Shown here: one piece after another, positions 1-64,000 of the stretch | How positions within the stretch are numbered: the stretch's first letter is position 1 | Layout of the letters: each line of letters opens with the position of its first letter | From: Streptomyces sp. QL37 | GTDB lineage: Bacteria; Actinomycetota; Actinomycetes; Streptomycetales; Streptomycetaceae | Reading direction: 5' to 3' | Assembly (NCBI RefSeq): GCF_002941025.1 | Contig: NZ_PTJS01000001.1 | Span: forward strand, 4,965,472 to 5,029,471 | DNA length: 64,000 nt | Notes under the pieces: model-generated | What the model saw: only the letters and a program-made list of their open reading frames with translations | Databases searched by the model: none | What the model was told of the DNA's origin: nothing | Translations under genes and position numbers: made by a program

Positions 1-2607
1 TACGACCTCGCGAAGGTCGGCCGCTACAAGGTGAACAAGAAGCTCGGCGCCGACGAGCCGCTCGACGCCGGTGTCCTCACCAGCGACGACATCATCGCCA
101 CCATCAAGTACCTGGTGAAGCTGCACGCCGGTGAGGCCGAGACCGTCGGTGAGTCCGGCCGCTCGATCATGGTCGAGACCGACGACATCGACCACTTCGG
201 CAACCGCCGCATCCGTAACGTCGGTGAGCTGATCCAGAACCAGGTCCGTACGGGTCTCGCCCGTATGGAGCGCGTCGTGCGTGAGCGCATGACCACCCAG
301 GACGTCGAGGCGATCACGCCGCAGACCCTGATCAACATCCGGCCGGTCGTCGCCTCCATCAAGGAGTTCTTCGGCACCAGCCAGCTGTCCCAGTTCATGG
401 ACCAGAACAACCCGCTGTCGGGCCTGACGCACAAGCGTCGTCTCAACGCCCTCGGCCCGGGTGGTCTCTCCCGTGAGCGGGCCGGCTTCGAGGTCCGTGA
501 CGTCCACCCGTCGCACTACGGCCGCATGTGCCCGATCGAGACGCCCGAAGGCCCGAACATCGGTCTGATCGGCTCGCTGGCCTCCTACGGGCGCATCAAC
601 CCGTTCGGCTTCATCGAGACGCCGTACCGCAAGGTCGTCGAGGGCGTCGTCACCGACGACGTCGACTACCTGACGGCCGACGAAGAGGACCGCTTCGTGA
701 TCGCCCAGGCGAACGCGACGCTCTCCGAGGACATGCGCTTCACCGAGGCCCGCGTCCTGGTCCGCCGTCGTGGCGGCGAGATCGACTACATCCCCGGCGA
801 CGACGTCGACTACATGGACGTCTCGCCGCGCCAGATGGTGTCGGTCGCCACCGCGATGATCCCGTTCCTCGAGCACGACGACGCCAACCGTGCCCTCATG
901 GGCGCGAACATGATGCGTCAGGCCGTCCCGCTCATCAAGAGCGAGGCGCCGCTGGTCGGCACCGGCATGGAGTACCGCTGTGCCACCGACGCCGGTGACG
1001 TGCTCAAGGCCGAGAAGGCGGGTGTGGTCCAGGAGGTCTCCGCGGACTACATCACCGTGACGAACGACGACGGCACGTACACCACGTACCGCATCTCGAA
1101 GTTCTCGCGCTCCAACCAGGGCACCTCGGTCAACCAGAAGGTCGTCGTCTCCGAGGGCGACCGCGTGATCGAGAGCCAGGTCCTCGCCGACGGGCCCGCC
1201 ACCGAGAACGGTGAGATGGCGCTCGGCAAGAACCTGCTCGTGGCGTTCATGCCGTGGGAGGGTCACAACTACGAGGACGCGATCATCCTGTCGCAGCGCC
1301 TCGTGCAGGACGACGTCCTCTCCTCGATCCACATCGAGGAGCACGAGGTCGACGCCCGTGACACCAAGCTCGGCCCGGAGGAGATCACCCGGGACATCCC
1401 GAACGTCTCCGAGGAGGTCCTCGCCGACCTCGACGAGCGCGGCATCATCCGTATCGGTGCCGAGGTCGTCGCCGGCGACATCCTCGTCGGCAAGGTCACG
1501 CCCAAGGGTGAGACCGAGCTGACCCCGGAGGAGCGCCTGCTCCGCGCGATCTTCGGTGAGAAGGCGCGCGAGGTGCGCGACACCTCGCTGAAGGTGCCGC
1601 ACGGTGAGATCGGCAAGGTCATCGGCGTCCGCGTCTTCGACCGCGAAGAGGGCGACGAGCTGCCGCCGGGCGTGAACCAGCTGGTCCGCGTCTACGTCGC
1701 GCAGAAGCGCAAGATCACCGATGGTGACAAGCTCGCCGGCCGTCACGGCAACAAGGGCGTCATCTCGAAGATCCTCCCGATCGAGGACATGCCGTTCCTG
1801 GAGGACGGCACCCCGGTCGACATCATCCTCAACCCGCTGGGTGTCCCGTCCCGAATGAACCCGGGACAGGTCCTGGAGATCCACCTCGGCTGGCTCGCCA
1901 GCCGCGGCTGGGACGTCTCCGGCCTCGGTGACGAGTGGGCACAGCGCCTGCAGGCCATCGGCGCCGACCAGGTCGCTCCGGGCACCAACGTCGCCACGCC
2001 CGTCTTCGACGGTGCGCGCGAGGACGAGATCTCCGGTCTCTTCGGAGCCACGATCCCGAACCGCGACGGTGACCGCCTGGTCCAGCCCTCCGGCAAGGCC
2101 CAGCTGTTCGACGGCCGCTCCGGCGAGCCGTTCCCGGACCCGGTCTCGGTCGGGTTCATGTACATCCTCAAGCTGCACCACCTGGTCGACGACAAGCTCC
2201 ACGCGCGTTCGACCGGCCCGTACTCCATGATCACGCAGCAGCCGCTGGGTGGTAAGGCGCAGTTCGGTGGGCAGCGATTCGGTGAGATGGAGGTGTGGGC
2301 CCTTGAGGCTTACGGCGCCGCATACGCCCTCCAGGAACTGCTGACGATCAAGTCCGACGACGTGACCGGCCGCGTGAAGGTCTACGAGGCGATCGTCAAG
2401 GGCGAGAACATCCCCGAGCCGGGCATTCCCGAGTCCTTCAAGGTGCTCATCAAGGAAATGCAGTCGCTCTGCCTCAACGTGGAGGTGCTGTCCTCGGACG
2501 GCATGTCCATCGAGATGCGCGACACGGACGAGGACGTCTTCCGCGCGGCGGAGGAGCTCGGTATCGACCTGTCCCGGCGCGAGCCGAGCAGCGTCGAAGA
2601 GGTCTGA
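1..2607 (+). CDS. rpoB: RNA polymerase beta subunit (5' truncated by window)
   Basis: The reading frame is open from base 1 and ends in TGA at 2605-2607, giving 868 residues. About 290 N-terminal residues lie before the window, judging from the usual actinobacterial length near 1,160. The rifampicin-binding stretch is visible ([20 protein letters not shown], about 376-435), followed by the invariant [20 protein letters not shown] segment and the C-terminal clamp region ending near SSVEEV. Codon 445-447 is AAC, so the motif reads [11 protein letters not shown] where E. coli and most actinobacteria have Ser (E. coli position 531); this is treated as a separate finding. rpoC follows 129 bp downstream in the same orientation. 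Confidence 0.98.
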
Positions 2608-2615
2608 CGGGTTGT

Positions 2616-2642
2616 CCGGCCGGATCCTCGTGATCCGGCCGG
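2616..2642 (+). other. rpoB-rpoC intergenic hairpin
   Basis: A perfect 11-bp inverted repeat (CCGGCCGGATC, 5-nt loop, GATCCGGCCGG) starts 8 bases after the rpoB stop. No U-tract follows, and rpoC has no obvious promoter of its own in the gap, so it could be an RNA-processing site or partial attenuator rather than a full terminator. That role is inference. Confidence 0.6.
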
Positions 2643-2736
2643 CTCTCCCCGGACCCGTTCAGACCATTGCTGAAGTGCCCCGATTTCTCGCGTGAAGCGA
2701 GGGGGCTCGAACCCCCGAAAGAGGGATTGACGACAA

Positions 2737-6636
<3,900 letters not shown>

Positions 6637-6645
6637 GAGTGAGTG

Positions 6646-6688
6646 AGAAGGGCGCCCATCCCGTCGCGTACGGGGTGGGCGCCCTTCT
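6646..6688. terminator. rpoC terminator, probably bidirectional
   Basis: A 19-bp inverted repeat (arms 6646-6664 and 6670-6688, loop CGCGT, one G-U pair) begins 10 bases after the rpoC stop and lies 20 bases from the 3' end of the convergent tail cluster, so it can serve both directions. Confidence 0.85.
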
Positions 6689-6708
6689 GCGTGCCGTGGT
6701 CCGGCGGT

Positions 6709-6969
6709 TCAGCGCATGGATTCCCACAGGGCGACGGCGAGCCCGGCGGCCGCGGTGAGCGCGCCGATGCTCGCCAGCGGCCAGCGGGAGCGTTCCAGTG
6801 TGTCGAGGCGGGCCTCGTGGTCCGCCAGTTGTTTGTCGGTCTGGTCGCTGCGCTGTACCAGCAGCGCCAGCTGGCCGTCGGCCCGGGCGAAGCCGGCCTC
6901 CAGCGAGCCGCGCAGGCGTTCCAGCTCCAGGGCGACGGCGACCGGGTTGTTCGGATCAGTCTCGGTCAC
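6709..6969 (-). CDS. small tail-anchored coiled-coil protein, lysis cassette
   Basis: 86 residues. Residues about 10-62 are charged and heptad-like (ELERLRGSLEAGFARAD...DHEARLDTLERS), followed by one hydrophobic segment (about 66-83, ASIGALTAAAGLAVALWE). The layout of a soluble coiled coil plus C-terminal membrane anchor resembles XhlA/antiholin-type partners beside phage endolysins. It is the last gene of the minus-strand tail cluster and overlaps the upstream holin-like gene by 14 bp, implying translational coupling. Its role as holin accessory or spanin-like factor is inferred from topology and position only. Confidence 0.7.
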   Translation of the reverse strand: MTETDPNNPVAVALELERLRGSLEAGFARADGQLALLVQRSDQTDKQLADHEARLDTLERSRWPLASIGALTAAAGLAVALWESMR

Positions 6970-7207
6970 GGGCGGCTCCCACGGTCTCGTTCCCGGGCGG
7001 TTCGGCGCGGAGCCAGGCCGGGAGAAGCGCCTGCACCCCGGGTACGGCCATCACCCGGGTCAGCGCCCCCGCGACGGCCAGGGCCCCGGCGACCCGGGGC
7101 AGGGCCGCCGGGAGCCCGGACGCGTCGACAAGCGCGGGCAGAAGCACGGCAAGGGCGAGGGCGGTCTGGACCACGGTGCGGGCGGTGCGACGGGTGGCAT
7201 CGGACAT
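6956..7207 (-). CDS. holin-like small membrane protein
   Basis: 83 residues with two hydrophobic segments (about 13-32, VQTALALAVLLPALVDASGL, and about 37-56) separated by a short turn, a positively charged N-terminus (TRRTAR) and a polar C-terminal tail. This is the class II holin layout. It lies 13 bases downstream of the amidase gene, as expected for a phage lysis cassette, where it would permeabilise the membrane and release the lytic enzyme. No sequence signature proves the assignment; it rests on topology and neighbourhood. Confidence 0.75.
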   Translation of the reverse strand: MSDATRRTARTVVQTALALAVLLPALVDASGLPAALPRVAGALAVAGALTRVMAVPGVQALLPAWLRAEPPGNETVGAARDRD

Positions 7208-7220
7208 GTCTGCGGGCTCC

Positions 7221-8138
7221 TCACTTCGTGTGCGGGACTTTGAGGGCGTTCCAGGAGGTGCGGCCCGGGACCCCGTCGGCGTCGCTGCCCCGGAAGCCGA
7301 GCTTGCGCTGCCAGGCGGCGTACGAGCGGCGGTCGGCCTCGGTCCAGCGGGGGCCCGGCCCGACGGCGTAGGACGAGCAGCCCTCGGCGACGAGCCGGCG
7401 GCCCATGGCGGTGATGACGGGGGAGCTGGTGCGGCCGGTGAAGAGCGAGGTGCCGGGGAACGGCTGGTAGCGGGGGGCGGACGTCCCGCCGGACGGTCTG
7501 CCCGCGGAACCGCCGCTCGCCGGGCCGCTCAGCCGTGTGGTGACACGTTCCCGCAGCGACGGCATGGTGAAGCCGCGCGGGTCGACCTTCCAGTCGGACC
7601 ACTCCAGGTGGCCGATCACGCTGCGGGCGGTCCAGCCGTGGGCCCGGCAGATGGCGGCGGAGACCCGTTCGATCGCGTCGAGCTGGGCGGCCGGCCAGGG
7701 GTCCTCGCCGTCACCGAGGTTGACGCACTCGAATCCGTAGAAGCGGGCGTTGCCGTCGACGGAGCCGGCGCTGCTGTCGTGTTCGCGGGGGGCGGGCGGG
7801 CGGTCGCCGTAGTCCTCCGCGATCACCCGCTGGAGTACGGCCGGGTCGCCGCCGCCCGCGTGGTTGGCGCGGCCGTTGCCGACGAGGTGGACGGTGCCCG
7901 CCTTGTCGATGACGCCGTGGCAGAGCGGGCCCGGCAGGGACGAGTGGCCGTCGTAGCAGAGCGCCACGGACGCGTCCGTGCCGCTGCTGACGGTGTGGTG
8001 GATCATGACGCCGTTCAGCGGGCCCCAGGCGCCCTTGTGGTTGCGGTTGTGGGTGCGCCAGTCCGCGTACTCGACGACGGTGACGCCTTCGGCGTGCAGT
8101 GCGGCGAGCAGCTGGTCGGCGGTCAGGGGAGTGGCCAT
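7221..8138 (-). CDS. N-acetylmuramoyl-L-alanine amidase (endolysin)
   Basis: 305 residues from the ATG at 8138, which is preceded by AAAGGA at 8-base spacing; a longer in-frame start upstream has no such site. The N-terminal half is an Amidase_2/PGRP-type domain: zinc-ligand region MIHHTV, then CHGVIDKAGTVHLVGNG, GFECVNLG and VIGHLEWS, matching the family's His/His/Asp-containing motifs. A Gly/Ser/Pro linker leads to a C-terminal peptidoglycan-binding-like domain (WQRKLGFRGSDADGVPGRTSW). There is no signal peptide, so export would depend on the neighbouring holin. It cleaves the amide bond between muramic acid and the stem peptide. Confidence 0.9.
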   Translation of the reverse strand: MATPLTADQLLAALHAEGVTVVEYADWRTHNRNHKGAWGPLNGVMIHHTVSSGTDASVALCYDGHSSLPGPLCHGVIDKAGTVHLVGNGRANHAGGGDPAVLQRVIAEDYGDRPPAPREHDSSAGSVDGNARFYGFECVNLGDGEDPWPAAQLDAIERVSAAICRAHGWTARSVIGHLEWSDWKVDPRGFTMPSLRERVTTRLSGPASGGSAGRPSGGTSAPRYQPFPGTSLFTGRTSSPVITAMGRRLVAEGCSSYAVGPGPRWTEADRRSYAAWQRKLGFRGSDADGVPGRTSWNALKVPHTK

Positions 8139-8177
8139 GGAGGTGTTCCTTTCGGTGCTGCGCACGGGGTGCGGCAG

Positions 8178-8207
8178 GGGGCCCCGCACCGGGTGGTGCG
8201 GGGCCCC
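8178..8207 (-). terminator. strong hairpin between fibre gene and lysis cassette
   Basis: A perfect 13-bp GC-rich inverted repeat (arms 8178-8190 and 8195-8207, 4-nt loop) sits between the fibre gene stop and the amidase start. On the minus strand it could reduce read-through from structural genes into the lysis genes. No U-tract is visible, so efficiency is uncertain. Confidence 0.65.
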
Positions 8208-8220
8208 TCGCAGGGGTGCG

Positions 8221-9678
8221 TCAGGAGAGAGCCGCCCAGATCGCGTTGGAGTCCGCGACCACCTTGTCGAGGGCGAAGGAGGTGGGCAGCGAGGTCTGGC
8301 CGGTGGTGCTGAGCCGGCCGTGGCGGATGAACTTGCCCGGCATCCGGGCGCTGCCGCCCGGCGCCTCGCCCACGTGGGCGCCCCGCGAGAAGGCGGGACC
8401 GTTGCTGCTGGGGCTGGGCCCGTTGACGACGAGCCCGATCCAGTAGTTGCCCGCCTTGGCGCTGTACGGGACGGTCAGCGGGCAGACCACGGTCGTGCCC
8501 TCGGTCTTGGGGATCAGGGTGGTGAGGTTGGCGGTCAGCCCGACCCGGGCACCGGCACCGGTGTAGAGCCCGGCGAACGAGGAGGTGCTGAGCGTGCCGC
8601 CGACGTAGCCGGGGACGTAGAACACCAGGTTGGTCACGGTGGCGGGCGCGTGCAGCGGGATGCCGATCAGGTACACCCAGCCGTTGATGCAGTACTGGGG
8701 GGTGGGTGCGGAGGCCGCCGCCGGGTCGAACGCCCAGCCGCTGAAGCCCATCGAGGAAGGGGACCAGGTGCCCGCCGCCGAGACCGCGTCCACGTAGGCG
8801 CGCCGGGTCAGGTGGTCGTCGGTGGACGGGGCGGCCGCGGTCGAGGGCGGAGTGACGAACGTCTTGGCGCCCTGGATCTCCTGGGCTCCCGCGAGCAGGA
8901 CCCCTTCGCCGACCGGCACCGCCGCCACGTCGGAGGCCGCCAGGGCGACCTCGCCGGTGAGGCCGTTGACCGAGGTCACGGGGGCGCCGCCGAGTGCCAG
9001 ATAGCGGGCGTCGCCCGCCGCCTGGGTCAGCGCGCCCAGGTCGTTCGCGGTGAGCAGGACCTCGCCGGTCTGCCCGTTGACGGAGGCGACGGCTCCGCCG
9101 CCCGCCGGGAGCTGGGCGGCCGGGACCAGACCGTCGGCGCCGAGGGTGGCGACCCCGCCCGGCGCTCCCGCCGAAGCGGAGGCGAGGGCCGAGACGTCCG
9201 CCGCGCCCAGCACGATGTCGGCCTCGGTGTGCCCGTTGACGGAGTGCACCGCGCCGGCCGGTCCGGCCGGGCCCTGCGGGCCGGGTCCTCCGGCGGGTCC
9301 CGGCGGCCCCGGTACGGCCACGTACTGCGGGGTGCCCGGATCGGCCGGGGCGATGTCGGCGAGGTCCACGGCGGGCACGGCCGCGGCCAGCGCCACCTGG
9401 TAGGTGCGTCCGCCGCGGGCGAGCCCGGCGAGCTTCTCCGTGACGGTGTACGTCCACGCGCCGGGGTTCCACCCCGGGGCGTCGGTGGCGGGCAGGACCA
9501 CGCTGATCCTGCCCTCCGCGTCGAGCGTGGTCCGGGTCGGGCCGCCCAGGAAGAGGTCCTCCTCCGCGTGGGTGAGGAGCGCCGGGGGCCGGAATTCGAC
9601 GGTGCCGCTCATCGGGCGGCCGTCGGGGGTCATGTAGCGGGCGGTGACGGTGACGGTGGGGATGTTCTCAGGCAGCAC
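8221..9678 (-). CDS. tail fibre / receptor-binding protein with collagen-like stretch
   Basis: 485 residues. An N-terminal beta-rich domain (about 1-115) would attach to the tail tip. It is followed by a short collagen-like run (PGPPGPAGGPGPQGPAGPAG, about 123-142) and three copies of a fibre repeat of the form SVNGxTGEVxLxAxDVxAL (about 145, 196 and 234). A KTFVTPPSTAAAPSTDDHLTR segment typical of phage fibre junctions leads to a unique C-terminal domain of about 180 residues, the likely cell-surface binding head. Repeats of this type form trimeric shafts in phage fibres. It is the last structural gene before the lysis cassette. Confidence 0.85.
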   Translation of the reverse strand: MLPENIPTVTVTARYMTPDGRPMSGTVEFRPPALLTHAEEDLFLGGPTRTTLDAEGRISVVLPATDAPGWNPGAWTYTVTEKLAGLARGGRTYQVALAAAVPAVDLADIAPADPGTPQYVAVPGPPGPAGGPGPQGPAGPAGAVHSVNGHTEADIVLGAADVSALASASAGAPGGVATLGADGLVPAAQLPAGGGAVASVNGQTGEVLLTANDLGALTQAAGDARYLALGGAPVTSVNGLTGEVALAASDVAAVPVGEGVLLAGAQEIQGAKTFVTPPSTAAAPSTDDHLTRRAYVDAVSAAGTWSPSSMGFSGWAFDPAAASAPTPQYCINGWVYLIGIPLHAPATVTNLVFYVPGYVGGTLSTSSFAGLYTGAGARVGLTANLTTLIPKTEGTTVVCPLTVPYSAKAGNYWIGLVVNGPSPSSNGPAFSRGAHVGEAPGGSARMPGKFIRHGRLSTTGQTSLPTSFALDKVVADSNAIWAALS

Positions 9679-9729
9679 TCGGGTGCCCTCCTCGGTGGTT
9701 GTCGGGTGGCCGTCCGGCCTGGCCGGGCG

Positions 9730-10446
9730 TCAGGACTGGACGCCGTACAGGGCGAGCGGGCGGCAGCGCAGGGTGTCGCCGGCGGCCGCGACCCTGGCCT
9801 GGATCTCGAAGGTGACCGTGGCGCCGAAGGCGGCGGGCAGCCGCTCGGTGAACACCAGGCCGTCGCCGGGCGCGCCCACCCCCGCGAGCTGGACGCCGTC
9901 GACGAGCAGCCGCACCTCGGCGCCCGTACTGCCCTCGGCGGCGACCGCGCAGTGCAGACGCGGGTGCTGGACGATGCCAGGGCCCCGGTAGAGCGTCGTC
10001 CAGGCCGTCGAGCCGGTGGACTCCCAGCGCGCGGCGTCGGCGGGGGCGGGCAGCGGGTACGGGATGTAGGGGCGGGCCAGGCCTCCGTGGGCGGCGTCGT
10101 CGGCGACGACCACGTTGCCCCGGCGGTCGAAGACCTGCACCGGCTGGACGGGCAGGGTGTCCGGGGCCGCCGTCCAGATGGTCAGGGCGAGGGAGCCGTC
10201 GTCACGGCGTACGACGAAGCCCTGCTGCGGGTCGTCCTTGCCGCGGTCGGGCTGGACGCGGCCCAGGTAGAGCAGGTCCTCGTCGCCCGAGGTGCGGACG
10301 CGCAGCCGGCCCTTGTCGCCGATGACGACCTCTCCGCCCATGATCTGGTTCAGTGCGGGCGTGGTGTTGGCACTGCCCATGAGATCCCTGACCTGGCGTT
10401 CCAGTGCGCGGATACGGTCGAGCAGATCGGTGGGGATGATCGCCAC
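9730..10446 (-). CDS. putative tail-tip / baseplate protein
   Basis: 238 residues, not matched to a named family. It starts with a short amphipathic coiled coil (DLLDRIRALERQVRDLMGSA, about 7-26), followed by beta-rich sequence with GGEVVIGDKGRLRVRT and FVVRRDDGSLALTIW, and a compact C-terminal domain. The short trimerisation-like helix followed by beta sequence suggests a fibre-like or tip component. It sits 3 bases after the hub-like gene and before the main fibre gene, inside the tail operon. Function is inferred from position. Confidence 0.65.
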   Translation of the reverse strand: MAIIPTDLLDRIRALERQVRDLMGSANTTPALNQIMGGEVVIGDKGRLRVRTSGDEDLLYLGRVQPDRGKDDPQQGFVVRRDDGSLALTIWTAAPDTLPVQPVQVFDRRGNVVVADDAAHGGLARPYIPYPLPAPADAARWESTGSTAWTTLYRGPGIVQHPRLHCAVAAEGSTGAEVRLLVDGVQLAGVGAPGDGLVFTERLPAAFGATVTFEIQARVAAAGDTLRCRPLALYGVQS

Positions 10447-10449
10447 GGG

Positions 10450-11556
10450 TCACGCTCCTTCCAGGTAGAGGACGGCGGTCTCGGCCTTGGTGCGCTGCGG
10501 CGGGGTGACGGCGATGCCGACGATCCGGTAGGCGGCGTCGAGACCCTCGTGGTGCCACAGGTCGTGGATCCGGAGCCGGATGCGGGCACCGAGGAGGGCC
10601 GGGGTGATCTGCCCGTCCAGCAGCACGGTCAGCTCCGGGATGACCTCGGGGCGGCTCTGCCGGGCCAGTTCGGCGCGGGCCAGCGAACGCAGGGTCGCCT
10701 CGTCCGTGACGCCGCTGTGGTCGGAGGTGAGCTCCAGGCGGGGCCAGCCGGCCTCCAGGTCGCCGGGGGACTCCTCGCTGACGGTGAGCGGCTGGGACTC
10801 CTGGGACTGGTCGGTGTTGTCGGAGTCGCCCCGCGCCACCCAGACGTTCGCCTGCACGGTGGAGTCCGTCGGCAGGCTGTAGGTGAGGACCTGGCCGGGA
10901 TGGTTCAGGACGATGTCCGTGTGGCCCGTGCGGATCTGCGGGTGGCCGAGCTGGAGACGCTTGACCCGGCGGCCTTCGGCGTCGCGGTAGCAGTGGATGC
11001 GCCACTCGAACCCGTCGCTCAACTGGCCCAGGTTGTCGATCAGTTCGCGGACGCGGGCGAGTGCGGAGTAGGAGTAGGCGTAGTCCCGGACCACCCCGGA
11101 CCGGTCGTGGCCGGGAACGATGCCGATGTCACCGCCGGCCTGTTCCTGCGCGTGGTTGATCAGGGCGCGGGCGATGTCGAACTGATCCGTGCCCGTGCCC
11201 GCCAGACCGTCGGCGAGGATGCGGTGGTCCAGGTACGAGTCGAACGTGCCGGCCTGGAACTGCACCATGATCCGGCCCTGTTCGTCGGAGACCGGGGTGC
11301 AGGTCCACAGGATCCCGCCCCACCAGATGTCGCCGTCACGCTCCAGCCAGACCGCGGTACGGCCGGGCTGGAGGGCGGCCCGAGCCCGGGCGGCGAGTGC
11401 GCCTCCGGGCAGGGGGACGTTGGCGGTGAGCGACCCCGGCTTGCCTATGTAGTCGTCGAACTTGGTCTCCGTGAGCGGCAGCACGTCCAGCAGGCGGTCG
11501 GTGCGCAGGTCGCAGAAGAGCGCCCGGTAGACGGGCGTGGTGACGGATGCGGTCAT
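10450..11556 (-). CDS. tail hub-like protein (siphovirus Gp37/Tal-like)
   Basis: 368 residues from ATG at 11556; the open frame runs further upstream but only as antisense overlap with the previous gene. The start (YRALFCDLRTDRLLDVLPLT) and the pattern of a short beta domain, WLERDGDIWWGGILWT, and a helical insert resemble the Siphovirus ReqiPepy6 Gp37-like family of tail-tip proteins. Located immediately downstream of Dit and the 399-residue fibre-like gene, it is the best candidate for the tail hub that closes the tube and contacts the tape measure. Family assignment is from memory of the pattern and not certain. Confidence 0.7.
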   Translation of the reverse strand: MTASVTTPVYRALFCDLRTDRLLDVLPLTETKFDDYIGKPGSLTANVPLPGGALAARARAALQPGRTAVWLERDGDIWWGGILWTCTPVSDEQGRIMVQFQAGTFDSYLDHRILADGLAGTGTDQFDIARALINHAQEQAGGDIGIVPGHDRSGVVRDYAYSYSALARVRELIDNLGQLSDGFEWRIHCYRDAEGRRVKRLQLGHPQIRTGHTDIVLNHPGQVLTYSLPTDSTVQANVWVARGDSDNTDQSQESQPLTVSEESPGDLEAGWPRLELTSDHSGVTDEATLRSLARAELARQSRPEVIPELTVLLDGQITPALLGARIRLRIHDLWHHEGLDAAYRIVGIAVTPPQRTKAETAVLYLEGA

Positions 11557-11564
11557 CGGCTGCC

Positions 11565-12764
11565 TCACACGAGCGGGTCGACGCGGATGAAACGGTTGTC
11601 GTACCAGCCGTTGTTGTTGGTCGCGGACGAGCAGTAGGCGGAGACCGCGGTGTAGACCGCGCCCGCCTGGAGCCCCGTGACGCGGAACGTGGTCGAGACC
11701 GACGTCAGCGCCTTGGACGAGACGATCGCGGAGCGGACCTCGTGCGCGTCGACGACCAGGGCGCCGTCCTTGCGGATGGTGGCGCCCATCCGGGACCACT
11801 GGCCGTCCACCCCGGTGTTGCCCATGAAGCCGACGGTCACCAGGACCGCGCCCGTCACCGGCACCGTGAAGGTCGCGACGACCGTGGGGCCGTTCGTGTC
11901 GGCCACCGCCTCGACCCAGGAGGTGGTGGCGCAGTAGCCCCCGTCGGTCTGGATCGCGTATGCCGAGGACGGGACGGCCGGCCGCCAGACGGTGCCGTCC
12001 CAGCGCTGGAGCCGCCCGGCCTCGTCGCGGTACTGACCGGTGTACTCACCCGAGGCGAGTGCCCCCTGCGGGGCGATGCCGCCGGTCTGGCGGGGGTAGG
12101 TCGCCCAGCGGGTGCCGTCCCAGCGCTGGAGGGTGCTGGAGGTGTCGCGGTACTGGCCCGGGTATCCGCCGGGCGTCTCACGGTTCCACGAGTCGGCGAG
12201 GATGCCGCCGACGGCGACCGTCGACACCCGCAGGTCGTACAGGGCGCTCGCCCAGGGGATGCCGCCGGTGCCCACCGAGGCGCCGGCGGGCACGGTGACC
12301 CGGGCGAGCGGCAGGGAGGCCTCCGGGGCCTGCGGCGGCTGGGGGGTGGGCTCCGCCTTGCCCACGACGACCTCCAGGGCGGCCTCCGTGACGCCCTCGC
12401 CGTCGGCCTGGGCGTCGCGCACGCGCAGGACCACCAGGTCGATGCGCGGGTTGGAGGCGTCCCCGTCCTCGAAGGTCACCTCGGTGTAGTCGGTGAGGAC
12501 GACCGGGTAGGCGCCGGCCGACTCGCGGCCCTGGATCACCGCGCGGCCCGGCGAGACGGTGGCCTTCATTCCGGCGTTCTCGCCGAAGACGTAGAGGGCC
12601 GACATCAGGTACTCGCCGTCGGTGGAGCCCGGGATCACCCCGCTGGTGGTGGTCAGCGCCCCGCTCGGGGCCATGGTGCCGATGGGGGAGAGCCGGGTGT
12701 CCGCCCGGGACTGACCGGTCTGGGTCTCGGTGCGGTTGATCAGCCAGGCGCTGCGTACGGGCAT
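11565..12764 (-). CDS. fibre-like baseplate protein with duplicated QYRD/RWDG motif
   Basis: 399 residues. The N-terminal about 200 residues (SAWLINRTETQTGQSRADTR, then a GMKATVSPGRAVIQG motif) resemble tip-attachment domains of phage baseplate proteins. Two 20-residue repeats follow, each with GQYRD and LQRWDGT (encoded about 12111-12170 and 11991-12050, exactly 120 bp apart), which look like small carbohydrate- or surface-binding modules. A C-terminal beta-sandwich-like domain of about 120 residues ends in NGWYDNRFIRVDPLV. It could be a second receptor-binding component alongside the collagen-containing fibre. Confidence 0.7.
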   Translation of the reverse strand: MPVRSAWLINRTETQTGQSRADTRLSPIGTMAPSGALTTTSGVIPGSTDGEYLMSALYVFGENAGMKATVSPGRAVIQGRESAGAYPVVLTDYTEVTFEDGDASNPRIDLVVLRVRDAQADGEGVTEAALEVVVGKAEPTPQPPQAPEASLPLARVTVPAGASVGTGGIPWASALYDLRVSTVAVGGILADSWNRETPGGYPGQYRDTSSTLQRWDGTRWATYPRQTGGIAPQGALASGEYTGQYRDEAGRLQRWDGTVWRPAVPSSAYAIQTDGGYCATTSWVEAVADTNGPTVVATFTVPVTGAVLVTVGFMGNTGVDGQWSRMGATIRKDGALVVDAHEVRSAIVSSKALTSVSTTFRVTGLQAGAVYTAVSAYCSSATNNNGWYDNRFIRVDPLV

Positions 12765-12813
12765 GTTGTCCTCCTGGGAAGGGATGAAGAGGTCGGTCGG
12801 TGGCCGCGGAGGG

Positions 12814-13758
12814 TCACCAGTGGGCGTCGCGCCAGCGCAGGGTGGCGGAGGCCCGGGCGTCGGGGGTGGCGTCGTCGGAGCGGAAGGCCAGCTCGGTGCT
12901 GCCCGGCGGCAGGTGGAACAGCTGCTCGGGGGCTGAGGAGGGAGACGCGGTGTAGAGCCGGGAGGCGGTGGAGTTGAGGAGCACCGTGCCGGACTCGGTG
13001 TCGACGGTCAGGACGTCCTGGGGGCCGAGCACGATGTCGTACTGGAGCTGCCGGCCGTCGCCGAGCCGGGTCAGCGTCGGGCGCCGGAGCGGCCCCCGGA
13101 ACTCGATCACCGGGTGGGCCGCCGCCGTGCCCTCGTTGACGGCGGTGCAGGTGCCGGACGCACCGGACGCGCCCCACTCCAGCGGCCACTCGAGCCCCAT
13201 CCCGGCGACTCCGGGCTCGGCCGGCCAGTCCAGGCCCGGCTCGCTGAGAGGCAGCGAGGCCCGCGCCTCCCGGAGGACGGCTCCGAACCGGCGCGGATCG
13301 GTGGCGGTCCACTGGAGGCTGGTCCTGGACGCGCCGTGCACCACGAAGGACCGGTCCTGCGGCACGACGCGGCGGCTGACCCTGGCGCGTACGGCCAGCG
13401 TCTCGCCGTGCAGGCGCACGGCCAGCCACTGCTCGCTCCCGTCGGCGCCGGTGGCGGCGCGGAACGCGGAAAGGACGTCGGGAGCCTGTTCGGCCGTCCG
13501 GGGCAGCAGCCAGACGGACGCGCCGACGAGGCGGGGCTGCGCCCAGCGGGCGCCGGGCCAGGCGCCGTGCTGGTCGGGGCGGACGATGTCGCCCGTGTCG
13601 AGCACCGGCAGGTCGTCCCAGCCGGTGATCCCGGTGCGGTCGATCTCGTACGGCGTACCGGGGCCCATCAGCAGTCCGGCCCACTGGATCTGCCCGTCGC
13701 GGGTGATCAGTGAGCCGGGTGCGGTCTCCTGGGGATATGTGGTTGTGGTCTCGGCCAT
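12814..13758 (-). CDS. distal tail (Dit-like) protein
   Basis: 314 residues. The N-terminus (DGQIQWAGLLMGPGTPYEID, about 21-40) with the following WDDLPVLDTGD and Arg/Asp-rich loop is characteristic of the siphovirus tail component family that includes SPP1 Dit, which forms the hexameric ring linking tail tube to baseplate. The C-terminal domain is a galectin-like beta-sandwich candidate. It lies directly after the tape-measure genes, the canonical Dit position in siphophage tail operons. Confidence 0.8.
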   Translation of the reverse strand: MAETTTTYPQETAPGSLITRDGQIQWAGLLMGPGTPYEIDRTGITGWDDLPVLDTGDIVRPDQHGAWPGARWAQPRLVGASVWLLPRTAEQAPDVLSAFRAATGADGSEQWLAVRLHGETLAVRARVSRRVVPQDRSFVVHGASRTSLQWTATDPRRFGAVLREARASLPLSEPGLDWPAEPGVAGMGLEWPLEWGASGASGTCTAVNEGTAAAHPVIEFRGPLRRPTLTRLGDGRQLQYDIVLGPQDVLTVDTESGTVLLNSTASRLYTASPSSAPEQLFHLPPGSTELAFRSDDATPDARASATLRWRDAHW

Positions 13759-13800
13759 GAGGGGCCGTCACCTCGCTTCAGTCGTGGGGCGGGTGGGTGC

Positions 13801-15087
13801 TCATGCGGCCGCCCCGTGCAGGAACAGCAGGTCGGTGGCGACGGCGAGCGGGCCGTTGCCCTCGGCGGCGTGGTACGCGCGCAGCCGGGAGCGGTCCGTC
13901 GAGCCGGTGGGGCCGGTCGTGCGCGTCGCCGTCTCGGCGGGGCGCAGCCGGCTGAGCGCGGACAGCGGGAGCACGGCCGGTGCGTTGCCGCCCGCCTGGG
14001 TGGGCTGGACGACGCCGCCCTCCGCGAGCTGCGGGATCTTCGGGAGGTCGACCCCGAACTTCTTGCCGAAGAAGCTGAAGCTGAGCTTGTTGAGGCCGTC
14101 GATGACCCAGTTGGCGAAGTTGATCAGCGCCTTGACCGGTCCGGTGACGGCCGCCATGACGCCCTGCATGCCGGTGCTGAGGAAGCGGCCGATGCCGTCG
14201 AGGGTCCCGGACATGGCGTCCTTGACCCGGGTGAACATGCCGGGGATCTTCTGGGTGATCCAGTCCAGGACTGGCTGGATGGCCGTGCGGAAGCCGCTCC
14301 AGGCCCGGCGGATGAGGCCGGACACGGCGTTGGTGGCGGAGGTGACGGTGTTCCGGGTGCCGTCGAAGTCCTTGGACAGGAGGGCGCCGACCACGGCCAG
14401 GACCGTGGTGACGACCGCGAAGGCGGCCTTGAAGTAGGTCGAGATCACGGTGGCGTACGCCTTGAGGACGGGACCGAGGAACTTCCCGATGGTCTGGAAC
14501 ACCTCGAGGACCTGGTCGAAGACCTGCTTCATGATCTTCTGGCCGGTCTGCGAGTTGAGCGCGTACTCGATGAGGTATCCGACGAGCGGGGCGACCAGGC
14601 CGAGGACGAACCCGAGCGGGTTGGCGCGCATGGCGACGTTGACGGCGGTCATCGCGCCGGAGGCGACGGTGAGCGCGCCGCCGAAGAGCCCCATGAGCTT
14701 GGAGACCGTGCCGGAGCCCTTGCCCAGCACACCGACGACCCCGCTGAACGCGGCGCCCTCGGTGGCGATGGAGTTGAGGGGTGCGACCGTGCCGCGGGCC
14801 TTGGTGGAGCCGGTACGGAGCTGGGTCGCCGCACGGCCGGCGGTCCGGCCCGCCTTGGTGAGGGACTTCCCGGCCCTGTCCGCGCCGGTCCTGATCTGCC
14901 GGAGCTGGGTGCCGGCGGAGGCGGCGGAACCCTTGATCCGGTCGGCGGCCGACCCGGCCCCGCTGATGCCCCGGGCCGCGGACCGTACGGACCGCGCGGC
15001 GCCGGTGAGGCTGCCGCGGAAGGAACTCAGCGCGCCGGCGACTCCCGCGAGCGGATCCGCGCCCGCACCGATCGCTGCGGCGCTCAT
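13801..15087 (-). CDS. tape-measure-like protein, second copy
   Basis: 428 residues. Ala/Gly/Lys-rich helical N-terminus (about 1-100), a hydrophobic block (about 120-180), helical repeats with spaced Trp/Phe (LDWITQKIPGMFTRVKDAMS), and a C-terminal DLPKIPQLAEGGVV motif followed by AVLPLSAL. That last signature is shared with the adjacent upstream gene and with many actinophage tape-measure proteins. Its start overlaps the upstream stop by 4 bp (ATGA). Tape-measure proteins set tail length at roughly 0.15 nm per residue; alone this one would give about 64 nm. Two tandem copies are unusual. Confidence 0.8.
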   Translation of the reverse strand: MSAAAIGAGADPLAGVAGALSSFRGSLTGAARSVRSAARGISGAGSAADRIKGSAASAGTQLRQIRTGADRAGKSLTKAGRTAGRAATQLRTGSTKARGTVAPLNSIATEGAAFSGVVGVLGKGSGTVSKLMGLFGGALTVASGAMTAVNVAMRANPLGFVLGLVAPLVGYLIEYALNSQTGQKIMKQVFDQVLEVFQTIGKFLGPVLKAYATVISTYFKAAFAVVTTVLAVVGALLSKDFDGTRNTVTSATNAVSGLIRRAWSGFRTAIQPVLDWITQKIPGMFTRVKDAMSGTLDGIGRFLSTGMQGVMAAVTGPVKALINFANWVIDGLNKLSFSFFGKKFGVDLPKIPQLAEGGVVQPTQAGGNAPAVLPLSALSRLRPAETATRTTGPTGSTDRSRLRAYHAAEGNGPLAVATDLLFLHGAAA

Positions 15088-16283
15088 CCGCGGGCCTTCG
15101 AGAGGAACAGCAGAGCGGTGGCCGTCTCCTGGAGGTCGGCCGTGGACGCCTCGTAGTAGTTCTCGATCTGGAAGCCGGAGACGGCTCCGGCCGTGGCGTT
15201 GACGGAGTCGGCCCTGGCCCTGCGGGCGGTGTGCCGCAGCAGCCGGTCGAGTTTGGACAGCGGCAGGACGGCCTCGGCCTCACCGGCCTCGGCGACGATC
15301 GCGTGCACCCCGCCGTTGCGCGGGGCGACGATGCCGCCGGCCGCCAGCTGCGGGATCTTCGGCAGGCTGATGCCGAAGGTCTTGCCGCCGACACCGGGGA
15401 CCCAGCCCGGGATCGAGACCTTGATGCGGTTGAGGCTGCCGATCGCGGAGTTGATGAGCCGGATCACTGAGTTGATCGGGCCCTTCACCGCTCCCGTGAT
15501 CTTGTCGAAGGCCCGCTTGGCGATGCCCTGCAGTCCGCCCCAGATGCTGGACAGCTTCTCCTTGACCCTGCTGAAGGCCTTGGGGATGACGTCGCGGATC
15601 CAGTTGATGACCGGCGTGATGATCTTCTTGATGCCGTTCCAGACGCTGGAGATCACCTTCTTGACGGCGTTCATCACCGTCGTGATGATCTTCTTCCAGG
15701 CGTTGAAGTAGGTCGTGACGACCTTGGCGACGGCCTTGATGACGACGGTGATCGCCTTCTTGATGCCGTCCCAGACCGTCTTGATCAGTGCGCCGGCCTT
15801 CTTCATGATCGGCCCGACGGCCTTCATGACGGAGCTGATGACCTTCTTGATCGCGTCGAAGGCGACCTTGAGGACCTTCTGCATGGTCTTCGACCGGGTG
15901 GCCATCTCGACCACCTTCTCGATCAGCGGGGCCAGCAGGGAGAGCAGCTGGCCGATGAGGTTGCCCTTCATCGACTTGTTGAGCCCGTTCATCCCCTTGG
16001 AGGCCTTGTCGGCCCCGGACTTGAACTTCCCGACCTGGGTGCCGCTCTTCTGGCCGGTCGTGCCGGCCTTGGCCATCGAGCGCTCGGCCTTGTCGGCGGC
16101 GCCCTGGATCTTGGTGAGTTCGCGGGCGGAGCCCTGGGCGGAGGTCTTGAGTTTCTTGAGGCCGCGGTCGCCGTTGTCGGAACCGGTGGCGAGTGATTTC
16201 GTGGACTTCGCGGCGTTCTCGGCTTCCGACCGGAACTTCCGCAGGGCGCCGGAGGATCTCCCCAGGGCTTGTGTCAGGTTCAT
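15084..16283 (-). CDS. tape-measure-like protein, first copy
   Basis: 399 residues, Lys-rich. A long central region (about 105-265) is built of repeated amphipathic segments of the form IKKVISSVxNxxxKIITxV with regularly placed Trp, as in tail tape measures. The C-terminus has FGISLPKIPQLAAGGIV (about 310-326) and VAEAGEAEAVLPLSKL, closely parallel to the neighbouring gene. By the 0.15 nm per residue rule it would define a tail of about 60 nm. It is preceded by a 271-residue gene of unknown role and is translationally coupled to the second tape-measure-like gene. Confidence 0.85.
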   Translation of the reverse strand: MNLTQALGRSSGALRKFRSEAENAAKSTKSLATGSDNGDRGLKKLKTSAQGSARELTKIQGAADKAERSMAKAGTTGQKSGTQVGKFKSGADKASKGMNGLNKSMKGNLIGQLLSLLAPLIEKVVEMATRSKTMQKVLKVAFDAIKKVISSVMKAVGPIMKKAGALIKTVWDGIKKAITVVIKAVAKVVTTYFNAWKKIITTVMNAVKKVISSVWNGIKKIITPVINWIRDVIPKAFSRVKEKLSSIWGGLQGIAKRAFDKITGAVKGPINSVIRLINSAIGSLNRIKVSIPGWVPGVGGKTFGISLPKIPQLAAGGIVAPRNGGVHAIVAEAGEAEAVLPLSKLDRLLRHTARRARADSVNATAGAVSGFQIENYYEASTADLQETATALLFLSKARG

Positions 16284-16330
16284 TCGATGTCTCCCGTGGA
16301 TGTGCGCGCCGTCGTAGTGGCAGCCGTACT

Positions 16331-17146
16331 TCAGACGGTCCTGGCGAGATCGGCTGCGGCCCCGTTCGCGTCCCGCAGTCCTGCCGCGGCGCGTCGGCTC
16401 TCATCGTTCGTGCGGCGCAGTGAGTCCTGGAGGCGTCGTTGCTGCTCAGGGTCCGGATCGGCCGCCCGAGCTGGTGTCGCCCGGCCTCGCCCGGGCCGGG
16501 GCTCCGGTGAGGGAGGAGCGGTTCGCCGACGCCCGGGGGCGGGCTGTCCGGCCGGGCGTGCTGGATCGGCGGGTGTGGGTTGTCCGGCCGGGCGTGCTGG
16601 ATCGGCGGGTGTGGGCTGTCCGGCCGGGCGTGCTGGATCGGCGGGTGTGGGCTGTCCGTCGCCCGGGTCCTCCGTGGTGGCAGGCCTGCGGGTCGGAAGC
16701 AGGAACCCGTACTCGTTTCGCGCGATGTGAAATCCGCGCCCTTCTGCATTCGGGAAGAGGTTTATGTTTCCGAGCAGCTTCTCGGTGAATATCTCGAGGT
16801 TGAACAGCGTGGGAACCTCAAACTTCAACGCCTGCCAGGCGACTGCGATGCCCACGAGTTCGGTCGGCTTGATGCCGGTCCAGGTGCTGGACGCCGTTGC
16901 TTCCTGAAGCTCCTGTTGTGTAGCCAGGTCCTGCTGGTCCGGTTTGGCCGGAGATGTGGCTGCCTCGCCGGAGTCGGCTGCCTGGCCCGCCGTGACCGCA
17001 TCGTCCGGTCCGTCGATCAGAGCCTTCGGTCTGACGTCCGATCGTTTGAGGAGGCCCTCGACGGTGGAGTTGTCGGCCTTCTTGTCGAGGTCCTCCCTGA
17101 TTGCCGCGATGTCTTCGGCGAGCTTTGCATTTGTGGGTTCTGCCAT
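16331..17146 (-). CDS. unknown tail-operon protein with Pro/Ala repeat linker
   Basis: 271 residues, no family recognised. N-terminal coiled coil (AEDIAAIREDLDKKADNS, about 10-27), a conserved-looking middle (TGIKPTELVGIAVAWQALKF and NEYGFLLPTRR, about 89-150), then a Pro/Ala-rich linker containing three perfect copies of a 12-residue repeat (QPTPADPARPAG), and a C-terminal helix (QQRRLQDSLRRTNDESRRAA). It lies between the chaperone region and the first tape-measure-like gene. The final helix resembles tape-measure N-terminal segments, so it could be a split tape-measure part or a tape-measure partner; this is inference. The linker is encoded by a DNA tandem repeat and may vary in length. Confidence 0.75.
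   Translation of the reverse strand: MAEPTNAKLAEDIAAIREDLDKKADNSTVEGLLKRSDVRPKALIDGPDDAVTAGQAADSGEAATSPAKPDQQDLATQQELQEATASSTWTGIKPTELVGIAVAWQALKFEVPTLFNLEIFTEKLLGNINLFPNAEGRGFHIARNEYGFLLPTRRPATTEDPGDGQPTPADPARPAGQPTPADPARPAGQPTPADPARPAGQPAPGRRRTAPPSPEPRPGRGRATPARAADPDPEQQRRLQDSLRRTNDESRRAAAGLRDANGAAADLARTV
16541..16648. repeat. 3 x 36-bp tandem repeat, in frame
   Basis: Three direct copies of a 36-bp unit (16541-16576, 16577-16612, 16613-16648) that differ at a single base, followed by a partial fourth. The unit is a multiple of three and encodes a 12-residue Pro/Ala-rich segment of the minus-strand gene at 16331-17146. There is no spacer between copies. Confidence 0.95.
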
Positions 17147-17223
17147 AACCTCTCAACCACCTTGATCAGGGTGTGGTGTGATGTGGTCCATCGCTGTCCG
17201 CACTGTCCTCGAAGGAGCTGCAC

Positions 17224-17610
17224 GTGGACTCGGATGTCCTGCTTCTCATACCGCCCCTTTTTGGCCTTGTCGCCATCATCTGGATAACCCGGCGGCGGTT
17301 GCTGGTGCGGGCGCGAGGTGTCGAGGCGGAGGCGCGCTGTTACGAACGTGAGTGGCGCACCCAGGGGGGCGGCCCCACGTTTCTTCTCAGCTTTTCCCTG
17401 CGGGACGGCGGCCGGATGACCTGTTCCGCGGGTGAGGGCGATGTGCCGGCCGGCACCCAGGTCGGTGACACCGTGACGGTCCTCTACGACCCGCAGGCGC
17501 CCGGTCGGGTGGAGACAGCCATCGCTGCCCGCAAACCTCTGTGGAAGCGCGTGGATCTGATCACGCTCACCCTGGTCGAGGCCGCTCTCCTTGTCGTCGC
17601 CCTCAGGTGA
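17224..17610 (+). CDS. DUF3592-like membrane protein, copy a
   Basis: 128 residues from GTG at 17224, with AAGGAG 8 bases upstream. One N-terminal membrane segment (about 5-20), a cytoplasm- or exterior-facing beta domain with RRLLVRARGVEAEARCYE and VGDTVTVLYDPQAPGRVE, and a C-terminal membrane segment (about 112-127). The VGDTVTVLYDPxxP motif is typical of DUF3592 proteins, whose function is unknown. It is on the strand opposite to the surrounding tail operon, like a phage moron or cargo gene, and converges on the decayed chaperone fragment 26 bp downstream. Confidence 0.75.
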   Translation: MDSDVLLLIPPLFGLVAIIWITRRRLLVRARGVEAEARCYEREWRTQGGGPTFLLSFSLRDGGRMTCSAGEGDVPAGTQVGDTVTVLYDPQAPGRVETAIAARKPLWKRVDLITLTLVEAALLVVALR

Positions 17611-17635
17611 GGCGCAGCCGTGAGGAGGGCCCGGC

Positions 17636-17897
17636 TCAGGCGAAGAAGCGCATGAGCTCCGGCCCGATCGGGTCCGCTCGGTGGGTCGGTCTCCTCGTCG
17701 CCCGGGTCCGAGTCCCCCCGGCCTGGGAACCGGCACCGGCGGCTCCGGCGGACCGGAGTCCTCGTCCGTGTTGACGGAGGCGAACATCCAGTTGGTGGCG
17801 ACGAGATGATCCACGGCCGCGGGCCGGCCGGGCGGTCCACACCGTGGCGCCGCGGCAGGCCGGCTTCGAGAGCGGCGTGTTCCTCGGTGACCACGAC
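17636..17897 (-). pseudogene. decayed duplicate of the tail chaperone T segment
   Basis: The minus strand repeats, in pieces and in different frames, the C-terminal part of the chaperone at 18416-18816: EEHAALEAG in one frame, NWMFASVNTDEDSGPPEPPV in a second, and PELMRFFA with the same TGA stop in a third. About 130 bp matching 18615-18745 are missing. With frameshifts and the deletion it cannot make the original product. The similarity continues past the stop into the 3' flank of the neighbouring DUF3592-like gene, so the duplication was of a DNA block, not of one gene. Confidence 0.8.
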
Positions 17898-17983
17898 GAG
17901 GCCCAGCCTCCCGGGTTCACCCCTGCGCGGCTGCCGGTGGCTTCGGCGAGTTCCTTTTGTGTCTTCGCGTCGAGAGGTTCTCC

Positions 17984-18385
17984 GTGCTCGCGGTGAGAAT
18001 ACTTCTCATTCTCATGACCTGTGCCACGTCTCTTGTTCTGGCCACCAATCTCTACGCCTTGCGCAAGGCGCGGCGGCTCGAATCCACCGGTGTGCGGGTG
18101 GAGGGTGAATGCGTGAACCACTACTGGCCCAGCGGCGGCTATGTAGGTGCAATCTGTACATATCCCGCGGGGGGCGCGGAGGACCTGTCGGTCCGCTCCT
18201 CGCGGTATTCCGTCGCACCCGTGGACATAGGTGACGTCGTAGAGGTCATCCACGACCGGAAGAACCCGGAGCACTCGATGCTGTCGTTCGAAGTCGGCAG
18301 CAGGGTGGGCTACGACACCGCGCTGACGGTTGTCATGGGGACGCTGTGGGCGGCCGCCGCCGTCGGGGCCGTTCTCACCTGGTGA
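17984..18385 (+). CDS. DUF3592-like membrane protein, copy b
   Basis: 133 residues from GTG at 17984, chosen because GAGAGG lies 6 bases upstream; an in-frame TTG at 17957 lacks such a site. Topology matches copy a: N-terminal membrane segment (about 4-24), a domain with RRLESTGVRVEGECV and DIGDVVEVIHDRKNPE, and a C-terminal membrane segment (about 112-131). Sequence identity to copy a is low, but topology, domain order and position relative to a chaperone 3' end are the same. It points toward the intact chaperone gene, ending 30 bp from its stop. Confidence 0.7.
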   Translation: MLAVRILLILMTCATSLVLATNLYALRKARRLESTGVRVEGECVNHYWPSGGYVGAICTYPAGGAEDLSVRSSRYSVAPVDIGDVVEVIHDRKNPEHSMLSFEVGSRVGYDTALTVVMGTLWAAAAVGAVLTW

Positions 18386-18415
18386 ACCGGAGTCCGCTGA
18401 GGCGCCACGGGACCC

Positions 18416-19110
18416 TCAGACGAAGAAGCGCATGAGTTCCGCGCGTGAGGGCCCTCCGGGCGGCGGGGAGTCCTCCAGGGGCGGTTCCGCCGGCCCGTCG
18501 TCGTCACCCGGCCTGGGAACCGGCACCGGCGGCTCCGGCGGATCGGAGTCCTCGTCCGTGTTGACGGAGGCGAACATCCAGTTGGCGGCGGCGAGATGGT
18601 CCACGGCGGCGGCCAGGAGGTAGTCCGTCACCGTCCATTCGGCACCGTCACCGTGGAGCTCCTGCGCTACGGCGCTGTCGCGTGGCATGTGCTTGACCAG
18701 CACCGCGAGCCGGCGTGAGGACAGCCGGCCGCGGTACCAGTCGAGCAGGTCCACGCCGTAGTGCCGCAGCAGGTCGGCTTCCAGTGCCTCGGCGTGTTCT
18801 TCGGCGAACGCGTCGAGGCTCAGCCTTCCCCCAGGCCGAGCCCGGTCTCCTTGCCGTACGCCTCCAGGATCGCGGCGATGTCCTGCATGGTGATGTCGTG
18901 CCGCTCGAAGCGCGCGAACTGCTCCTCGCCCAGCAGGAGCTTCAGCAGGCCGTCGACGTCGTTGTCGTCGAGGCCGCGGAGCGCCTTGGCGGTGGTGCGG
19001 CCGAGTTCGGTGGGCAGTTCGAAGGTGTCGTCGTCCAGGTCGAAGGACCAGGAGCGGCCGAGCGCCTCCATGCGCTGGGCGCGGGCCGCGTTGACGTCGA
19101 ATGAAGCCAT
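18416..19110 (-). CDS. tail assembly chaperone GT, -1 frameshift product
   Basis: Reading 94 residues of the G frame, then shifting -1 at GGGGGAA (18826-18832), gives a 231-residue protein. The T part reads on as GRLSLDAFAEEHAEALEADL, then LRHYGVDLLDWYRGRLSSRR and MPRDSAVAQEL, a pattern I recognise from actinophage tail chaperone fusions, and ends in a Pro/Asp-rich tail and AELMRFFV. The T frame overlaps the G frame without its own ribosome-binding site. As in lambda gpG/gpGT, the two products would bind the tape measure and recruit major tail protein during tube assembly. The slip site is not the classic X-XXY-YYZ, so slippage of the single GGG-decoding tRNA is inferred. Confidence 0.8.
18820..19110 (-). 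CDS. tail assembly chaperone G
   Basis: 96 residues, acidic, mostly helical: FDLDDDTFELPTELGRTTAK (about 24-43), then DVDGLLKLLLGEEQFARFER and a C-terminus KETGLGLGEG. It has the size, acidity and position (right after the major tail protein, before the tape measure) of siphophage gpG-type chaperones. It ends at TGA 18820-18822, two codons beyond the putative slip site, and is the non-shifted product of the same start as GT. A perfect 15-bp hairpin separates it from the major tail protein gene. Confidence 0.8.
   Translation of the reverse strand: MASFDVNAARAQRMEALGRSWSFDLDDDTFELPTELGRTTAKALRGLDDNDVDGLLKLLLGEEQFARFERHDITMQDIAAILEAYGKETGLGLGEG
18826..18832 (-). promoter_or_regulatory. candidate -1 ribosomal frameshift site
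   Basis: GGGGGAA on the minus strand, read CTG-GGG-GAA in the G frame. Glycine tRNA on GGG can re-pair perfectly one base back, after which the frame runs without stop to 18416. The total length after a -1 shift is a whole number of codons. Confidence 0.7.
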
Positions 19111-19148
19111 GGGTGGGGAGTCTCCTTACGTGGTGGTGTGAGCGGGGT

Positions 19149-19184
19149 GCCGGGCGGGGCCGGGACGGGCCGGCCCCGCCCGGC
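19149..19184 (-). terminator. strong hairpin after major tail protein gene
   Basis: Perfect 15-bp inverted repeat (arms 19149-19163 and 19170-19184, 6-nt loop) starting 7 bases past the major tail protein stop. It likely limits transcription of downstream genes relative to the abundant tube subunit; no U-tract is seen. Confidence 0.7.
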
Positions 19185-19190
19185 TGGGGA

Positions 19191-19793
19191 TCAGGCCTCG
19201 GCCGGCACCGCGTAGGCGGCGTCCTTCATGACGAAGGTCGCGAGTGCCTGGCCGTCGCCCGGGGAGAGCGCGGTGAAGGTGACGCCGAGCATCGCGGCTG
19301 CCTTGCGGGCCAGCTTGATGTCGTCGGTGGCCGTCACCTGGCCGCGCGGGATGACGAAGCGGTAGGTGACCGCCGAACCGTCGGTGAACTCCAGGCCGAG
19401 CGCGCGCTCGTCGAAGGTCGGGCCGTCCGGCACGTCGAACTGGACGATGTCCGAATTGGCCGAGCCCCGGCGGATGTCACTCCCGGAGCCGCCCAGGAAG
19501 AAGGGCAGCGTGTCCTCGTTGAACTGCAGCATCGAGAACTTCAGCGTCAGGTCGCGGTCCGCGTAGACGAACCGGGCCGGGCTGATCGACTGCCACGTCT
19601 CGACCGGGTCCAGCTTGTCCTTCTTGGAGAAGGTCACCCCGTCCGTGGAGGTGTAGCCGAGGTCGGTCCACTCCGAGCCCCAGTCGGCCGCCGGTGTGTC
19701 GGAGAACGCTTCCGGGAGAGGGGCGTTGAGGTTCCCGACCAGAATGCGGCCGGTACCGGCCACGCGGATCTCGGACGAGTTGTTGCCTGCCAT
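19191..19793 (-). CDS. major tail (tube) protein
   Basis: 200 residues from ATG at 19793, preceded by GGAGT at 5 bases. The sequence begins MAGNNSSEIRVAGTGRILVG, has SEWTDLGYTSTDGVTFSKKD (about 42-61), a beta-rich core, and YRFVIPRGQVTATDDIKLAR (about 145-164), then a short Ala/Phe-rich end. The LGYTSTDGVTFS pattern is typical of actinobacteriophage and related siphovirus major tail proteins. It would polymerise into the tail tube. Hairpins on both sides of the gene suggest that its mRNA is made or kept at a level different from its neighbours. There is no sheath gene, so the tail is non-contractile. Confidence 0.88.
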   Translation of the reverse strand: MAGNNSSEIRVAGTGRILVGNLNAPLPEAFSDTPAADWGSEWTDLGYTSTDGVTFSKKDKLDPVETWQSISPARFVYADRDLTLKFSMLQFNEDTLPFFLGGSGSDIRRGSANSDIVQFDVPDGPTFDERALGLEFTDGSAVTYRFVIPRGQVTATDDIKLARKAAAMLGVTFTALSPGDGQALATFVMKDAAYAVPAEA

Positions 19794-19849
19794 GGATGAC
19801 TCCTTGGGATGGTTTTCCGTGGGTGTGGTGCCTGCCGTGGGTACGGCGA

Positions 19850-19872
19850 AGGCCCCGCCGGCGGCGGGGCCT
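19850..19872 (-). terminator. hairpin upstream of major tail protein gene
   Basis: An 11-base arm inverted repeat (AGGCCCCGCCG at 19850-19860, CGGCGGGGCCT at 19862-19872), realistically a 9-bp stem with a 5-nt loop, between the tail terminator stop and the major tail protein start. It may be a partial terminator or a 5' stabilising structure for the tube mRNA. Confidence 0.55.
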
Positions 19873-19912
19873 CGTCTGTGGGGCGCGGTGTCGCGCCGGG
19901 GTGGTGCCGGGC

Positions 19913-20323
19913 TCAGCCGATACGCAGGGAGACCCGCAGCACGGTGAGGTAGCGGTTGGCCGCCGGGTACAGGTACTCGGGCAGCCAGCGCGGGCCGTCG
20001 GCCTCGACCACGTCGGTGATCACGACGTTCGTCCCGTACGTCCGGCCGACCGCCGAGAGCAGCTCGGCGCGGGCGGAGTTCGCGAGGCGGTGCGCCGTCG
20101 CCTTGTCCGGGCCGTAGGCCTCCAGTTCGATGAGCGGCTGGTCGAGGTGGAGGTCGTCGATCCAGGCGCCGCCGCGCCGGGAGACGATCACCGCCTGCTG
20201 GGTGCCGTCGAAGCCCGGGGGCGGGGTCTCGTCCACGACCGCCTCCGCGAGGTCCGGGCGGTCGGAGAGGAGCTCCACGACGATGGCCTCCACGTCGGGG
20301 AAGGTGCTCGGGGGTGAACTCAT
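19913..20323 (-). CDS. tail terminator / completion protein
   Basis: 136 residues. Pattern: N-terminal helix PDVEAIVVELLSDRPDLAEA, then a beta strand AVIVSRRGGA, a basic/acidic alternation (DDLHLDQPLIELEAYGPDKA) and helix HRLANSARAELLSAVGRT. This fits small alpha/beta tail-terminator proteins that cap the tube at its head-proximal end (lambda gpU-like position). It is the first gene of the structural operon. An AGGAG lies 12 bases before the ATG. No head-tail connector gene precedes it, consistent with a tail that is capped and never joined to a capsid. Confidence 0.75.
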   Translation of the reverse strand: MSSPPSTFPDVEAIVVELLSDRPDLAEAVVDETPPPGFDGTQQAVIVSRRGGAWIDDLHLDQPLIELEAYGPDKATAHRLANSARAELLSAVGRTYGTNVVITDVVEADGPRWLPEYLYPAANRYLTVLRVSLRIG

Positions 20324-20450
20324 GACGGGGCATCACTCCTGTTCGTGGCTGGCTGCCGACGGGCGTACGGGTACGGGAGCGGCGGAGCCGCGCCCCGGAG
20401 GGAAGGTGGGCGCAGCTTCGCCGCTGCACCAATTGTGACGCATAACGTGC

Positions 20451-20460
20451 GTGCGCGCAA
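20451..20460. promoter_or_regulatory. shared GTGCGCGCAA motif, site 1
   Basis: The 10-mer occurs in the divergent region between the tail operon start (20323) and the plus-strand gene at 20620, and again at 22049-22058. On the minus strand it reads TTGCGCGCAC and could also act as a -35-like element (17 bases to CACAAT). Candidate binding site for the nearby helix-turn-helix regulator. Confidence 0.4.
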
Positions 20461-20538
20461 CCACTTAGTGCGGAGTGGCAACTTCAAGGGGTGCGCAACT
20501 CCCGCATATGACGGGCCGGGTGCGTTAGTCTGCGGCTA

Positions 20539-20554
20539 TCGAACATGCATTCGA
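20539..20554. promoter_or_regulatory. candidate LexA (SOS) box 1
   Basis: TCGAACATGCATTCGA matches the actinobacterial LexA consensus TCGAAC-N4-GTTCGA at 11 of 12 positions. It lies in the 296-bp divergent region, 65 bp before the plus-strand gene at 20620 and 215 bp before the tail operon start. A TAGTCT -10-like hexamer lies just upstream at 20526-20531. Confidence 0.65.
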
Positions 20555-20619
20555 GAGGTGGCGGTTCTGAAGCACGGAGCGCCGTTACTGGGCGTGCGGA
20601 ACAAGGAAGTGGAACAGGT

Positions 20620-20880
20620 GTGGACGGGAGCGCGATGGTGATCAGTGCCCAGGAGCGGCTGGCCGATGTCATGGCCGCCGTGGTCGAGGTGGCCGCGGAG
20701 TCAGGGGAAGCGGGCACGTACACCGCTGACGTCGCCAGGACGCTCACCGCTGTCGTCGGCAAGGTGGGGGCGAGAATCGCCGTGGAGGCGGAGACGCGGG
20801 GGTTCCGCAGCGGCTGGGGTGAGGCGGTCGCGCTGACCACCGGGGGCAAGGACGAGGGTGCCCAGGTGTTCCGGATGTAG
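20620..20880 (+). CDS. small unknown helical protein downstream of SOS-like box
   Basis: 86 residues from GTG at 20620 (AAGGAAG about 10 bases upstream); ATG at 20635 is an alternative. No family recognised. Predicted helical: AQERLADVMAAVVEVAAESG, then DVARTLTAVVGKVGARIAVE, ending GWGEAVALTTGGKDEGAQVF. It is divergent from the tail operon, shares its control region including LexA-like box 1, and converges on two small minus-strand genes across a 23-bp inverted repeat. Role unknown; regulator or self-protection factor are guesses. Confidence 0.6.
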   Translation: MDGSAMVISAQERLADVMAAVVEVAAESGEAGTYTADVARTLTAVVGKVGARIAVEAETRGFRSGWGEAVALTTGGKDEGAQVFRM

Positions 20881-20901
20881 CCGCGCGGGGTGCGGACGTG
20901 C

Positions 20902-20949
20902 CGACAGGGGGAGGGGCGGGCCCGCACGGGCCCGCCCCTCCCCCTGTCG
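20902..20949. terminator. bidirectional terminator, perfect 23-bp inverted repeat
   Basis: Arms 20902-20924 and 20927-20949 are perfect reverse complements. It lies between convergent genes ending at 20880 (plus) and 20960 (minus) and can stop transcription both ways. Confidence 0.85.
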
Positions 20950-20959
20950 CCGGTGCTCC

Positions 20960-21154
20960 TCAGCCGGCCGTACGCGCCTTCCGCCGGGCGGCGCGCTCCG
21001 CCGCGAAGACGTCCTCCAGCCGGAACAGCTGCGCCCGGCCCTGCTTCCCCGCGGGGGAGAGGCGGCCCAGCTGGACCCACTTGCGGATCGTCGCCGGGGT
21101 CACGCCGGCCTCGTCGGCGGCCAGTGCTCCCGTGATCAGGGTCGCCGCCGTCAT
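20960..21154 (-). CDS. small MerR/excisionase-like DNA-binding protein
   Basis: 64 residues from ATG at 21154. The motif AADEAGVTPATIRKWVQLGR (about 12-31) followed by LFRLEDVFAAERA is the winged helix-turn-helix pattern of MerR-like and excisionase-like proteins common in actinophages and integrative elements. The start overlaps the upstream gene's stop by 4 bp (ATGA), so both are cotranslated. No integrase is nearby, so it is more likely a regulator than a true excisionase. Confidence 0.75.
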   Translation of the reverse strand: MTAATLITGALAADEAGVTPATIRKWVQLGRLSPAGKQGRAQLFRLEDVFAAERAARRKARTAG

Positions 21155-21903
21155 CGGCGTACCTCCCGCTCCGCGGTGTCCGCCGTCGAGCCGGTCAGTT
21201 CCGTGAGGTCCCCGCCGGACTCCGCCGCCAGCCGCACCCAGGCGCCCTCGCTCCAGGCGTGCCGGTGGGCGGGGTCCGTGCGGCAGTCGCACTCCAGGTC
21301 GGCGCACCGGCAGGCCGGGTTGACGCACAGCACCGCCCGCCGCGCCGGGAAGGCGCGCAGGGAGACCGAGTCGCACCAGGGGCAGCGGCCGCGGACCCGT
21401 ACGACCGGCTCGGCGGCGCCCAGGACGCGCGTGCAGCGCCTCGCCATCCGGCGGACCTCGTCCCGGATGTGAACCGTGAGCAGGGCGTCCCCGGCCGCCT
21501 GTCCGAGCAGTGAGGCGATGCGGAGCAGTCGCTCGGCCACCTGGGCGCGGCGGGGGCGTGGCAGGCGGAGCCTGTCGTGCACGGCCTCGTCGAGCTCCAC
21601 CACGCCGTCGGTGATGTCGCGGATGGCGTCGGAGACGTGCAGCCGCAAGGGGGCGGTGGTGGGCCCGGACGGCGTCAGGCCGTGCAGCTGTTCGGCCCGC
21701 AGGGCCTCCTCGCGTTCGGCCCGGGAACGGCCACGCGGGGCCGGCGGCCCCGCGCTGTCCGACGACGGCGGTGCGGAGGGGGAGCGGTGGGCCGGCGCCA
21801 GCTCGCCGAGCAGCTCGGGGAACTGCTTCAGCAGCAGTTCGATCCAGAGCACGGCGTCACGGGCGGTCTTCTCGGTCTTCTCGTTGTCGGCGCGTGTGGT
21901 CAT
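21151..21903 (-). CDS. unknown protein with Cys-rich zinc-ribbon-like C-terminal part
   Basis: 250 residues from ATG at 21903, with AAGGGA about 6 bases upstream. N-terminus helical (RDAVLWIELLLKQFPELLGE, about 16-35), a Pro/Ser linker, a helical middle (LHVSDAIRDITDGVVELDEA), then CPWCDS...CVNPACRC...CDC (about 184-215), which looks like one or two zinc-binding clusters. It heads a two-gene unit with the small HTH protein and is divergent from the XRE-type regulator at 22101 across a region holding LexA-like box 2. No function assigned. Confidence 0.7.
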   Translation of the reverse strand: MTTRADNEKTEKTARDAVLWIELLLKQFPELLGELAPAHRSPSAPPSSDSAGPPAPRGRSRAEREEALRAEQLHGLTPSGPTTAPLRLHVSDAIRDITDGVVELDEAVHDRLRLPRPRRAQVAERLLRIASLLGQAAGDALLTVHIRDEVRRMARRCTRVLGAAEPVVRVRGRCPWCDSVSLRAFPARRAVLCVNPACRCADLECDCRTDPAHRHAWSEGAWVRLAAESGGDLTELTGSTADTAEREVRR

Positions 21904-21936
21904 GGGTGGTCCCTTCTCCCCGGCACAACTTGTTGC

Positions 21937-21952
21937 GGGAACGCACGTTCGC
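21937..21952. promoter_or_regulatory. candidate LexA (SOS) box 2
   Basis: GGGAACGCACGTTCGC holds the perfect core GAAC-N4-GTTC and matches TCGAAC-N4-GTTCGA at 9 of 12 positions. It lies 34 bp upstream of the minus-strand gene at 21903 and 148 bp upstream of the plus-strand regulator. Weaker than box 1. Confidence 0.5.
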
Positions 21953-21955
21953 ATG

Positions 21956-21973
21956 TTGCGCGCTCGCTCGCAA
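21956..21973. promoter_or_regulatory. TTGCG...CGCAA palindrome-like site
   Basis: TTGCGCGCTCGCTCGCAA has matching ends (TTGCG and CGCAA) and contains the TTGCGCGC core found in the other two shared-motif sites. Possible operator of the regulator at 22101. Confidence 0.4.
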
Positions 21974-22048
21974 GGGCAATAGGGCGAAGCGGCCTGCCTT
22001 TATGTCAACCGAAACTTCACAAACGAGACGGTGCGAGCGGGTAATTCT

Positions 22049-22058
22049 GTGCGCGCAA
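22049..22058. promoter_or_regulatory. shared GTGCGCGCAA motif, site 2
   Basis: Exact second copy of the 10-mer at 20451-20460, here 42 bp upstream of the XRE-type regulator gene; autoregulation would place an operator here. Confidence 0.4.
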
Positions 22059-22100
22059 GCGCGATACGCTGATGGCCGCTTCGGAGGGAGGCGACCGCTC

Positions 22101-22541
22101 ATGACCACAGGCGAACTCGACCGCTTCGCGACCTGGATCGAAGAGCTGATCCGCCGGCGCGGCTTCGACATCGACAGCCCGCGCGGTGGCGGAAAATCCC
22201 GCCTCGCCGACGAGGCCGGAGTCCATCGGGCGGCCATCACGCGGCTGCTCCAGCGCCAGAGCATGCCCGACCTGGAGACCACGCGCCGACTGGCCCAGGT
22301 GCTCCAGGTCCCGGTGCGCGACATGCTCATCCAGTCCGGCCGCCTCACCGAGGAGGACCTGCCGCTGCCGTCGGTCGGCCAGGCCCCCGCGGGTGGCCGG
22401 CGCCTCACGCTGGAGGAGGCGGCGGACGGTCTCGGGGTCGCGGCGGACCAGCGCGAGATGTTCATCAGGATCGCGGGCCAGTTCCTGCCCTCGGAAGCCG
22501 TCAGGGCCTCCGGGAGCCGGACGCCGCTCGCCTCCGACTGA
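22101..22541 (+). CDS. XRE-type helix-turn-helix regulator
   Basis: 146 residues from ATG at 22101; GGAGGGAGG lies about 11 bases upstream. The helix-turn-helix spans about 31-60 (SRLADEAGVHRAAITRLLQR) and is followed by MPDLETTRRLAQVLQVPVRD, the standard XRE/Cro continuation. The C-terminal about 60 residues are of unknown role. It sits at the upstream edge of the tail cluster, divergent from its small regulatory genes, in the position of a prophage repressor or activator, and is the most likely owner of the shared GCGCGCAA-type sites. Confidence 0.85.
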   Translation: MTTGELDRFATWIEELIRRRGFDIDSPRGGGKSRLADEAGVHRAAITRLLQRQSMPDLETTRRLAQVLQVPVRDMLIQSGRLTEEDLPLPSVGQAPAGGRRLTLEEAADGLGVAADQREMFIRIAGQFLPSEAVRASGSRTPLASD

Positions 22542-22713
22542 CCTGCCCGCGCCTCCCCGGCCGGGGAGCGCGGCTTCCGTCACCGGGTGCCACCGCCCGG
22601 CCCGCGCCCCTGTGGATCATGGAGCGTCCCCGTAGAAGCCCCCTCCGGAACCGGCCCGTAAGCTGAGTCGGCCTGTCCCCCCGCTCCAGCAGGCATTCAC
22701 GCGGCGATGAGAC

Positions 22714-23457
22714 ATGTACCCGCCCGTGTGCGATTCGGGCTGGACGGGGATGGGGGTGCGCGTGGTGAGGCGTAACGGGCGATCCCGGGTTCCGGCCGAA
22801 GAGCCCGCCGCCGGGGACGGCTCCACGGACCCCGCCACGGACCCCGCCACGGACGCCGTGGCCGCCTCGTCGGACGCCGACACCCCGGCCGGGCCCGCCG
22901 GCACCCTTGTCGAGGATCTCGCTCCCGCCGGCCGCCGGGCGGACGATGCGCCCGCCGACGCGCCGGACACGCTCTCCGGGCTCCTCGCCGCGCTCGGGCG
23001 GCACCTCGAGAGCCACGCACCGGACGAGGTCGTGGTGCTGCTGCGGGAGGAGATGGAGCGACGGGAGCTGCGCGCCTACTCCAGCGGCTGGCGCGACGCC
23101 GCCGCACATTACGAACCCGCGCTCCAGGAGGCGAGGGCCGCCGGCGGGCGCGCGTTACGGCTGGTGAGAGGGGTGCCCGGGCAGGCGGCGGTGATACCTC
23201 TCCGCCAGCAGGACCGCGACGCGGCCGACCGCCACGCGGACGACCGGAACCGGGAGGGCGGCGGCGCGGACGGGCGGACCGCCCGTCCCGGTCCGGCGGC
23301 CGACGGTGAGCGGGGGGACCGGCCCCAGGGTCCCGCCCCCGCCCTGGTCCCCAAGAGCCGCACGTCCCGGGTGCCCACGATCCCGCGGCTGCGCCCCCCG
23401 TCCCGCCGCCCGGCGGGAGGCACGGCGCCCGTCACTCCGGACGGCGAGTCCCTGTGA
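22714..23457 (+). CDS. unknown protein between tail cluster and str operon
   Basis: 247 residues if ATG 22714 is the start; ATG at 22750 is also possible, and neither has a convincing ribosome-binding site. Low-complexity acidic Ala/Asp/Pro-rich N-terminus, then a folded-looking helical segment (LSGLLAALGRHLESHAPDEV and ELRAYSSGWRDAAAHYEPAL, about 92-150), and a Gly/Arg/Pro-rich C-terminus. No family recognised. It precedes rpsL by 281 bp in the same orientation and may belong to the chromosomal backbone rather than to the tail cluster. Confidence 0.6.
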   Translation: MYPPVCDSGWTGMGVRVVRRNGRSRVPAEEPAAGDGSTDPATDPATDAVAASSDADTPAGPAGTLVEDLAPAGRRADDAPADAPDTLSGLLAALGRHLESHAPDEVVVLLREEMERRELRAYSSGWRDAAAHYEPALQEARAAGGRALRLVRGVPGQAAVIPLRQQDRDAADRHADDRNREGGGADGRTARPGPAADGERGDRPQGPAPALVPKSRTSRVPTIPRLRPPSRRPAGGTAPVTPDGESL

Positions 23458-23514
23458 TGCGGGGCCGGCCGCGTCGGGCCCCGGGAGGGGGCGGTCGACC
23501 CCGGGGCATTTGTT

Positions 23515-23543
23515 TTGACCCAGCTCCGTGAGGTAGGTACGCT
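23515..23543 (+). promoter_or_regulatory. rpsL operon promoter candidate
   Basis: TTGACC (23515-23520), 17-bp spacer, TACGCT (23538-23543), compatible with the principal sigma factor. It leaves a leader of about 190 nt before rpsL. Confidence 0.6.
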
Positions 23544-23663
23544 CAAGCCTTGTGCCTGGGGTGTGCCTGGGCTCGGGTGCGTGTCCTCAACCGCATGGCG
23601 AGTCCGTAAGTGGCCACCGCAATCTGTGTTCCGTCTGCCTTCCAGCAGGGGCGTGCAGTGTTC

Positions 23664-23688
23664 GACACACCCGACCGCGTGGGTCGGT
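23664..23688 (+). promoter_or_regulatory. leader element shared with rpsJ
   Basis: A 25-nt stretch identical at 24 positions to 35039-35063 in the rpsJ leader. It contains a hairpin CCGACC-GCGTG-GGTCGG (23672-23688) and lies 51 nt before rpsL. Possible binding site for an autoregulatory ribosomal protein or other RNA-level regulator; inference. Confidence 0.6.
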
Positions 23689-23738
23689 GACTGTTCCAGG
23701 TTAGTTTCACCGAACGGCACACAGAAACCGGAGAAGTA

Positions 23739-24110
23739 GTGCCTACGATCCAGCAGCTGGTCCGGAAGGGCCGGCAGGACAAGGTCGAGAAGAACAAGAC
23801 GCCCGCGCTCGAGGGTTCGCCCCAGCGCCGCGGCGTCTGCACGCGTGTGTTCACGACCACCCCGAAGAAGCCGAACTCGGCCCTCCGTAAGGTCGCGCGT
23901 GTGCGTCTGACCTCCGGTATCGAGGTCACGGCCTACATCCCGGGTGAGGGACACAACCTGCAGGAGCACTCCATCGTGCTCGTGCGTGGTGGCCGTGTGA
24001 AGGACCTGCCGGGTGTTCGTTACAAGATCATCCGCGGTTCGCTCGACACCCAGGGTGTCAAGAACCGCAAGCAGGCCCGCAGCCGCTACGGCGCCAAGAA
24101 GGAGAAGTAA
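23739..24110 (+). CDS. rpsL: 30S ribosomal protein S12
   Basis: 123 residues, decoding-centre protein. The streptomycin-related residues are wild type: Lys43 in [13 protein letters not shown], Lys88 and Pro91 in [15 protein letters not shown] start at 23739 follows GGAGAAG. First gene of the str operon; rpsG starts 2 bases after its stop. Confidence 0.98.
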
Positions 24111-24112
24111 GA

Positions 24113-24583
24113 ATGCCTCGTAAGGGCCCCGCCCCGAAGCGCCCGGTCATCATCGACCCGGTCTACAGCTCTCCTCTTGTCACCTCGCTGATCAACAAGA
24201 TCCTCCTCGACGGCAAGCGTTCCACCGCCGAGCGGATCGTGTACGGCGCCATGGAAGGCCTCCGCGAGAAGACCGGCGCAGACCCGGTCATCACGCTGAA
24301 GCGCGCGCTTGAGAACGTCAAGCCCTCGCTCGAGGTCAAGTCCCGCCGTGTCGGTGGCGCCACCTACCAGGTGCCGATCGAGGTCAAGCCCGGTCGCGCC
24401 GCCACCCTCGCGCTCCGCTGGGTCGTCGGTTACTCCCGCGCCCGTCGCGAGAAGACCATGACCGAGCGCCTCATGAACGAGCTGCTCGACGCCTCCAACG
24501 GTCTTGGCGCTGCCGTCAAGAAGCGCGAGGACACCCACAAGATGGCCGAGTCCAACAAGGCCTTCGCGCACTACCGCTGGTAG
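24113..24583 (+). CDS. rpsG: 30S ribosomal protein S7
   Basis: 156 residues. Starts [20 protein letters not shown] and carries the conserved [14 protein letters not shown] and [15 protein letters not shown] segments that contact 16S rRNA. S7 nucleates assembly of the 30S head and in E. coli also represses the str operon. Here it follows rpsL by 2 bases, so the two are translationally coupled. Ends FAHYRW, full length. Confidence 0.98.
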
Positions 24584-24621
24584 TCGCTCACCCCATCGAG
24601 ACCGAGAGAAGATTGAGCCTT

Positions 24622-26751
<2,130 letters not shown>

Positions 26752-26794
26752 CTCTTCCGAGCTCACGCTTTAGGCTTGTCACCGGAGCCCGGTC

Positions 26795-26834
26795 GGGCAT
26801 TCGTCGCAGCGCGTAAGCAACGTGGCGAATGCCC
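26795..26834 (+). other. hairpin in fusA-tuf intergenic region
   Basis: GGGCATTCG (26795-26803) pairs with CGAATGCCC (26826-26834) around a 22-nt loop, within the 158-bp gap before tuf. It could be a processing or attenuation element for the separately regulated tuf mRNA. Confidence 0.5.
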
Positions 26835-26909
26835 CCGGCACCGGCATTCCAGCAAAGATCACCTGGCGCCGATGAAGCAAGGCGTACAGAACCACTCAGG
26901 AGGACCCCA

Positions 26910-28103
<1,194 letters not shown>

Positions 28104-28144
28104 TCACCTGACTGTCTGACCTGGTTGCTCCGCACAGAGCACCG

Positions 28145-28190
28145 AGAGGGGCCCCGGCCCGCCGCGCGAGCGGTGGGACGGGGCCCCTCT
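28145..28190. terminator. tuf terminator, probably bidirectional
   Basis: Perfect 12-bp outer stem (AGAGGGGCCCCG 28145-28156, CGGGGCCCCTCT 28179-28190) with further inner pairing, between tuf and the convergent PIG-L-like gene. Confidence 0.85.
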
Positions 28191-28216
28191 TCCGTGTGCG
28201 TACGGGGGCGTACGGG

Positions 28217-30256
28217 TCACGGGCGCCACGTCCAGGGAAGCGCGTCCGCCCCCAGCCCCACCACCACCGCGTGGCCGTCGTCGCCGACCCGGAGCGCGGC
28301 TCCGTCCAGTGCGACGGGCCCGTGGGACCGCACGGAGAGCCGCGTGCCCGCACGGAGCTGGAGCAGGCCGTCGACCGTGCGGCCGAGCAGCGCGGGACCC
28401 GCGGCGGTCAGCTCTCCGTACCCGTCGAAGCCGGTGAGGTCCGTGGCCGCCCCGCCCCGTACGGCCGTCGTCACGGCCCGCGCCTGGCCCCGGTAGAACA
28501 GGTCGACGGAGCCGTCCGCCGCCGGCAGCGCCGCGGGGGCGTCGCCCGGCACGGGGCCGGCGTCGATCTGCGTACGGGCGGTGAGCCCGGCGCCCGGAGC
28601 GTCCTGGGTCCAGTGGTGCACCGCGTGATGGCCCGCGGCGTACACATGGACCCGCCCGCTGCCGTCCACCACGGCGCTCAGGCCGTCCTGGACCTCCCCG
28701 CCGCCCAGGTCACGCCACTCGCCCCAGCTCCGGTCCGCCTCTCGTACCCGGGTGCTGACCCCCTTCTCCGCGTTGCGCACGAAGAGGTGGACCCGGCCGT
28801 CCGGCGCCGTCACGGCGACGGGAACGCCGATGCGCCGGCCCTCGTCCCGGCCGGGGGAGGGGTTACCGAGACCGCGCCAGGCGAGGAATCCGCCGCCCGG
28901 GGTGCTCCGCTCCAGCAGGACGACCTCGCGCTCGTTGTCTGCCCCGTGCCCGGCGAGCGCCGCGAACCGCAGCCCGAACAGGAGGAGATCGCCGTCGCCG
29001 GTGCCGGCCGATCCCAGTGCGGGGGCGAGCGGACCGCCGCCGAGGTCGTCCGGCGGCCCCCACACCCCGCCGGTGGCATCGGTCCCGCGCCACCGGACCA
29101 GACGCAGCCCCACCACCGCGTACGCGGCGAGCCGCCCGCCGGCTTCGGCGGCGACGACGGCACGGGCGCCCGGATAGCGGTGGCGGGTGGAGCGGACCCA
29201 GCCCTTCCTGTTGGTCAGGGGCCGGTCACCGCCCACGTTGTAGTCGCCGCACCCGGACGGGTTGCCGCAGTCCCAGTCGGGCGAGCCGCCGTAGGGGACC
29301 AGCGCGGCGGCCTTCCCGTCGAGCACGCCCGGCGGCAGGTTCTTCGGCCAGTGCCGGTTGTAGTACCCGCGGAACGAGGTCACGACGAACCCCGGTATCC
29401 CCCCGCCGCTCCGGGTGCTCCTGGCGACCCGGCGGATCATCGCCGCCCAGGCGAAGCACGCCGCCGCGGTGTGGTCGGCGTGGTCGGAGTACCCGCGCTG
29501 CTCACTGTCCGCCCGCCGGACCGCCTCGGTGCTGTGCTGGATGTCCGGATCCGGGTCCAGGGTGTGCACGACGGTGGGTTCGTAGCGCTCCAGCAGCCCG
29601 GCGATGACGTCGATCAGCCCGTCGTACGTGTACGAGCCGGCGCGCCGCAGAGGTGAACCGTCGGCGACGACCGTGCGCAGGACGAGCCGGCGGTCCTGCC
29701 AGAGACTGGGCAGGCCGAGCCGGTGGCGCCCGGTGTGCATGGCCGTGTCCAGGAAGATCAGCTCGACCCGGCGCACCCCGGCGGTCAGGGTGTTGACCTC
29801 GGCCCGGTGCCCGCCGTCGAGCTCGGCGACGGAGATCTCCCAGGGCGCGAACCTCTCCAGCCCGAGCAGGGTCGCGTACGCCTGTCGCAGGCCCTGGTGG
29901 CGCGCCGAGGAGTACGCGGCCTTGTCCGGCGCCGGGCGGGCCCGGCCGGGGATCTTGTTGACGCCGTCGGCCTCGCCCGCCGTGAGGTAGACACAGACCA
30001 GGGGTGTCCCGGCGTCGAGGGCGTGCCGGGTGTCCGGGTTCATGAAGTACAGGTCGTCGTCCGGGTGGGCGAGTATCTGCATGAGCAGGGCACGGCGCGC
30101 GTTGCTGATGGGACGGCCGGGTGCGGGATCCGGGGCGGGATCCGTCCGCCGGGGCGCGGGGACCGAGCAGGCGCTGAGTGCCGCGCCCGCGGCGGCCGCG
30201 GTCAGCACGGCGCGCCGTCGCACACCGTTTCCGGGCAGGGCAGGTCCATCCGTCAC
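28217..30256 (-). CDS. PIG-L family deacetylase lipoprotein with C-terminal beta-propeller-like region
   Basis: 679 residues from GTG at 30256, which has GGAG 9 bases upstream. The N-terminus has a twin-arginine-type lipoprotein signal (RRRAVLTAAAAGAALSAC, lipobox Cys30), so it is anchored outside the membrane. The PIG-L domain shows AHPDDDLYF (from residue 63) and a downstream SDHADHTAAACFAW zinc-ligand segment; the family removes N-acetyl groups from sugar conjugates. From about residue 350 on, repeated blocks such as DGRVHLFVRNAEKGVSTRV and SGRVHVYAAGHHAVHHW suggest a lectin-like propeller. Substrate is unknown; a secreted or cell-wall glycan is plausible. Confidence 0.85.
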   Translation of the reverse strand: MTDGPALPGNGVRRRAVLTAAAAGAALSACSVPAPRRTDPAPDPAPGRPISNARRALLMQILAHPDDDLYFMNPDTRHALDAGTPLVCVYLTAGEADGVNKIPGRARPAPDKAAYSSARHQGLRQAYATLLGLERFAPWEISVAELDGGHRAEVNTLTAGVRRVELIFLDTAMHTGRHRLGLPSLWQDRRLVLRTVVADGSPLRRAGSYTYDGLIDVIAGLLERYEPTVVHTLDPDPDIQHSTEAVRRADSEQRGYSDHADHTAAACFAWAAMIRRVARSTRSGGGIPGFVVTSFRGYYNRHWPKNLPPGVLDGKAAALVPYGGSPDWDCGNPSGCGDYNVGGDRPLTNRKGWVRSTRHRYPGARAVVAAEAGGRLAAYAVVGLRLVRWRGTDATGGVWGPPDDLGGGPLAPALGSAGTGDGDLLLFGLRFAALAGHGADNEREVVLLERSTPGGGFLAWRGLGNPSPGRDEGRRIGVPVAVTAPDGRVHLFVRNAEKGVSTRVREADRSWGEWRDLGGGEVQDGLSAVVDGSGRVHVYAAGHHAVHHWTQDAPGAGLTARTQIDAGPVPGDAPAALPAADGSVDLFYRGQARAVTTAVRGGAATDLTGFDGYGELTAAGPALLGRTVDGLLQLRAGTRLSVRSHGPVALDGAALRVGDDGHAVVVGLGADALPWTWRP

Positions 30257-30519
30257 GCCACGCACTCCATCCGCGTCCCCCGCAGCGGGCGGGCGGGAGC
30301 CCAGGGCTGCGTGCTGTCGTTCGGCGCAGGTCAGGGCTCTGTGCGCCTGTGCCTGCGGGGGGATAGACGGGGACAGGGGCCGCGGGGTTGCCCGGCGGAT
30401 GCGCGAGGTCCCCACGCCACCGTCACAAGAGCGTCACGGAATGCCGTGTTCCCTTGTCCGTGTTCGGACGCCCCGGATGAAGTTGCCCTGACAACTTCAT
30501 GGGGGAGTGGGGCAGAACG

Positions 30520-31689
30520 ATGAGCACGAGCACGCCAGGGGGATCTCCCGAGCACGGCGGCGGCACTGATCCCGTCTCCGACGAGCAGTGGGCGGAGCTG
30601 GTCCGGCGGGCGGAGGAGGGCGGCGCCGACGCGCCGAAGGAGCCCTCGGCCCGCGCCCGGATGGTCACCGCGCGGCTGCGCGCACTGGACGAGGAGGCGG
30701 CGCGCGGCAGGGGCCGGGGCCGTAAGGGCAGGCCGGCCGAGCAGTGGCAGCCGGAGGGCTGGCGCACTGGCCCGCCGATCGGCGACGCGCGGCCCCGGAA
30801 GAGCCGCCGAGTCGCCGCGGTCCTGGGGTTCGCCGTGGTCGTGGGGGTCCTCGTGGTCAGCATGCGGCCGAGCCTGCTGACCGACCACCTGCCCGGAGGG
30901 GGCGACTCCGCGAGTGCCGGCCCGCTCCCCGCCGAGACCGCGCCGCCGACCGCCGCGCCCGCCGACGGGCCGACCGGTGACCTGCCGACCCGGGCCCGGC
31001 CGTTCCGCGGGTCGCCCGCCGTCCGCTGGGCGGACGGGGCGGAGGGCATCGAGCTCCCGGAGGCCGAGGCGGCCGGAGGGATGAGCGAGGCCGAGGTCGA
31101 GCAGGCCCTGCGCGCGACCCGGCAGCTGCTCGTCGCCGCCAACCTCGATCCCGCCACCCTGCGGGGGGAGAAGCCCGACGAGGCGCTGAACCTGCTCGAC
31201 CCGCTGCAGAAGGGCGAGCGGGCACGCCTGGAACGGTCACTTACGGAGCCCGGCGAGGACCAGGACCCGCTGATGATGTTCAGCCGGTTCGACCCGGACG
31301 AGGCACGTCTGGTGGGGGACGTCGTGAAGACCCGCGGCCGGATGACCTTCGAGGCGGGCGCCGCCGGCTCCGTCGAGGTGCACGCCGACTACACGTTCGT
31401 CTACCCGCTGGTGAAGCCGGGCGGCGACGAAGTGGCCCGCACGATCGTGCGGCGGAAACTGACGACGGCGCTGCACGACCCGGAGCGGTTCGTGGCGACG
31501 CGCGGCAAGCTCTCCGTCGTCAGTTCCGAGCAGAACGTCGGCAACACCGCCTGCGAGGTGAACGACGGCTTCCTCCACCCGTCCTTCCCGAGCGACGGCG
31601 CGAACCCTCCTCGCGGGGACGACGTGGACCCGTACGACCGCAGCGAGTGGCAGCCCGACGGCGCCTGCGGGACGGTCACGCGAACGTGA
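30520..31689 (+). CDS. membrane-anchored unknown protein
   Basis: 389 residues from ATG at 30520, preceded by a G-rich site (GGGGGAGTGGGG). A cytoplasmic charged N-terminus (DEQWAELVRRAEEGGADAP, then Arg/Gly-rich GRGRGRKGRP), one membrane segment (about 97-115, VAAVLGFAVVVGVLVVSM), a Pro/Ala-rich linker and an extracytoplasmic domain of about 230 residues (ALRATRQLLVAANLDPATLR, VHADYTFVYPLVKP, two Cys near the end). No family recognised. Convergent with the peptidoglycan-binding protein gene across a hairpin. Confidence 0.8.
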   Translation: MSTSTPGGSPEHGGGTDPVSDEQWAELVRRAEEGGADAPKEPSARARMVTARLRALDEEAARGRGRGRKGRPAEQWQPEGWRTGPPIGDARPRKSRRVAAVLGFAVVVGVLVVSMRPSLLTDHLPGGGDSASAGPLPAETAPPTAAPADGPTGDLPTRARPFRGSPAVRWADGAEGIELPEAEAAGGMSEAEVEQALRATRQLLVAANLDPATLRGEKPDEALNLLDPLQKGERARLERSLTEPGEDQDPLMMFSRFDPDEARLVGDVVKTRGRMTFEAGAAGSVEVHADYTFVYPLVKPGGDEVARTIVRRKLTTALHDPERFVATRGKLSVVSSEQNVGNTACEVNDGFLHPSFPSDGANPPRGDDVDPYDRSEWQPDGACGTVTRT

Positions 31690-31839
31690 GCGCGCCGCAG
31701 GCGGAGCCCCCCCCTCACGGCCTCACCCGTCCGGGAGTCAGGCGCTGCACCGAGAGTTGTGAGGGTGTGCGGGACCGAGGAGGCGTGGCCGTTGCCGGTG
31801 AGCGGGCCGTTGTCCCGGTCACCGGTTCCGGACACGGGT

Positions 31840-31876
31840 GCGCCCGGCCCGCGTACTGCTGAGGCGGGCCGGGCGC
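31840..31876. terminator. bidirectional terminator
   Basis: Perfect 13-bp inverted repeat (arms 31840-31852 and 31864-31876, 11-nt loop) between convergent genes ending at 31689 and 31902. Confidence 0.75.
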
Positions 31877-31901
31877 TCGCGTGCTGCCGGGGCAGGCCGG
31901 A

Positions 31902-32369
31902 TCAGAGCAGGCAGCCGTTGGGGCAGTGGCCGGCCGCCCGCTTGAGCGCGGCCTGGGTGCCCGCTCCGGCGACTCCGTCGATCGCGCCGGTGTAGCCGTA
32001 GAACAGCTGGAGATAGCGCTGCAGCGCCTTCACCGTGTTGGGGCCGACGACTCCGTCGATCCCGTCGTTGTAGCCGTGGTTCGCCTTGAGGAAGCGCTGG
32101 AACGCCTTCCAGCTGTTGGTGCCGAGCTGTCCGTCGATCGAACCGGTGTAGCCCCAGCGGGCCTTCAACGCGCCCTGGAACGCCTTGGCCTGGGAAGTGC
32201 TCAGCCCGAGGTTGACCGTCGCGAGGACACCGGCCTCGGCGCTCGCCACCGCCGTGGTGTTCTGCGCGGGTGCCGCGAAGCCGGCGCTCGCACCGGCCAG
32301 GCTCCCTACGGTGATCCCGACGGCGGCGGTGAAGCCGACGAGCGTCCTTGCCACAACCTTCTGACGCAT
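31902..32369 (-). CDS. secreted peptidoglycan-binding-domain protein
   Basis: 155 residues from ATG at 32369 (GGGGGA 5 bases upstream). Signal peptide about 1-33 (LVGFTAAVGITVGSLAGASA, then AGFAAP). The mature part has two repeats of the peptidoglycan-binding fold: AFQGALKARWGYTGSIDGQL with TNSWKAFQRFL, and YNDGIDGVVGPNTVKALQRY, plus a third partial YTGAIDGVAGAGTQAAL. It probably binds the cell wall; no catalytic domain is attached. Confidence 0.85.
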   Translation of the reverse strand: MRQKVVARTLVGFTAAVGITVGSLAGASAGFAAPAQNTTAVASAEAGVLATVNLGLSTSQAKAFQGALKARWGYTGSIDGQLGTNSWKAFQRFLKANHGYNDGIDGVVGPNTVKALQRYLQLFYGYTGAIDGVAGAGTQAALKRAAGHCPNGCLL

Positions 32370-32558
32370 GCGTTCCCCCATGGGTTTCGTGGAGCGGCCG
32401 GACCGTGCCCCGGCCCCCGCCGCCCGGTGGTGCGGCCGGGGTCGTGTTCCCCGTGCCGCGCTGGACCTGAGCTTCCCGGTACGGGGACCTGACCGGCCAG
32501 GTCCTTCGACCCTGTTCGAAAAGCCCAGAACACAGGGGAGGAGGCGGATGCTCCGGAT

Positions 32559-33011
32559 CTACCGGGCCCGCACCATGAACACGTCGACCGGGTCCTCGCG
32601 CTCCAGGACGAACCCGTGGCGCTCGTACAGCCTGCGGGCCGCGCTGCCCTGGAGGACGTTCAGGCGAACCGGCAGGCCCTCGGCGTCGGTGCGGGCCAGG
32701 AGCCGGGTGAGGACGGCGGTGCCGATGCCTCCGCCCTGGAGCTCCGGGGCGAGGTAGAAGTGCTCCAGGCACCAGCCGTCCTCGGAGGGACGCAGGGCCA
32801 CGCACCCCGCGACGGCCCCGTCGGCCTCCACCACGGAGGTGTGCTCGGGGGTGAAGGCGTCACGCAGCCGCTGCCGGACCCGGTGCTCGTCGTACCGGCC
32901 GAGGCGTTCCAGGTCGGGGCGCATCACCACGGCCCGGATCCCGGCTATCGCCTCGACGTCATCGGGCGTGGCCGGGCGCAGGCTCCAGGCCTGGACGGTG
33001 CTCGTGGGCAT
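32559..33011 (-). CDS. GNAT family N-acetyltransferase
   Basis: 150 residues. LRPATPDDVEAIAGIRAVVM at the start, and the acetyl-CoA-binding motif FYLAPELQGGGIGTAVLTRL (about 86-105) in the expected place, followed by LNVLQGSAARRLYERHGFVL. This is a compact single-domain GNAT. The acceptor substrate cannot be told from sequence. Confidence 0.9.
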   Translation of the reverse strand: MPTSTVQAWSLRPATPDDVEAIAGIRAVVMRPDLERLGRYDEHRVRQRLRDAFTPEHTSVVEADGAVAGCVALRPSEDGWCLEHFYLAPELQGGGIGTAVLTRLLARTDAEGLPVRLNVLQGSAARRLYERHGFVLEREDPVDVFMVRAR

Positions 33012-33066
33012 GGCCGGATTCTGTCAGGCCTCCGCGGCCGGTCGCCGTGGAGGCCCGACGGCGGCG

Positions 33067-34038
33067 TCAGGCGGTGGCGAGCGCCGTGCGCAGGGTGGCG
33101 ACGGCCTGGGCGATGGCGGCCTCGGCGGCGTGCGTCCCGCGCAGGGCGTTGAGCATCACGAAGTCGTGGATGACGCCCTGGTAGCGGACGGCGGTCACCG
33201 GCACCCCGGCCTCGCGCAGCTTGGCCGCGTACGCCTCGCCCTCGTCCCGCAGGACGTCGGCCTCACCGGTGATGACCAGGGCCGGAGGCAGACCGGTGAG
33301 CTGGTCGACGGTGGCGCGCAGGGGCGACGCGGTGATCTCGGCGCGCTGCTTCTCATCGGTCGTGTACTGGTCCCAGAACCACTGCATGGCGTCGCGGCGC
33401 AGGAAGTAGCCCTCGGCGAACTCGTGGTACGAGGGGGTGTCGAAGGCGGCGTCGGTGACCGGGTAGAACAGCACCTGGTGGGCGAAGGAGACGTCGCCGC
33501 GCTCCTTGGCGAGCAGGGTCAGGACCGTCGCCATGTTGCCGCCGACGGAGTCCCCGGCCACGGCCAGCCGCGCGGGGTCGAGGCCGTGGGCCGCGCCCTC
33601 CGTGGTGACCCAGCGGGCGACCGCGTAGCTCTGCTCGACGGCCACGGGGTAGCGGGCCTCGGGCGAGAGGTCGTACTCGGGGAAGACGACCGCCGCCCGC
33701 GCTCCGACGGCCAGTTCCCGCACGAGGCGGTCATGGGTGTGGGCGTTGCCGAACACCCAGCCGGCGCCGTGGACGTACAGCACGACGGGCAGCGGTCCCT
33801 CGGCGCCGGCGGGGCGCGTGACGCGGACCCGGACCGATCCGGTCGGTCCGCCCCCGACGGTGACCCACTCCTGGACGACCTCGGGCGCGTCGACGGGACC
33901 GGACTGCACCTCGTCCACGGCCTTGCGGCCCTCGGCCGGACCGAGGTCGAAGAGGTACGGCGGGTTCGCGGTGGCCTCGGCGAAGGCGGCGGCAGCGGGT
34001 TCCAGTACGACCGGACGGGGGCTGGTCTGCTCGGACAT
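33067..34038 (-). CDS. alpha/beta hydrolase (hormone-sensitive-lipase-like esterase)
   Basis: 323 residues. Oxyanion-hole motif HGAGW (residues 90-94, variant of HGGGW), nucleophile Ser164 in GDSVGGN, probable acid Asp261 in TGEADVLRDEG and His291 in GVIHDFVML complete the triad. It lacks a signal peptide and should act on small esters in the cytoplasm. It is divergent from the MarR/OhrR-type gene, whose operator lies just upstream of its start, so it is the probable target of that regulator. Confidence 0.9.
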   Translation of the reverse strand: MSEQTSPRPVVLEPAAAAFAEATANPPYLFDLGPAEGRKAVDEVQSGPVDAPEVVQEWVTVGGGPTGSVRVRVTRPAGAEGPLPVVLYVHGAGWVFGNAHTHDRLVRELAVGARAAVVFPEYDLSPEARYPVAVEQSYAVARWVTTEGAAHGLDPARLAVAGDSVGGNMATVLTLLAKERGDVSFAHQVLFYPVTDAAFDTPSYHEFAEGYFLRRDAMQWFWDQYTTDEKQRAEITASPLRATVDQLTGLPPALVITGEADVLRDEGEAYAAKLREAGVPVTAVRYQGVIHDFVMLNALRGTHAAEAAIAQAVATLRTALATA

Positions 34039-34103
34039 GACGGGCTCCTCGGGGCAAGGACGGGGCGGCCACCCGAAGCGGTGGCCGCAGTCGAACCATA
34101 GCG

Positions 34104-34133
34104 CTCGACTAAGTCGTGCACAACTTAATCGAG
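34104..34133. promoter_or_regulatory. MarR/OhrR-type operator palindrome
   Basis: A 30-bp inverted repeat centred on GTGCAC; the half-sites (CTCGACTAAGTCGTG and the complement of CACAACTTAATCGAG) agree at 13 of 15 positions. It lies 65 bp upstream of the hydrolase start and 91 bp upstream of the regulator start. Confidence 0.75.
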
Positions 34134-34224
34134 CACGAAGTGGTCGCGGGCACCTGAAGGGTTACACTCGAAGGGCTCTGTTGCCCCACGGGCAGATCGT
34201 CGACGGAAGCGAGGAGTCCGCCCC

Positions 34225-34683
34225 ATGGCCACCGCCGCGAACACCCCGCCCGCCGAGGGGTCGCTCCAACTCCAGGACCAGCTCTGTTTCGCCCTGTACG
34301 CCGCCTCGCGTGCGGTGACGGCGCGCTACCGTCCCCTGCTGGACGAGCTGGGCCTGACCTACCCGCAGTACCTGGTGATGCTGGTCCTCTGGGAGCGGGA
34401 CGCCGTCTCCGTGCGGGACCTGGGCGGAGCGCTGCAACTGGAGTCGAGCACGCTCTCGCCGCTCCTCAAGCGCCTGGAGGCGAACGGCCTGGTCCGCCGC
34501 GAACGGCGGGCGGACGACGAGCGCTCGGTGGCGGTGCGCCTCACCGGCGCGGGCGCGGACCTGCGGGAGCGGGCGCGCGCGGTGCCTCTCGCCATCGGTG
34601 ACGCGATGGGGCTGACGCCCGAGCAGGACGCCACCGCCAAGCACCTGCTCCGGCTGCTGACCGAGAACGTCACGCGCGGCTGA
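34225..34683 (+). CDS. MarR-family regulator, OhrR-like
   Basis: 152 residues. The N-terminal DQLCFALYAASRAVTARYRP has the single redox Cys (Cys21) typical of one-Cys OhrR regulators that sense organic hydroperoxides. The winged helix follows: LTYPQYLVMLVLWERDAVSV, ALQLESSTLSPLLKRLEANG (recognition helix), and the wing RRERRADDERSVAVRLT. Adjacent palindrome and divergent hydrolase suggest local control. The partner here is an esterase rather than the usual Ohr peroxidase, so the inducer is uncertain. Confidence 0.88.
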   Translation: MATAANTPPAEGSLQLQDQLCFALYAASRAVTARYRPLLDELGLTYPQYLVMLVLWERDAVSVRDLGGALQLESSTLSPLLKRLEANGLVRRERRADDERSVAVRLTGAGADLRERARAVPLAIGDAMGLTPEQDATAKHLLRLLTENVTRG

Positions 34684-34741
34684 GGCGCCGGATGAGCGGG
34701 TGTCGCGGCCGGGTGCGACGGGCCTCGAAGCGTGCCCGCGT

Positions 34742-34769
34742 TTGACCGGTCCCCCGCAGGGGGTAAGAT
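34742..34769 (+). promoter_or_regulatory. S10 operon promoter candidate
   Basis: TTGACC (34742-34747), 16-bp spacer, TAAGAT (34764-34769), a good principal-sigma promoter match; gives a leader of about 350 nt. Confidence 0.65.
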
Positions 34770-35038
34770 CCCCGGCTCGATTGGCCAGGCCCCCGAGCCG
34801 TGTGGCACACTAGCCAGGTTGCTCGGTTGAGTGTCAATGCTGCGCGCCTCCCGCCGGGAGGACCGGAAGCGAGTCCCACAGTACTCGTCGACCCCAGGGT
34901 CGGACGTACGGGAATCTTTCGGGAAGCGTCAGTGGGGCGCTGACCAGGCACCCGGTGGGGTTTCGCCCCCGGCAGCGCGGTTTCGGCCCGCACCCCCTTG
35001 GTTGGGAAATCCTTCGGGAGATCTTCGTAGAGGGGATG

Positions 35039-35063
35039 CGACACGCCCGACCGCGTGGGTCGG
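35039..35063 (+). promoter_or_regulatory. leader element shared with rpsL
   Basis: 24 of 25 bases identical to 23664-23688, with the hairpin CCGACC-GCGTG-GGTCGG at 35047-35063, 63 nt before the rpsJ start. Same element, same distance class, in front of two ribosomal operons. Confidence 0.6.
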
Positions 35064-35126
35064 AGGCGGAGTTACGAGAACTCCCGGGTTCCAGAGCGTT
35101 ATTGAGAGACAGGACTACTAGTAGCC

Positions 35127-35435
35127 ATGGCGGGACAGAAGATCCGCATCCGGCTCAAGGCCTACGACCACGAGGTCATCGACTCCTCGGCGAAGAAGAT
35201 CGTCGAGACGGTGACGCGCACTGGTGCGTCGGTCGCGGGCCCGGTGCCGCTGCCCACTGAGAAGAACGTGTACTGCGTCATCAAGTCGCCGCACAAGTAC
35301 AAGGACTCTCGCGAGCACTTCGAGATGCGCACGCACAAGCGCCTCATCGACATCCTCGACCCCACGCCGAAGACGGTTGACTCGCTGATGCGCCTCGACC
35401 TGCCGGCGGGCGTCGACATCGAGATCAAGCTCTGA
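35127..35435 (+). CDS. rpsJ: 30S ribosomal protein S10
   Basis: 102 residues, [20 protein letters not shown] to DIEIKL, the usual length. Part of the 30S head and, as NusE, of antitermination complexes. First gene of the S10 cluster. Confidence 0.98.
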
Positions 35436-35449
35436 GGGGACGGGCCGAG

Positions 35450-36094
35450 ATGAGCAAGAACATCAAGGGCGTCCTGGGCGAGAAGCTCGGCATGACCCAG
35501 GTCTGGGACGAGAACAACCGGGTCGTCCCGGTGACCGTCGTCAAGGCCGGGCCGTGCGTCGTGACGCAGGTTCGTACGAACGACAGCGACGGCTACGAGT
35601 CGGTCCAGATCGCCTTCGGCGAGATCGACCCGCGCAAGGTGAACAAGCCCCTCAAGGGCCACTTCGCCAAGGCCGACGTGACCCCGCGCCGCCACCTGGT
35701 GGAGCTCCGCACCCCTGACGCCAGCGAGTACACGCTGGGCCAGGAGGTCACTGCCGAGGTGTTCGAGTCCGGCGTCAAGGTCGACGTCACGGGCAAGAGC
35801 AAGGGCAAGGGCTTCGCCGGTGTCATGAAGCGTCACAACTTCAAGGGCCTCGGCGCCGGCCACGGCGTCCAGCGCAAGCACCGTTCCCCCGGTTCGATCG
35901 GTGGCTGCGCCACCCCTGGGCGTGTCTTCAAGGGCATGCGCATGGCCGGTCGGATGGGTAACGAGCGCGTCACCACCCAGAACCTGACCATCCACGCGGT
36001 TGACGCGGAGAAGGGTCTGCTGCTCATCAAGGGCGCGGTCCCCGGTCCGAACGGCGGCCTCGTCCTGGTCCGTACCGCGGCCAAGGGGGCTTGA
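35450..36094 (+). CDS. rplC: 50S ribosomal protein L3
   Basis: 214 residues. [20 protein letters not shown] at the start and the conserved [20 protein letters not shown] loop that reaches the peptidyl-transferase centre (about 143-162). 14 bp after rpsJ, 4 bp before rplD. Confidence 0.98.
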
Positions 36095-36098
36095 GGTA

Positions 36099-36749
36099 AT
36101 GAGCACCATTGACATCCTTTCGCCGGCAGGCGACAAGGCCGGTACCGTCGAGCTCCCCGCGGAGATCTTCGACGCGAAGACCAGCGTTCCGCTGATCCAC
36201 CAGGTCGTCGTCGCACAGCTGGCAGCTGCCCGTCAGGGCACGCACAAGACCAAGTCCCGTGGCGAGGTCCGCGGTGGTGGGCGCAAGCCGTACCGCCAGA
36301 AGGGCACCGGCCGCGCGCGCCAGGGTTCGACCCGCGCGCCGCAGTTCGCCGGCGGTGGCGTCGTCCACGGCCCGCAGCCGCGTGACTACTCGCAGCGCAC
36401 CCCGAAGAAGATGAAGGCCGCCGCCCTGCGCGGTGCCCTCTCGGACCGGGCGCGTCACTCCCGCATCCACGTCGTCACCGGCGTGGTCGAGGGTGGGATC
36501 TCCACCAAGGCCGCCAAGACGCTGCTCGGCAAGATCTCGGAGCGCAGCAACCTGCTCCTGGTCGTCGACCGCGCCGACGAGGCCGCGTGGCTGTCCGCGC
36601 GCAACCTGCCCCAGGTGCACATCCTGGAGCCGGGCCAGCTGAACACGTACGACGTGATCGTCTCTGACGACGTGGTCTTCACCCAGGCCGCTTTCGAGTC
36701 CTTCGTGTCTGGCCCCCAGACCGCTGAGACCGAAGGGAGCGCCGCCTGA
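36099..36749 (+). CDS. rplD: 50S ribosomal protein L4
   Basis: 216 residues from ATG at 36099 ([20 protein letters not shown]); the open frame before it overlaps rplC and is not coding. The extended loop [20 protein letters not shown] (about 64-83) lines the exit tunnel. In E. coli L4 represses the S10 operon. Its stop overlaps the rplW start by one base. Confidence 0.97.
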
Positions 36750-37072
36750 TGAGTGAGGCGACCGTTACCAGCAAGACCTACTCGGACCCGCGCGACGTTC
36801 TCGTCAAGCCGGTTGTTTCCGAGAAGAGCTACGCGCTGCTCGACGAGAACAAGTACACGTTCATCGTCGCGCCCGGCTCCAACAAGACCCAGATCAAGCA
36901 GGCCGTGGAAGCGGTCTTCTCGGTCAAGGTCACCGGGGTCAACACGATCAACCGGCAGGGTAAGCGCAAGCGCACCAAGACCGGTTTCGGCAAGCGCGCC
37001 GACACGAAGCGCGCCATCGTGACCCTCGCCGAGGGCGACCGTATCGACATCTTCGGCGGCCCGACCTCCTGA
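36749..37072 (+). CDS. rplW: 50S ribosomal protein L23
   Basis: 107 residues, exit-tunnel rim protein that docks SRP and trigger factor. [20 protein letters not shown] and [20 protein letters not shown] are the family's core segments. TGATG overlap with rplD implies coupling. Confidence 0.97.
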
Positions 37073-37111
37073 CGGAGGTCGAGTCGTCCGGAATCGGACG
37101 AGGACTGAGAA

Positions 37112-37948
37112 ATGGGTATCCGCAAGTACAAGCCGACGACCCCGGGCCGTCGTGGCTCCAGCGTCGCCGACTTTGTCGAGATCACGCGGTCCACGCCGGA
37201 GAAGTCGCTGGTCCGCCCCCTGCACAGCAAGGGCGGCCGTAACAACGCCGGTCGTGTGACCGTTCGCCACCAGGGTGGTGGCCACAAGCGCGCCTACCGC
37301 GTGATCGACTTCCGTCGTCACGACAAGGACGGCGTGCCGGCCAAGGTCGCGCACATCGAGTACGACCCCAACCGCACCGCGCGCATCGCGCTGCTGCACT
37401 ACGCGGACGGCGAGAAGCGTTACATCGTCGCCCCCCGTGGTCTGTCGCAGGGTGACCGTGTCGAGAACGGTCCGGGCGCCGACATCAAGCCGGGCAACAA
37501 CCTGGCGCTGCGCAACATCCCGGTCGGTACGACCATCCACGCCATCGAGCTGCGGCCCGGCGGCGGCGCGAAGTTCGCCCGTTCCGCGGGTGCCTCCGTG
37601 CAGCTGCTGGCGAAGGAGGGCACGATGGCCCACCTTCGTATGCCTTCCGGTGAGATCCGGCTGGTCGACGCCCGCTGCCGCGCCACGATCGGCGAGGTCG
37701 GCAACGCCGAGCAGTCGAACATCAACTGGGGCAAGGCCGGCCGCATGCGCTGGAAGGGCGTTCGCCCGACCGTCCGCGGTGTCGCGATGAACCCGGTTGA
37801 CCACCCGCACGGTGGTGGTGAAGGCAAGACCTCCGGTGGACGTCACCCGGTCTCGCCGTGGGGTCAGAAGGAGGGTCGTACTCGCTCGCCGAAGAAGGCA
37901 TCGAGCAAGTACATCGTCCGCCGCCGCAAGACGAACAAGAAGCGCTAG
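37112..37948 (+). CDS. rplB: 50S ribosomal protein L2
   Basis: 278 residues. [20 protein letters not shown] at the N-terminus and the near-invariant [13 protein letters not shown] (about 226-238), whose His is needed for peptidyl-transferase centre structure. Basic C-terminus RRRKTNKKR. Confidence 0.98.
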
Positions 37949-37960
37949 GAGCGGGTTTAG

Positions 37961-38242
37961 ATGCCGCGCAGTCTCAAGAAGGGGCCCTTCGTCGACGGCC
38001 ACCTCATCAAGAAGGTGGACGTACAGAACGAGGCAGGCACCAAGAACGTCATCAAGACCTGGTCCCGTCGCTCGATGATCGTCCCGGCAATGCTGGGCCA
38101 CACCATCGCGGTGCACAACGGCAAGATCCACGTCCCGGTGTTCGTCACCGAGTCGATGGTCGGCCACAAGCTCGGCGAGTTCTCGCCGACTCGCACCTTC
38201 CGCGGCCACGTCAAGGACGACCGGAAGTCGAAGCGCCGCTAA
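37961..38242 (+). CDS. rpsS: 30S ribosomal protein S19
   Basis: 93 residues, [20 protein letters not shown] to KSKRR, with [16 protein letters not shown]. Head protein paired with S13. 12 bp after rplB. Confidence 0.98.
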
Positions 38243-38285
38243 CCGCGGGGTGGAAACGACTATGACTTACACCGAAGGGACAACC

Positions 38286-38633
38286 ATGGAAGCCAGGGCC
38301 CAGGCGCGGTACATCCGCGTCACGCCCATGAAGGCCCGCCGAGTGGTGGACCTCATCCGTGGCATGGACGCCACGGAGGCTCAGGCGGTCCTGCGTTTCG
38401 CCCCGCAGGCCGCGAGCGTGCCGGTTGGCAAGGTGCTTGACAGCGCCATCGCCAACGCTGCACACAACTACGACCACACCGACGCCTCTTCGCTGGTCAT
38501 CAGCGAGGCGTTCGTGGACGAGGGCCCGACCCTGAAGCGGTTCCGTCCGCGTGCTCAGGGCCGTGCCTACCGGATCCGTAAGCGGACCAGCCACATCACC
38601 GTGGTCGTCAGCAGCAAGGAAGGAACCCGGTAA
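38286..38633 (+). CDS. rplV: 50S ribosomal protein L22
   Basis: 115 residues from ATG at 38286 ([20 protein letters not shown]), with AAGGG 6 bases upstream. In-frame ATGs at 38250 and 38262 would add 12 or 8 residues and cannot be excluded. The tunnel hairpin [20 protein letters not shown] is intact; this is the region altered in some macrolide-resistant strains. Stop overlaps the rpsC start by one base. Confidence 0.93.
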
Positions 38634-39469
38634 TGGGCCAGAAGGTAAACCCGCACGGGTTCCGGCTCGGCATTACCACGGACTTCAAGTCCCGTTGGTA
38701 CGCCGACAAGCTGTACAAGGACTACGTCAAGGAAGACGTCGCCATTCGTCGCATGATGACGAAGGGCATGGAGCGGGCCGGCATCTCCAAGGTGGAGATC
38801 GAGCGCACCCGCGACCGCGTCCGCGTTGACATCCACACCGCCCGCCCGGGCATCGTCATCGGCCGCCGCGGCGCCGAGGCCGACCGCATCCGTGGCGAGC
38901 TGGAGAAGCTGACCGGCAAGCAGGTCCAGCTGAACATCCTCGAGGTCAAGAACCCCGAGGTGGACGCTCAGCTGGTGGCCCAGGCCGTCGCCGAGCAGCT
39001 CTCCTCCCGCGTCTCCTTCCGTCGTGCCATGCGTAAGAGCATGCAGAGCACGATGAAGGCCGGCGCCAAGGGCATCAAGATCCAGTGCGGTGGCCGCCTC
39101 GGCGGCGCCGAGATGTCCCGCTCGGAGTTCTACCGCGAGGGCCGCGTGCCCCTGCACACGCTCCGTGCGAACGTCGACTACGGCTTCTTCGAGGCCAAGA
39201 CGACCTTCGGCCGCATCGGTGTGAAGGTCTGGATCTACAAGGGCGACGTCAAGAACATCGCCGAGGTCCGCGCCGAGAACGCAGCGGCTCGCGCCGGCAA
39301 CCGTCCGGCTCGTGGCGGCGCTGACCGCCCGGCCGGCCGTGGTGGCCGTGGTGGCGAGCGTGGCGGTCGCGGCCGCAAGCCGCAGCAGTCCGCGCCGGCA
39401 GCGGAGGCCCCCAAGGCCGACGCTCCCGCCGCCGCTGCTCCGGCTGAGAGCACCGGAACGGAGGCCTGA
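38633..39469 (+). CDS. rpsC: 30S ribosomal protein S3
   Basis: 278 residues. KH domain with [20 protein letters not shown] (about 64-83), then the S3 C-terminal domain. From about 220 there is a Gly/Arg-rich and Ala/Pro-rich extension ([20 protein letters not shown]) typical of Streptomyces. Part of the mRNA entry site. Confidence 0.97.
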
Positions 39470-39474
39470 CCGAA

Positions 39475-39894
39475 ATGCTGATCCCCCGTAGGGTCAAGCA
39501 CCGCAAGCAGCACCACCCGAAGCGCAGCGGTATGTCCAAGGGTGGCACGCAGGTTGCGTTCGGCGAGTACGGCATCCAGGCGCTGTCCCCGGCGTACGTG
39601 ACGAACCGCCAGATCGAGGCAGCTCGTATCGCGATGACCCGCCACATCAAGCGTGGCGGCAAGGTCTGGATCAACATCTACCCGGACCGCCCCCTGACGA
39701 AGAAGCCCGCCGAGACCCGCATGGGTTCCGGTAAGGGTTCTCCCGAGTGGTGGATCGCGAACGTCAAGCCCGGTCGGGTGATGTTCGAGCTGTCCTACCC
39801 GAACGAGAAGATTGCTCGTGAGGCGCTCACCCGCGCTGCTCACAAGCTTCCGATGAAGTGCCGGATCGTTCGGCGCGAGGCAGGTGAGTCGTGA
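39475..39894 (+). CDS. rplP: 50S ribosomal protein L16
   Basis: 139 residues, [20 protein letters not shown] start. [20 protein letters not shown] and [20 protein letters not shown] are the conserved segments near the A-site tRNA elbow. Stop overlaps rpmC by one base. Confidence 0.98.
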
Positions 39895-40118
39895 TGTCGG
39901 CCGGTACCAAGGCGTCCGAGCTGCGCGAGCTGGGCAACGAGGAGCTTCTCAACAAGCTCCGCGAGGCCAAGGAAGAGCTGTTCAACCTCCGCTTCCAGGC
40001 GGCGACGGGCCAGCTCGAGAACCACGGTCGGCTCAAGTCCGTCCGTAAGGACATCGCCCGGATCTACACCCTGATGCGCGAGCGCGAGCTGGGCATCGAG
40101 ACGGTGGAGAGCGTCTGA
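39894..40118 (+). CDS. rpmC: 50S ribosomal protein L29
   Basis: 74 residues from ATG at 39894, whose A is the last base of the rplP stop (a GTG three bases earlier is also in frame). Helical hairpin with [20 protein letters not shown]. Located by the tunnel exit next to L23. Its stop overlaps the rpsQ start by one base. Confidence 0.96.
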
Positions 40119-40402
40119 TGAGCGAGAAGACTGTGACTGAGACGAACACCGACCGCGGTTTCCGTAAGACCCGTGAGGGTCTGGTCGTCAGCGACAAGAT
40201 GGACAAGACCGTCGTCGTCGCTGTCGAGGACCGCGTCAAGCACGCGCTGTACGGCAAGGTCATCCGCCGTACGAACAAGCTCAAGGCCCACGACGAGCAG
40301 AACGCTGCAGGCGTCGGCGACCGCGTTGTCATCATGGAGACGCGTCCGCTGTCCGCCACGAAGCGCTGGCGCATCGTCGAGATCCTCGAGAAGGCCAAGT
40401 AA
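40118..40402 (+). CDS. rpsQ: 30S ribosomal protein S17
   Basis: 94 residues; [20 protein letters not shown] (about 21-40) and the OB-fold end [20 protein letters not shown]. Last gene before a 100-bp gap with two hairpins that divides the S10 and spc groups. Confidence 0.97.
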
Positions 40403-40404
40403 TT

Positions 40405-40426
40405 CCTGAGGGGCATCCCCCTCAGG
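40405..40426 (+). terminator. hairpin 1 between rpsQ and rplN
   Basis: Perfect 9-bp stem (CCTGAGGGG, CATC loop, CCCCTCAGG) starting 3 bases after the rpsQ stop. Likely a partial terminator or mRNA 3' end at the S10/spc boundary. Confidence 0.6.
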
Positions 40427-40442
40427 CAAGTTCCGCCAGGCT

Positions 40443-40474
40443 CGGCGGGGGCACCTTCACCGGAGCCCCCGCCG
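40443..40474 (+). terminator. hairpin 2 between rpsQ and rplN
   Basis: Perfect 10-bp stem (CGGCGGGGGC 40443-40452, GCCCCCGCCG 40465-40474, 12-nt loop), 28 bases before the rplN start. With hairpin 1 it forms a double structure. Confidence 0.6.
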
Positions 40475-40502
40475 GGAACCGGCAGACGATCAGGAGATAG
40501 AC

Positions 40503-40871
40503 GTGATCCAGCAGGAGTCGCGACTGCGCGTCGCCGACAACACGGGTGCGAAGGAAATTCTCACCATCCGTGTTCTCGGTGGCTCGGGTCGCCGCTACGC
40601 GGGCATCGGTGACGTCATCGTCGCCACCGTCAAGGACGCGATCCCCGGTGGCAACGTGAAGAAGGGTGACGTCGTCAAGGCCGTCATCGTTCGCACCGTC
40701 AAGGAGCGTCGTCGCCCGGATGGCTCGTACATCCGCTTCGACGAGAACGCCGCTGTCATTCTCAAGAACGACGGCGACCCCCGCGGCACCCGTATCTTCG
40801 GCCCGGTGGGCCGTGAGCTGCGCGAGAAGAAGTTCATGAAGATCATCTCGCTCGCGCCGGAGGTGCTGTAA
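40503..40871 (+). CDS. rplN: 50S ribosomal protein L14
   Basis: 122 residues from GTG at 40503 with AGGAGA upstream. [20 protein letters not shown] and [20 protein letters not shown] are hallmark segments. L14 sits at the subunit interface. First gene of the spc group. Confidence 0.98.
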
Positions 40872-40873
40872 GC

Positions 40874-41197
40874 ATGAAGATCAAGAAGGGCGACCTGGTT
40901 CAGGTCATCACCGGTAAGGACAAGGGCAAGCAGGGCAAGGTCATCGTTGCCTTCCCCGCTCAGGACCGTGTCCTCGTCGAGGGTGTCAACCGGGTCAAGA
41001 AGCACACCAAGGCCGGTCAGACGGCTCGCGGTTCGCAGACGGGTGGCATTGTCACCACCGAGGCCCCGATTCACGTCAGCAACGTTCAGCTGGTCGTGGA
41101 GAAGGACGGCAACAAGGTCGTCACCCGCGTCGGCTACCGCTTTGACGACGAGGGCAAGAAGATCCGCGTTGCCAAGCGGACCGGTGAGGACATCTGA
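40874..41197 (+). CDS. rplX: 50S ribosomal protein L24
   Basis: 107 residues; KOW motif at the N-terminus ([20 protein letters not shown]). Assembly initiator of the 50S. Two bases after rplN; stop overlaps rplE by one base. Confidence 0.97.
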
Positions 41198-41754
41198 TGA
41201 CGACCACCACTGCGCCGCGTCTCAAGACGCGCTACCGCGAGGAAATCGCCGGCAAGCTGCGTGAGGAGTTCTCGTACGAGAACGTCATGCAGGTCCCCGG
41301 TCTGGTCAAGATCGTGGTCAACATGGGTGTGGGCGACGCCGCCCGCGACTCCAAGCTGATCGACGGTGCCGTCAAGGACCTCACCACGATCACCGGCCAG
41401 AAGCCCGCCGTCACGAAGGCCCGCAAGTCGATCGCGCAGTTCAAGCTGCGCGAGGGGCAGCCGATCGGCTGCCACGTCACCCTCCGTGGTGACCGCATGT
41501 GGGAGTTCCTGGACCGTACGCTGTCGCTCGCGCTTCCGCGTATCCGTGACTTCCGCGGTCTGTCGCCGAAGCAGTTCGACGGCCGTGGCAACTACACCTT
41601 CGGTCTCACGGAGCAGGTCATGTTCCACGAGATCGACCAGGACAAGATCGACCGGGTCCGGGGCATGGACATCACCGTGGTCACCACGGCGACCAACGAC
41701 GACGAGGGTCGTGCCCTGCTTCGTCACCTCGGCTTCCCGTTCAAGGAGAACTGA
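41197..41754 (+). CDS. rplE: 50S ribosomal protein L5
   Basis: 185 residues. Contains [40 protein letters not shown] and the C-terminal [20 protein letters not shown]. Binds 5S rRNA and contacts P-site tRNA. Confidence 0.98.
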
Positions 41755-41756
41755 CC

Positions 41757-41942
41757 GTGGCGAAGAAGGCTCTGATCGCTAAGGCCGCCCGTAAGCCGAA
41801 GTTCGGCGTGCGCGGTTACACCCGCTGCCAGCGCTGCGGCCGGCCCCACTCCGTCTACCGCAAGTTCGGCCTCTGCCGCGTGTGCCTTCGTGAGATGGCT
41901 CACCGTGGCGAGCTGCCGGGCGTGACCAAGAGCTCCTGGTAA
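41757..41942 (+). CDS. rpsZ: 30S ribosomal protein S14, zinc type
   Basis: 61 residues from GTG at 41757. The CQRCG and CRVC pairs form the zinc site, so this is the short Zn-containing paralogue; Streptomyces often encode a zinc-independent S14 elsewhere, used under zinc limitation. Two bases after rplE. Confidence 0.96.
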
Positions 41943-42163
41943 TCCTCCTTCGCCCTCGGGCGTCGTAGGACCAGAAAGCTCTCGGTAAGTATCCGGTCGG
42001 CAGGAGCCCCGCTCTTCATGCCGTAGGCTTGAAGGGTTGGGCGCCTGCCGCCCTGACCGACTTACTACGCCGTAGGTCCCCGCACCGCACCCGTCCCGCC
42101 ACTGAGTGGGGAGAGGGATGGCGCATACAGGAAACCCCGGCGAGAGAGGCCGAAGGCCAACTC

Positions 42164-42562
42164 ATGACCATGACTGATCCCATCGCAGACATGCTCACGC
42201 GTCTGCGTAACGCGAACTCGGCGTATCACGACGATGTTTCGATGCCGCACAGCAAGATCAAGTCGCACATCGCGGAGATCCTCCAGCAGGAGGGCTTCAT
42301 CACCGGCTGGAAGGTCGAGGACGCCGAGGTCGGTAAGAGCCTCGTTCTCGAGCTGAAGTTCGGGCCGAACCGCGAGCGTTCGATCGCCGGCATCAAGCGC
42401 ATCTCGAAGCCGGGTCTGCGTGTATACGCAAAGTCCACCAATCTGCCGAAGGTTCTCGGCGGCCTGGGCGTGGCGATCATCTCCACGTCCCACGGTCTCC
42501 TGACCGGCCAGCAGGCCAGCAAGAAGGGCGTAGGTGGGGAAGTCCTCGCCTACGTCTGGTAG
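42164..42562 (+). CDS. rpsH: 30S ribosomal protein S8
   Basis: 132 residues from ATG at 42164 ([20 protein letters not shown]), with GAAGG 7 bases upstream; the frame before it is not coding. A second in-frame ATG is at 42170. S8 is a primary 16S binder and, in E. coli, the spc operon repressor. The 221-bp gap upstream may hold an internal promoter (TAGGCT near 42022). Confidence 0.96.
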
Positions 42563-42583
42563 TCGGGAACGGAGGAAAAGCTC

Positions 42584-43123
42584 ATGTCGCGAATCGGCAA
42601 GCTCCCCATCCAGGTTCCCGCCGGTGTGGACGTCACCATCGATGGCCGCACGGTCGCGGTGAAGGGCCCGAAGGGTTCCCTCTCGCACACCGTCGCAGCG
42701 CCGATCGAGGTCACCAAGGGTGAGGACGGCGTGCTCAACGTCGTCCGCCCGAACGACGAGCGTCAGAACAAGGCCCTTCACGGCCTGTCCCGCACGCTGG
42801 TGGCGAACATGATCACCGGTGTGACCCAGGGATACAGCAAGGCGCTCGAGATCAGCGGTGTCGGTTACCGCGTCCAGGCGAAGGGCTCCAACCTGGAGTT
42901 CGCCCTGGGCTACAGCCACCCGATCCTCATCGAGGCTCCGGAAGGCATCACCTTCAAGGTCGAGTCGCCCACGAAGCTCAGCGTCGAGGGCATCGACAAG
43001 CAGAAGGTCGGCGAGGTAGCCGCCAACATCCGCAAGCTGCGGAAGCCCGACCCGTACAAGGCCAAGGGCGTCAAGTACGCGGGCGAGGTCATCCGCCGCA
43101 AGGTCGGAAAGGCTGGTAAGTAG
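42584..43123 (+). CDS. rplF: 50S ribosomal protein L6
   Basis: 179 residues. [20 protein letters not shown] start, and the C-terminal [20 protein letters not shown] motif. Located near the sarcin-ricin loop and GTPase-associated centre. Confidence 0.98.
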
Positions 43124-43125
43124 CC

Positions 43126-43509
43126 ATGGCATACGGTGTGAAGATCGCCAAGGGCGACGCGTACAAGCGTGCCGCTCTCAAGCGGCGCCACATCCGCGTC
43201 CGCAAGCACATCTCCGGTTCGCCGGAGCGTCCCCGCTTGGTCGTGACGCGTTCCAACCGCCACATCGTGGCCCAGGTCATCGACGACATCGCGGGCCACA
43301 CGCTCGCGTCGGCGTCGACCCTGGACACCTCGATCCGTGGTGCGGAGGGTGACAAGAGCGCCCAGGCCAAGCAGGTCGGCGCCCTGGTCGCCGAGCGTGC
43401 CAAGGCCGCAGGCGTCGAGGCCGTCGTGTTTGACCGCGGTGGTAACCAGTACGCCGGGCGGATTGCCGCTCTGGCTGACGCCGCCCGTGAAGCCGGGCTG
43501 AAGTTCTAA
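43126..43509 (+). CDS. rplR: 50S ribosomal protein L18
   Basis: 127 residues; [20 protein letters not shown] and [20 protein letters not shown] are the conserved parts. Binds 5S rRNA with L5. Two bases after rplF. Confidence 0.98.
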
Positions 43510-43556
43510 GCCCCGGTTCCAACGCACAGCGGACGTAACAGAGAGAGGTAAATCCA

Positions 43557-44159
43557 ATGGCTGGACCCCAGCGCCGCGGAAGCGGTGCCGGTGGCGGCGA
43601 GCGGCGGGACCGGAAGGGCCGTGACGGTGGCGCAGCCGCCGAGAAGACCGCGTACGTCGAGCGCGTCGTCGCGATCAACCGCGTCGCCAAGGTAGTGAAG
43701 GGTGGTCGTCGCTTCAGCTTCACCGCGCTGGTCGTGGTGGGCGATGGTGACGGCACCGTCGGTGTCGGATACGGCAAGGCCAAGGAAGTTCCCGCGGCCA
43801 TCGCCAAGGGCGTCGAAGAGGCCAAGAAGAGCTTCTTCAAGGTCCCGCGTATCCAGGGCACCATCCCTCACCCGATCCAGGGCGAGAAGGCTGCGGGCGT
43901 CGTCCTGCTCAAGCCTGCTTCCCCCGGTACCGGTGTTATCGCCGGTGGCCCGGTGCGCGCCGTTCTGGAGTGCGCCGGCGTTCACGACATCCTGTCGAAG
44001 TCGCTCGGTTCTTCGAACCCGATCAACATCGTGCACGCGACCGTGGCGGCCCTCCAGGGCCTGCAGCGTCCCGAGGAGATCGCGGCCCGCCGCGGTCTGC
44101 CCCTCGAGGACGTCGCCCCCGCGGCTCTGCTCCGTGCGCGTGCGGGAGCGGGTGCGTAA
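43557..44159 (+). CDS. rpsE: 30S ribosomal protein S5
   Basis: 200 residues. A Gly/Arg-rich N-terminal extension (about 1-35), then [20 protein letters not shown], whose KGGRR loop is the spectinomycin-related region and looks wild type, and [20 protein letters not shown]. Stop overlaps rpmD by one base. Confidence 0.97.
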
Positions 44160-44341
44160 TGGCTCGCCTCAAGATCACGCAGACGAAGTCGTACATCGGC
44201 AGCAAGCAGAACCACCGCGACACCCTGCGTTCGCTCGGGCTCAAGCGCCTGAACGACTCGGTTGTCAAGGAGGACCGCCCCGAGTTCCGCGGAATGGTTC
44301 AGACCGTCCGCCACCTCGTGACGGTTGAGGAGGTTGACTGA
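44159..44341 (+). CDS. rpmD: 50S ribosomal protein L30
   Basis: 60 residues from ATG at 44159, [20 protein letters not shown] to VEEVD. Small late-assembling 50S protein. Coupled to rpsE by a one-base overlap. Confidence 0.97.
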
Positions 44342-44342
44342 C

Positions 44343-44798
44343 ATGGCGGAGAACAGCCCGCTGAAGGCCCACAACCTCCGGCCTGCCCCGGGCGCCAAGA
44401 CCGCCAAGACCCGTGTGGGTCGTGGTGAGGCGTCCAAGGGTAAGACCGCAGGCCGTGGTACCAAGGGTACGAAGGCTCGTTACCAGGTTCCGGAGCGCTT
44501 CGAGGGTGGGCAGATGCCCCTCCACATGCGTCTCCCGAAGCTCAAGGGCTTCAAGAACCCGTTCCGCACGGAGTACCAGGTCGTGAACCTGGACAAGCTC
44601 GCGACGCTCTACCCCGAGGGTGGAGAGGTCACGGTGGCCGACCTGGTCGCCAAGGGCGCTGTGCGCAACAACCACCTCGTCAAGGTCCTCGGACAGGGCG
44701 AGATCTCCGTGGCGCTGCAGGTTTCGGTTGACGCCGTCTCCGGCTCCGCCAAGGAGAAGATCGCCGCTGCCGGCGGCACCGTCACCGAACTCGTCTGA
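44343..44798 (+). CDS. rplO: 50S ribosomal protein L15
   Basis: 151 residues from ATG at 44343, one base after rpm[21 protein letters not shown] and [20 protein letters not shown] at the N-terminus. Last gene before a hairpin terminator and secY. Confidence 0.97.
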
Positions 44799-44832
44799 GA
44801 CAACTCGGACAGGGCTGTGGCCTGAACACCCG

Positions 44833-44866
44833 ACCGGGGATGCCTCTCATTTGGGGCATCCCCGGT
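44833..44866 (+). terminator. terminator after rplO
   Basis: Perfect 12-bp stem ACCGGGGATGCC / GGCATCCCCGGT with a 10-nt loop, followed by TGGTCGTTCC. It separates the spc ribosomal genes from secY, which then needs its own promoter in 44867-45022. Confidence 0.8.
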
Positions 44867-45022
44867 TGGTCGTTCCTAGGGGGGCATGTACGCCGGTAAG
44901 GTGGCGTGCACTGTTGCTGTGGTAAGTCCTGGGCAAGAGCCCGGGGTCCTTTGGCTGTTACGTAATCGTCGATCCTCAAGACCGTCACCTCACGCTTTTG
45001 CGCGGGGGTCGCAGGAGGCACC

Positions 45023-46342
45023 GTGCTCACCGCGTTCGCCCGGGCGTTCAAGACGCCCGACCTGCGCAAGAAGCTGCTCTTCACGCTCGGCATCATCGTG
45101 CTCTACCGTCTCGGTGCGCACATTCCCGTACCGGGGGTGAGCTACGAGAACGTCCAGACCTGTGTTGACCAGGCCAGTCAGGGCAACAACAGCCTGTTCG
45201 GTCTGGTGAACATGTTCAGCGGTGGTGCACTGCTGCAGATCACGATCTTCGCGCTCGGCATCATGCCGTACATCACGGCCAGCATCATTCTCCAGCTGCT
45301 GACCGTCGTCATCCCCAGGCTCGAAGCCCTCAAGAAGGAGGGGCAGTCGGGCACGGCCAAGATCACGCAGTACACGCGTTATCTGACCGTCGCGCTGGCC
45401 ATCCTCCAGGGCACCGGCCTGGTGGCGACCGCCCGCAGCGGCGCCCTCTTCAGCGGGTGCTCCGTCGCCGACCAGGTGGTCCCGAACCAGTCGATCTTCA
45501 CGACGATCGTCATGGTGATCACCATGACCGCCGGTACCGCCGCCGTCATGTGGCTCGGTGAGCTCATCACCGACCGCGGCATCGGCAACGGCATGTCGAT
45601 CCTGATGTTCATCTCGATCGCCGCCAGCTTCCCCGGCGCCCTCTGGGCCATCAAGCAGTCCGGCAAACTGGCCGACGGCTGGATCGAGTTCATCACCGTC
45701 ATCCTCATCGGCTTCGTGATGGTCGGCCTCGTCGTCTTCGTCGAACAGGCCCAGCGCCGCGTTCCGGTGCAGTACGCGAAGCGGATGATCGGGCGCCGGT
45801 CCTACGGTGGTACGTCCACTTACATCCCGCTGAAGGTGAACCAGGCGGGTGTGATTCCCGTCATCTTCGCTTCTTCGCTGCTATATATCCCTGCTCTAAT
45901 CGTTCAGTTCTCCAACTCCACCGCGGGCTGGGCGACCTGGATTCAGGACCACTTCGTCAAGGGCGACCACCCGTACTACATCGCGACGTACTTCCTGTTG
46001 ATCGTGTTCTTCGCATTCTTCTATGTGGCGATCTCGTTCAACCCCGAGGAAGTCGCGGACAACATGAAGAAGTATGGTGGCTTCATCCCGGGTATCCGGG
46101 CAGGTCGACCTACTGCCGAGTATCTGAGCTACGTGCTCAACCGGATCACTTGGCCGGGCTCGCTGTACCTGGGTCTGATCGCTCTGGTGCCGACGATGGC
46201 GTTGGCAGGCTTCGGTGGCGCTAACCAGAACTTCCCGTTCGGCGGGACGAGCATCCTGATCATCGTGGGTGTGGGTCTGGAGACCGTGAAGCAGATCGAG
46301 AGTCAGCTCCAGCAGCGCAATTACGAAGGGTTCCTCCGCTGA
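45023..46342 (+). CDS. secY: protein translocase subunit SecY
   Basis: 439 residues from GTG at 45023 with CAGGAGG upstream. Ten hydrophobic segments fit the SecYEG channel. Conserved parts: RLGAHIPVPGVSYENVQTCV, IMPYITASIILQLL, and the cytoplasmic loop RRSYGGTSTYIPLKVNQAGV. Stop overlaps adk by one base. Confidence 0.98.
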   Translation: MLTAFARAFKTPDLRKKLLFTLGIIVLYRLGAHIPVPGVSYENVQTCVDQASQGNNSLFGLVNMFSGGALLQITIFALGIMPYITASIILQLLTVVIPRLEALKKEGQSGTAKITQYTRYLTVALAILQGTGLVATARSGALFSGCSVADQVVPNQSIFTTIVMVITMTAGTAAVMWLGELITDRGIGNGMSILMFISIAASFPGALWAIKQSGKLADGWIEFITVILIGFVMVGLVVFVEQAQRRVPVQYAKRMIGRRSYGGTSTYIPLKVNQAGVIPVIFASSLLYIPALIVQFSNSTAGWATWIQDHFVKGDHPYYIATYFLLIVFFAFFYVAISFNPEEVADNMKKYGGFIPGIRAGRPTAEYLSYVLNRITWPGSLYLGLIALVPTMALAGFGGANQNFPFGGTSILIIVGVGLETVKQIESQLQQRNYEGFLR

Positions 46343-47001
46343 TGCGAATCGTCCTCGTCGGGCCGCCCGGTGCCGGCAAGGGAACGCAGGCTGCGTTCCT
46401 TGCCAAGAATCTGTCGATTCCGCACATCTCCACGGGCGACCTCTTCCGCGCCAACATCAGCCAGGGCACCGACCTTGGCAAGCAGGCCCGCGCCTTCATG
46501 GACGCGGGACAGCTGGTGCCGGACGAAGTCACCATCGCGATGGCCAAGGACCGCATGTCCCAGTCGGACGCCGAGAACGGCTTCCTCCTGGACGGCTTCC
46601 CCCGCAATGTGGGGCAGGCCGCGGCACTCGACGAGATGCTGCACAGTGAGGGCGTCAAGCTCGACGCGGTTCTTGACCTCGAGGTCCCCGAGGACGAGGT
46701 GGTCAAGCGCATCGCCGGCCGCCGTATCTGCCGTAACGACAGCGCGCACGTCTTCCACGTGACGTACAACCCGCCGAAGGCCGAGGGTGTCTGCGACGCC
46801 TGCGGCGGCGAGCTGTACCAGCGTGACGACGACACCGAGGAGACGGTCCGTACCCGTCTCGAGGTCTACCACACGCAGACCGAGCCGATCATCGACTACT
46901 ACCGGTCCCAGGGCCTGGTCGTGACGATCTCCGCGCTCGGCAAGGTCACCGAGGTGACCGAGCGGGCCATGGAGGCCCTCAAGAAGTCCGACGAGGGCTG
47001 A
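46342..47001 (+). CDS. adk: adenylate kinase
   Basis: 219 residues. P-loop GPPGAGKGTQ (about 7-16), ISTGDLFR for AMP, and a long LID domain with three cysteines (RRICRND...CDACG), one fewer than the four-Cys zinc LID. Converts ATP and AMP to two ADP. Translationally coupled to secY. Confidence 0.98.
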   Translation: MRIVLVGPPGAGKGTQAAFLAKNLSIPHISTGDLFRANISQGTDLGKQARAFMDAGQLVPDEVTIAMAKDRMSQSDAENGFLLDGFPRNVGQAAALDEMLHSEGVKLDAVLDLEVPEDEVVKRIAGRRICRNDSAHVFHVTYNPPKAEGVCDACGGELYQRDDDTEETVRTRLEVYHTQTEPIIDYYRSQGLVVTISALGKVTEVTERAMEALKKSDEG

Positions 47002-47025
47002 CCACCCCCAGCAGAACCACGCAGC

Positions 47026-47055
47026 CGGCCGCGGCGCCCTCGGGCGTCGCGGCCG
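47026..47055 (+). terminator. adk-map intergenic terminator
   Basis: 13-bp stem with one G-U pair (arms 47026-47038 and 47043-47055), followed by ACTGTTTT, the best U-tract in the region. map must then use a promoter within 47060-47125 or depend on read-through. Confidence 0.7.
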
Positions 47056-47125
47056 ACTGTTTTGGCGCCGTATCGTGGAGTACGGCTCCATCCGTTTCCC
47101 TTCGTACGCAGAGAGGCGCCGCGCA

Positions 47126-47962
47126 ATGGTGCAGATCAAGACCCCCGAGCAGATCGCGAAGATGCGCGAGGCGGGCCTCGTGGTCGCTGCCATTCACGCC
47201 GCCACCCGTGAGGCGGCCGTCCCCGGCGCCACGACGAAGGACCTGGACGAGGTCGCCCGCAAGGTGATCGCGGACCACGGCGCGAAGTCGAACTTCCTCG
47301 GTTACGGCGGATTCCCCGCGACGATCTGCACCTCGGTCAACGAGGTCGTCGTCCACGGCATCCCGGACGAGAAGACCGTCCTGAAGGACGGCGACATCAT
47401 CTCGATCGACGCCGGCGCGATCATCGACGGCTGGCACGGCGACGCGGCGTACACGGCCTTCGTGGGCACCGGTCACGCCCCGGAGCTCGTCGAGCTCTCC
47501 CGGGTGACCGAGGAGTCGATGTGGGCCGGGATCGCCGCGATGAAGGTGAACAACCGGCTCGTCGACATCTCGAAGGCCATCGAGTCCTACATCCGCCGTC
47601 AGCCCCGCCCGGCGACCGGCAAGTACGGGATCATCGAGGACTACGGCGGCCACGGCATCGGCACCGAGATGCACATGGACCCGCACCTGCTGAACTACGT
47701 CTCGCGCAAGCGGGGCAAGGGCATCAAGCTGGTCCCCGGCGTCTGCCTGGCCATCGAGCCGATGGTCTCGCTGGGTACCGCTCAGACGAAGGTCCTCGCC
47801 GACGAGTGGACGGTCCTCACGACCGACGGCACCTGGTCCTCGCACTGGGAGCACTCGATCGCCCTCACGGAACAGGGCCCGCTGGTCCTGACCTCCCCGG
47901 ACTGCGGCCGGGCGAAGCTGGCCCAGTACGGGGTCGAGGCCGCGCCGGACCCGCTCGCCTGA
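47126..47962 (+). CDS. map: methionine aminopeptidase, type I
   Basis: 278 residues from ATG at 47126 (MVQIKTPEQIAKMREAGLVV) with GAGAGG upstream. Metal ligands are seen in SIDAGAIIDGWHGDAAYT (two Asp), GGHGIGTEMH (His), IEPMVS and the late Glu in HWEHSIAL. Removes initiator Met from nascent proteins. Confidence 0.97.
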   Translation: MVQIKTPEQIAKMREAGLVVAAIHAATREAAVPGATTKDLDEVARKVIADHGAKSNFLGYGGFPATICTSVNEVVVHGIPDEKTVLKDGDIISIDAGAIIDGWHGDAAYTAFVGTGHAPELVELSRVTEESMWAGIAAMKVNNRLVDISKAIESYIRRQPRPATGKYGIIEDYGGHGIGTEMHMDPHLLNYVSRKRGKGIKLVPGVCLAIEPMVSLGTAQTKVLADEWTVLTTDGTWSSHWEHSIALTEQGPLVLTSPDCGRAKLAQYGVEAAPDPLA

Positions 47963-48164
47963 CGTTCCGGCCCGTCGTACCGGCCTGACGCCCACCAGGA
48001 CTGTCCGGCTGATCCGTGTCTAAGGATCAGAGGAAGTGGGCAAACTTGACGGATTCGTCTTTTGGAGTCCGCTGACGTAGACTGACTCGTCGGCTCTCGT
48101 GCATCCGTGTGTCTTCATGCGGCGGGCGTGAGTCGATCAAGGTAGCCGATTCGAAAGGCGAAGC

Positions 48165-48386
48165 GTGGCCAAGAAGCAAGGTGCCATCGAAATTGAGGGC
48201 ACCGTGATCGAGTCCCTCCCGAACGCCATGTTCAAGGTGGAACTCCAGAACGGTCACAAAGTCCTCGCGCACATCAGCGGCAAGATGCGGATGCACTACA
48301 TCCGTATCCTCCCGGATGACCGGGTCGTCGTGGAGCTGTCTCCGTACGACCTGACGCGTGGCCGGATCGTCTACCGGTACAAGTAG
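48165..48386 (+). CDS. infA: translation initiation factor IF-1
   Basis: 73 residues from GTG at 48165. OB fold: [40 protein letters not shown]. Blocks the A site during initiation. The 202-bp gap before it contains TTGACG and TAGACT hexamers, but 26 bp apart. Confidence 0.98.
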
Positions 48387-48446
48387 ATCTTGCCGCCATC
48401 CCGCTTCGGCGTGGTGAGGGCACTGACCCGGAGAACCTGACATCCC

Positions 48447-48560
48447 ATGAAGGTCAAGCCGAGCGTCAAGAAGATCTGCGACAAGTGCAAGGTGATCCGC
48501 CGTCACGGCCGGGTCATGGTCATCTGCGACAACCTGCGCCACAAGCAGCGCCAGGGCTGA
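48447..48560 (+). CDS. rpmJ: 50S ribosomal protein L36, zinc type
   Basis: 37 residues: [20 protein letters not shown] then [17 protein letters not shown]. Three Cys and one His (CDKC, C, H) form the zinc site, so this is the C+ paralogue. GGAG lies 14 bases before the ATG. Lies between infA and rpsM as in most bacteria. Confidence 0.97.
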
Positions 48561-48757
48561 CGCACGACCACCTGCATCTCGCAGTTCTTCGCGCGACGCA
48601 CGTAAACGTACATACGCAGAGCCCGTCCAAGCTTCGGCTGACGACACCTCCGGCGGGGGCCGGGGACCCGGGCGTACCACCTCTTCCCACGCGGACGAGG
48701 TCGGCGTTCGGGAGTGGCACTGTGGAAGACCCCCGAAATAACAACTGGAGCCATTGA

Positions 48758-49138
48758 ATGGCACGCGTTTCAGGTGTTGACATCCCGCGCGAAAAGCGCG
48801 TGGAGGTTGCCCTCACCTACGTCTTCGGTATCGGGCGCACCCGGTCCAAGGAGATCCTCGCCACCACCGGCGTGAACCCGAACACCCGCGTTCGTGACCT
48901 GGCCGAAGAGGACCTGGTCAAGATCCGCGAGTACGTCGACGCCAACCTTCGCACCGAGGGTGACCTTCGCCGCGAGATCCAGGGCGACATCCGCCGCAAG
49001 ATCGAGATCGGCTGCTACCAGGGCATCCGGCACCGTCGCGGTCTGCCGGTCCACGGTCAGCGCACCAGCACGAACGCGCGTACCCGCAAGGGCCCGCGTC
49101 GCGCCATCGCCGGTAAGAAGAAGCCGGGCAAGAAGTAG
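48758..49138 (+). CDS. rpsM: 30S ribosomal protein S13
   Basis: 126 residues. [20 protein letters not shown] start and the tRNA-contacting basic C-terminus [21 protein letters not shown] upstream. Begins the alpha group rpsM-rpsK-rpoA-rplQ, 197 bp after rpmJ. Confidence 0.98.
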
Positions 49139-49242
49139 TCCTCAGCGGACGCACTGCGGATCTCCGGTCGTCCGGGGCCCGCGGAAACCAGCGGTCTTCG
49201 CTGTAGGACCGATCACCTCCCCTCTCCATCTGGAGTCAAGAC

Positions 49243-49647
49243 ATGCCCCCCAAGGGTCGTCAGGGCGCAGCCAAGAAGGTGCGTCGCAAGGAAAAGAAGA
49301 ACGTCGCTCACGGGCACGCCCACATCAAGAGCACGTTCAACAACACCATCGTCTCGATCACGGACCCCTCGGGCAACGTGATCTCCTGGGCCTCCGCCGG
49401 CCACGTCGGCTTCAAGGGCTCGCGCAAGTCCACCCCCTTCGCCGCGCAGATGGCCGCCGAGTCGGCCGCCCGCCGCGCGCAGGAGCACGGCATGCGCAAG
49501 GTCGACGTCTTCGTGAAGGGTCCGGGCTCCGGCCGCGAGACCGCGATCCGCTCCCTCCAGGCCACGGGCCTCGAGGTCGGTTCGATCCAGGACGTCACCC
49601 CGACGCCGCACAACGGCTGCCGTCCGCCGAAGCGTCGCCGCGTCTGA
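49243..49647 (+). CDS. rpsK: 30S ribosomal protein S11
   Basis: 134 residues. [20 protein letters not shown] and [18 protein letters not shown] at the C-terminus are diagnostic. Lines the mRNA exit of the platform. GGAG 8 bases before the ATG. Confidence 0.98.
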
Positions 49648-49784
49648 TCCGTCACGGCCGGTGACGGTCGTGCGTCAGTAGCGTCGGATCCGGGCGGTAT
49701 GTCCTTCCCAGGGCGTGCCGCCCGTATCCTTGTTTCATCTGTCGGGCATCAAATAGTGGGTGCCCACGACTGAAGGATTCCTTC

Positions 49785-50807
49785 ATGCTTATCGCTCAGC
49801 GTCCGTCGCTGACCGAAGAGGTCGTCGACGAGTTCCGCTCCCGGTTCGTGATCGAGCCGCTGGAGCCGGGCTTCGGTTACACCCTCGGCAACTCCCTGCG
49901 TCGTACCCTCCTCTCCTCGATCCCCGGTGCCGCTGTCACCAGCATCCGGATCGACGGTGTCCTGCACGAGTTCACCACCGTGCCGGGCGTCAAGGAGGAC
50001 GTGACCGACCTCATCCTCAACATCAAGCAGCTGGTCGTCTCCTCGGAGCACGACGAGCCGGTCGTGATGTACCTGCGCAAGCAGGGTCCCGGCCTGGTCA
50101 CCGCTGCCGACATCGCTCCGCCGGCCGGTGTCGAGGTCCACAACCCGGACCTCGTCCTGGCCACGCTGAACGGCAAGGGCAAGCTGGAGATGGAGCTGAC
50201 CGTCGAGCGCGGTCGCGGCTACGTCTCCGCCGTCCAGAACAAGCAGGTGGGCCAGGAGATCGGCCGTATTCCGGTCGACTCCATCTACTCGCCGGTGCTC
50301 AAGGTCACGTACAAGGTCGAGGCGACCCGTGTCGAGCAGCGCACCGACTTCGACAAGCTGATCGTCGACGTCGAGACCAAGCAGGCCATGCGTCCCCGTG
50401 ACGCCATGGCGTCGGCCGGTAAGACCCTGGTCGAGCTGTTCGGTCTGGCGCGCGAGCTCAACATCGACGCCGAGGGCATCGACATGGGCCCGTCCCCGAC
50501 GGACGCCGCGCTCGCCGCCGATCTGGCGCTGCCGATCGAGGAGCTCGAGCTCACGGTCCGTTCGTACAACTGCCTCAAGCGCGAGGGCATCCACTCCGTG
50601 GGTGAGCTCGTCGCCCGCTCCGAGGCCGACCTGCTCGACATCCGCAACTTCGGTGCGAAGTCGATCGACGAGGTCAAGGCGAAGCTGGCCGGTATGGGCC
50701 TCGCGCTCAAGGACTCGCCTCCCGGCTTCGACCCGACCGCCGCCGCGGACGCCTTCGGCGCGGACGACGACGCGGACGCCGGTTTCGTGGAGACCGAGCA
50801 GTACTGA
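49785..50807 (+). CDS. rpoA: RNA polymerase alpha subunit
   Basis: 340 residues. N-terminal assembly domain with [20 protein letters not shown], a linker around 230-250, and the C-terminal domain [20 protein letters not shown] that binds UP elements and activators. Acidic tail after residue 315. Between rpsK and rplQ, the standard alpha order. Confidence 0.98.
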
Positions 50808-50942
50808 GCCGCCTCCCGGCAGGGGGTGCCTGATGTCCAGGCGCCCCCCACCGGGCCAGTAAGGACTTCCGCGGGGCGGCCGCCTCGCGGGAACTGACAC
50901 CGGTACCTGATACGGCCGGTGCAGCACACAAGGAGAAAAACC

Positions 50943-51449
50943 ATGCCTCAGCCCGCCAAGGGTGCCCGTCTGGGCGGCAGCGCTGCGCACGAGAAGCTTC
51001 TTCTCATCAACCTCGCGAAGTCGCTGTTCGAGCACGGCCGCATCACCACGACCGAGGCCAAGGCCCGCCGCCTGCGTCCGGTCGCCGAGCGTTTCATCAC
51101 CAAGGCGAAGAAGGGCGACATCCACAACCGTCGCCTGGTGCTGCAGTCGATCACGGACAAGGGCATCGTGCACACGCTCTTCACCGAGATCGCCCCGCGG
51201 TACGAGAACCGCCCCGGTGGTTACACCCGCATCACCAAGATCGGCAACCGTCGTGGCGACAACGCCCCGATGGCCGTCATCGAGCTGGTCGAGGCGCTGA
51301 CCGTGGCCCAGCAGGCCACCGGTGAGGCCGAGGCCGCGACGAAGCGCGCCGTCAAGGAAGACGCCCTCAAGAAGGACGAGGCTCCGGCCGAGACCGTCGA
51401 GGACGCCAAGCCGGCCGACGCCGCTGCTGAGGAGTCCAAGGACGCCTGA
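50943..51449 (+). CDS. rplQ: 50S ribosomal protein L17
   Basis: 168 residues from ATG at 50943 with AAGGAG. The core ([20 protein letters not shown] to IELVEALTV) is about 120 residues. The remaining about 45 are an acidic/Ala/Lys-rich extension common in actinobacteria. Confidence 0.97.
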
Positions 51450-51467
51450 GCGTCCTGAGACCCAGGT

Positions 51468-51505
51468 ACGGGCCCGCATCACCCTTCGGGGCGGTGCGGG
51501 CCCGT
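51468..51505 (+). terminator. terminator after rplQ
   Basis: Perfect 11-bp outer stem ACGGGCCCGCA / TGCGGGCCCGT with an inner CACCC-TTCG-GGGCGG pairing, followed by TCGGTTTTG. Ends the ribosomal supercluster just before truA. Confidence 0.85.
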
Positions 51506-51527
51506 TCGGTTTTGAGAGGATCTGCGG

Positions 51528-52382
51528 GTGAGTGACGAGGCAGAGCCCGGCTTTGTACGGGTACGGCTGGACCTTTCCTACGACGGCAAGGACTTCTCCG
51601 GCTGGGCGAAGCAGACCAGCAGGCGCACGGTGCAGGGCGAGATCGAGGACGCGCTGCGCACCGTGACGCGGTCGTCGGTGACGTACGACCTGACGGTGGC
51701 CGGGCGCACCGACGCCGGGGTGCACGCGCGCGGGCAGGTGGCGCACGTCGACCTGCCGGCCGAGGTGTGGGCGGAGCACGAGGAGAAGCTGCTGCGGCGG
51801 ATGGCGGGGCGCCTGCCGCTGGACGTACGGATCTGGCGGGCGGCCGAGGCCCCGGCGGGGTTCAACGCGCGCTTCTCCGCGCTGTGGCGGCGTTACGCGT
51901 ACCGGGTGGGGGACCGGCCGGGCGGTGTGGACCCGCTGACCCGCGGCCATGTGCTCTGGCACGACCGGCCGCTGGACCTGGACGCGATGAACGAGGCGGC
52001 CGCCCTGATGGTGGGGGAGCACGACTTCGCCGCGTACTGCAAGAAGCGTGAGGGTGCGACGACCATCCGTACGCTCCAGAGGCTGCACTGGGTGCGGGAC
52101 GCGGAGTCGGGGGTCCTGACGGCGACCGTGCAGGCCGACGCGTTCTGCCACAACATGGTGCGGGCGCTGATCGGGGCCGCGCTGTTCGTCGGGGACGGGC
52201 GCAGGCCGGCCGGGTGGCCTGCCGAGGTGCTGGCGGCCAAGGTGCGGGATCCGGCGGTGCACGTGGTGCGGCCGCACGGGCTGACGCTGGAGGAAGTGGC
52301 CTATCCGGCCGACGAGTTGCTGGCGGCCAGGGCCCTGGAGGCCCGGAACGTCAGGACGCTTCCGGTGGCGGGCTGCTGCTGA
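51528..52382 (+). CDS. truA: tRNA pseudouridine synthase A
   Basis: 284 residues from GTG at 51528. The catalytic Asp lies in [12 protein letters not shown] (about 64-75), with [16 protein letters not shown] at the start and [14 protein letters not shown] later. It makes pseudouridine at positions 38-40 of tRNA anticodon stems. Its last 32 bases overlap the 3' end of the convergent gene. Confidence 0.97.
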
Positions 52383-54237
52383 CGGGTCTGCGGCGCCGGG
52401 CTCGGAACAGCTTGGCCGCGAAGTACAGGGCGACGGCGCTGGACGCGGTGGAGCGGAACCAGCCGATGTCGGGCGTCCACCAGGCGTAGACCGCCGCCGC
52501 GCCGAAGAACAGCACCCCGGCCGTGCGCAGGACCCACCAGCGGGCCGGGTGCGGTTCGTCCGGGACGGGGGCCTCCGGGTGGACGCCGTCCTTGGTGGTC
52601 ATGGTGTCCCGCATGCCCGCGAGGAAGCCGCGCCGGGCCAGCACCCGGGCCCCGGGGAGCGCCGTGAGGATCTCCTGTTCGCCGCCGTACCCGGCGGGCA
52701 GCGGCGGGAGGCCCAGGGCGGCGACGAGCTCTCCCTGGTGGCGGGCGGGGTCGCCGGTGGCCCGCAGGATGTGGGCGAGGGGGCGCGGGTCGGTCAGCTT
52801 GTAGACGCGGGCGAGCGCGGCGGCCGTCGCGCCCGCCTCGGCGTGGTCGGTGGCGGGCGCGGCGGTCTCCCAGGTGTGGTCCGTCACCTTCCTGCCCCGG
52901 TGGAGCAGGGTGAAGCTGCTGCGTTCCGGGGTGCGGTGCAGGACCAGGGCGGGCCACTCCTCGGCCGTGGTGAAGTTGTCGGCCGCCGAGGTGAGCGGGT
53001 CCTCCGGGAGCAGGGCCGTGCGTCTGCCGCGTACGGGGTCCGGGACGATCTCGACGTACGTGTGACGGCTGCCGGCCGGAGCCGTCCGCAGGCTGTGGCC
53101 GCAGATCAGGGCGGCCTGGGCCACCTCGGTGGGGCCGGTGGAGGCGATGGCGACCGACCGCGGTGCCAGCTCACGCTCCCATTCGGGCGCGCCGGTGGCC
53201 GGGGGCTCGGGGGAGGCGCGGAAGAAGGGCACCTTCATCGCCAGCTCGACGCGGGTGTCGGCGCGGGCCTCCAGGAATTCGGCCCGGGGCTCGCCGAAGT
53301 AGGTCCACGGGAAGGTCGTGGCGTGCACCCCGATGGAGCGGAAGGCCGTGAGGGCCTCCTCGTAGCGGTTCATCGACCACAGGACCAGGGCCAGGTGGTT
53401 CCGGAAGCCCGCGGCCTCCCGGTCTCCCGGGGCGTAGCTGTCGGACAGGGCCTGGGCGCGGGTCACCGCGGCCTCGGCGCGGGCGGTGTGGTCGGGGCCG
53501 GACGTCTCCTCGTCGGCGATCAGGTATTCGACGACGGCCTGGAGCGGCAGCGCGTGGAGCCGCGAGCCGGGAGGTGCCTGGCCGGCCGCGCGCTCGGCGA
53601 AGGCGAACATCTCCTCGTGCGAGCCGTACCACTTGTCGCAGAGGTACTGGAGCGCCTGGATGTGGCAGCCCTCGTGGTGCGGGTCGCGCGCGTTCGCCTC
53701 GGCCAGATAGGTGTCGAAGACGTCCCGGGGGGCCTGGATGCCCCGGGCCTGGGTCAGTGCGACGCGCCACGGGACGGGGTCGTCGGGGTTGAGCTCGGCG
53801 GCGGTGGAGATCACCGGCACCGAGTCCCGCAGCACCGCGTGGAACGCCCGGAACTGGTCGGCCTCGATGTGCTTGGCCCGGGCCCCCGTCCGGATCTGCC
53901 AGGCCTGGCAGATGTACTGGTCGGCCTTGACCAGTACGGCGTCGGGGTCCTCCGGGGACTCGTCCAGCCAGCTGTCCAGCCAGCCGGGGTGGTGCAGCGA
54001 GGCCCGTGCGAGGCGGGTGACACAGGTGTCCCTGCGCTCCCACTGGGCGTGCTCGCGGGTGAGGGCGAGCAGTTCGGCGGCCGGGGCGTGGTCACCCGCC
54101 GCGGCGGCGGCGAGGGCCACCCGCAGCGAGGGGTCCGGGGCGTCGAGGACCACGGCCTCGTCCGGGGGCAGACCGGCGCCGATCGCGTCGCTGTGGCGCA
54201 GGACGCGCGGGAGGGTGAAGAGGGTGGTCAGACGCAC
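52351..54237 (-). CDS. unknown large protein with TPR-like region and C-terminal membrane segments
   Basis: 628 residues, no named family recognised. Residues about 30-330 are helical and repeat-like ([60 protein letters not shown]), resembling tetratricopeptide arrays. A middle domain (about 350-540) has beta segments, and two hydrophobic segments near the C-terminus (about 573-590 and 596-612) anchor it, followed by a basic tail. The 3' end overlaps truA by 32 bp on the other strand. Confidence 0.85.
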
Positions 54238-54307
54238 GGCTGCGGGTCCTCGGTCGAGAGGAGGGACGGGGGCTGGTGCGTGGGGGGAGGAAGCACAGCA
54301 CGGGCGG

Positions 54308-55159
54308 TCAGACGACGGGGGCCCCTGCGGCCGCCGAGGCCTGGACCTCGCCGCGGTGACGGATCTGCCGGAAGGTGAAGTCGGTCAGGTCGTCACCCAC
54401 CTTGTACGCGTCCTTGGAGGACGTCGTGACGTTCTTCCCGCTGGTGTAGCCGCCGATCGTGAAGTAGGCGTACCGGCCGTAGGAGTTGGAGGTGCGCCGG
54501 CACACGGATCCGCCGCGGCAGAAGGTGGGCACCCCCGAACCGCTGAGCGAGGCGATCCCGCCGGACGCCTGCTGGGCCGCCTTCCTGGCCTCCGCCTCGG
54601 TGCCGAAGACGGCGAGTGCGACGGTGACCGCCACGCCGCCCTTGCTGTACGTCGCCCGGATGACCTGGTCGCAGCCGTTGTTCTCGAGGATCGAGCCGAG
54701 CGCGCCCTGGGTCGTCGCGGCGCAGTTCGCCGTACGGGCCGTGGCGCCCTTGGCGTAGACGCGGTCGCCCATGGTCAGCTTCCGGCCGGGGAAGAAGGCG
54801 TTGACGTCGACCGGGGCCTTGTCCTTCTTCTCGTCGGCTATGTAGTCCTTCGGGTCCGGCGGGGGCGGCGGCGCCACTGAGGAGAAGGAGGGCTGCGGCG
54901 CGGAGGTCTCCGAGGGCAGGTCGGCGGGGGCCGGCAGCTCGCTCGCGTTCTTGTCCGACCCGGAGGCGCCGCCTCCGTCGGTCGTGATGACTGCCGTGGC
55001 CACGATCGCGGCCACCGCGGCGGTGGCCAGCGCGCCGCCGCCGATCATCAGCCACTTCTTGCGCCTGCCGCGTGCCGCGGACGCCTCCGCCAGCGCCGCC
55101 CAGTCCGGAGTCCGGCTCTCTCCCGGCCCCCAGGAGGGCCCCCCTTGCCCAAAGCTCAT
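54308..55159 (-). CDS. unknown membrane-anchored protein
   Basis: 283 residues from ATG at 55159 (MSFGQGGPSWGPGESRTPDW). A short cytoplasmic part, a basic stop RGRRKKW, one membrane segment (about 38-57, LMIGGGALATAAVAAIVATA), a Pro/Ser-rich linker and an extracytoplasmic domain with four Cys (NCAATTQ, NGCDQVI, FCRGGSVCRR) that may form disulfides. No family recognised. The preceding minus-strand gene starts 70 bp downstream of this stop; the two may be cotranscribed. Confidence 0.85.
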   Translation of the reverse strand: MSFGQGGPSWGPGESRTPDWAALAEASAARGRRKKWLMIGGGALATAAVAAIVATAVITTDGGGASGSDKNASELPAPADLPSETSAPQPSFSSVAPPPPPDPKDYIADEKKDKAPVDVNAFFPGRKLTMGDRVYAKGATARTANCAATTQGALGSILENNGCDQVIRATYSKGGVAVTVALAVFGTEAEARKAAQQASGGIASLSGSGVPTFCRGGSVCRRTSNSYGRYAYFTIGGYTSGKNVTTSSKDAYKVGDDLTDFTFRQIRHRGEVQASAAAGAPVV

Positions 55160-55226
55160 GCGGCGAATCCTAGACCGACCGTAATCCGGTTGGGTCAACG
55201 GTTCGCATGCCGTGACAATGCTGTGC

Positions 55227-56846
55227 ATGGGACATCTTGAAGCGGGCCACCTGGAGTACTACCTACCGGACGGACGGGTGCTGCTCGGCGACGCTTCGTT
55301 CCGGGTGGCCGACGGTGCCGTCGTCGCCCTCGTCGGCGCGAACGGGGCGGGCAAGACGACGCTGCTGAAACTGCTCGCCGGGGAGCTCCAGCCGCACGGC
55401 GGCTCGGTCTCGGTGAGCGGCGGGCTGGGCGTGATGGCCCAGTTCGTGGGCTCCGTACGGGACGAGCGGACCGTGCGCGACCTGCTGGTGTCCGTGGCCC
55501 AGCCCCGCATCAGGGAGGCCGCGAAGGCGGTCGACGCGGCCGAGGAGCGCATCCTCGCCGTGGACGACGAGGCCGCGCAGATGGCGTACGCGCAGGCGCT
55601 CAGCGACTGGGCGGAGGCGCGGGGGTACGAGGCCGAGACGCTGTGGGACATGTGCACGACGGCCGCGCTCGGCGTCCCGTACGAGAAGGCGCAGTGGCGC
55701 GAGGTGCGCACGCTCAGCGGGGGTGAGCAGAAGCGTCTGGTCCTGGAGGCGCTGCTGAGGGGTCCGGACGAGGTGCTGCTCCTGGACGAGCCGGACAACT
55801 ATCTGGACGTGCCCGGCAAGCGGTGGCTGGAGGAGAAGCTCAAGGAGACCCGTAAGACGGTGCTCTTCGTCTCCCACGACCGGGAGCTGCTCTCCCGGGC
55901 CGCCGAGAAGATCGTCAGCGTGGAACCCAGCCCGGCCGGCTCGGACGTCTGGGTGCACGGCGGTGGATTCGGCACGTACCACCAGGCACGCAAGGAGCGG
56001 TTCGCGCGCTTCGAGGAGCTCCTGCGGCGCTGGGAGGAGGAGCACGCCCGGCTGAAGGCGCTCGTCCTGCGGATGCGGCAGCAGGCGGCGAACAGCCCCG
56101 ACATGGCGAACCGCTACCACGCGATGCAGACCCGCTTCAAGAAGTTCGAGGAGGCGGGCCCGCCGCCGGAGCCGCCCCGCGAGCAGGACATCAGGATGCG
56201 GCTGCGCGGCGGGCGGACAGGGGTGCGGGCGGTGACGTGCGTCAACCTGGAGCTGACCGGTCTGATGAAGCCGTTCGACCTGGAGATCTACTACGGGGAG
56301 CGGGTCGCGGTCCTCGGCTCCAACGGGTCGGGGAAGTCGCACTTCCTGCGGCTGCTGGCGGGGGAGCCGGTCGCGCACACGGGTGAGTGGAAGCTCGGGG
56401 CCCGGGTCGTGCCCGGCCACTTCGCGCAGACGCACGCCCATCCGGAGCTGCTGGGCAAGACGCTCGTCGAGATCCTGTGGACGGAGCACGCCAAGGACCG
56501 CGGCGGCGCGATGTCGGTGCTGCGGCGCTACGAGCTGGAGCGCCAGGGCGACCAGGCCTTCGAGAGGCTGTCCGGCGGTCAGCAGGCACGGTTCCAGATC
56601 CTGCTCCTGGAGCTGGCCGGCACGACCGCGCTGCTGCTGGACGAGCCGACGGACAACCTGGACCTGGAATCGGCCGAGGCCCTGCAGGACGGGCTGGAGG
56701 TGTACGACGGGACGGTCATGGCCGTCACGCACGACCGCTGGTTCGCGAAATCCTTCGACCGCTATCTGGTCTTCGGCTCGGACGGGGTGGTGCGCGAGTC
56801 CGCCGAGCCCGTCTGGGACGAGCGCAGGGTCGAGCGGGAGCGGTAG
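55227..56846 (+). CDS. ABC-F family ATPase
   Basis: 539 residues from ATG at 55227 (MGHLEAGHLEYYLPDGRVLL); in-frame GTG 55212 and ATG 55218 are alternatives, none with a good ribosome-binding site. Two ATPase cassettes without membrane segments: Walker A GANGAGKTT, signature LSGGEQKR, Walker B LLLDEPDNYLD; then GSNGSGKSH, LSGGQQAR, LLLDEPTDNLD. The linker (about 260-330) is Arg/Glu-rich and helical. ABC-F proteins act on the ribosome; some give antibiotic resistance, others are translation factors. Position beside ribosomal genes fits a housekeeping role, but specificity is unknown. Confidence 0.92.
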   Translation: MGHLEAGHLEYYLPDGRVLLGDASFRVADGAVVALVGANGAGKTTLLKLLAGELQPHGGSVSVSGGLGVMAQFVGSVRDERTVRDLLVSVAQPRIREAAKAVDAAEERILAVDDEAAQMAYAQALSDWAEARGYEAETLWDMCTTAALGVPYEKAQWREVRTLSGGEQKRLVLEALLRGPDEVLLLDEPDNYLDVPGKRWLEEKLKETRKTVLFVSHDRELLSRAAEKIVSVEPSPAGSDVWVHGGGFGTYHQARKERFARFEELLRRWEEEHARLKALVLRMRQQAANSPDMANRYHAMQTRFKKFEEAGPPPEPPREQDIRMRLRGGRTGVRAVTCVNLELTGLMKPFDLEIYYGERVAVLGSNGSGKSHFLRLLAGEPVAHTGEWKLGARVVPGHFAQTHAHPELLGKTLVEILWTEHAKDRGGAMSVLRRYELERQGDQAFERLSGGQQARFQILLLELAGTTALLLDEPTDNLDLESAEALQDGLEVYDGTVMAVTHDRWFAKSFDRYLVFGSDGVVRESAEPVWDERRVERER

Positions 56847-56858
56847 GGACGGTGCGTT

Positions 56859-56888
56859 TTGACCCGTCCGGGGCGGGACGGGTACTGT
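56859..56888 (+). promoter_or_regulatory. rplM-rpsI promoter candidate
   Basis: TTGACC (56859-56864), 18-bp spacer, TACTGT (56883-56888). It lies 12 bases after the ABC-F stop and leaves a leader of about 180 nt before rplM, in which no gene is seen. Confidence 0.6.
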
Positions 56889-57073
56889 CGGTGGTTGTTA
56901 TACGTATGGGCTTCGGCGTTCTCACGCGGAGAGGCCCTGCGTAGGTTCTCTGGAGCAGTTACCAGTGGCTCGCATACGGGCGGTGTTCCCGGCACTGTGA
57001 GCCCCAGCTGCATGATCGCTTCAGGGGTGCCATGTGTCTGGACCTCATCCACTGAAGAAGCGAAGGCTACGAA

Positions 57074-57517
57074 GTGCGTACGTACAGCCCCAAGCCCGGC
57101 GATGTCACTCGCCAGTGGCACATCATCGACGCTGAGGACATCGTCCTCGGCCGTCTGGCCACCACGGCCGCGAACCTCCTCCGAGGCAAGCACAAGGCGA
57201 TCTACGCCCCCCACATGGACATGGGCGACTTCGTCATCATCATCAACGCCGAGAAGGTTCACCTCTCCGGCAACAAGAAGACCCAGAAGATGGCGTACCG
57301 CCACTCGGGCTTCCCGGGCGGTCTCCGCTCCGTGCGTTACGACGAGCTCCTCGCGAAGAACCCCGAGAAGGCCGTCGAGAAGGCCATCAAGGGCATGATC
57401 CCCAAGAACACCCTGGGTCGCCAGATGATCTCGAAGCTCAAGGTCTACGCGGGCGACCAGCACCCGCACGCTGCGCAGCAGCCGGTCCCGTTCGAGATCA
57501 CCCAGGTCGCGCAGTAG
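57074..57517 (+). CDS. rplM: 50S ribosomal protein L13
   Basis: 147 residues from GTG at 57074. [20 protein letters not shown] start, [20 protein letters not shown], and [20 protein letters not shown]. Early 50S assembly protein, cotranscribed with rpsI 45 bp downstream. Confidence 0.98.
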
Positions 57518-57562
57518 TTCCGGCCTCCCCCCTAAGACGTAAAGAAAGATCTGAGGAGCATC

Positions 57563-58090
57563 GTGGCCGAGACCACTGTTGAGACGCCCGTCGAGGGCAC
57601 CGAGGGCGAAGAGACCTTCGCCGAGGTGACCACCTTCGAGTCGGAGGTCCCCGTCGAGGGTGAGTACACCTCCGAGTCGCTCGCGGGCCGCTTCGGCGAC
57701 CCGCAGCCCGCGGCCGGCCTTGGCCGTCGCAAGAACGCCATCGCCCGCGTCCGGATCGTCCCGGGCACCGGCAAGTGGAAGATCAACGGTCGCACCCTTG
57801 AGGACTACTTCCCCAACAAGGTGCACCAGCAGGAAGTCAACGAGCCCTTCAAGGTGCTCGAGCTCGACGGCCGCTACGACGTCATCGCCCGCATCTCGGG
57901 TGGCGGCGTCTCCGGTCAGGCCGGCGCCCTGCGCCTCGGCGTGGCCCGCGCGCTGAACGAGGCGGACGTGGACAACAACCGCGCCACGCTGAAGAAGGCC
58001 GGCTTCCTCTCCCGCGACGACCGTGCGGTCGAGCGCAAGAAGGCCGGTCTCAAGAAGGCCCGTAAGGCCCCGCAGTACAGCAAGCGCTAA
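57563..58090 (+). CDS. rpsI: 30S ribosomal protein S9
   Basis: 175 residues from GTG at 57563 with TGAGGAG. An acidic actinobacterial N-terminal extension of about 45 residues precedes the core ([20 protein letters not shown]). The C-terminal [12 protein letters not shown] contacts P-site tRNA. Confidence 0.97.
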
Positions 58091-58119
58091 ATATCGCCTG
58101 CTCGTCTGCTTCACACGCT

Positions 58120-58159
58120 CGCCCCGGCGGCACACCTCGTGCTGCTGGGGCGTTCGTTT
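58120..58159 (+). terminator. rpsI terminator
   Basis: 14-bp stem with two G-U pairs (arms 58120-58133 and 58139-58152), followed by TTCGTTT, 29 bases after the rpsI stop. Confidence 0.8.
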
Positions 58160-58312
58160 ATCAACCCGTGCGGGCGTATAACGGCATAAGACGTTTGCAC
58201 ATTCATAGGGTCGGCGGCCTCAGGCGCACCCTTCTTTGTTGTGCCTTGCCTCGCTTCGCCCTGTTTTGATTACTTTGGTTTTGCGGTTTCGGAGCACCTT
58301 CGGAGGACACCA

Positions 58313-59671
58313 GTGGGACGACTCTTCGGCACGGACGGCGTGCGCGGCGTCGCCAACGCGGACCTGACAGCCGAGCTCGCGCTCGGCCTCTCGGTCGCGG
58401 CGGCGCACGTACTGGCCGAAGCGGGCACCTTCGAGGGGCATCGGGCCACCGCGCTGGTGGGCCGCGACCCCCGTGCGTCCGGAGAGTTCCTGGAGGCCGC
58501 CGTCGTGGCGGGCCTGGCCAGCGCCGGCGTGGACGTGCTGCGTGTGGGGGTTCTGCCCACCCCCGCCGTGGCGTACCTCACCGGGGCGCTGGGCGCGGAC
58601 ATCGGTGTCATGCTCTCGGCCAGCCACAACGCGATGCCGGACAACGGCATCAAGTTCTTCGCGCGCGGCGGGCACAAGCTCGCCGACGAGCTGGAGGACC
58701 GCATCGAGACGGTCTACGAGCAGCACCGCACCGGTGAGCCGTGGAGCCGTCCGACCGGCGCCGGCGTGGGCCGCGTCACCGACTACACGGAGGGCTTCGA
58801 CCGTTACGTCGCCCACCTCATCGGCGTCCTCCCGAACCGGCTCGACGGGCTGAAGGTCGTCCTCGACGAGGCGCACGGCGCCGCCGCCCGCGTCTCGCCC
58901 GAGGCGTTCGCCCGGGCCGGGGCCGAGGTCGTCACCATCGGCGCCGAGCCGGACGGCCTGAACATCAACGACGGCTGCGGCTCCACCCACCTGGAGCTGC
59001 TGCGGGCCGCCGTCGTCGAGCACGGCGCGGACCTCGGCATCGCGCACGACGGTGACGCGGACCGCTGCCTGGCCGTGGACGCGAGCGGCGCGGAGGTCGA
59101 CGGCGACCAGATCCTGGCGGTGCTCGCCCTCGCCATGCGCGACGCCGGGCAGCTGCGCAAGGACACCGTCGTCGGGACGGTCATGTCCAACCTGGGCTTC
59201 AAGATGGCGATGGAGCGGGAGGGCATCCAGCTCGTCCAGACCGCCGTCGGCGACCGCTACGTCCTGGAGTCGATGAAGGCCGAGGGCTTCGCGCTGGGCG
59301 GCGAGCAGTCCGGCCACGTCATCGTCCTGGACCACGCCACGACGGGTGACGGCACGCTGACCGGGCTGATGCTCGCGGCCCGGGTCGCCGCCACCGGACG
59401 TACGCTCGCCGACCTGGCGGGTGTGATGCAGCGCCTCCCGCAGATCCTCATCAACGTGCCGGACGTCGACAAGTCCCGCGTGGACACCTCGCCGGAGGTG
59501 GCCGCCGCGGTGTCCCAGGCGGAGCACGCGCTGGGTGACACCGGCCGCGTACTCCTGCGCAAGTCGGGCACCGAACCGCTCGTACGGGTCATGGTCGAGG
59601 CCGCCGACCTCGAACAGGCCCGCGCCGTCGCCGGGCAGCTGGCCGACGTGGTGAAGTCCGCGCTCGGCTGA
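58313..59671 (+). CDS. glmM: phosphoglucosamine mutase
   Basis: 452 residues from GTG at 58313 ([11 protein letters not shown]), with a perfect GGAGGA 5 bases upstream; the frame before it is not coding. Active-site phosphoserine loop [16 protein letters not shown], Mg-binding DGDADRC, and phosphate-binding [12 protein letters not shown]. Converts glucosamine-6-phosphate to glucosamine-1-phosphate for UDP-GlcNAc synthesis. Usual position after rplM-rpsI in Streptomyces. Confidence 0.97.
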
Positions 59672-59686
59672 CGGACCCTCGGCTCC

Positions 59687-59720
59687 CGGACGGGCCCGGC
59701 CTCACGGCCGGGTCCGTCCG
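59687..59720. terminator. bidirectional terminator glmM / DUF389
   Basis: 15-bp inverted repeat with one G-U pair (arms 59687-59701 and 59706-59720, TCAC loop) between convergent glmM and the DUF389 gene. Confidence 0.85.
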
Positions 59721-59766
59721 GCGTTCCGGCGGGCGCTGCTCGTGCTCCGGCTCCGGACGACGCGGG

Positions 59767-60714
59767 TCAGGTGCTCCGGCCGGCCGGAGCCGTCCGGCGC
59801 GTCACGGACCACAGCGCCTTCTGGATCAGCAGCGTCAGCGTCCCCGCCAGGACGATGCCGCCCAGGTTGGCGAGCAGCTGCACCGACGATCCCCACGTCT
59901 GCTGGAGGTCCTGATAGCTGAAGGCCACCGCCGCGTTGGCGGCGGCCGGCACCGTGGTCACCGAGATCGCCACGCCGATCAGAGCTCCCGACTTCGCCGA
60001 GGTCAGCGAGAGCGTCCCCGCGATGCCCGCCAGGAGCGCGACCACGAACGACATCCAGTCCGGGTGCCAGATGAAGCCGGTGTTGGGCCTCTCCGCCTTG
60101 ACCATGTCCTCGGTGAACAGCCCGAGGGCGTCCATCAGCCAGGCGAAGCCCGCCGTGAGCACCATCGCCACCGCGAAGCCGCCGATCAGCGCCCAGAGCG
60201 ACCGCGCCACCAGCCGGGGCGCACGCTGCACCAGCGCCGTCGAGATCCCGGCCAGCGGGCCGAACTCCGGGCCCACGGCCATCGCGCCCACGATCAGGAC
60301 CGCGTTGTCCAGCATCACCCCGCACGCGGCGAGCATCGTCGCGAGGGCGAGGAAGGCCACGTAGGTGACGCTGAAGGTCGACTCCTCGTGGGTGACCTCG
60401 CTCAGCTCCTCCCAGAGAACCGCGTCCGCGCTCTCGCCCGGCGCCGCCCGTTCGGCCTCGTCGGCGCGCCTGGAGAGGGTGAGGTCCATGTTCTCGACGG
60501 TGATGGAACCGCAGTCGTCGATGCCCATCTTCCGCAGTTCGCCGATGAGTTCGTCGCCGGCCTCCCGCGCCACGTCGCACAGGACCACATCGCCCACCGG
60601 GCTCCGCGCGGCGCCCGTGAGCACCGCGACATGGGCGGTGCCCACGGTCCGCTCGATCAGCCCGAGCACCTCGTCGGTGCGGTCCGCGGGCACGATGAGG
60701 CGCAGATGCAGCAC
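59767..60714 (-). CDS. DUF389 membrane protein
   Basis: 315 residues. An N-terminal soluble ferredoxin-like region (LHLRLIVPADRTDEVLGLIE, about 2-21, to 85), then about six membrane segments. DNAVLIVGAMAVGPEFGPLA (about 135-154) is the signature of the DUF389 (TIGR00341-type) family. Function of the family is not established. It lies 17 bp downstream of coaA on the same strand and is probably cotranscribed. Confidence 0.9.
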   Translation of the reverse strand: MLHLRLIVPADRTDEVLGLIERTVGTAHVAVLTGAARSPVGDVVLCDVAREAGDELIGELRKMGIDDCGSITVENMDLTLSRRADEAERAAPGESADAVLWEELSEVTHEESTFSVTYVAFLALATMLAACGVMLDNAVLIVGAMAVGPEFGPLAGISTALVQRAPRLVARSLWALIGGFAVAMVLTAGFAWLMDALGLFTEDMVKAERPNTGFIWHPDWMSFVVALLAGIAGTLSLTSAKSGALIGVAISVTTVPAAANAAVAFSYQDLQQTWGSSVQLLANLGGIVLAGTLTLLIQKALWSVTRRTAPAGRST

Positions 60715-60731
60715 GGTGCACCCCTTCCGAG

Positions 60732-61724
60732 TCAGAGCTTGCGCAGTGACAGACGCTGGACCTTGTGGTCCGGTCCCTTACGGAGCACCAGGGTGGCACG
60801 GCCGCGCGTCGGCGCGACGTTCTCCAGCAGATTGGGCTTGTTGATGGTCCGCCACATCGTGCGCGCGTAGTCCAGGGCCTCCTCCTCGGAGACCTGGGTG
60901 TACTTGCGGAAGTACGAGAACGGGTTCTGGAACGCCGTCTCGCGCAGCCTGCGGAAGCGGTGGAGGTACCAGTTCTCGATGTCCTCGGCCTTCGCGTCGA
61001 CGTACACGCTGAAGTCGAAGTAGTCCGCGAGCCCGACCCTGGTCCGCCCGTCCTTGCCGGGCAGCGCGGGCTGCAGGACGTTCAGCCCCTCGACGATCAG
61101 GATGTCGGGGCGGCGCACGGTCAGCCGCTCACCAGGCACGATGTCGTAGATCAGATGCGAGTAGACGGGGGCCGTCACCTCGTCCTTGCCGGCCTTGATG
61201 TCCGCGACGAACCGCGTCAGCGCCCGCCGGTCGTACGACTCGGGGAACCCCTTGCGCGACATCAGGCCCCGTGACTCGAGCTCCTTCATCGGCAGCAGGA
61301 AGCCGTCGGTCGTCACCAGCTCCACCCGGGGGTGCTCCGGCCAGCGCGCCAGCAGCGCCTGCAGGATGCGGGCGGTGGTGGACTTGCCGACGGCGACGCT
61401 CCCGGCGACCCCTATGACGAAGGGGGTGCCGCGCTGCTCGCCGTGCCCGTTGCCCGCGTCACCCAGGAAGGTGTTCAGGGCGCCGCGCAGACCCGAGGTG
61501 GCCTGGACGTAGAGGTTGAGCAGCCGGGAGAGCGGCAGATAGACGTCCCGGACCTCGTCGAGGTCGATGACGTCGCCGAGCCCTCTCAGCTTCTCGACCT
61601 CCTCCGCGGTCAGCGGCAGCGGAGTCCTGTCACGCAGCGCGCTCCACTCGGCCCGGGTCAGGTCGACGTAGGGCGTCGGCGCGTGCTCGGTGCGGCGGGG
61701 GCTCCGTGCGGGTGAGGTGATCAC
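60732..61724 (-). CDS. coaA: pantothenate kinase, type I
   Basis: 330 residues. P-loop [20 protein letters not shown] (about 104-123), [20 protein letters not shown] and the C-terminal [19 protein letters not shown] match bacterial CoaA. It phosphorylates pantothenate, the first and regulated step of coenzyme A synthesis. Slightly long N-terminus, typical of actinobacteria. Confidence 0.97.
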
Positions 61725-61901
61725 CCACTCATTGTTGCGGGAGTTTTAACGGAGTGGGGGGTGGGGTCGGTCACGTGGGGGGAGCGGCCGGGGCAACCAT
61801 CGGCGGCCCCGCACGGTCCAACAGCGGAAACGATCACTCCGTGCGGCCGTCCCCAGGGCCGCCGCCACGGGACAGACCTCCGTACAGTCCGGGAGCTGAC
61901 A

Positions 61902-63224
61902 ATGAGAACCGCCACCGGCCGCAGGCGACGGCGCGGCGCGTACGCGCTCGTCGCGGCGGCGGCTCTGAGCGCCACCGCGCTCGGCACCACGCCGGCCTCC
62001 GCCGCGAGCCACACGCTGTACGTCCAGGCCCCCGAGGGGGTGACGCTCGCCGCCGAGCCGGGCTCGTACCAGGAGCTGTCGTACGGCCTGTACCACGACG
62101 ACGGCGATTACCGCGTCGCCAACGGCGTGCTCACCCTCGACCTGTCGGAGCTGGCGGGCGTGGCCGAGGTCTCGGTGCCGGACGGCTGCTTCCTGGCCGC
62201 GTCCGACACCGTCGCCGTGTGCGACGTGTGGGAGGTCGGCGATCTGGGCGGCTCCTACGAGGGGCCCCAGTTCACCTTCGGTCTCCGGACCGCGGAGGGC
62301 GCCCCGGCCGGTGCCGAGCTGAACATCGGCCACCACGCACACGCGGAGACCGACGCACCGGCCGGTGTCCTCTACTCCGAGCGGGGCAGCACTCCGGTCA
62401 CGGTCGAGTCCGTACCCGCGCCGGACCTGGGCCTGACCGAGCCGCCGGCGGTGGGCACGGTGGCCCCCGGCACCGCCCTGACCGTGCCCCTCACGGTCAC
62501 CAACAACGGCGACGCGGCTGCGGAGGGGTTCCGTCTCCAGCTGTGGAACACCTACGGCCTGGAATTCGCGTCCACCTACCCGGACTGCGCCTGGACCCCG
62601 CCCGTCCTGGACACCGAGGAGGCGCCGGGAGGCTTCCTGGACTGCGTGTTCGACACCGCCGTGGAGCCCGGAGCCTCCGTCACCCTGCCGGAACCGCTGC
62701 GGCTCACCGTGGCGTCCCACGCGCTCTTCGAGCGACTCGATGTGGAGGTACAGCCGCTCGGGGGCACGCAGGACCCGAACACCGAGGACAACTTCGTCGG
62801 CATACCGGTCACCGCGGTGAACACGGCCGACTTCGCCGTCCAGGGTGACGAGGTCACCGCCGCCGCCGGGGAGACGGTGACCGCCACGATCGGGTTCCGC
62901 AACCACGGTCCCGCCTGGTTCGCCAACACCGGCAGCGGTGAGGCGGTCGGCACGGTCACCCTGGCGGTGCCCGAGGGCGCCACGGTCGTCTCGGCGCCGG
63001 AGAACTGCTGGGCGCTGGGGTCCGGCTACCGGTGCGAACTGCGGCACTGGGCCACCCCCGAGGAGCAGATCCGCTTCGCCTTCGAACTGCGTGTCGACCA
63101 GGTGATCCCGAACGCCACCGGCGCCGTCACGCTCCAGGCCTCCCCGCGGCAGGCCCCCTACGACCCGAACCCGCTCAACGCCCGGGCCGAACTGGTGCTC
63201 AACGGGGCCGCGCAGGCGTCGTAG
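61902..63224 (+). CDS. secreted protein with CARDB/DUF11-like repeats
   Basis: 440 residues from ATG at 61902 (GGGAG upstream). Signal peptide about 1-35 (RRRRRGAYALVAAAALSATA, cleavage after ASA-A). Two Ig-like segments carry the pattern TVPLTVTNNGDAAAEGFRLQ and VTATIGFRNHGPAW with Cys pairs, typical of CARDB/DUF11-like cell-surface modules. No catalytic domain or sorting signal is seen. Function unknown. Confidence 0.85.
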   Translation: MRTATGRRRRRGAYALVAAAALSATALGTTPASAASHTLYVQAPEGVTLAAEPGSYQELSYGLYHDDGDYRVANGVLTLDLSELAGVAEVSVPDGCFLAASDTVAVCDVWEVGDLGGSYEGPQFTFGLRTAEGAPAGAELNIGHHAHAETDAPAGVLYSERGSTPVTVESVPAPDLGLTEPPAVGTVAPGTALTVPLTVTNNGDAAAEGFRLQLWNTYGLEFASTYPDCAWTPPVLDTEEAPGGFLDCVFDTAVEPGASVTLPEPLRLTVASHALFERLDVEVQPLGGTQDPNTEDNFVGIPVTAVNTADFAVQGDEVTAAAGETVTATIGFRNHGPAWFANTGSGEAVGTVTLAVPEGATVVSAPENCWALGSGYRCELRHWATPEEQIRFAFELRVDQVIPNATGAVTLQASPRQAPYDPNPLNARAELVLNGAAQAS

Positions 63225-63353
63225 CGGATGCCTGAGGCCTGGACCGCGCGGTTCGAAGGCCCGGTCCGTTGGTAACCTGCCCCACCGCCTGCGGCAGGTG
63301 ACAGCCGGTCAGGCAGGCGGAGACCATTCAGACGCACGACCATGAGGTGTGAA

Positions 63354-64000
63354 TTGAAGACAAGTGGCAGAACCGGCGCTGCGGGCGTGGTCGTAGGGGC
63401 ACTCGCCCTCTCGGCGTTCGCGGCTCCTGCGGCACAGGCCGCGGACACGGGGATCACCGTGTCGCGGATCGTCGTCAACGGGGGCAAGTCCATCATCGTG
63501 GGCACCTCGGACGAGAAGGCGCCGCCGGTGACCTTCCGCATCACCCTCCCCGCCGGCTACAGCACGGCCGACCCCTCCGCGTACGACGCGGAGCCGTACC
63601 TCTACCACGGCACCACCGCGGTCAAGGGGGCGGACGGCGGTGGGCTCTACATGGGCAGCTACACCTGCTACGAGACCAGCGCCAGGGTCGCGGACTGCGA
63701 GGGAGAGCTCTCCGTCGACCCGCGCTACGACCTGGACTCGAACAGCGACGCGACGACCTGGAAGATCGGTGTCGCGGCGAAGCTGTGGAAGGCCGGCGGC
63801 GGGCTCAGGACGGCGGAGTACACCACGGCCTCCGGCACCGTGAAGGTCAAGCGCTGGGCCAAGGCCACGGTCAACGCCTCGCCCGAACCGGTGACGAAGG
63901 GCAAAACGATCACCGTCACCGGCAGCCTCAAGCGGGCGGACTGGGTGAAGCACACGTACACCGGTTACGCCGGCAAGACGGTCAGCCTGCAGTTCCGTAA
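63354..64000 (+). CDS. secreted protein, 3' truncated by window
   Basis: 215 codons are visible and the frame is open at the window end. TTG at 63354 is chosen because GAGGTG lies 4 bases upstream; an in-frame ATG at 63342 has no such site. Signal peptide: VVVGALALSAFAAPAAQAAD. The mature part has strands such as GITVSRIVVNGGKSIIVGTS and, near the end, KGKTITVTGSLKRADW, which resembles bacterial Ig-like or calcium-dependent repeats. Probably paralogous in style to the preceding secreted protein, with no assigned function. Confidence 0.8.
   Translation, partial: MKTSGRTGAAGVVVGALALSAFAAPAAQAADTGITVSRIVVNGGKSIIVGTSDEKAPPVTFRITLPAGYSTADPSAYDAEPYLYHGTTAVKGADGGGLYMGSYTCYETSARVADCEGELSVDPRYDLDSNSDATTWKIGVAAKLWKAGGGLRTAEYTTASGTVKVKRWAKATVNASPEPVTKGKTITVTGSLKRADWVKHTYTGYAGKTVSLQFR

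Follow-up and report, generated by a model that had tools for sequence, protein, structure and literature searches.

A siphophage-type tail locus with a variable cargo cassette between rpoC and rpsL in Streptomyces: a candidate F-type tailocin under predicted LexA control

Results

Gene content of the tail locus

In Streptomyces sp. QL37, a phage-type tail locus is flanked by rpoC and rpsL, with core genes on either side. The tail block occupies positions 6709–20323 of the window (the whole 64,000-nucleotide stretch that was analyzed) on the minus strand and encodes a full siphophage-type tail together with amidase and holin-like genes. The original prediction had drawn the block from 6709 to 22541; the tail genes end at 20323, and 20545–22541 is a control block. 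All the tail gene classes that it had named are present in phage order, with an amidase recognized by its domain and a holin-like gene assigned by position and size only. The best PHROG match (E-value 1.7e-139) is far above chance expectation, and the tail reading frames are unbroken.

All on the minus strand, the block contains a tail terminator (19913–20323; PHROG 123, 7.6e-23), a tail tube protein (19191–19793; Phage_TTP_17 PF25681, 1e-62), the tail assembly chaperone G (18820–19110; PHROG 10551, 5e-27) and its frameshifted extension chapT (18416–18754; PHROG 5813, 1.3e-20), the two chaperone frames being laid out as for a -1 frameshift. A tape measure had been claimed; it is present as two tandem paralogues, tmp1 (15084–16283; PHROG 3981, 4e-33) and tmp2 (13801–15087; PHROG 3981, 1.8e-36), which share 30% identity over 430 aa. 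These are followed by the distal tail protein Dit (12814–13758; PHROG 5577, 3e-92; SPP1_Dit PF22768, 2.5e-6), a baseplate/fibre protein (11565–12764; PHROG 3398 'virion structural protein', 7e-86), a Tal-like tail hub (10450–11556; PHROG 1885 minor tail protein, 7e-93; 53% identity to gp19 of phage Darolandstone), a tail-tip accessory protein (9730–10446; PHROG 9849 of unknown function, 5.5e-89; syntenic with Darolandstone gp20) and a tail fibre (8221–9678; PHROG 14726, 1.7e-139; 45% to the N-terminal part of gp21). The lysis region comprises an endolysin with an amidase_2 domain (7221–8144; PF01510, 7e-22; PHROG 880 endolysin, 2e-75), a putative holin-like membrane protein (6956–7207; PHROG 4316, 8e-24; 61% to gp23) and the small coiled-coil membrane protein cc86 (6709–6969; PHROG 5225, 1.5e-28; 46% to gp24). 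Three further PHROGs matched by the baseplate/fibre protein (best 7e-86) bear the label 'head and packaging', which conflicts with the position of the gene between Dit and the hub, like that of its syntenic counterpart gp18, and was set aside; the tail fibre has one weak match to a PHROG with the same label.

Among the 20 locus proteins scanned against PHROG and Pfam (plus111 at 20545–20880 is outside this set), no match to capsid, portal, large terminase, protease, replication or integrase families was found, nor a connector gene besides the tail terminator, nor a contractile sheath family. For these proteins, the predicted absence of head, packaging, replication and integration genes holds. 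The tail genes are of the non-contractile siphophage type, as in an F-type tailocin, and the head and large terminase genes of a gene transfer agent are not found inside the locus.

Gene order agrees with that of Darolandstone (Raleighvirus) for the tape measure, Dit, baseplate, hub, accessory, fibre and endolysin genes and for two small genes of the lysis region, with 39–61% identity in the matched parts and 23% for the tape measure. Unlike the locus, Darolandstone is a full phage with capsid and integrase, its single tape measure comes straight after the chaperone with neither gene x nor DUF3592 (no cargo interval), and its tube and terminator are unrelated by blastp to their counterparts in the locus. 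A phage DNA search with 7458 bases of the block returned only pieces covering 1–2% of the query, in 14 records.

Control region and LexA-type boxes

A LexA-type palindrome (TCGAAN5GTTCGA; 20539–20554, minus strand) lies upstream of the tail operon and is one base off the LexA consensus (T for C). Twenty relatives have the palindrome between -199 and -367, in exact form in 19. A box no more than 500 nt from the terminator gene occurs in 21 of 99 loci as against 74 of 3512 background blocks, counted with a pattern (TCGAAYN4GTTCGA) that was derived from 12 of the same loci. No box lies within the 500 nt searched in the window-clade loci L075, L077, L078 and L081, and the QL37 genome contains two matches to the pattern versus two to a backward-read control pattern. 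A LexA-type box inside the cargo interval is common to 24 other, related loci, and an exact box between xre and zn267 is carried by 8 of 86 loci (1.6 expected), including all 7 of the group L053–L059. The tail operon is predicted to be under DNA-damage (LexA) control.

The control block contains a perfect 23-nt inverted repeat (20902–20949), likely a terminator between convergent genes, a MerR-like small DNA-binding protein (20960–21154, minus strand; PHROG 2474, 2.8e-17 on the longer reading 20960–21376), the zinc-ribbon regulator-like protein zn267 (21151–21903, minus strand; PHROG 1467 of unknown function, 6e-7) and an XRE-family repressor (22101–22541, plus strand; HTH_3, 1e-7; PHROG 3949 repressor, 2e-15). 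Terminase small subunits and excisionases are matched weakly by the MerR-like protein (6.6e-5 to 0.095); these families share its helix-turn-helix, and the matches were set aside. An exact GAACN4GTTC at 21939–21950 was dropped as a general regulator site because close relatives lack it.

A probable homologue in S. venezuelae

The available part of PMC9380542 describes the S. venezuelae 'predicted prophage cluster' vnz_21525–21550 as a LexA target with an induction of 190- to 526-fold under mitomycin C. In locus L044, each published S. venezuelae SOS 14-mer is present once, the gene order fits vnz_21525–21550, and a distance of 305 nt separates the starts of the divergent genes, equal to the sum of the published offsets. 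The cluster is very probably the homologue of the window tail locus in another species. It is labelled a prophage in that part of the source, whereas the locus described here is tail-only; four head-protein queries found no match in the corresponding stretch of G015, in a search run without a positive control. Its cassette is devoid of DUF3592, unlike that of the window. Reading it as a tail locus would recast a strongly induced 'prophage' of a model species.

The variable cargo cassette

A hypervariable cassette, made up of a gene x and genes for small two-helix membrane proteins that are mostly antisense, sits between the chaperone and the duplicated tape-measure genes. In the window, this cargo interval (16331–18385) holds x271, two DUF3592-like genes and a duplicated chaperone 3' fragment; both the cassette and the SOS-type box had been overlooked in the original prediction. 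The gene x (x271; 16331–17146, minus strand), directly before tmp1, encodes a variable coiled-coil protein and is the candidate payload. It has neither a PHROG nor a Pfam match, and its structure model (pLDDT 56) is too poor for use. The reading at the x place was picked by rule in 88 of the 96 loci; at least the picks in L058, L095 and L137 look wrong-frame, and those with a neighbor were retained for testing.

The candidate immunity gene duf3592a (17224–17610, plus strand) encodes a DUF3592-like two-helix membrane protein that matches PF12158 at 4.6e-5, just under the cut-off, and is the sole PF12158 match in its own genome, also under the cut-off. The DUF3592-like structure model has a pLDDT of 86 and finds no match in the PDB at E≤0.001. 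A second DUF3592-like membrane protein (17957–18385, plus strand), a candidate orphan immunity protein, matches PF12158 at 0.01 only and was unlisted on a rescan at a limit of 0.01; it scores 95 bits with our own profile, in which the gene is among the seeds. Between the two lies the chaperone fragment (17635–17822, minus strand; 79% DNA identity to the 3' part of chapT over 199 columns). Such a duplication was rejected as a general exchange scar, being present in only 4 of 96 loci.

DUF3592-like genes occur in 42 of the 96 loci (41 by rule and L117 by hand), a second membrane family of 60–70 aa proteins in 8, and neither family in 48. In 116 partly redundant stretches, 65 of the 68 matches to the DUF3592-like profile fall inside the interval, and 57 of these 65 are antisense. 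DUF3592-like genes are also found outside the locus; that comparison drew on 13 tail-bearing genomes, chosen because their locus carries DUF3592, and on 20 tail-less genomes chosen by hand (no tube match, rpsL place listed) and not at random. A search of 50,697 phage records with two DUF3592 sequences and one x sequence gave no match.

Possible joint exchange of x and its neighbor

To the extent that x genes are related between loci, the neighboring membrane gene tends to be related as well: x and neighbor are jointly related in 20 of 34 x-related pairs, compared with 3.7 in shuffles (p=0.0002), and in 7 of 15 pairs when only distant tails are considered (1.65 in shuffles). All eight loci with the second membrane family share one x type, while three loci with cargo related to that x type are without the family. 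In L066, tmp1 is 90% and chaperone G 97% identical, while blast finds no match for x or DUF3592. Mantel tests over 30 loci are not significant, either for x against DUF3592 similarity (r=0.08, p=0.075) or in the partial form (r=0.05, p=0.17). For most pairs, neither gene shows detectable similarity, so thresholded pair counts were adopted after these tests. In L077, the Mantel tests used a mis-assigned proximal DUF3592; the relative of the window gene at that locus is in broken frames and uncounted. Among the 128 ordered comparisons with related x, 86 are without a related DUF3592. A higher hydrophobicity of x in loci with DUF3592 was considered and rejected; x is less hydrophobic there.

Distribution and selection

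Among 199 sampled Streptomyces genomes, 30 have a close tail-tube homologue. We compared 96 distinct homologous loci, among which rpoC or rpsL lies within the fetched span in 65; this rpoC–rpsL comparison, proposed with the original prediction, shows that the locus is widespread in Streptomyces and often at this site. Its position between core operons, which had been called noteworthy, is real and not unique to QL37. The block is syntenic across many species with the same tail-only content, while fibre and tip genes vary between clades. The zinc-ribbon protein and the XRE repressor are each matched in 82 of 96 loci, and tmp2 in 75 of 88, a figure that may contain cross-matches between the tmp1 and tmp2 paralogues. 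Four head-protein queries, run without a positive control, gave no match across 116 locus stretches; the 96 loci include the distant L060 and L061, whose head content was checked by those four queries only.

The dN/dS values are 0.09–0.57 in the tail genes against five relatives, with the lysis genes compared against one. These values indicate purifying selection on the tail genes. A few loci (L062, L077, L132 and L153) contain decayed or broken copies, and a stop codon was flagged in the G172 tube match and another in L143; frames broken in most related strains, which would have spoken for decay, were not seen. Multi-species synteny, the dN/dS range and the LexA-type box before the operon uphold the earlier claim of selection.

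Discussion

The block is probably a siphophage tail operon that has been domesticated to produce, in response to DNA damage, non-contractile (F-type) tail particles devoid of heads, for use as a weapon. DNA damage would take LexA off the box that precedes the terminator gene, a step with published support in the probable S. venezuelae homologue (available part of PMC9380542). The XRE/MerR/zinc-ribbon block may provide additional control. The tube, chaperones, two tape measures, Dit, hub and fibres are predicted from gene content to build a headless tail, and the holin-like protein and amidase would burst the producing compartment and free the particles. The fibres would then attach to related Streptomyces, and the proteins of the tail lumen (the tape measures and the variable x) may pass into the envelope and make the membrane permeable. 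We infer that the particle kills bacteria, with kin presumably protected in part by the cassette membrane proteins next to x (DUF3592-like or of the 60–70 aa family). Streptomyces are classic producers of small-molecule antibiotics; if this reading is true, a widespread weapon made of protein, with SOS-type control, adds a further layer to their competition.

F-pyocins and monocins carry lysis genes and are controlled by DNA damage. These F-type tailocins of Pseudomonas aeruginosa and Listeria monocytogenes are headless, siphophage-derived tail-only operons according to the available part of PMC12090994, and the locus, known here from its genes, resembles them at the level of gene content, as originally predicted: a siphophage-type tail, lysis genes and no head genes. 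It differs in its kinship with a Streptomyces siphophage tail, its frequent position at rpoC–rpsL, its two tandem tape measures and its variable cassette with candidate immunity genes.

For the cassette, our tentative reading is that x is an interchangeable, membrane-acting warhead of the tail lumen. The small, mostly antisense membrane proteins, of the DUF3592-like and at least one further family, would provide dedicated immunity to it, and orphan immunity genes would be kept in arrays, in a widespread locus. The immunity genes would have transcripts of their own, for the most part on the other strand, and the exchange pattern suggests a toxin-immunity-like pair. Pore-forming colicins likewise have membrane immunity genes on the opposite strand. 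The likeness is one of arrangement, drawn without sequence comparison: a membrane immunity candidate lies antisense beside a putative membrane-acting protein, and delivery here would be by a phage tail. If true, the cassette overturns the statement that tailocins are without immunity genes, and what enters the target from a non-contractile tail becomes directly testable.

A serious competitor for the cassette, short of even odds, is that x is an accessory of the tape measure, for assembly or for tail length, and DUF3592 a phage-exclusion gene or other moron, the two moving together by linkage only. The coiled coils of x and its place right before tmp1 would suit this, neighboring genes may co-travel without a functional tie, and the Mantel results and the 48 loci without either membrane family point the same way. 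Against it stand the co-relatedness above shuffles even for distant tails, the ties of two unrelated membrane families each to x types, the unmatched x and DUF3592 of L066 beside near-identical tail genes, and the failure of the DUF3592 and x queries in phage records. For the tail as a whole, the particle could instead serve the producer, for example in programmed lysis or development. The lysis genes inside the operon would fit, and there is a precedent in the contractile systems of Streptomyces coelicolor, which are said to be cytoplasmic and involved in cell death (available parts of PMC12237407 and PMC10066040). We regard this use as unlikely, since fibres, hub and amidase in phage arrangement and clade-variable fibre and tip genes fit an outward target, and an exchangeable cassette suits competition between strains.

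The weaponized tail remains the preferred reading over an ordinary decaying prophage remnant with tail genes retained by chance. The few broken copies and a separate prophage elsewhere in the genome that has a related lysin would agree with decay, but intact frames, purifying selection, conserved LexA-type boxes and the same tail-only content, often at the same site, in many species largely refute it, leaving it very improbable. Least probable of all is a split gene-transfer agent or a satellite relying on a resident phage for its heads. That prophage, about 2.5 Mb away, does have portal, capsid and large terminase genes, and head genes elsewhere under joint control had been named as a possible refutation of the original prediction. 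Neither of the genome's two TCGAAYN4GTTCGA matches falls in or near it, the scanned proteins of the locus include no large terminase or connector beyond the tail terminator, and, by our reading, the prophage carries its own tail genes, including a long tape-measure-like gene.

Gene content and selection of the tail locus

The tail block occupies 6709–20323 of the minus strand and is flanked by rpoC, which ends at 6636, and rpsL, which starts at 23739, placing it between core operons as the original prediction had proposed. It encodes, in phage order, a terminator, a tube, two chaperones, two tandem tape-measure proteins (genes tmp1 and tmp2), a distal tail protein (Dit), a baseplate protein and a hub; two fibre-region proteins, an amidase, a holin-like protein and a small coiled-coil membrane protein follow at the distal end. 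The siphophage-type tail and lysis classes that had been predicted are thus present. An upstream control block (20545–22541) encodes a MerR-like protein, a zinc-ribbon protein (zn267) and a divergent XRE repressor (xre). None of the 20 scanned locus proteins matches a capsid, portal, large terminase, integrase or sheath family, which agrees with the predicted lack of head, packaging and integration genes. Several labels were set aside: ‘head and packaging’ PHROG labels on the baseplate protein, whose position in the Dit-hub interval is that of gp18 of the Streptomyces phage Darolandstone, and, weakly, on the fibre; and weak hits of the MerR-like protein to small terminases and excisionases. 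In gene content the locus corresponds to an F-type tailocin. The dN/dS values of the tail genes against five relatives range from 0.09 to 0.57, with the highest in tmp2 and the baseplate gene; those of the lysis genes, compared with one relative only, are 0.17–0.32. The aligned parts contain no stops, in line with the proposed selection rather than decay.

The genome does carry capsid and portal genes elsewhere, which we assign to a separate prophage. The 40 kb around an HK97-type capsid at 2.47 Mb (G000:C1:2452001-2492000; L146 and L147) contain portal, capsid, a terminase-like protein (weak, 6e-4), an amidase and, at the tape-measure place, an 843-aa reading with no Pfam match; by our reading of the sequence this prophage appears complete. 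Searches of the genome for TerL (PF03354) and protease (PF04586) gave no match. The prophage lysin resembles that of the tail locus. Four head queries (the terminase-like protein, portal and capsid of this prophage and a Raleighvirus capsid) matched none of 116 stretches in a search run with no positive control, and loci with core genes on both sides have little room left for a head module.

Probable regulation by DNA damage

In a S. venezuelae study (PMC9380542), vnz_21525, a ‘phage tail fiber protein’, is induced 526-fold by mitomycin C and vnz_21545 and vnz_21550 190-fold each; the study places all three in a ‘predicted prophage cluster’ and counts them as LexA targets. Both published 14-mer SOS boxes occur exactly, once each, in L044, the tail locus of genome G015, and in no other compared locus. 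The Dit gene of L044 starts 184 nt after the first 14-mer (published offset 174), and a divergent pair of genes in the cargo interval, the variable DNA between the second chaperone and tmp1, has starts 305 nt apart, which exactly equals the two published offsets, 123 and 182, added together. Taken singly against the printed 14-mer, these two offsets misfit (200 and 105 nt); measured from a conserved box, TCGAACAGATGTTCC, that lies some 85 nt beyond, the distances are 115 and 190 nt, within 8 nt of the published values. We infer that the order Dit, tmp2, tmp1, x (a candidate-payload gene), small gene and opposite-strand gene matches vnz_21525–21550 in steps of five. The G015 block sits exactly between rpoC and rpsL, and this locus is very probably, though not proven to be, the S. 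venezuelae cluster.

In the window, TCGAATGCATGTTCGA is found some 230 nt upstream of the terminator gene. This palindrome, first noticed in 11 of 12 aligned loci, is conserved in the window clade: allowing a single mismatch, the 500 nt upstream contain it in 21 of 99 loci (20 exact) versus 74 of 3512 background blocks; four loci of the window clade (L075, L077, L078, L081) have none within that distance. The pattern TCGAAYN4GTTCGA occurs twice in the whole genome, once at the terminator gene; since the backward-read control is equally frequent (2), this count alone is uninformative, and the conservation is informative. Other groups have LexA-type boxes elsewhere in the locus: exact GAACN4GTTC occurs 27 times in the chaperone-tape measure interval, 24 times with a common flank in related loci, and an exact LexA-type box separates xre (22101–22541, plus strand) from zn267 (21151–21903, minus strand) in 8 of 86 loci (1.6 expected), including all seven of L053–L059. 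The published S. venezuelae LexA motif is tCGAAC-N4-GNNCGa, and the sixth base of a validated lexA box in that species also varies (PMC9380542). Taken with the S. venezuelae data, the LexA-type boxes suggest production of the particle after DNA damage.

Distribution and genomic site

A tube search matched 54 of 199 Streptomyces genomes; its best 30 loci (E ≤ 7e-44) come from 30 genomes, our own counted. With a collection scan (best 80 of 146 loci kept) and identical tubes removed, 96 loci have tube, second chaperone and tape measure, including two distant ones (L060 and L061); rpoC or rpsL lies within the fetched span in 65. In 20-kb pieces of 30 loci (29 from other genomes and the decayed L062), rpoB, rpoC or rpsL was found in 15 and none in 13, while L035 and L042 were too short to judge. 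One of the 13, L054 (G172), is about 545 kb from rpsL. The rpoC-rpsL gap, 17.1 kb in the window, spans 448 to 8734 nt in 20 genomes that we selected for an absent tube match: 14 have no more than 1.22 kb, six have 1.5–8.7 kb, and one of these six (L153) holds only remnants of a tail locus.

Gaps of 3.7–8.7 kb without tail-gene matches (L150, L156, L161, L167) represent other insertions at the same site. L062, L077, L132 and L153 are broken copies or remnants, and L047 and L051 carry an inverted block on the rpoC side. L053–L059 form a second tail-only group in pieces without rpoC or rpsL, some adjoining genes that read as dcd-like or FG-GAP-like. L102 (JOFO01000009), titled Microtetraspora glauca, combines Streptomyces-type rpsL/rpsG/fusA with a tail locus and is probably mislabelled. 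The motif RRE..AY..GW.DA recurs in small proteins beside loci (window 22714–23457; L036, L037, L040 and others).

A variable cassette next to the tape measure

The interval between second chaperone and tape measure varies from 0.8 to 6.9 kb. Adjoining tmp1 is x (16331–17146 in the window). Its ends are coiled coils; the central part is often hydrophobic or semi-hydrophobic, and a proline- or collagen-like linker is frequent too. An x reading was selected in 88 of 96 loci, a few of these in a wrong frame. The companion of x, a DUF3592-like protein with a helix at either end and a central beta domain (predicted model, pLDDT 86), is encoded in the interval in 42 of 96 loci, L117 added manually; the window has two such genes flanking a duplicated chaperone fragment. 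Of 68 DUF3592 hits in 116 stretches, which are partly redundant, 65 fall within the interval, 57 of these antisense. In the whole 8.8-Mb genome PF12158 is matched once, slightly below the cut-off, at the cassette. A broader profile, some rows of which derive from the same loci, gave at least 26 matches in 13 tail-bearing genomes selected for having DUF3592 (by our count at least 18 in the interval, three close by and five elsewhere) and at least 4 in eight tail-less genomes, with 150 of roughly 175–325 first-look candidates scored per genome. A second family of antisense two-helix proteins (60–70 aa) occurs in eight loci, beside an x with a TGR motif in seven and a shortened relative of x in one; three further loci with cargo related to the TGR-motif x have none. 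Two of the eight carry both families, and 48 of the 96 loci neither. Searched against 50,697 phage records, two DUF3592 sequences and one x sequence gave no match.

In five relatives with tail genes 65–99% identical to the window, blast matched neither DUF3592 gene, and x only once, partially (32%, L069). The 435 pairs formed by 30 loci include 34 with related x, 48 with related DUF3592 and 20 with both, where shuffling gives 3.7 on average (p=0.0002); of the 15 x-related pairs whose tubes are <70% identical, 7 are DUF-related as well, versus 1.65 (p=0.0008). Counted one way in a wider set, a related DUF3592 accompanies 42 of 128 x-related versus 50 of 2482 other comparisons. L045 and L058 share 40% (x), 50% (DUF) and 48% (tube) identity; L055 and L069 share 44%, 43% and 53%. 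Based on placement, hypervariability, membrane nature and this paired exchange, x would act at the target membrane and its neighbouring membrane protein would protect the producer. We give this reading somewhat less than an even chance because half of the loci lack both membrane families, x has no reliable model, Mantel tests of x against DUF3592 similarity are not significant and the two may move together by linkage alone. The open-licence PMC literature gave no Streptomyces non-contractile tailocin among the matches listed, and none linking DUF3592 with immunity.

Relation to phages

From the tape measure through the end of the lysis region, Darolandstone (Raleighvirus) matches the window gene for gene and in order, with a hub 53% identical. 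However, its single tape measure directly follows the chaperone, whereas the window has two paralogues (30% over 430 aa) preceded by 2.1 kb of extra DNA. The tube and terminator show no relation to their Darolandstone counterparts by blastp. Against phage proteins, the window tube has about 31% identity in the matches listed, and all 332 records fall below 60%; the tail block is therefore a mosaic.
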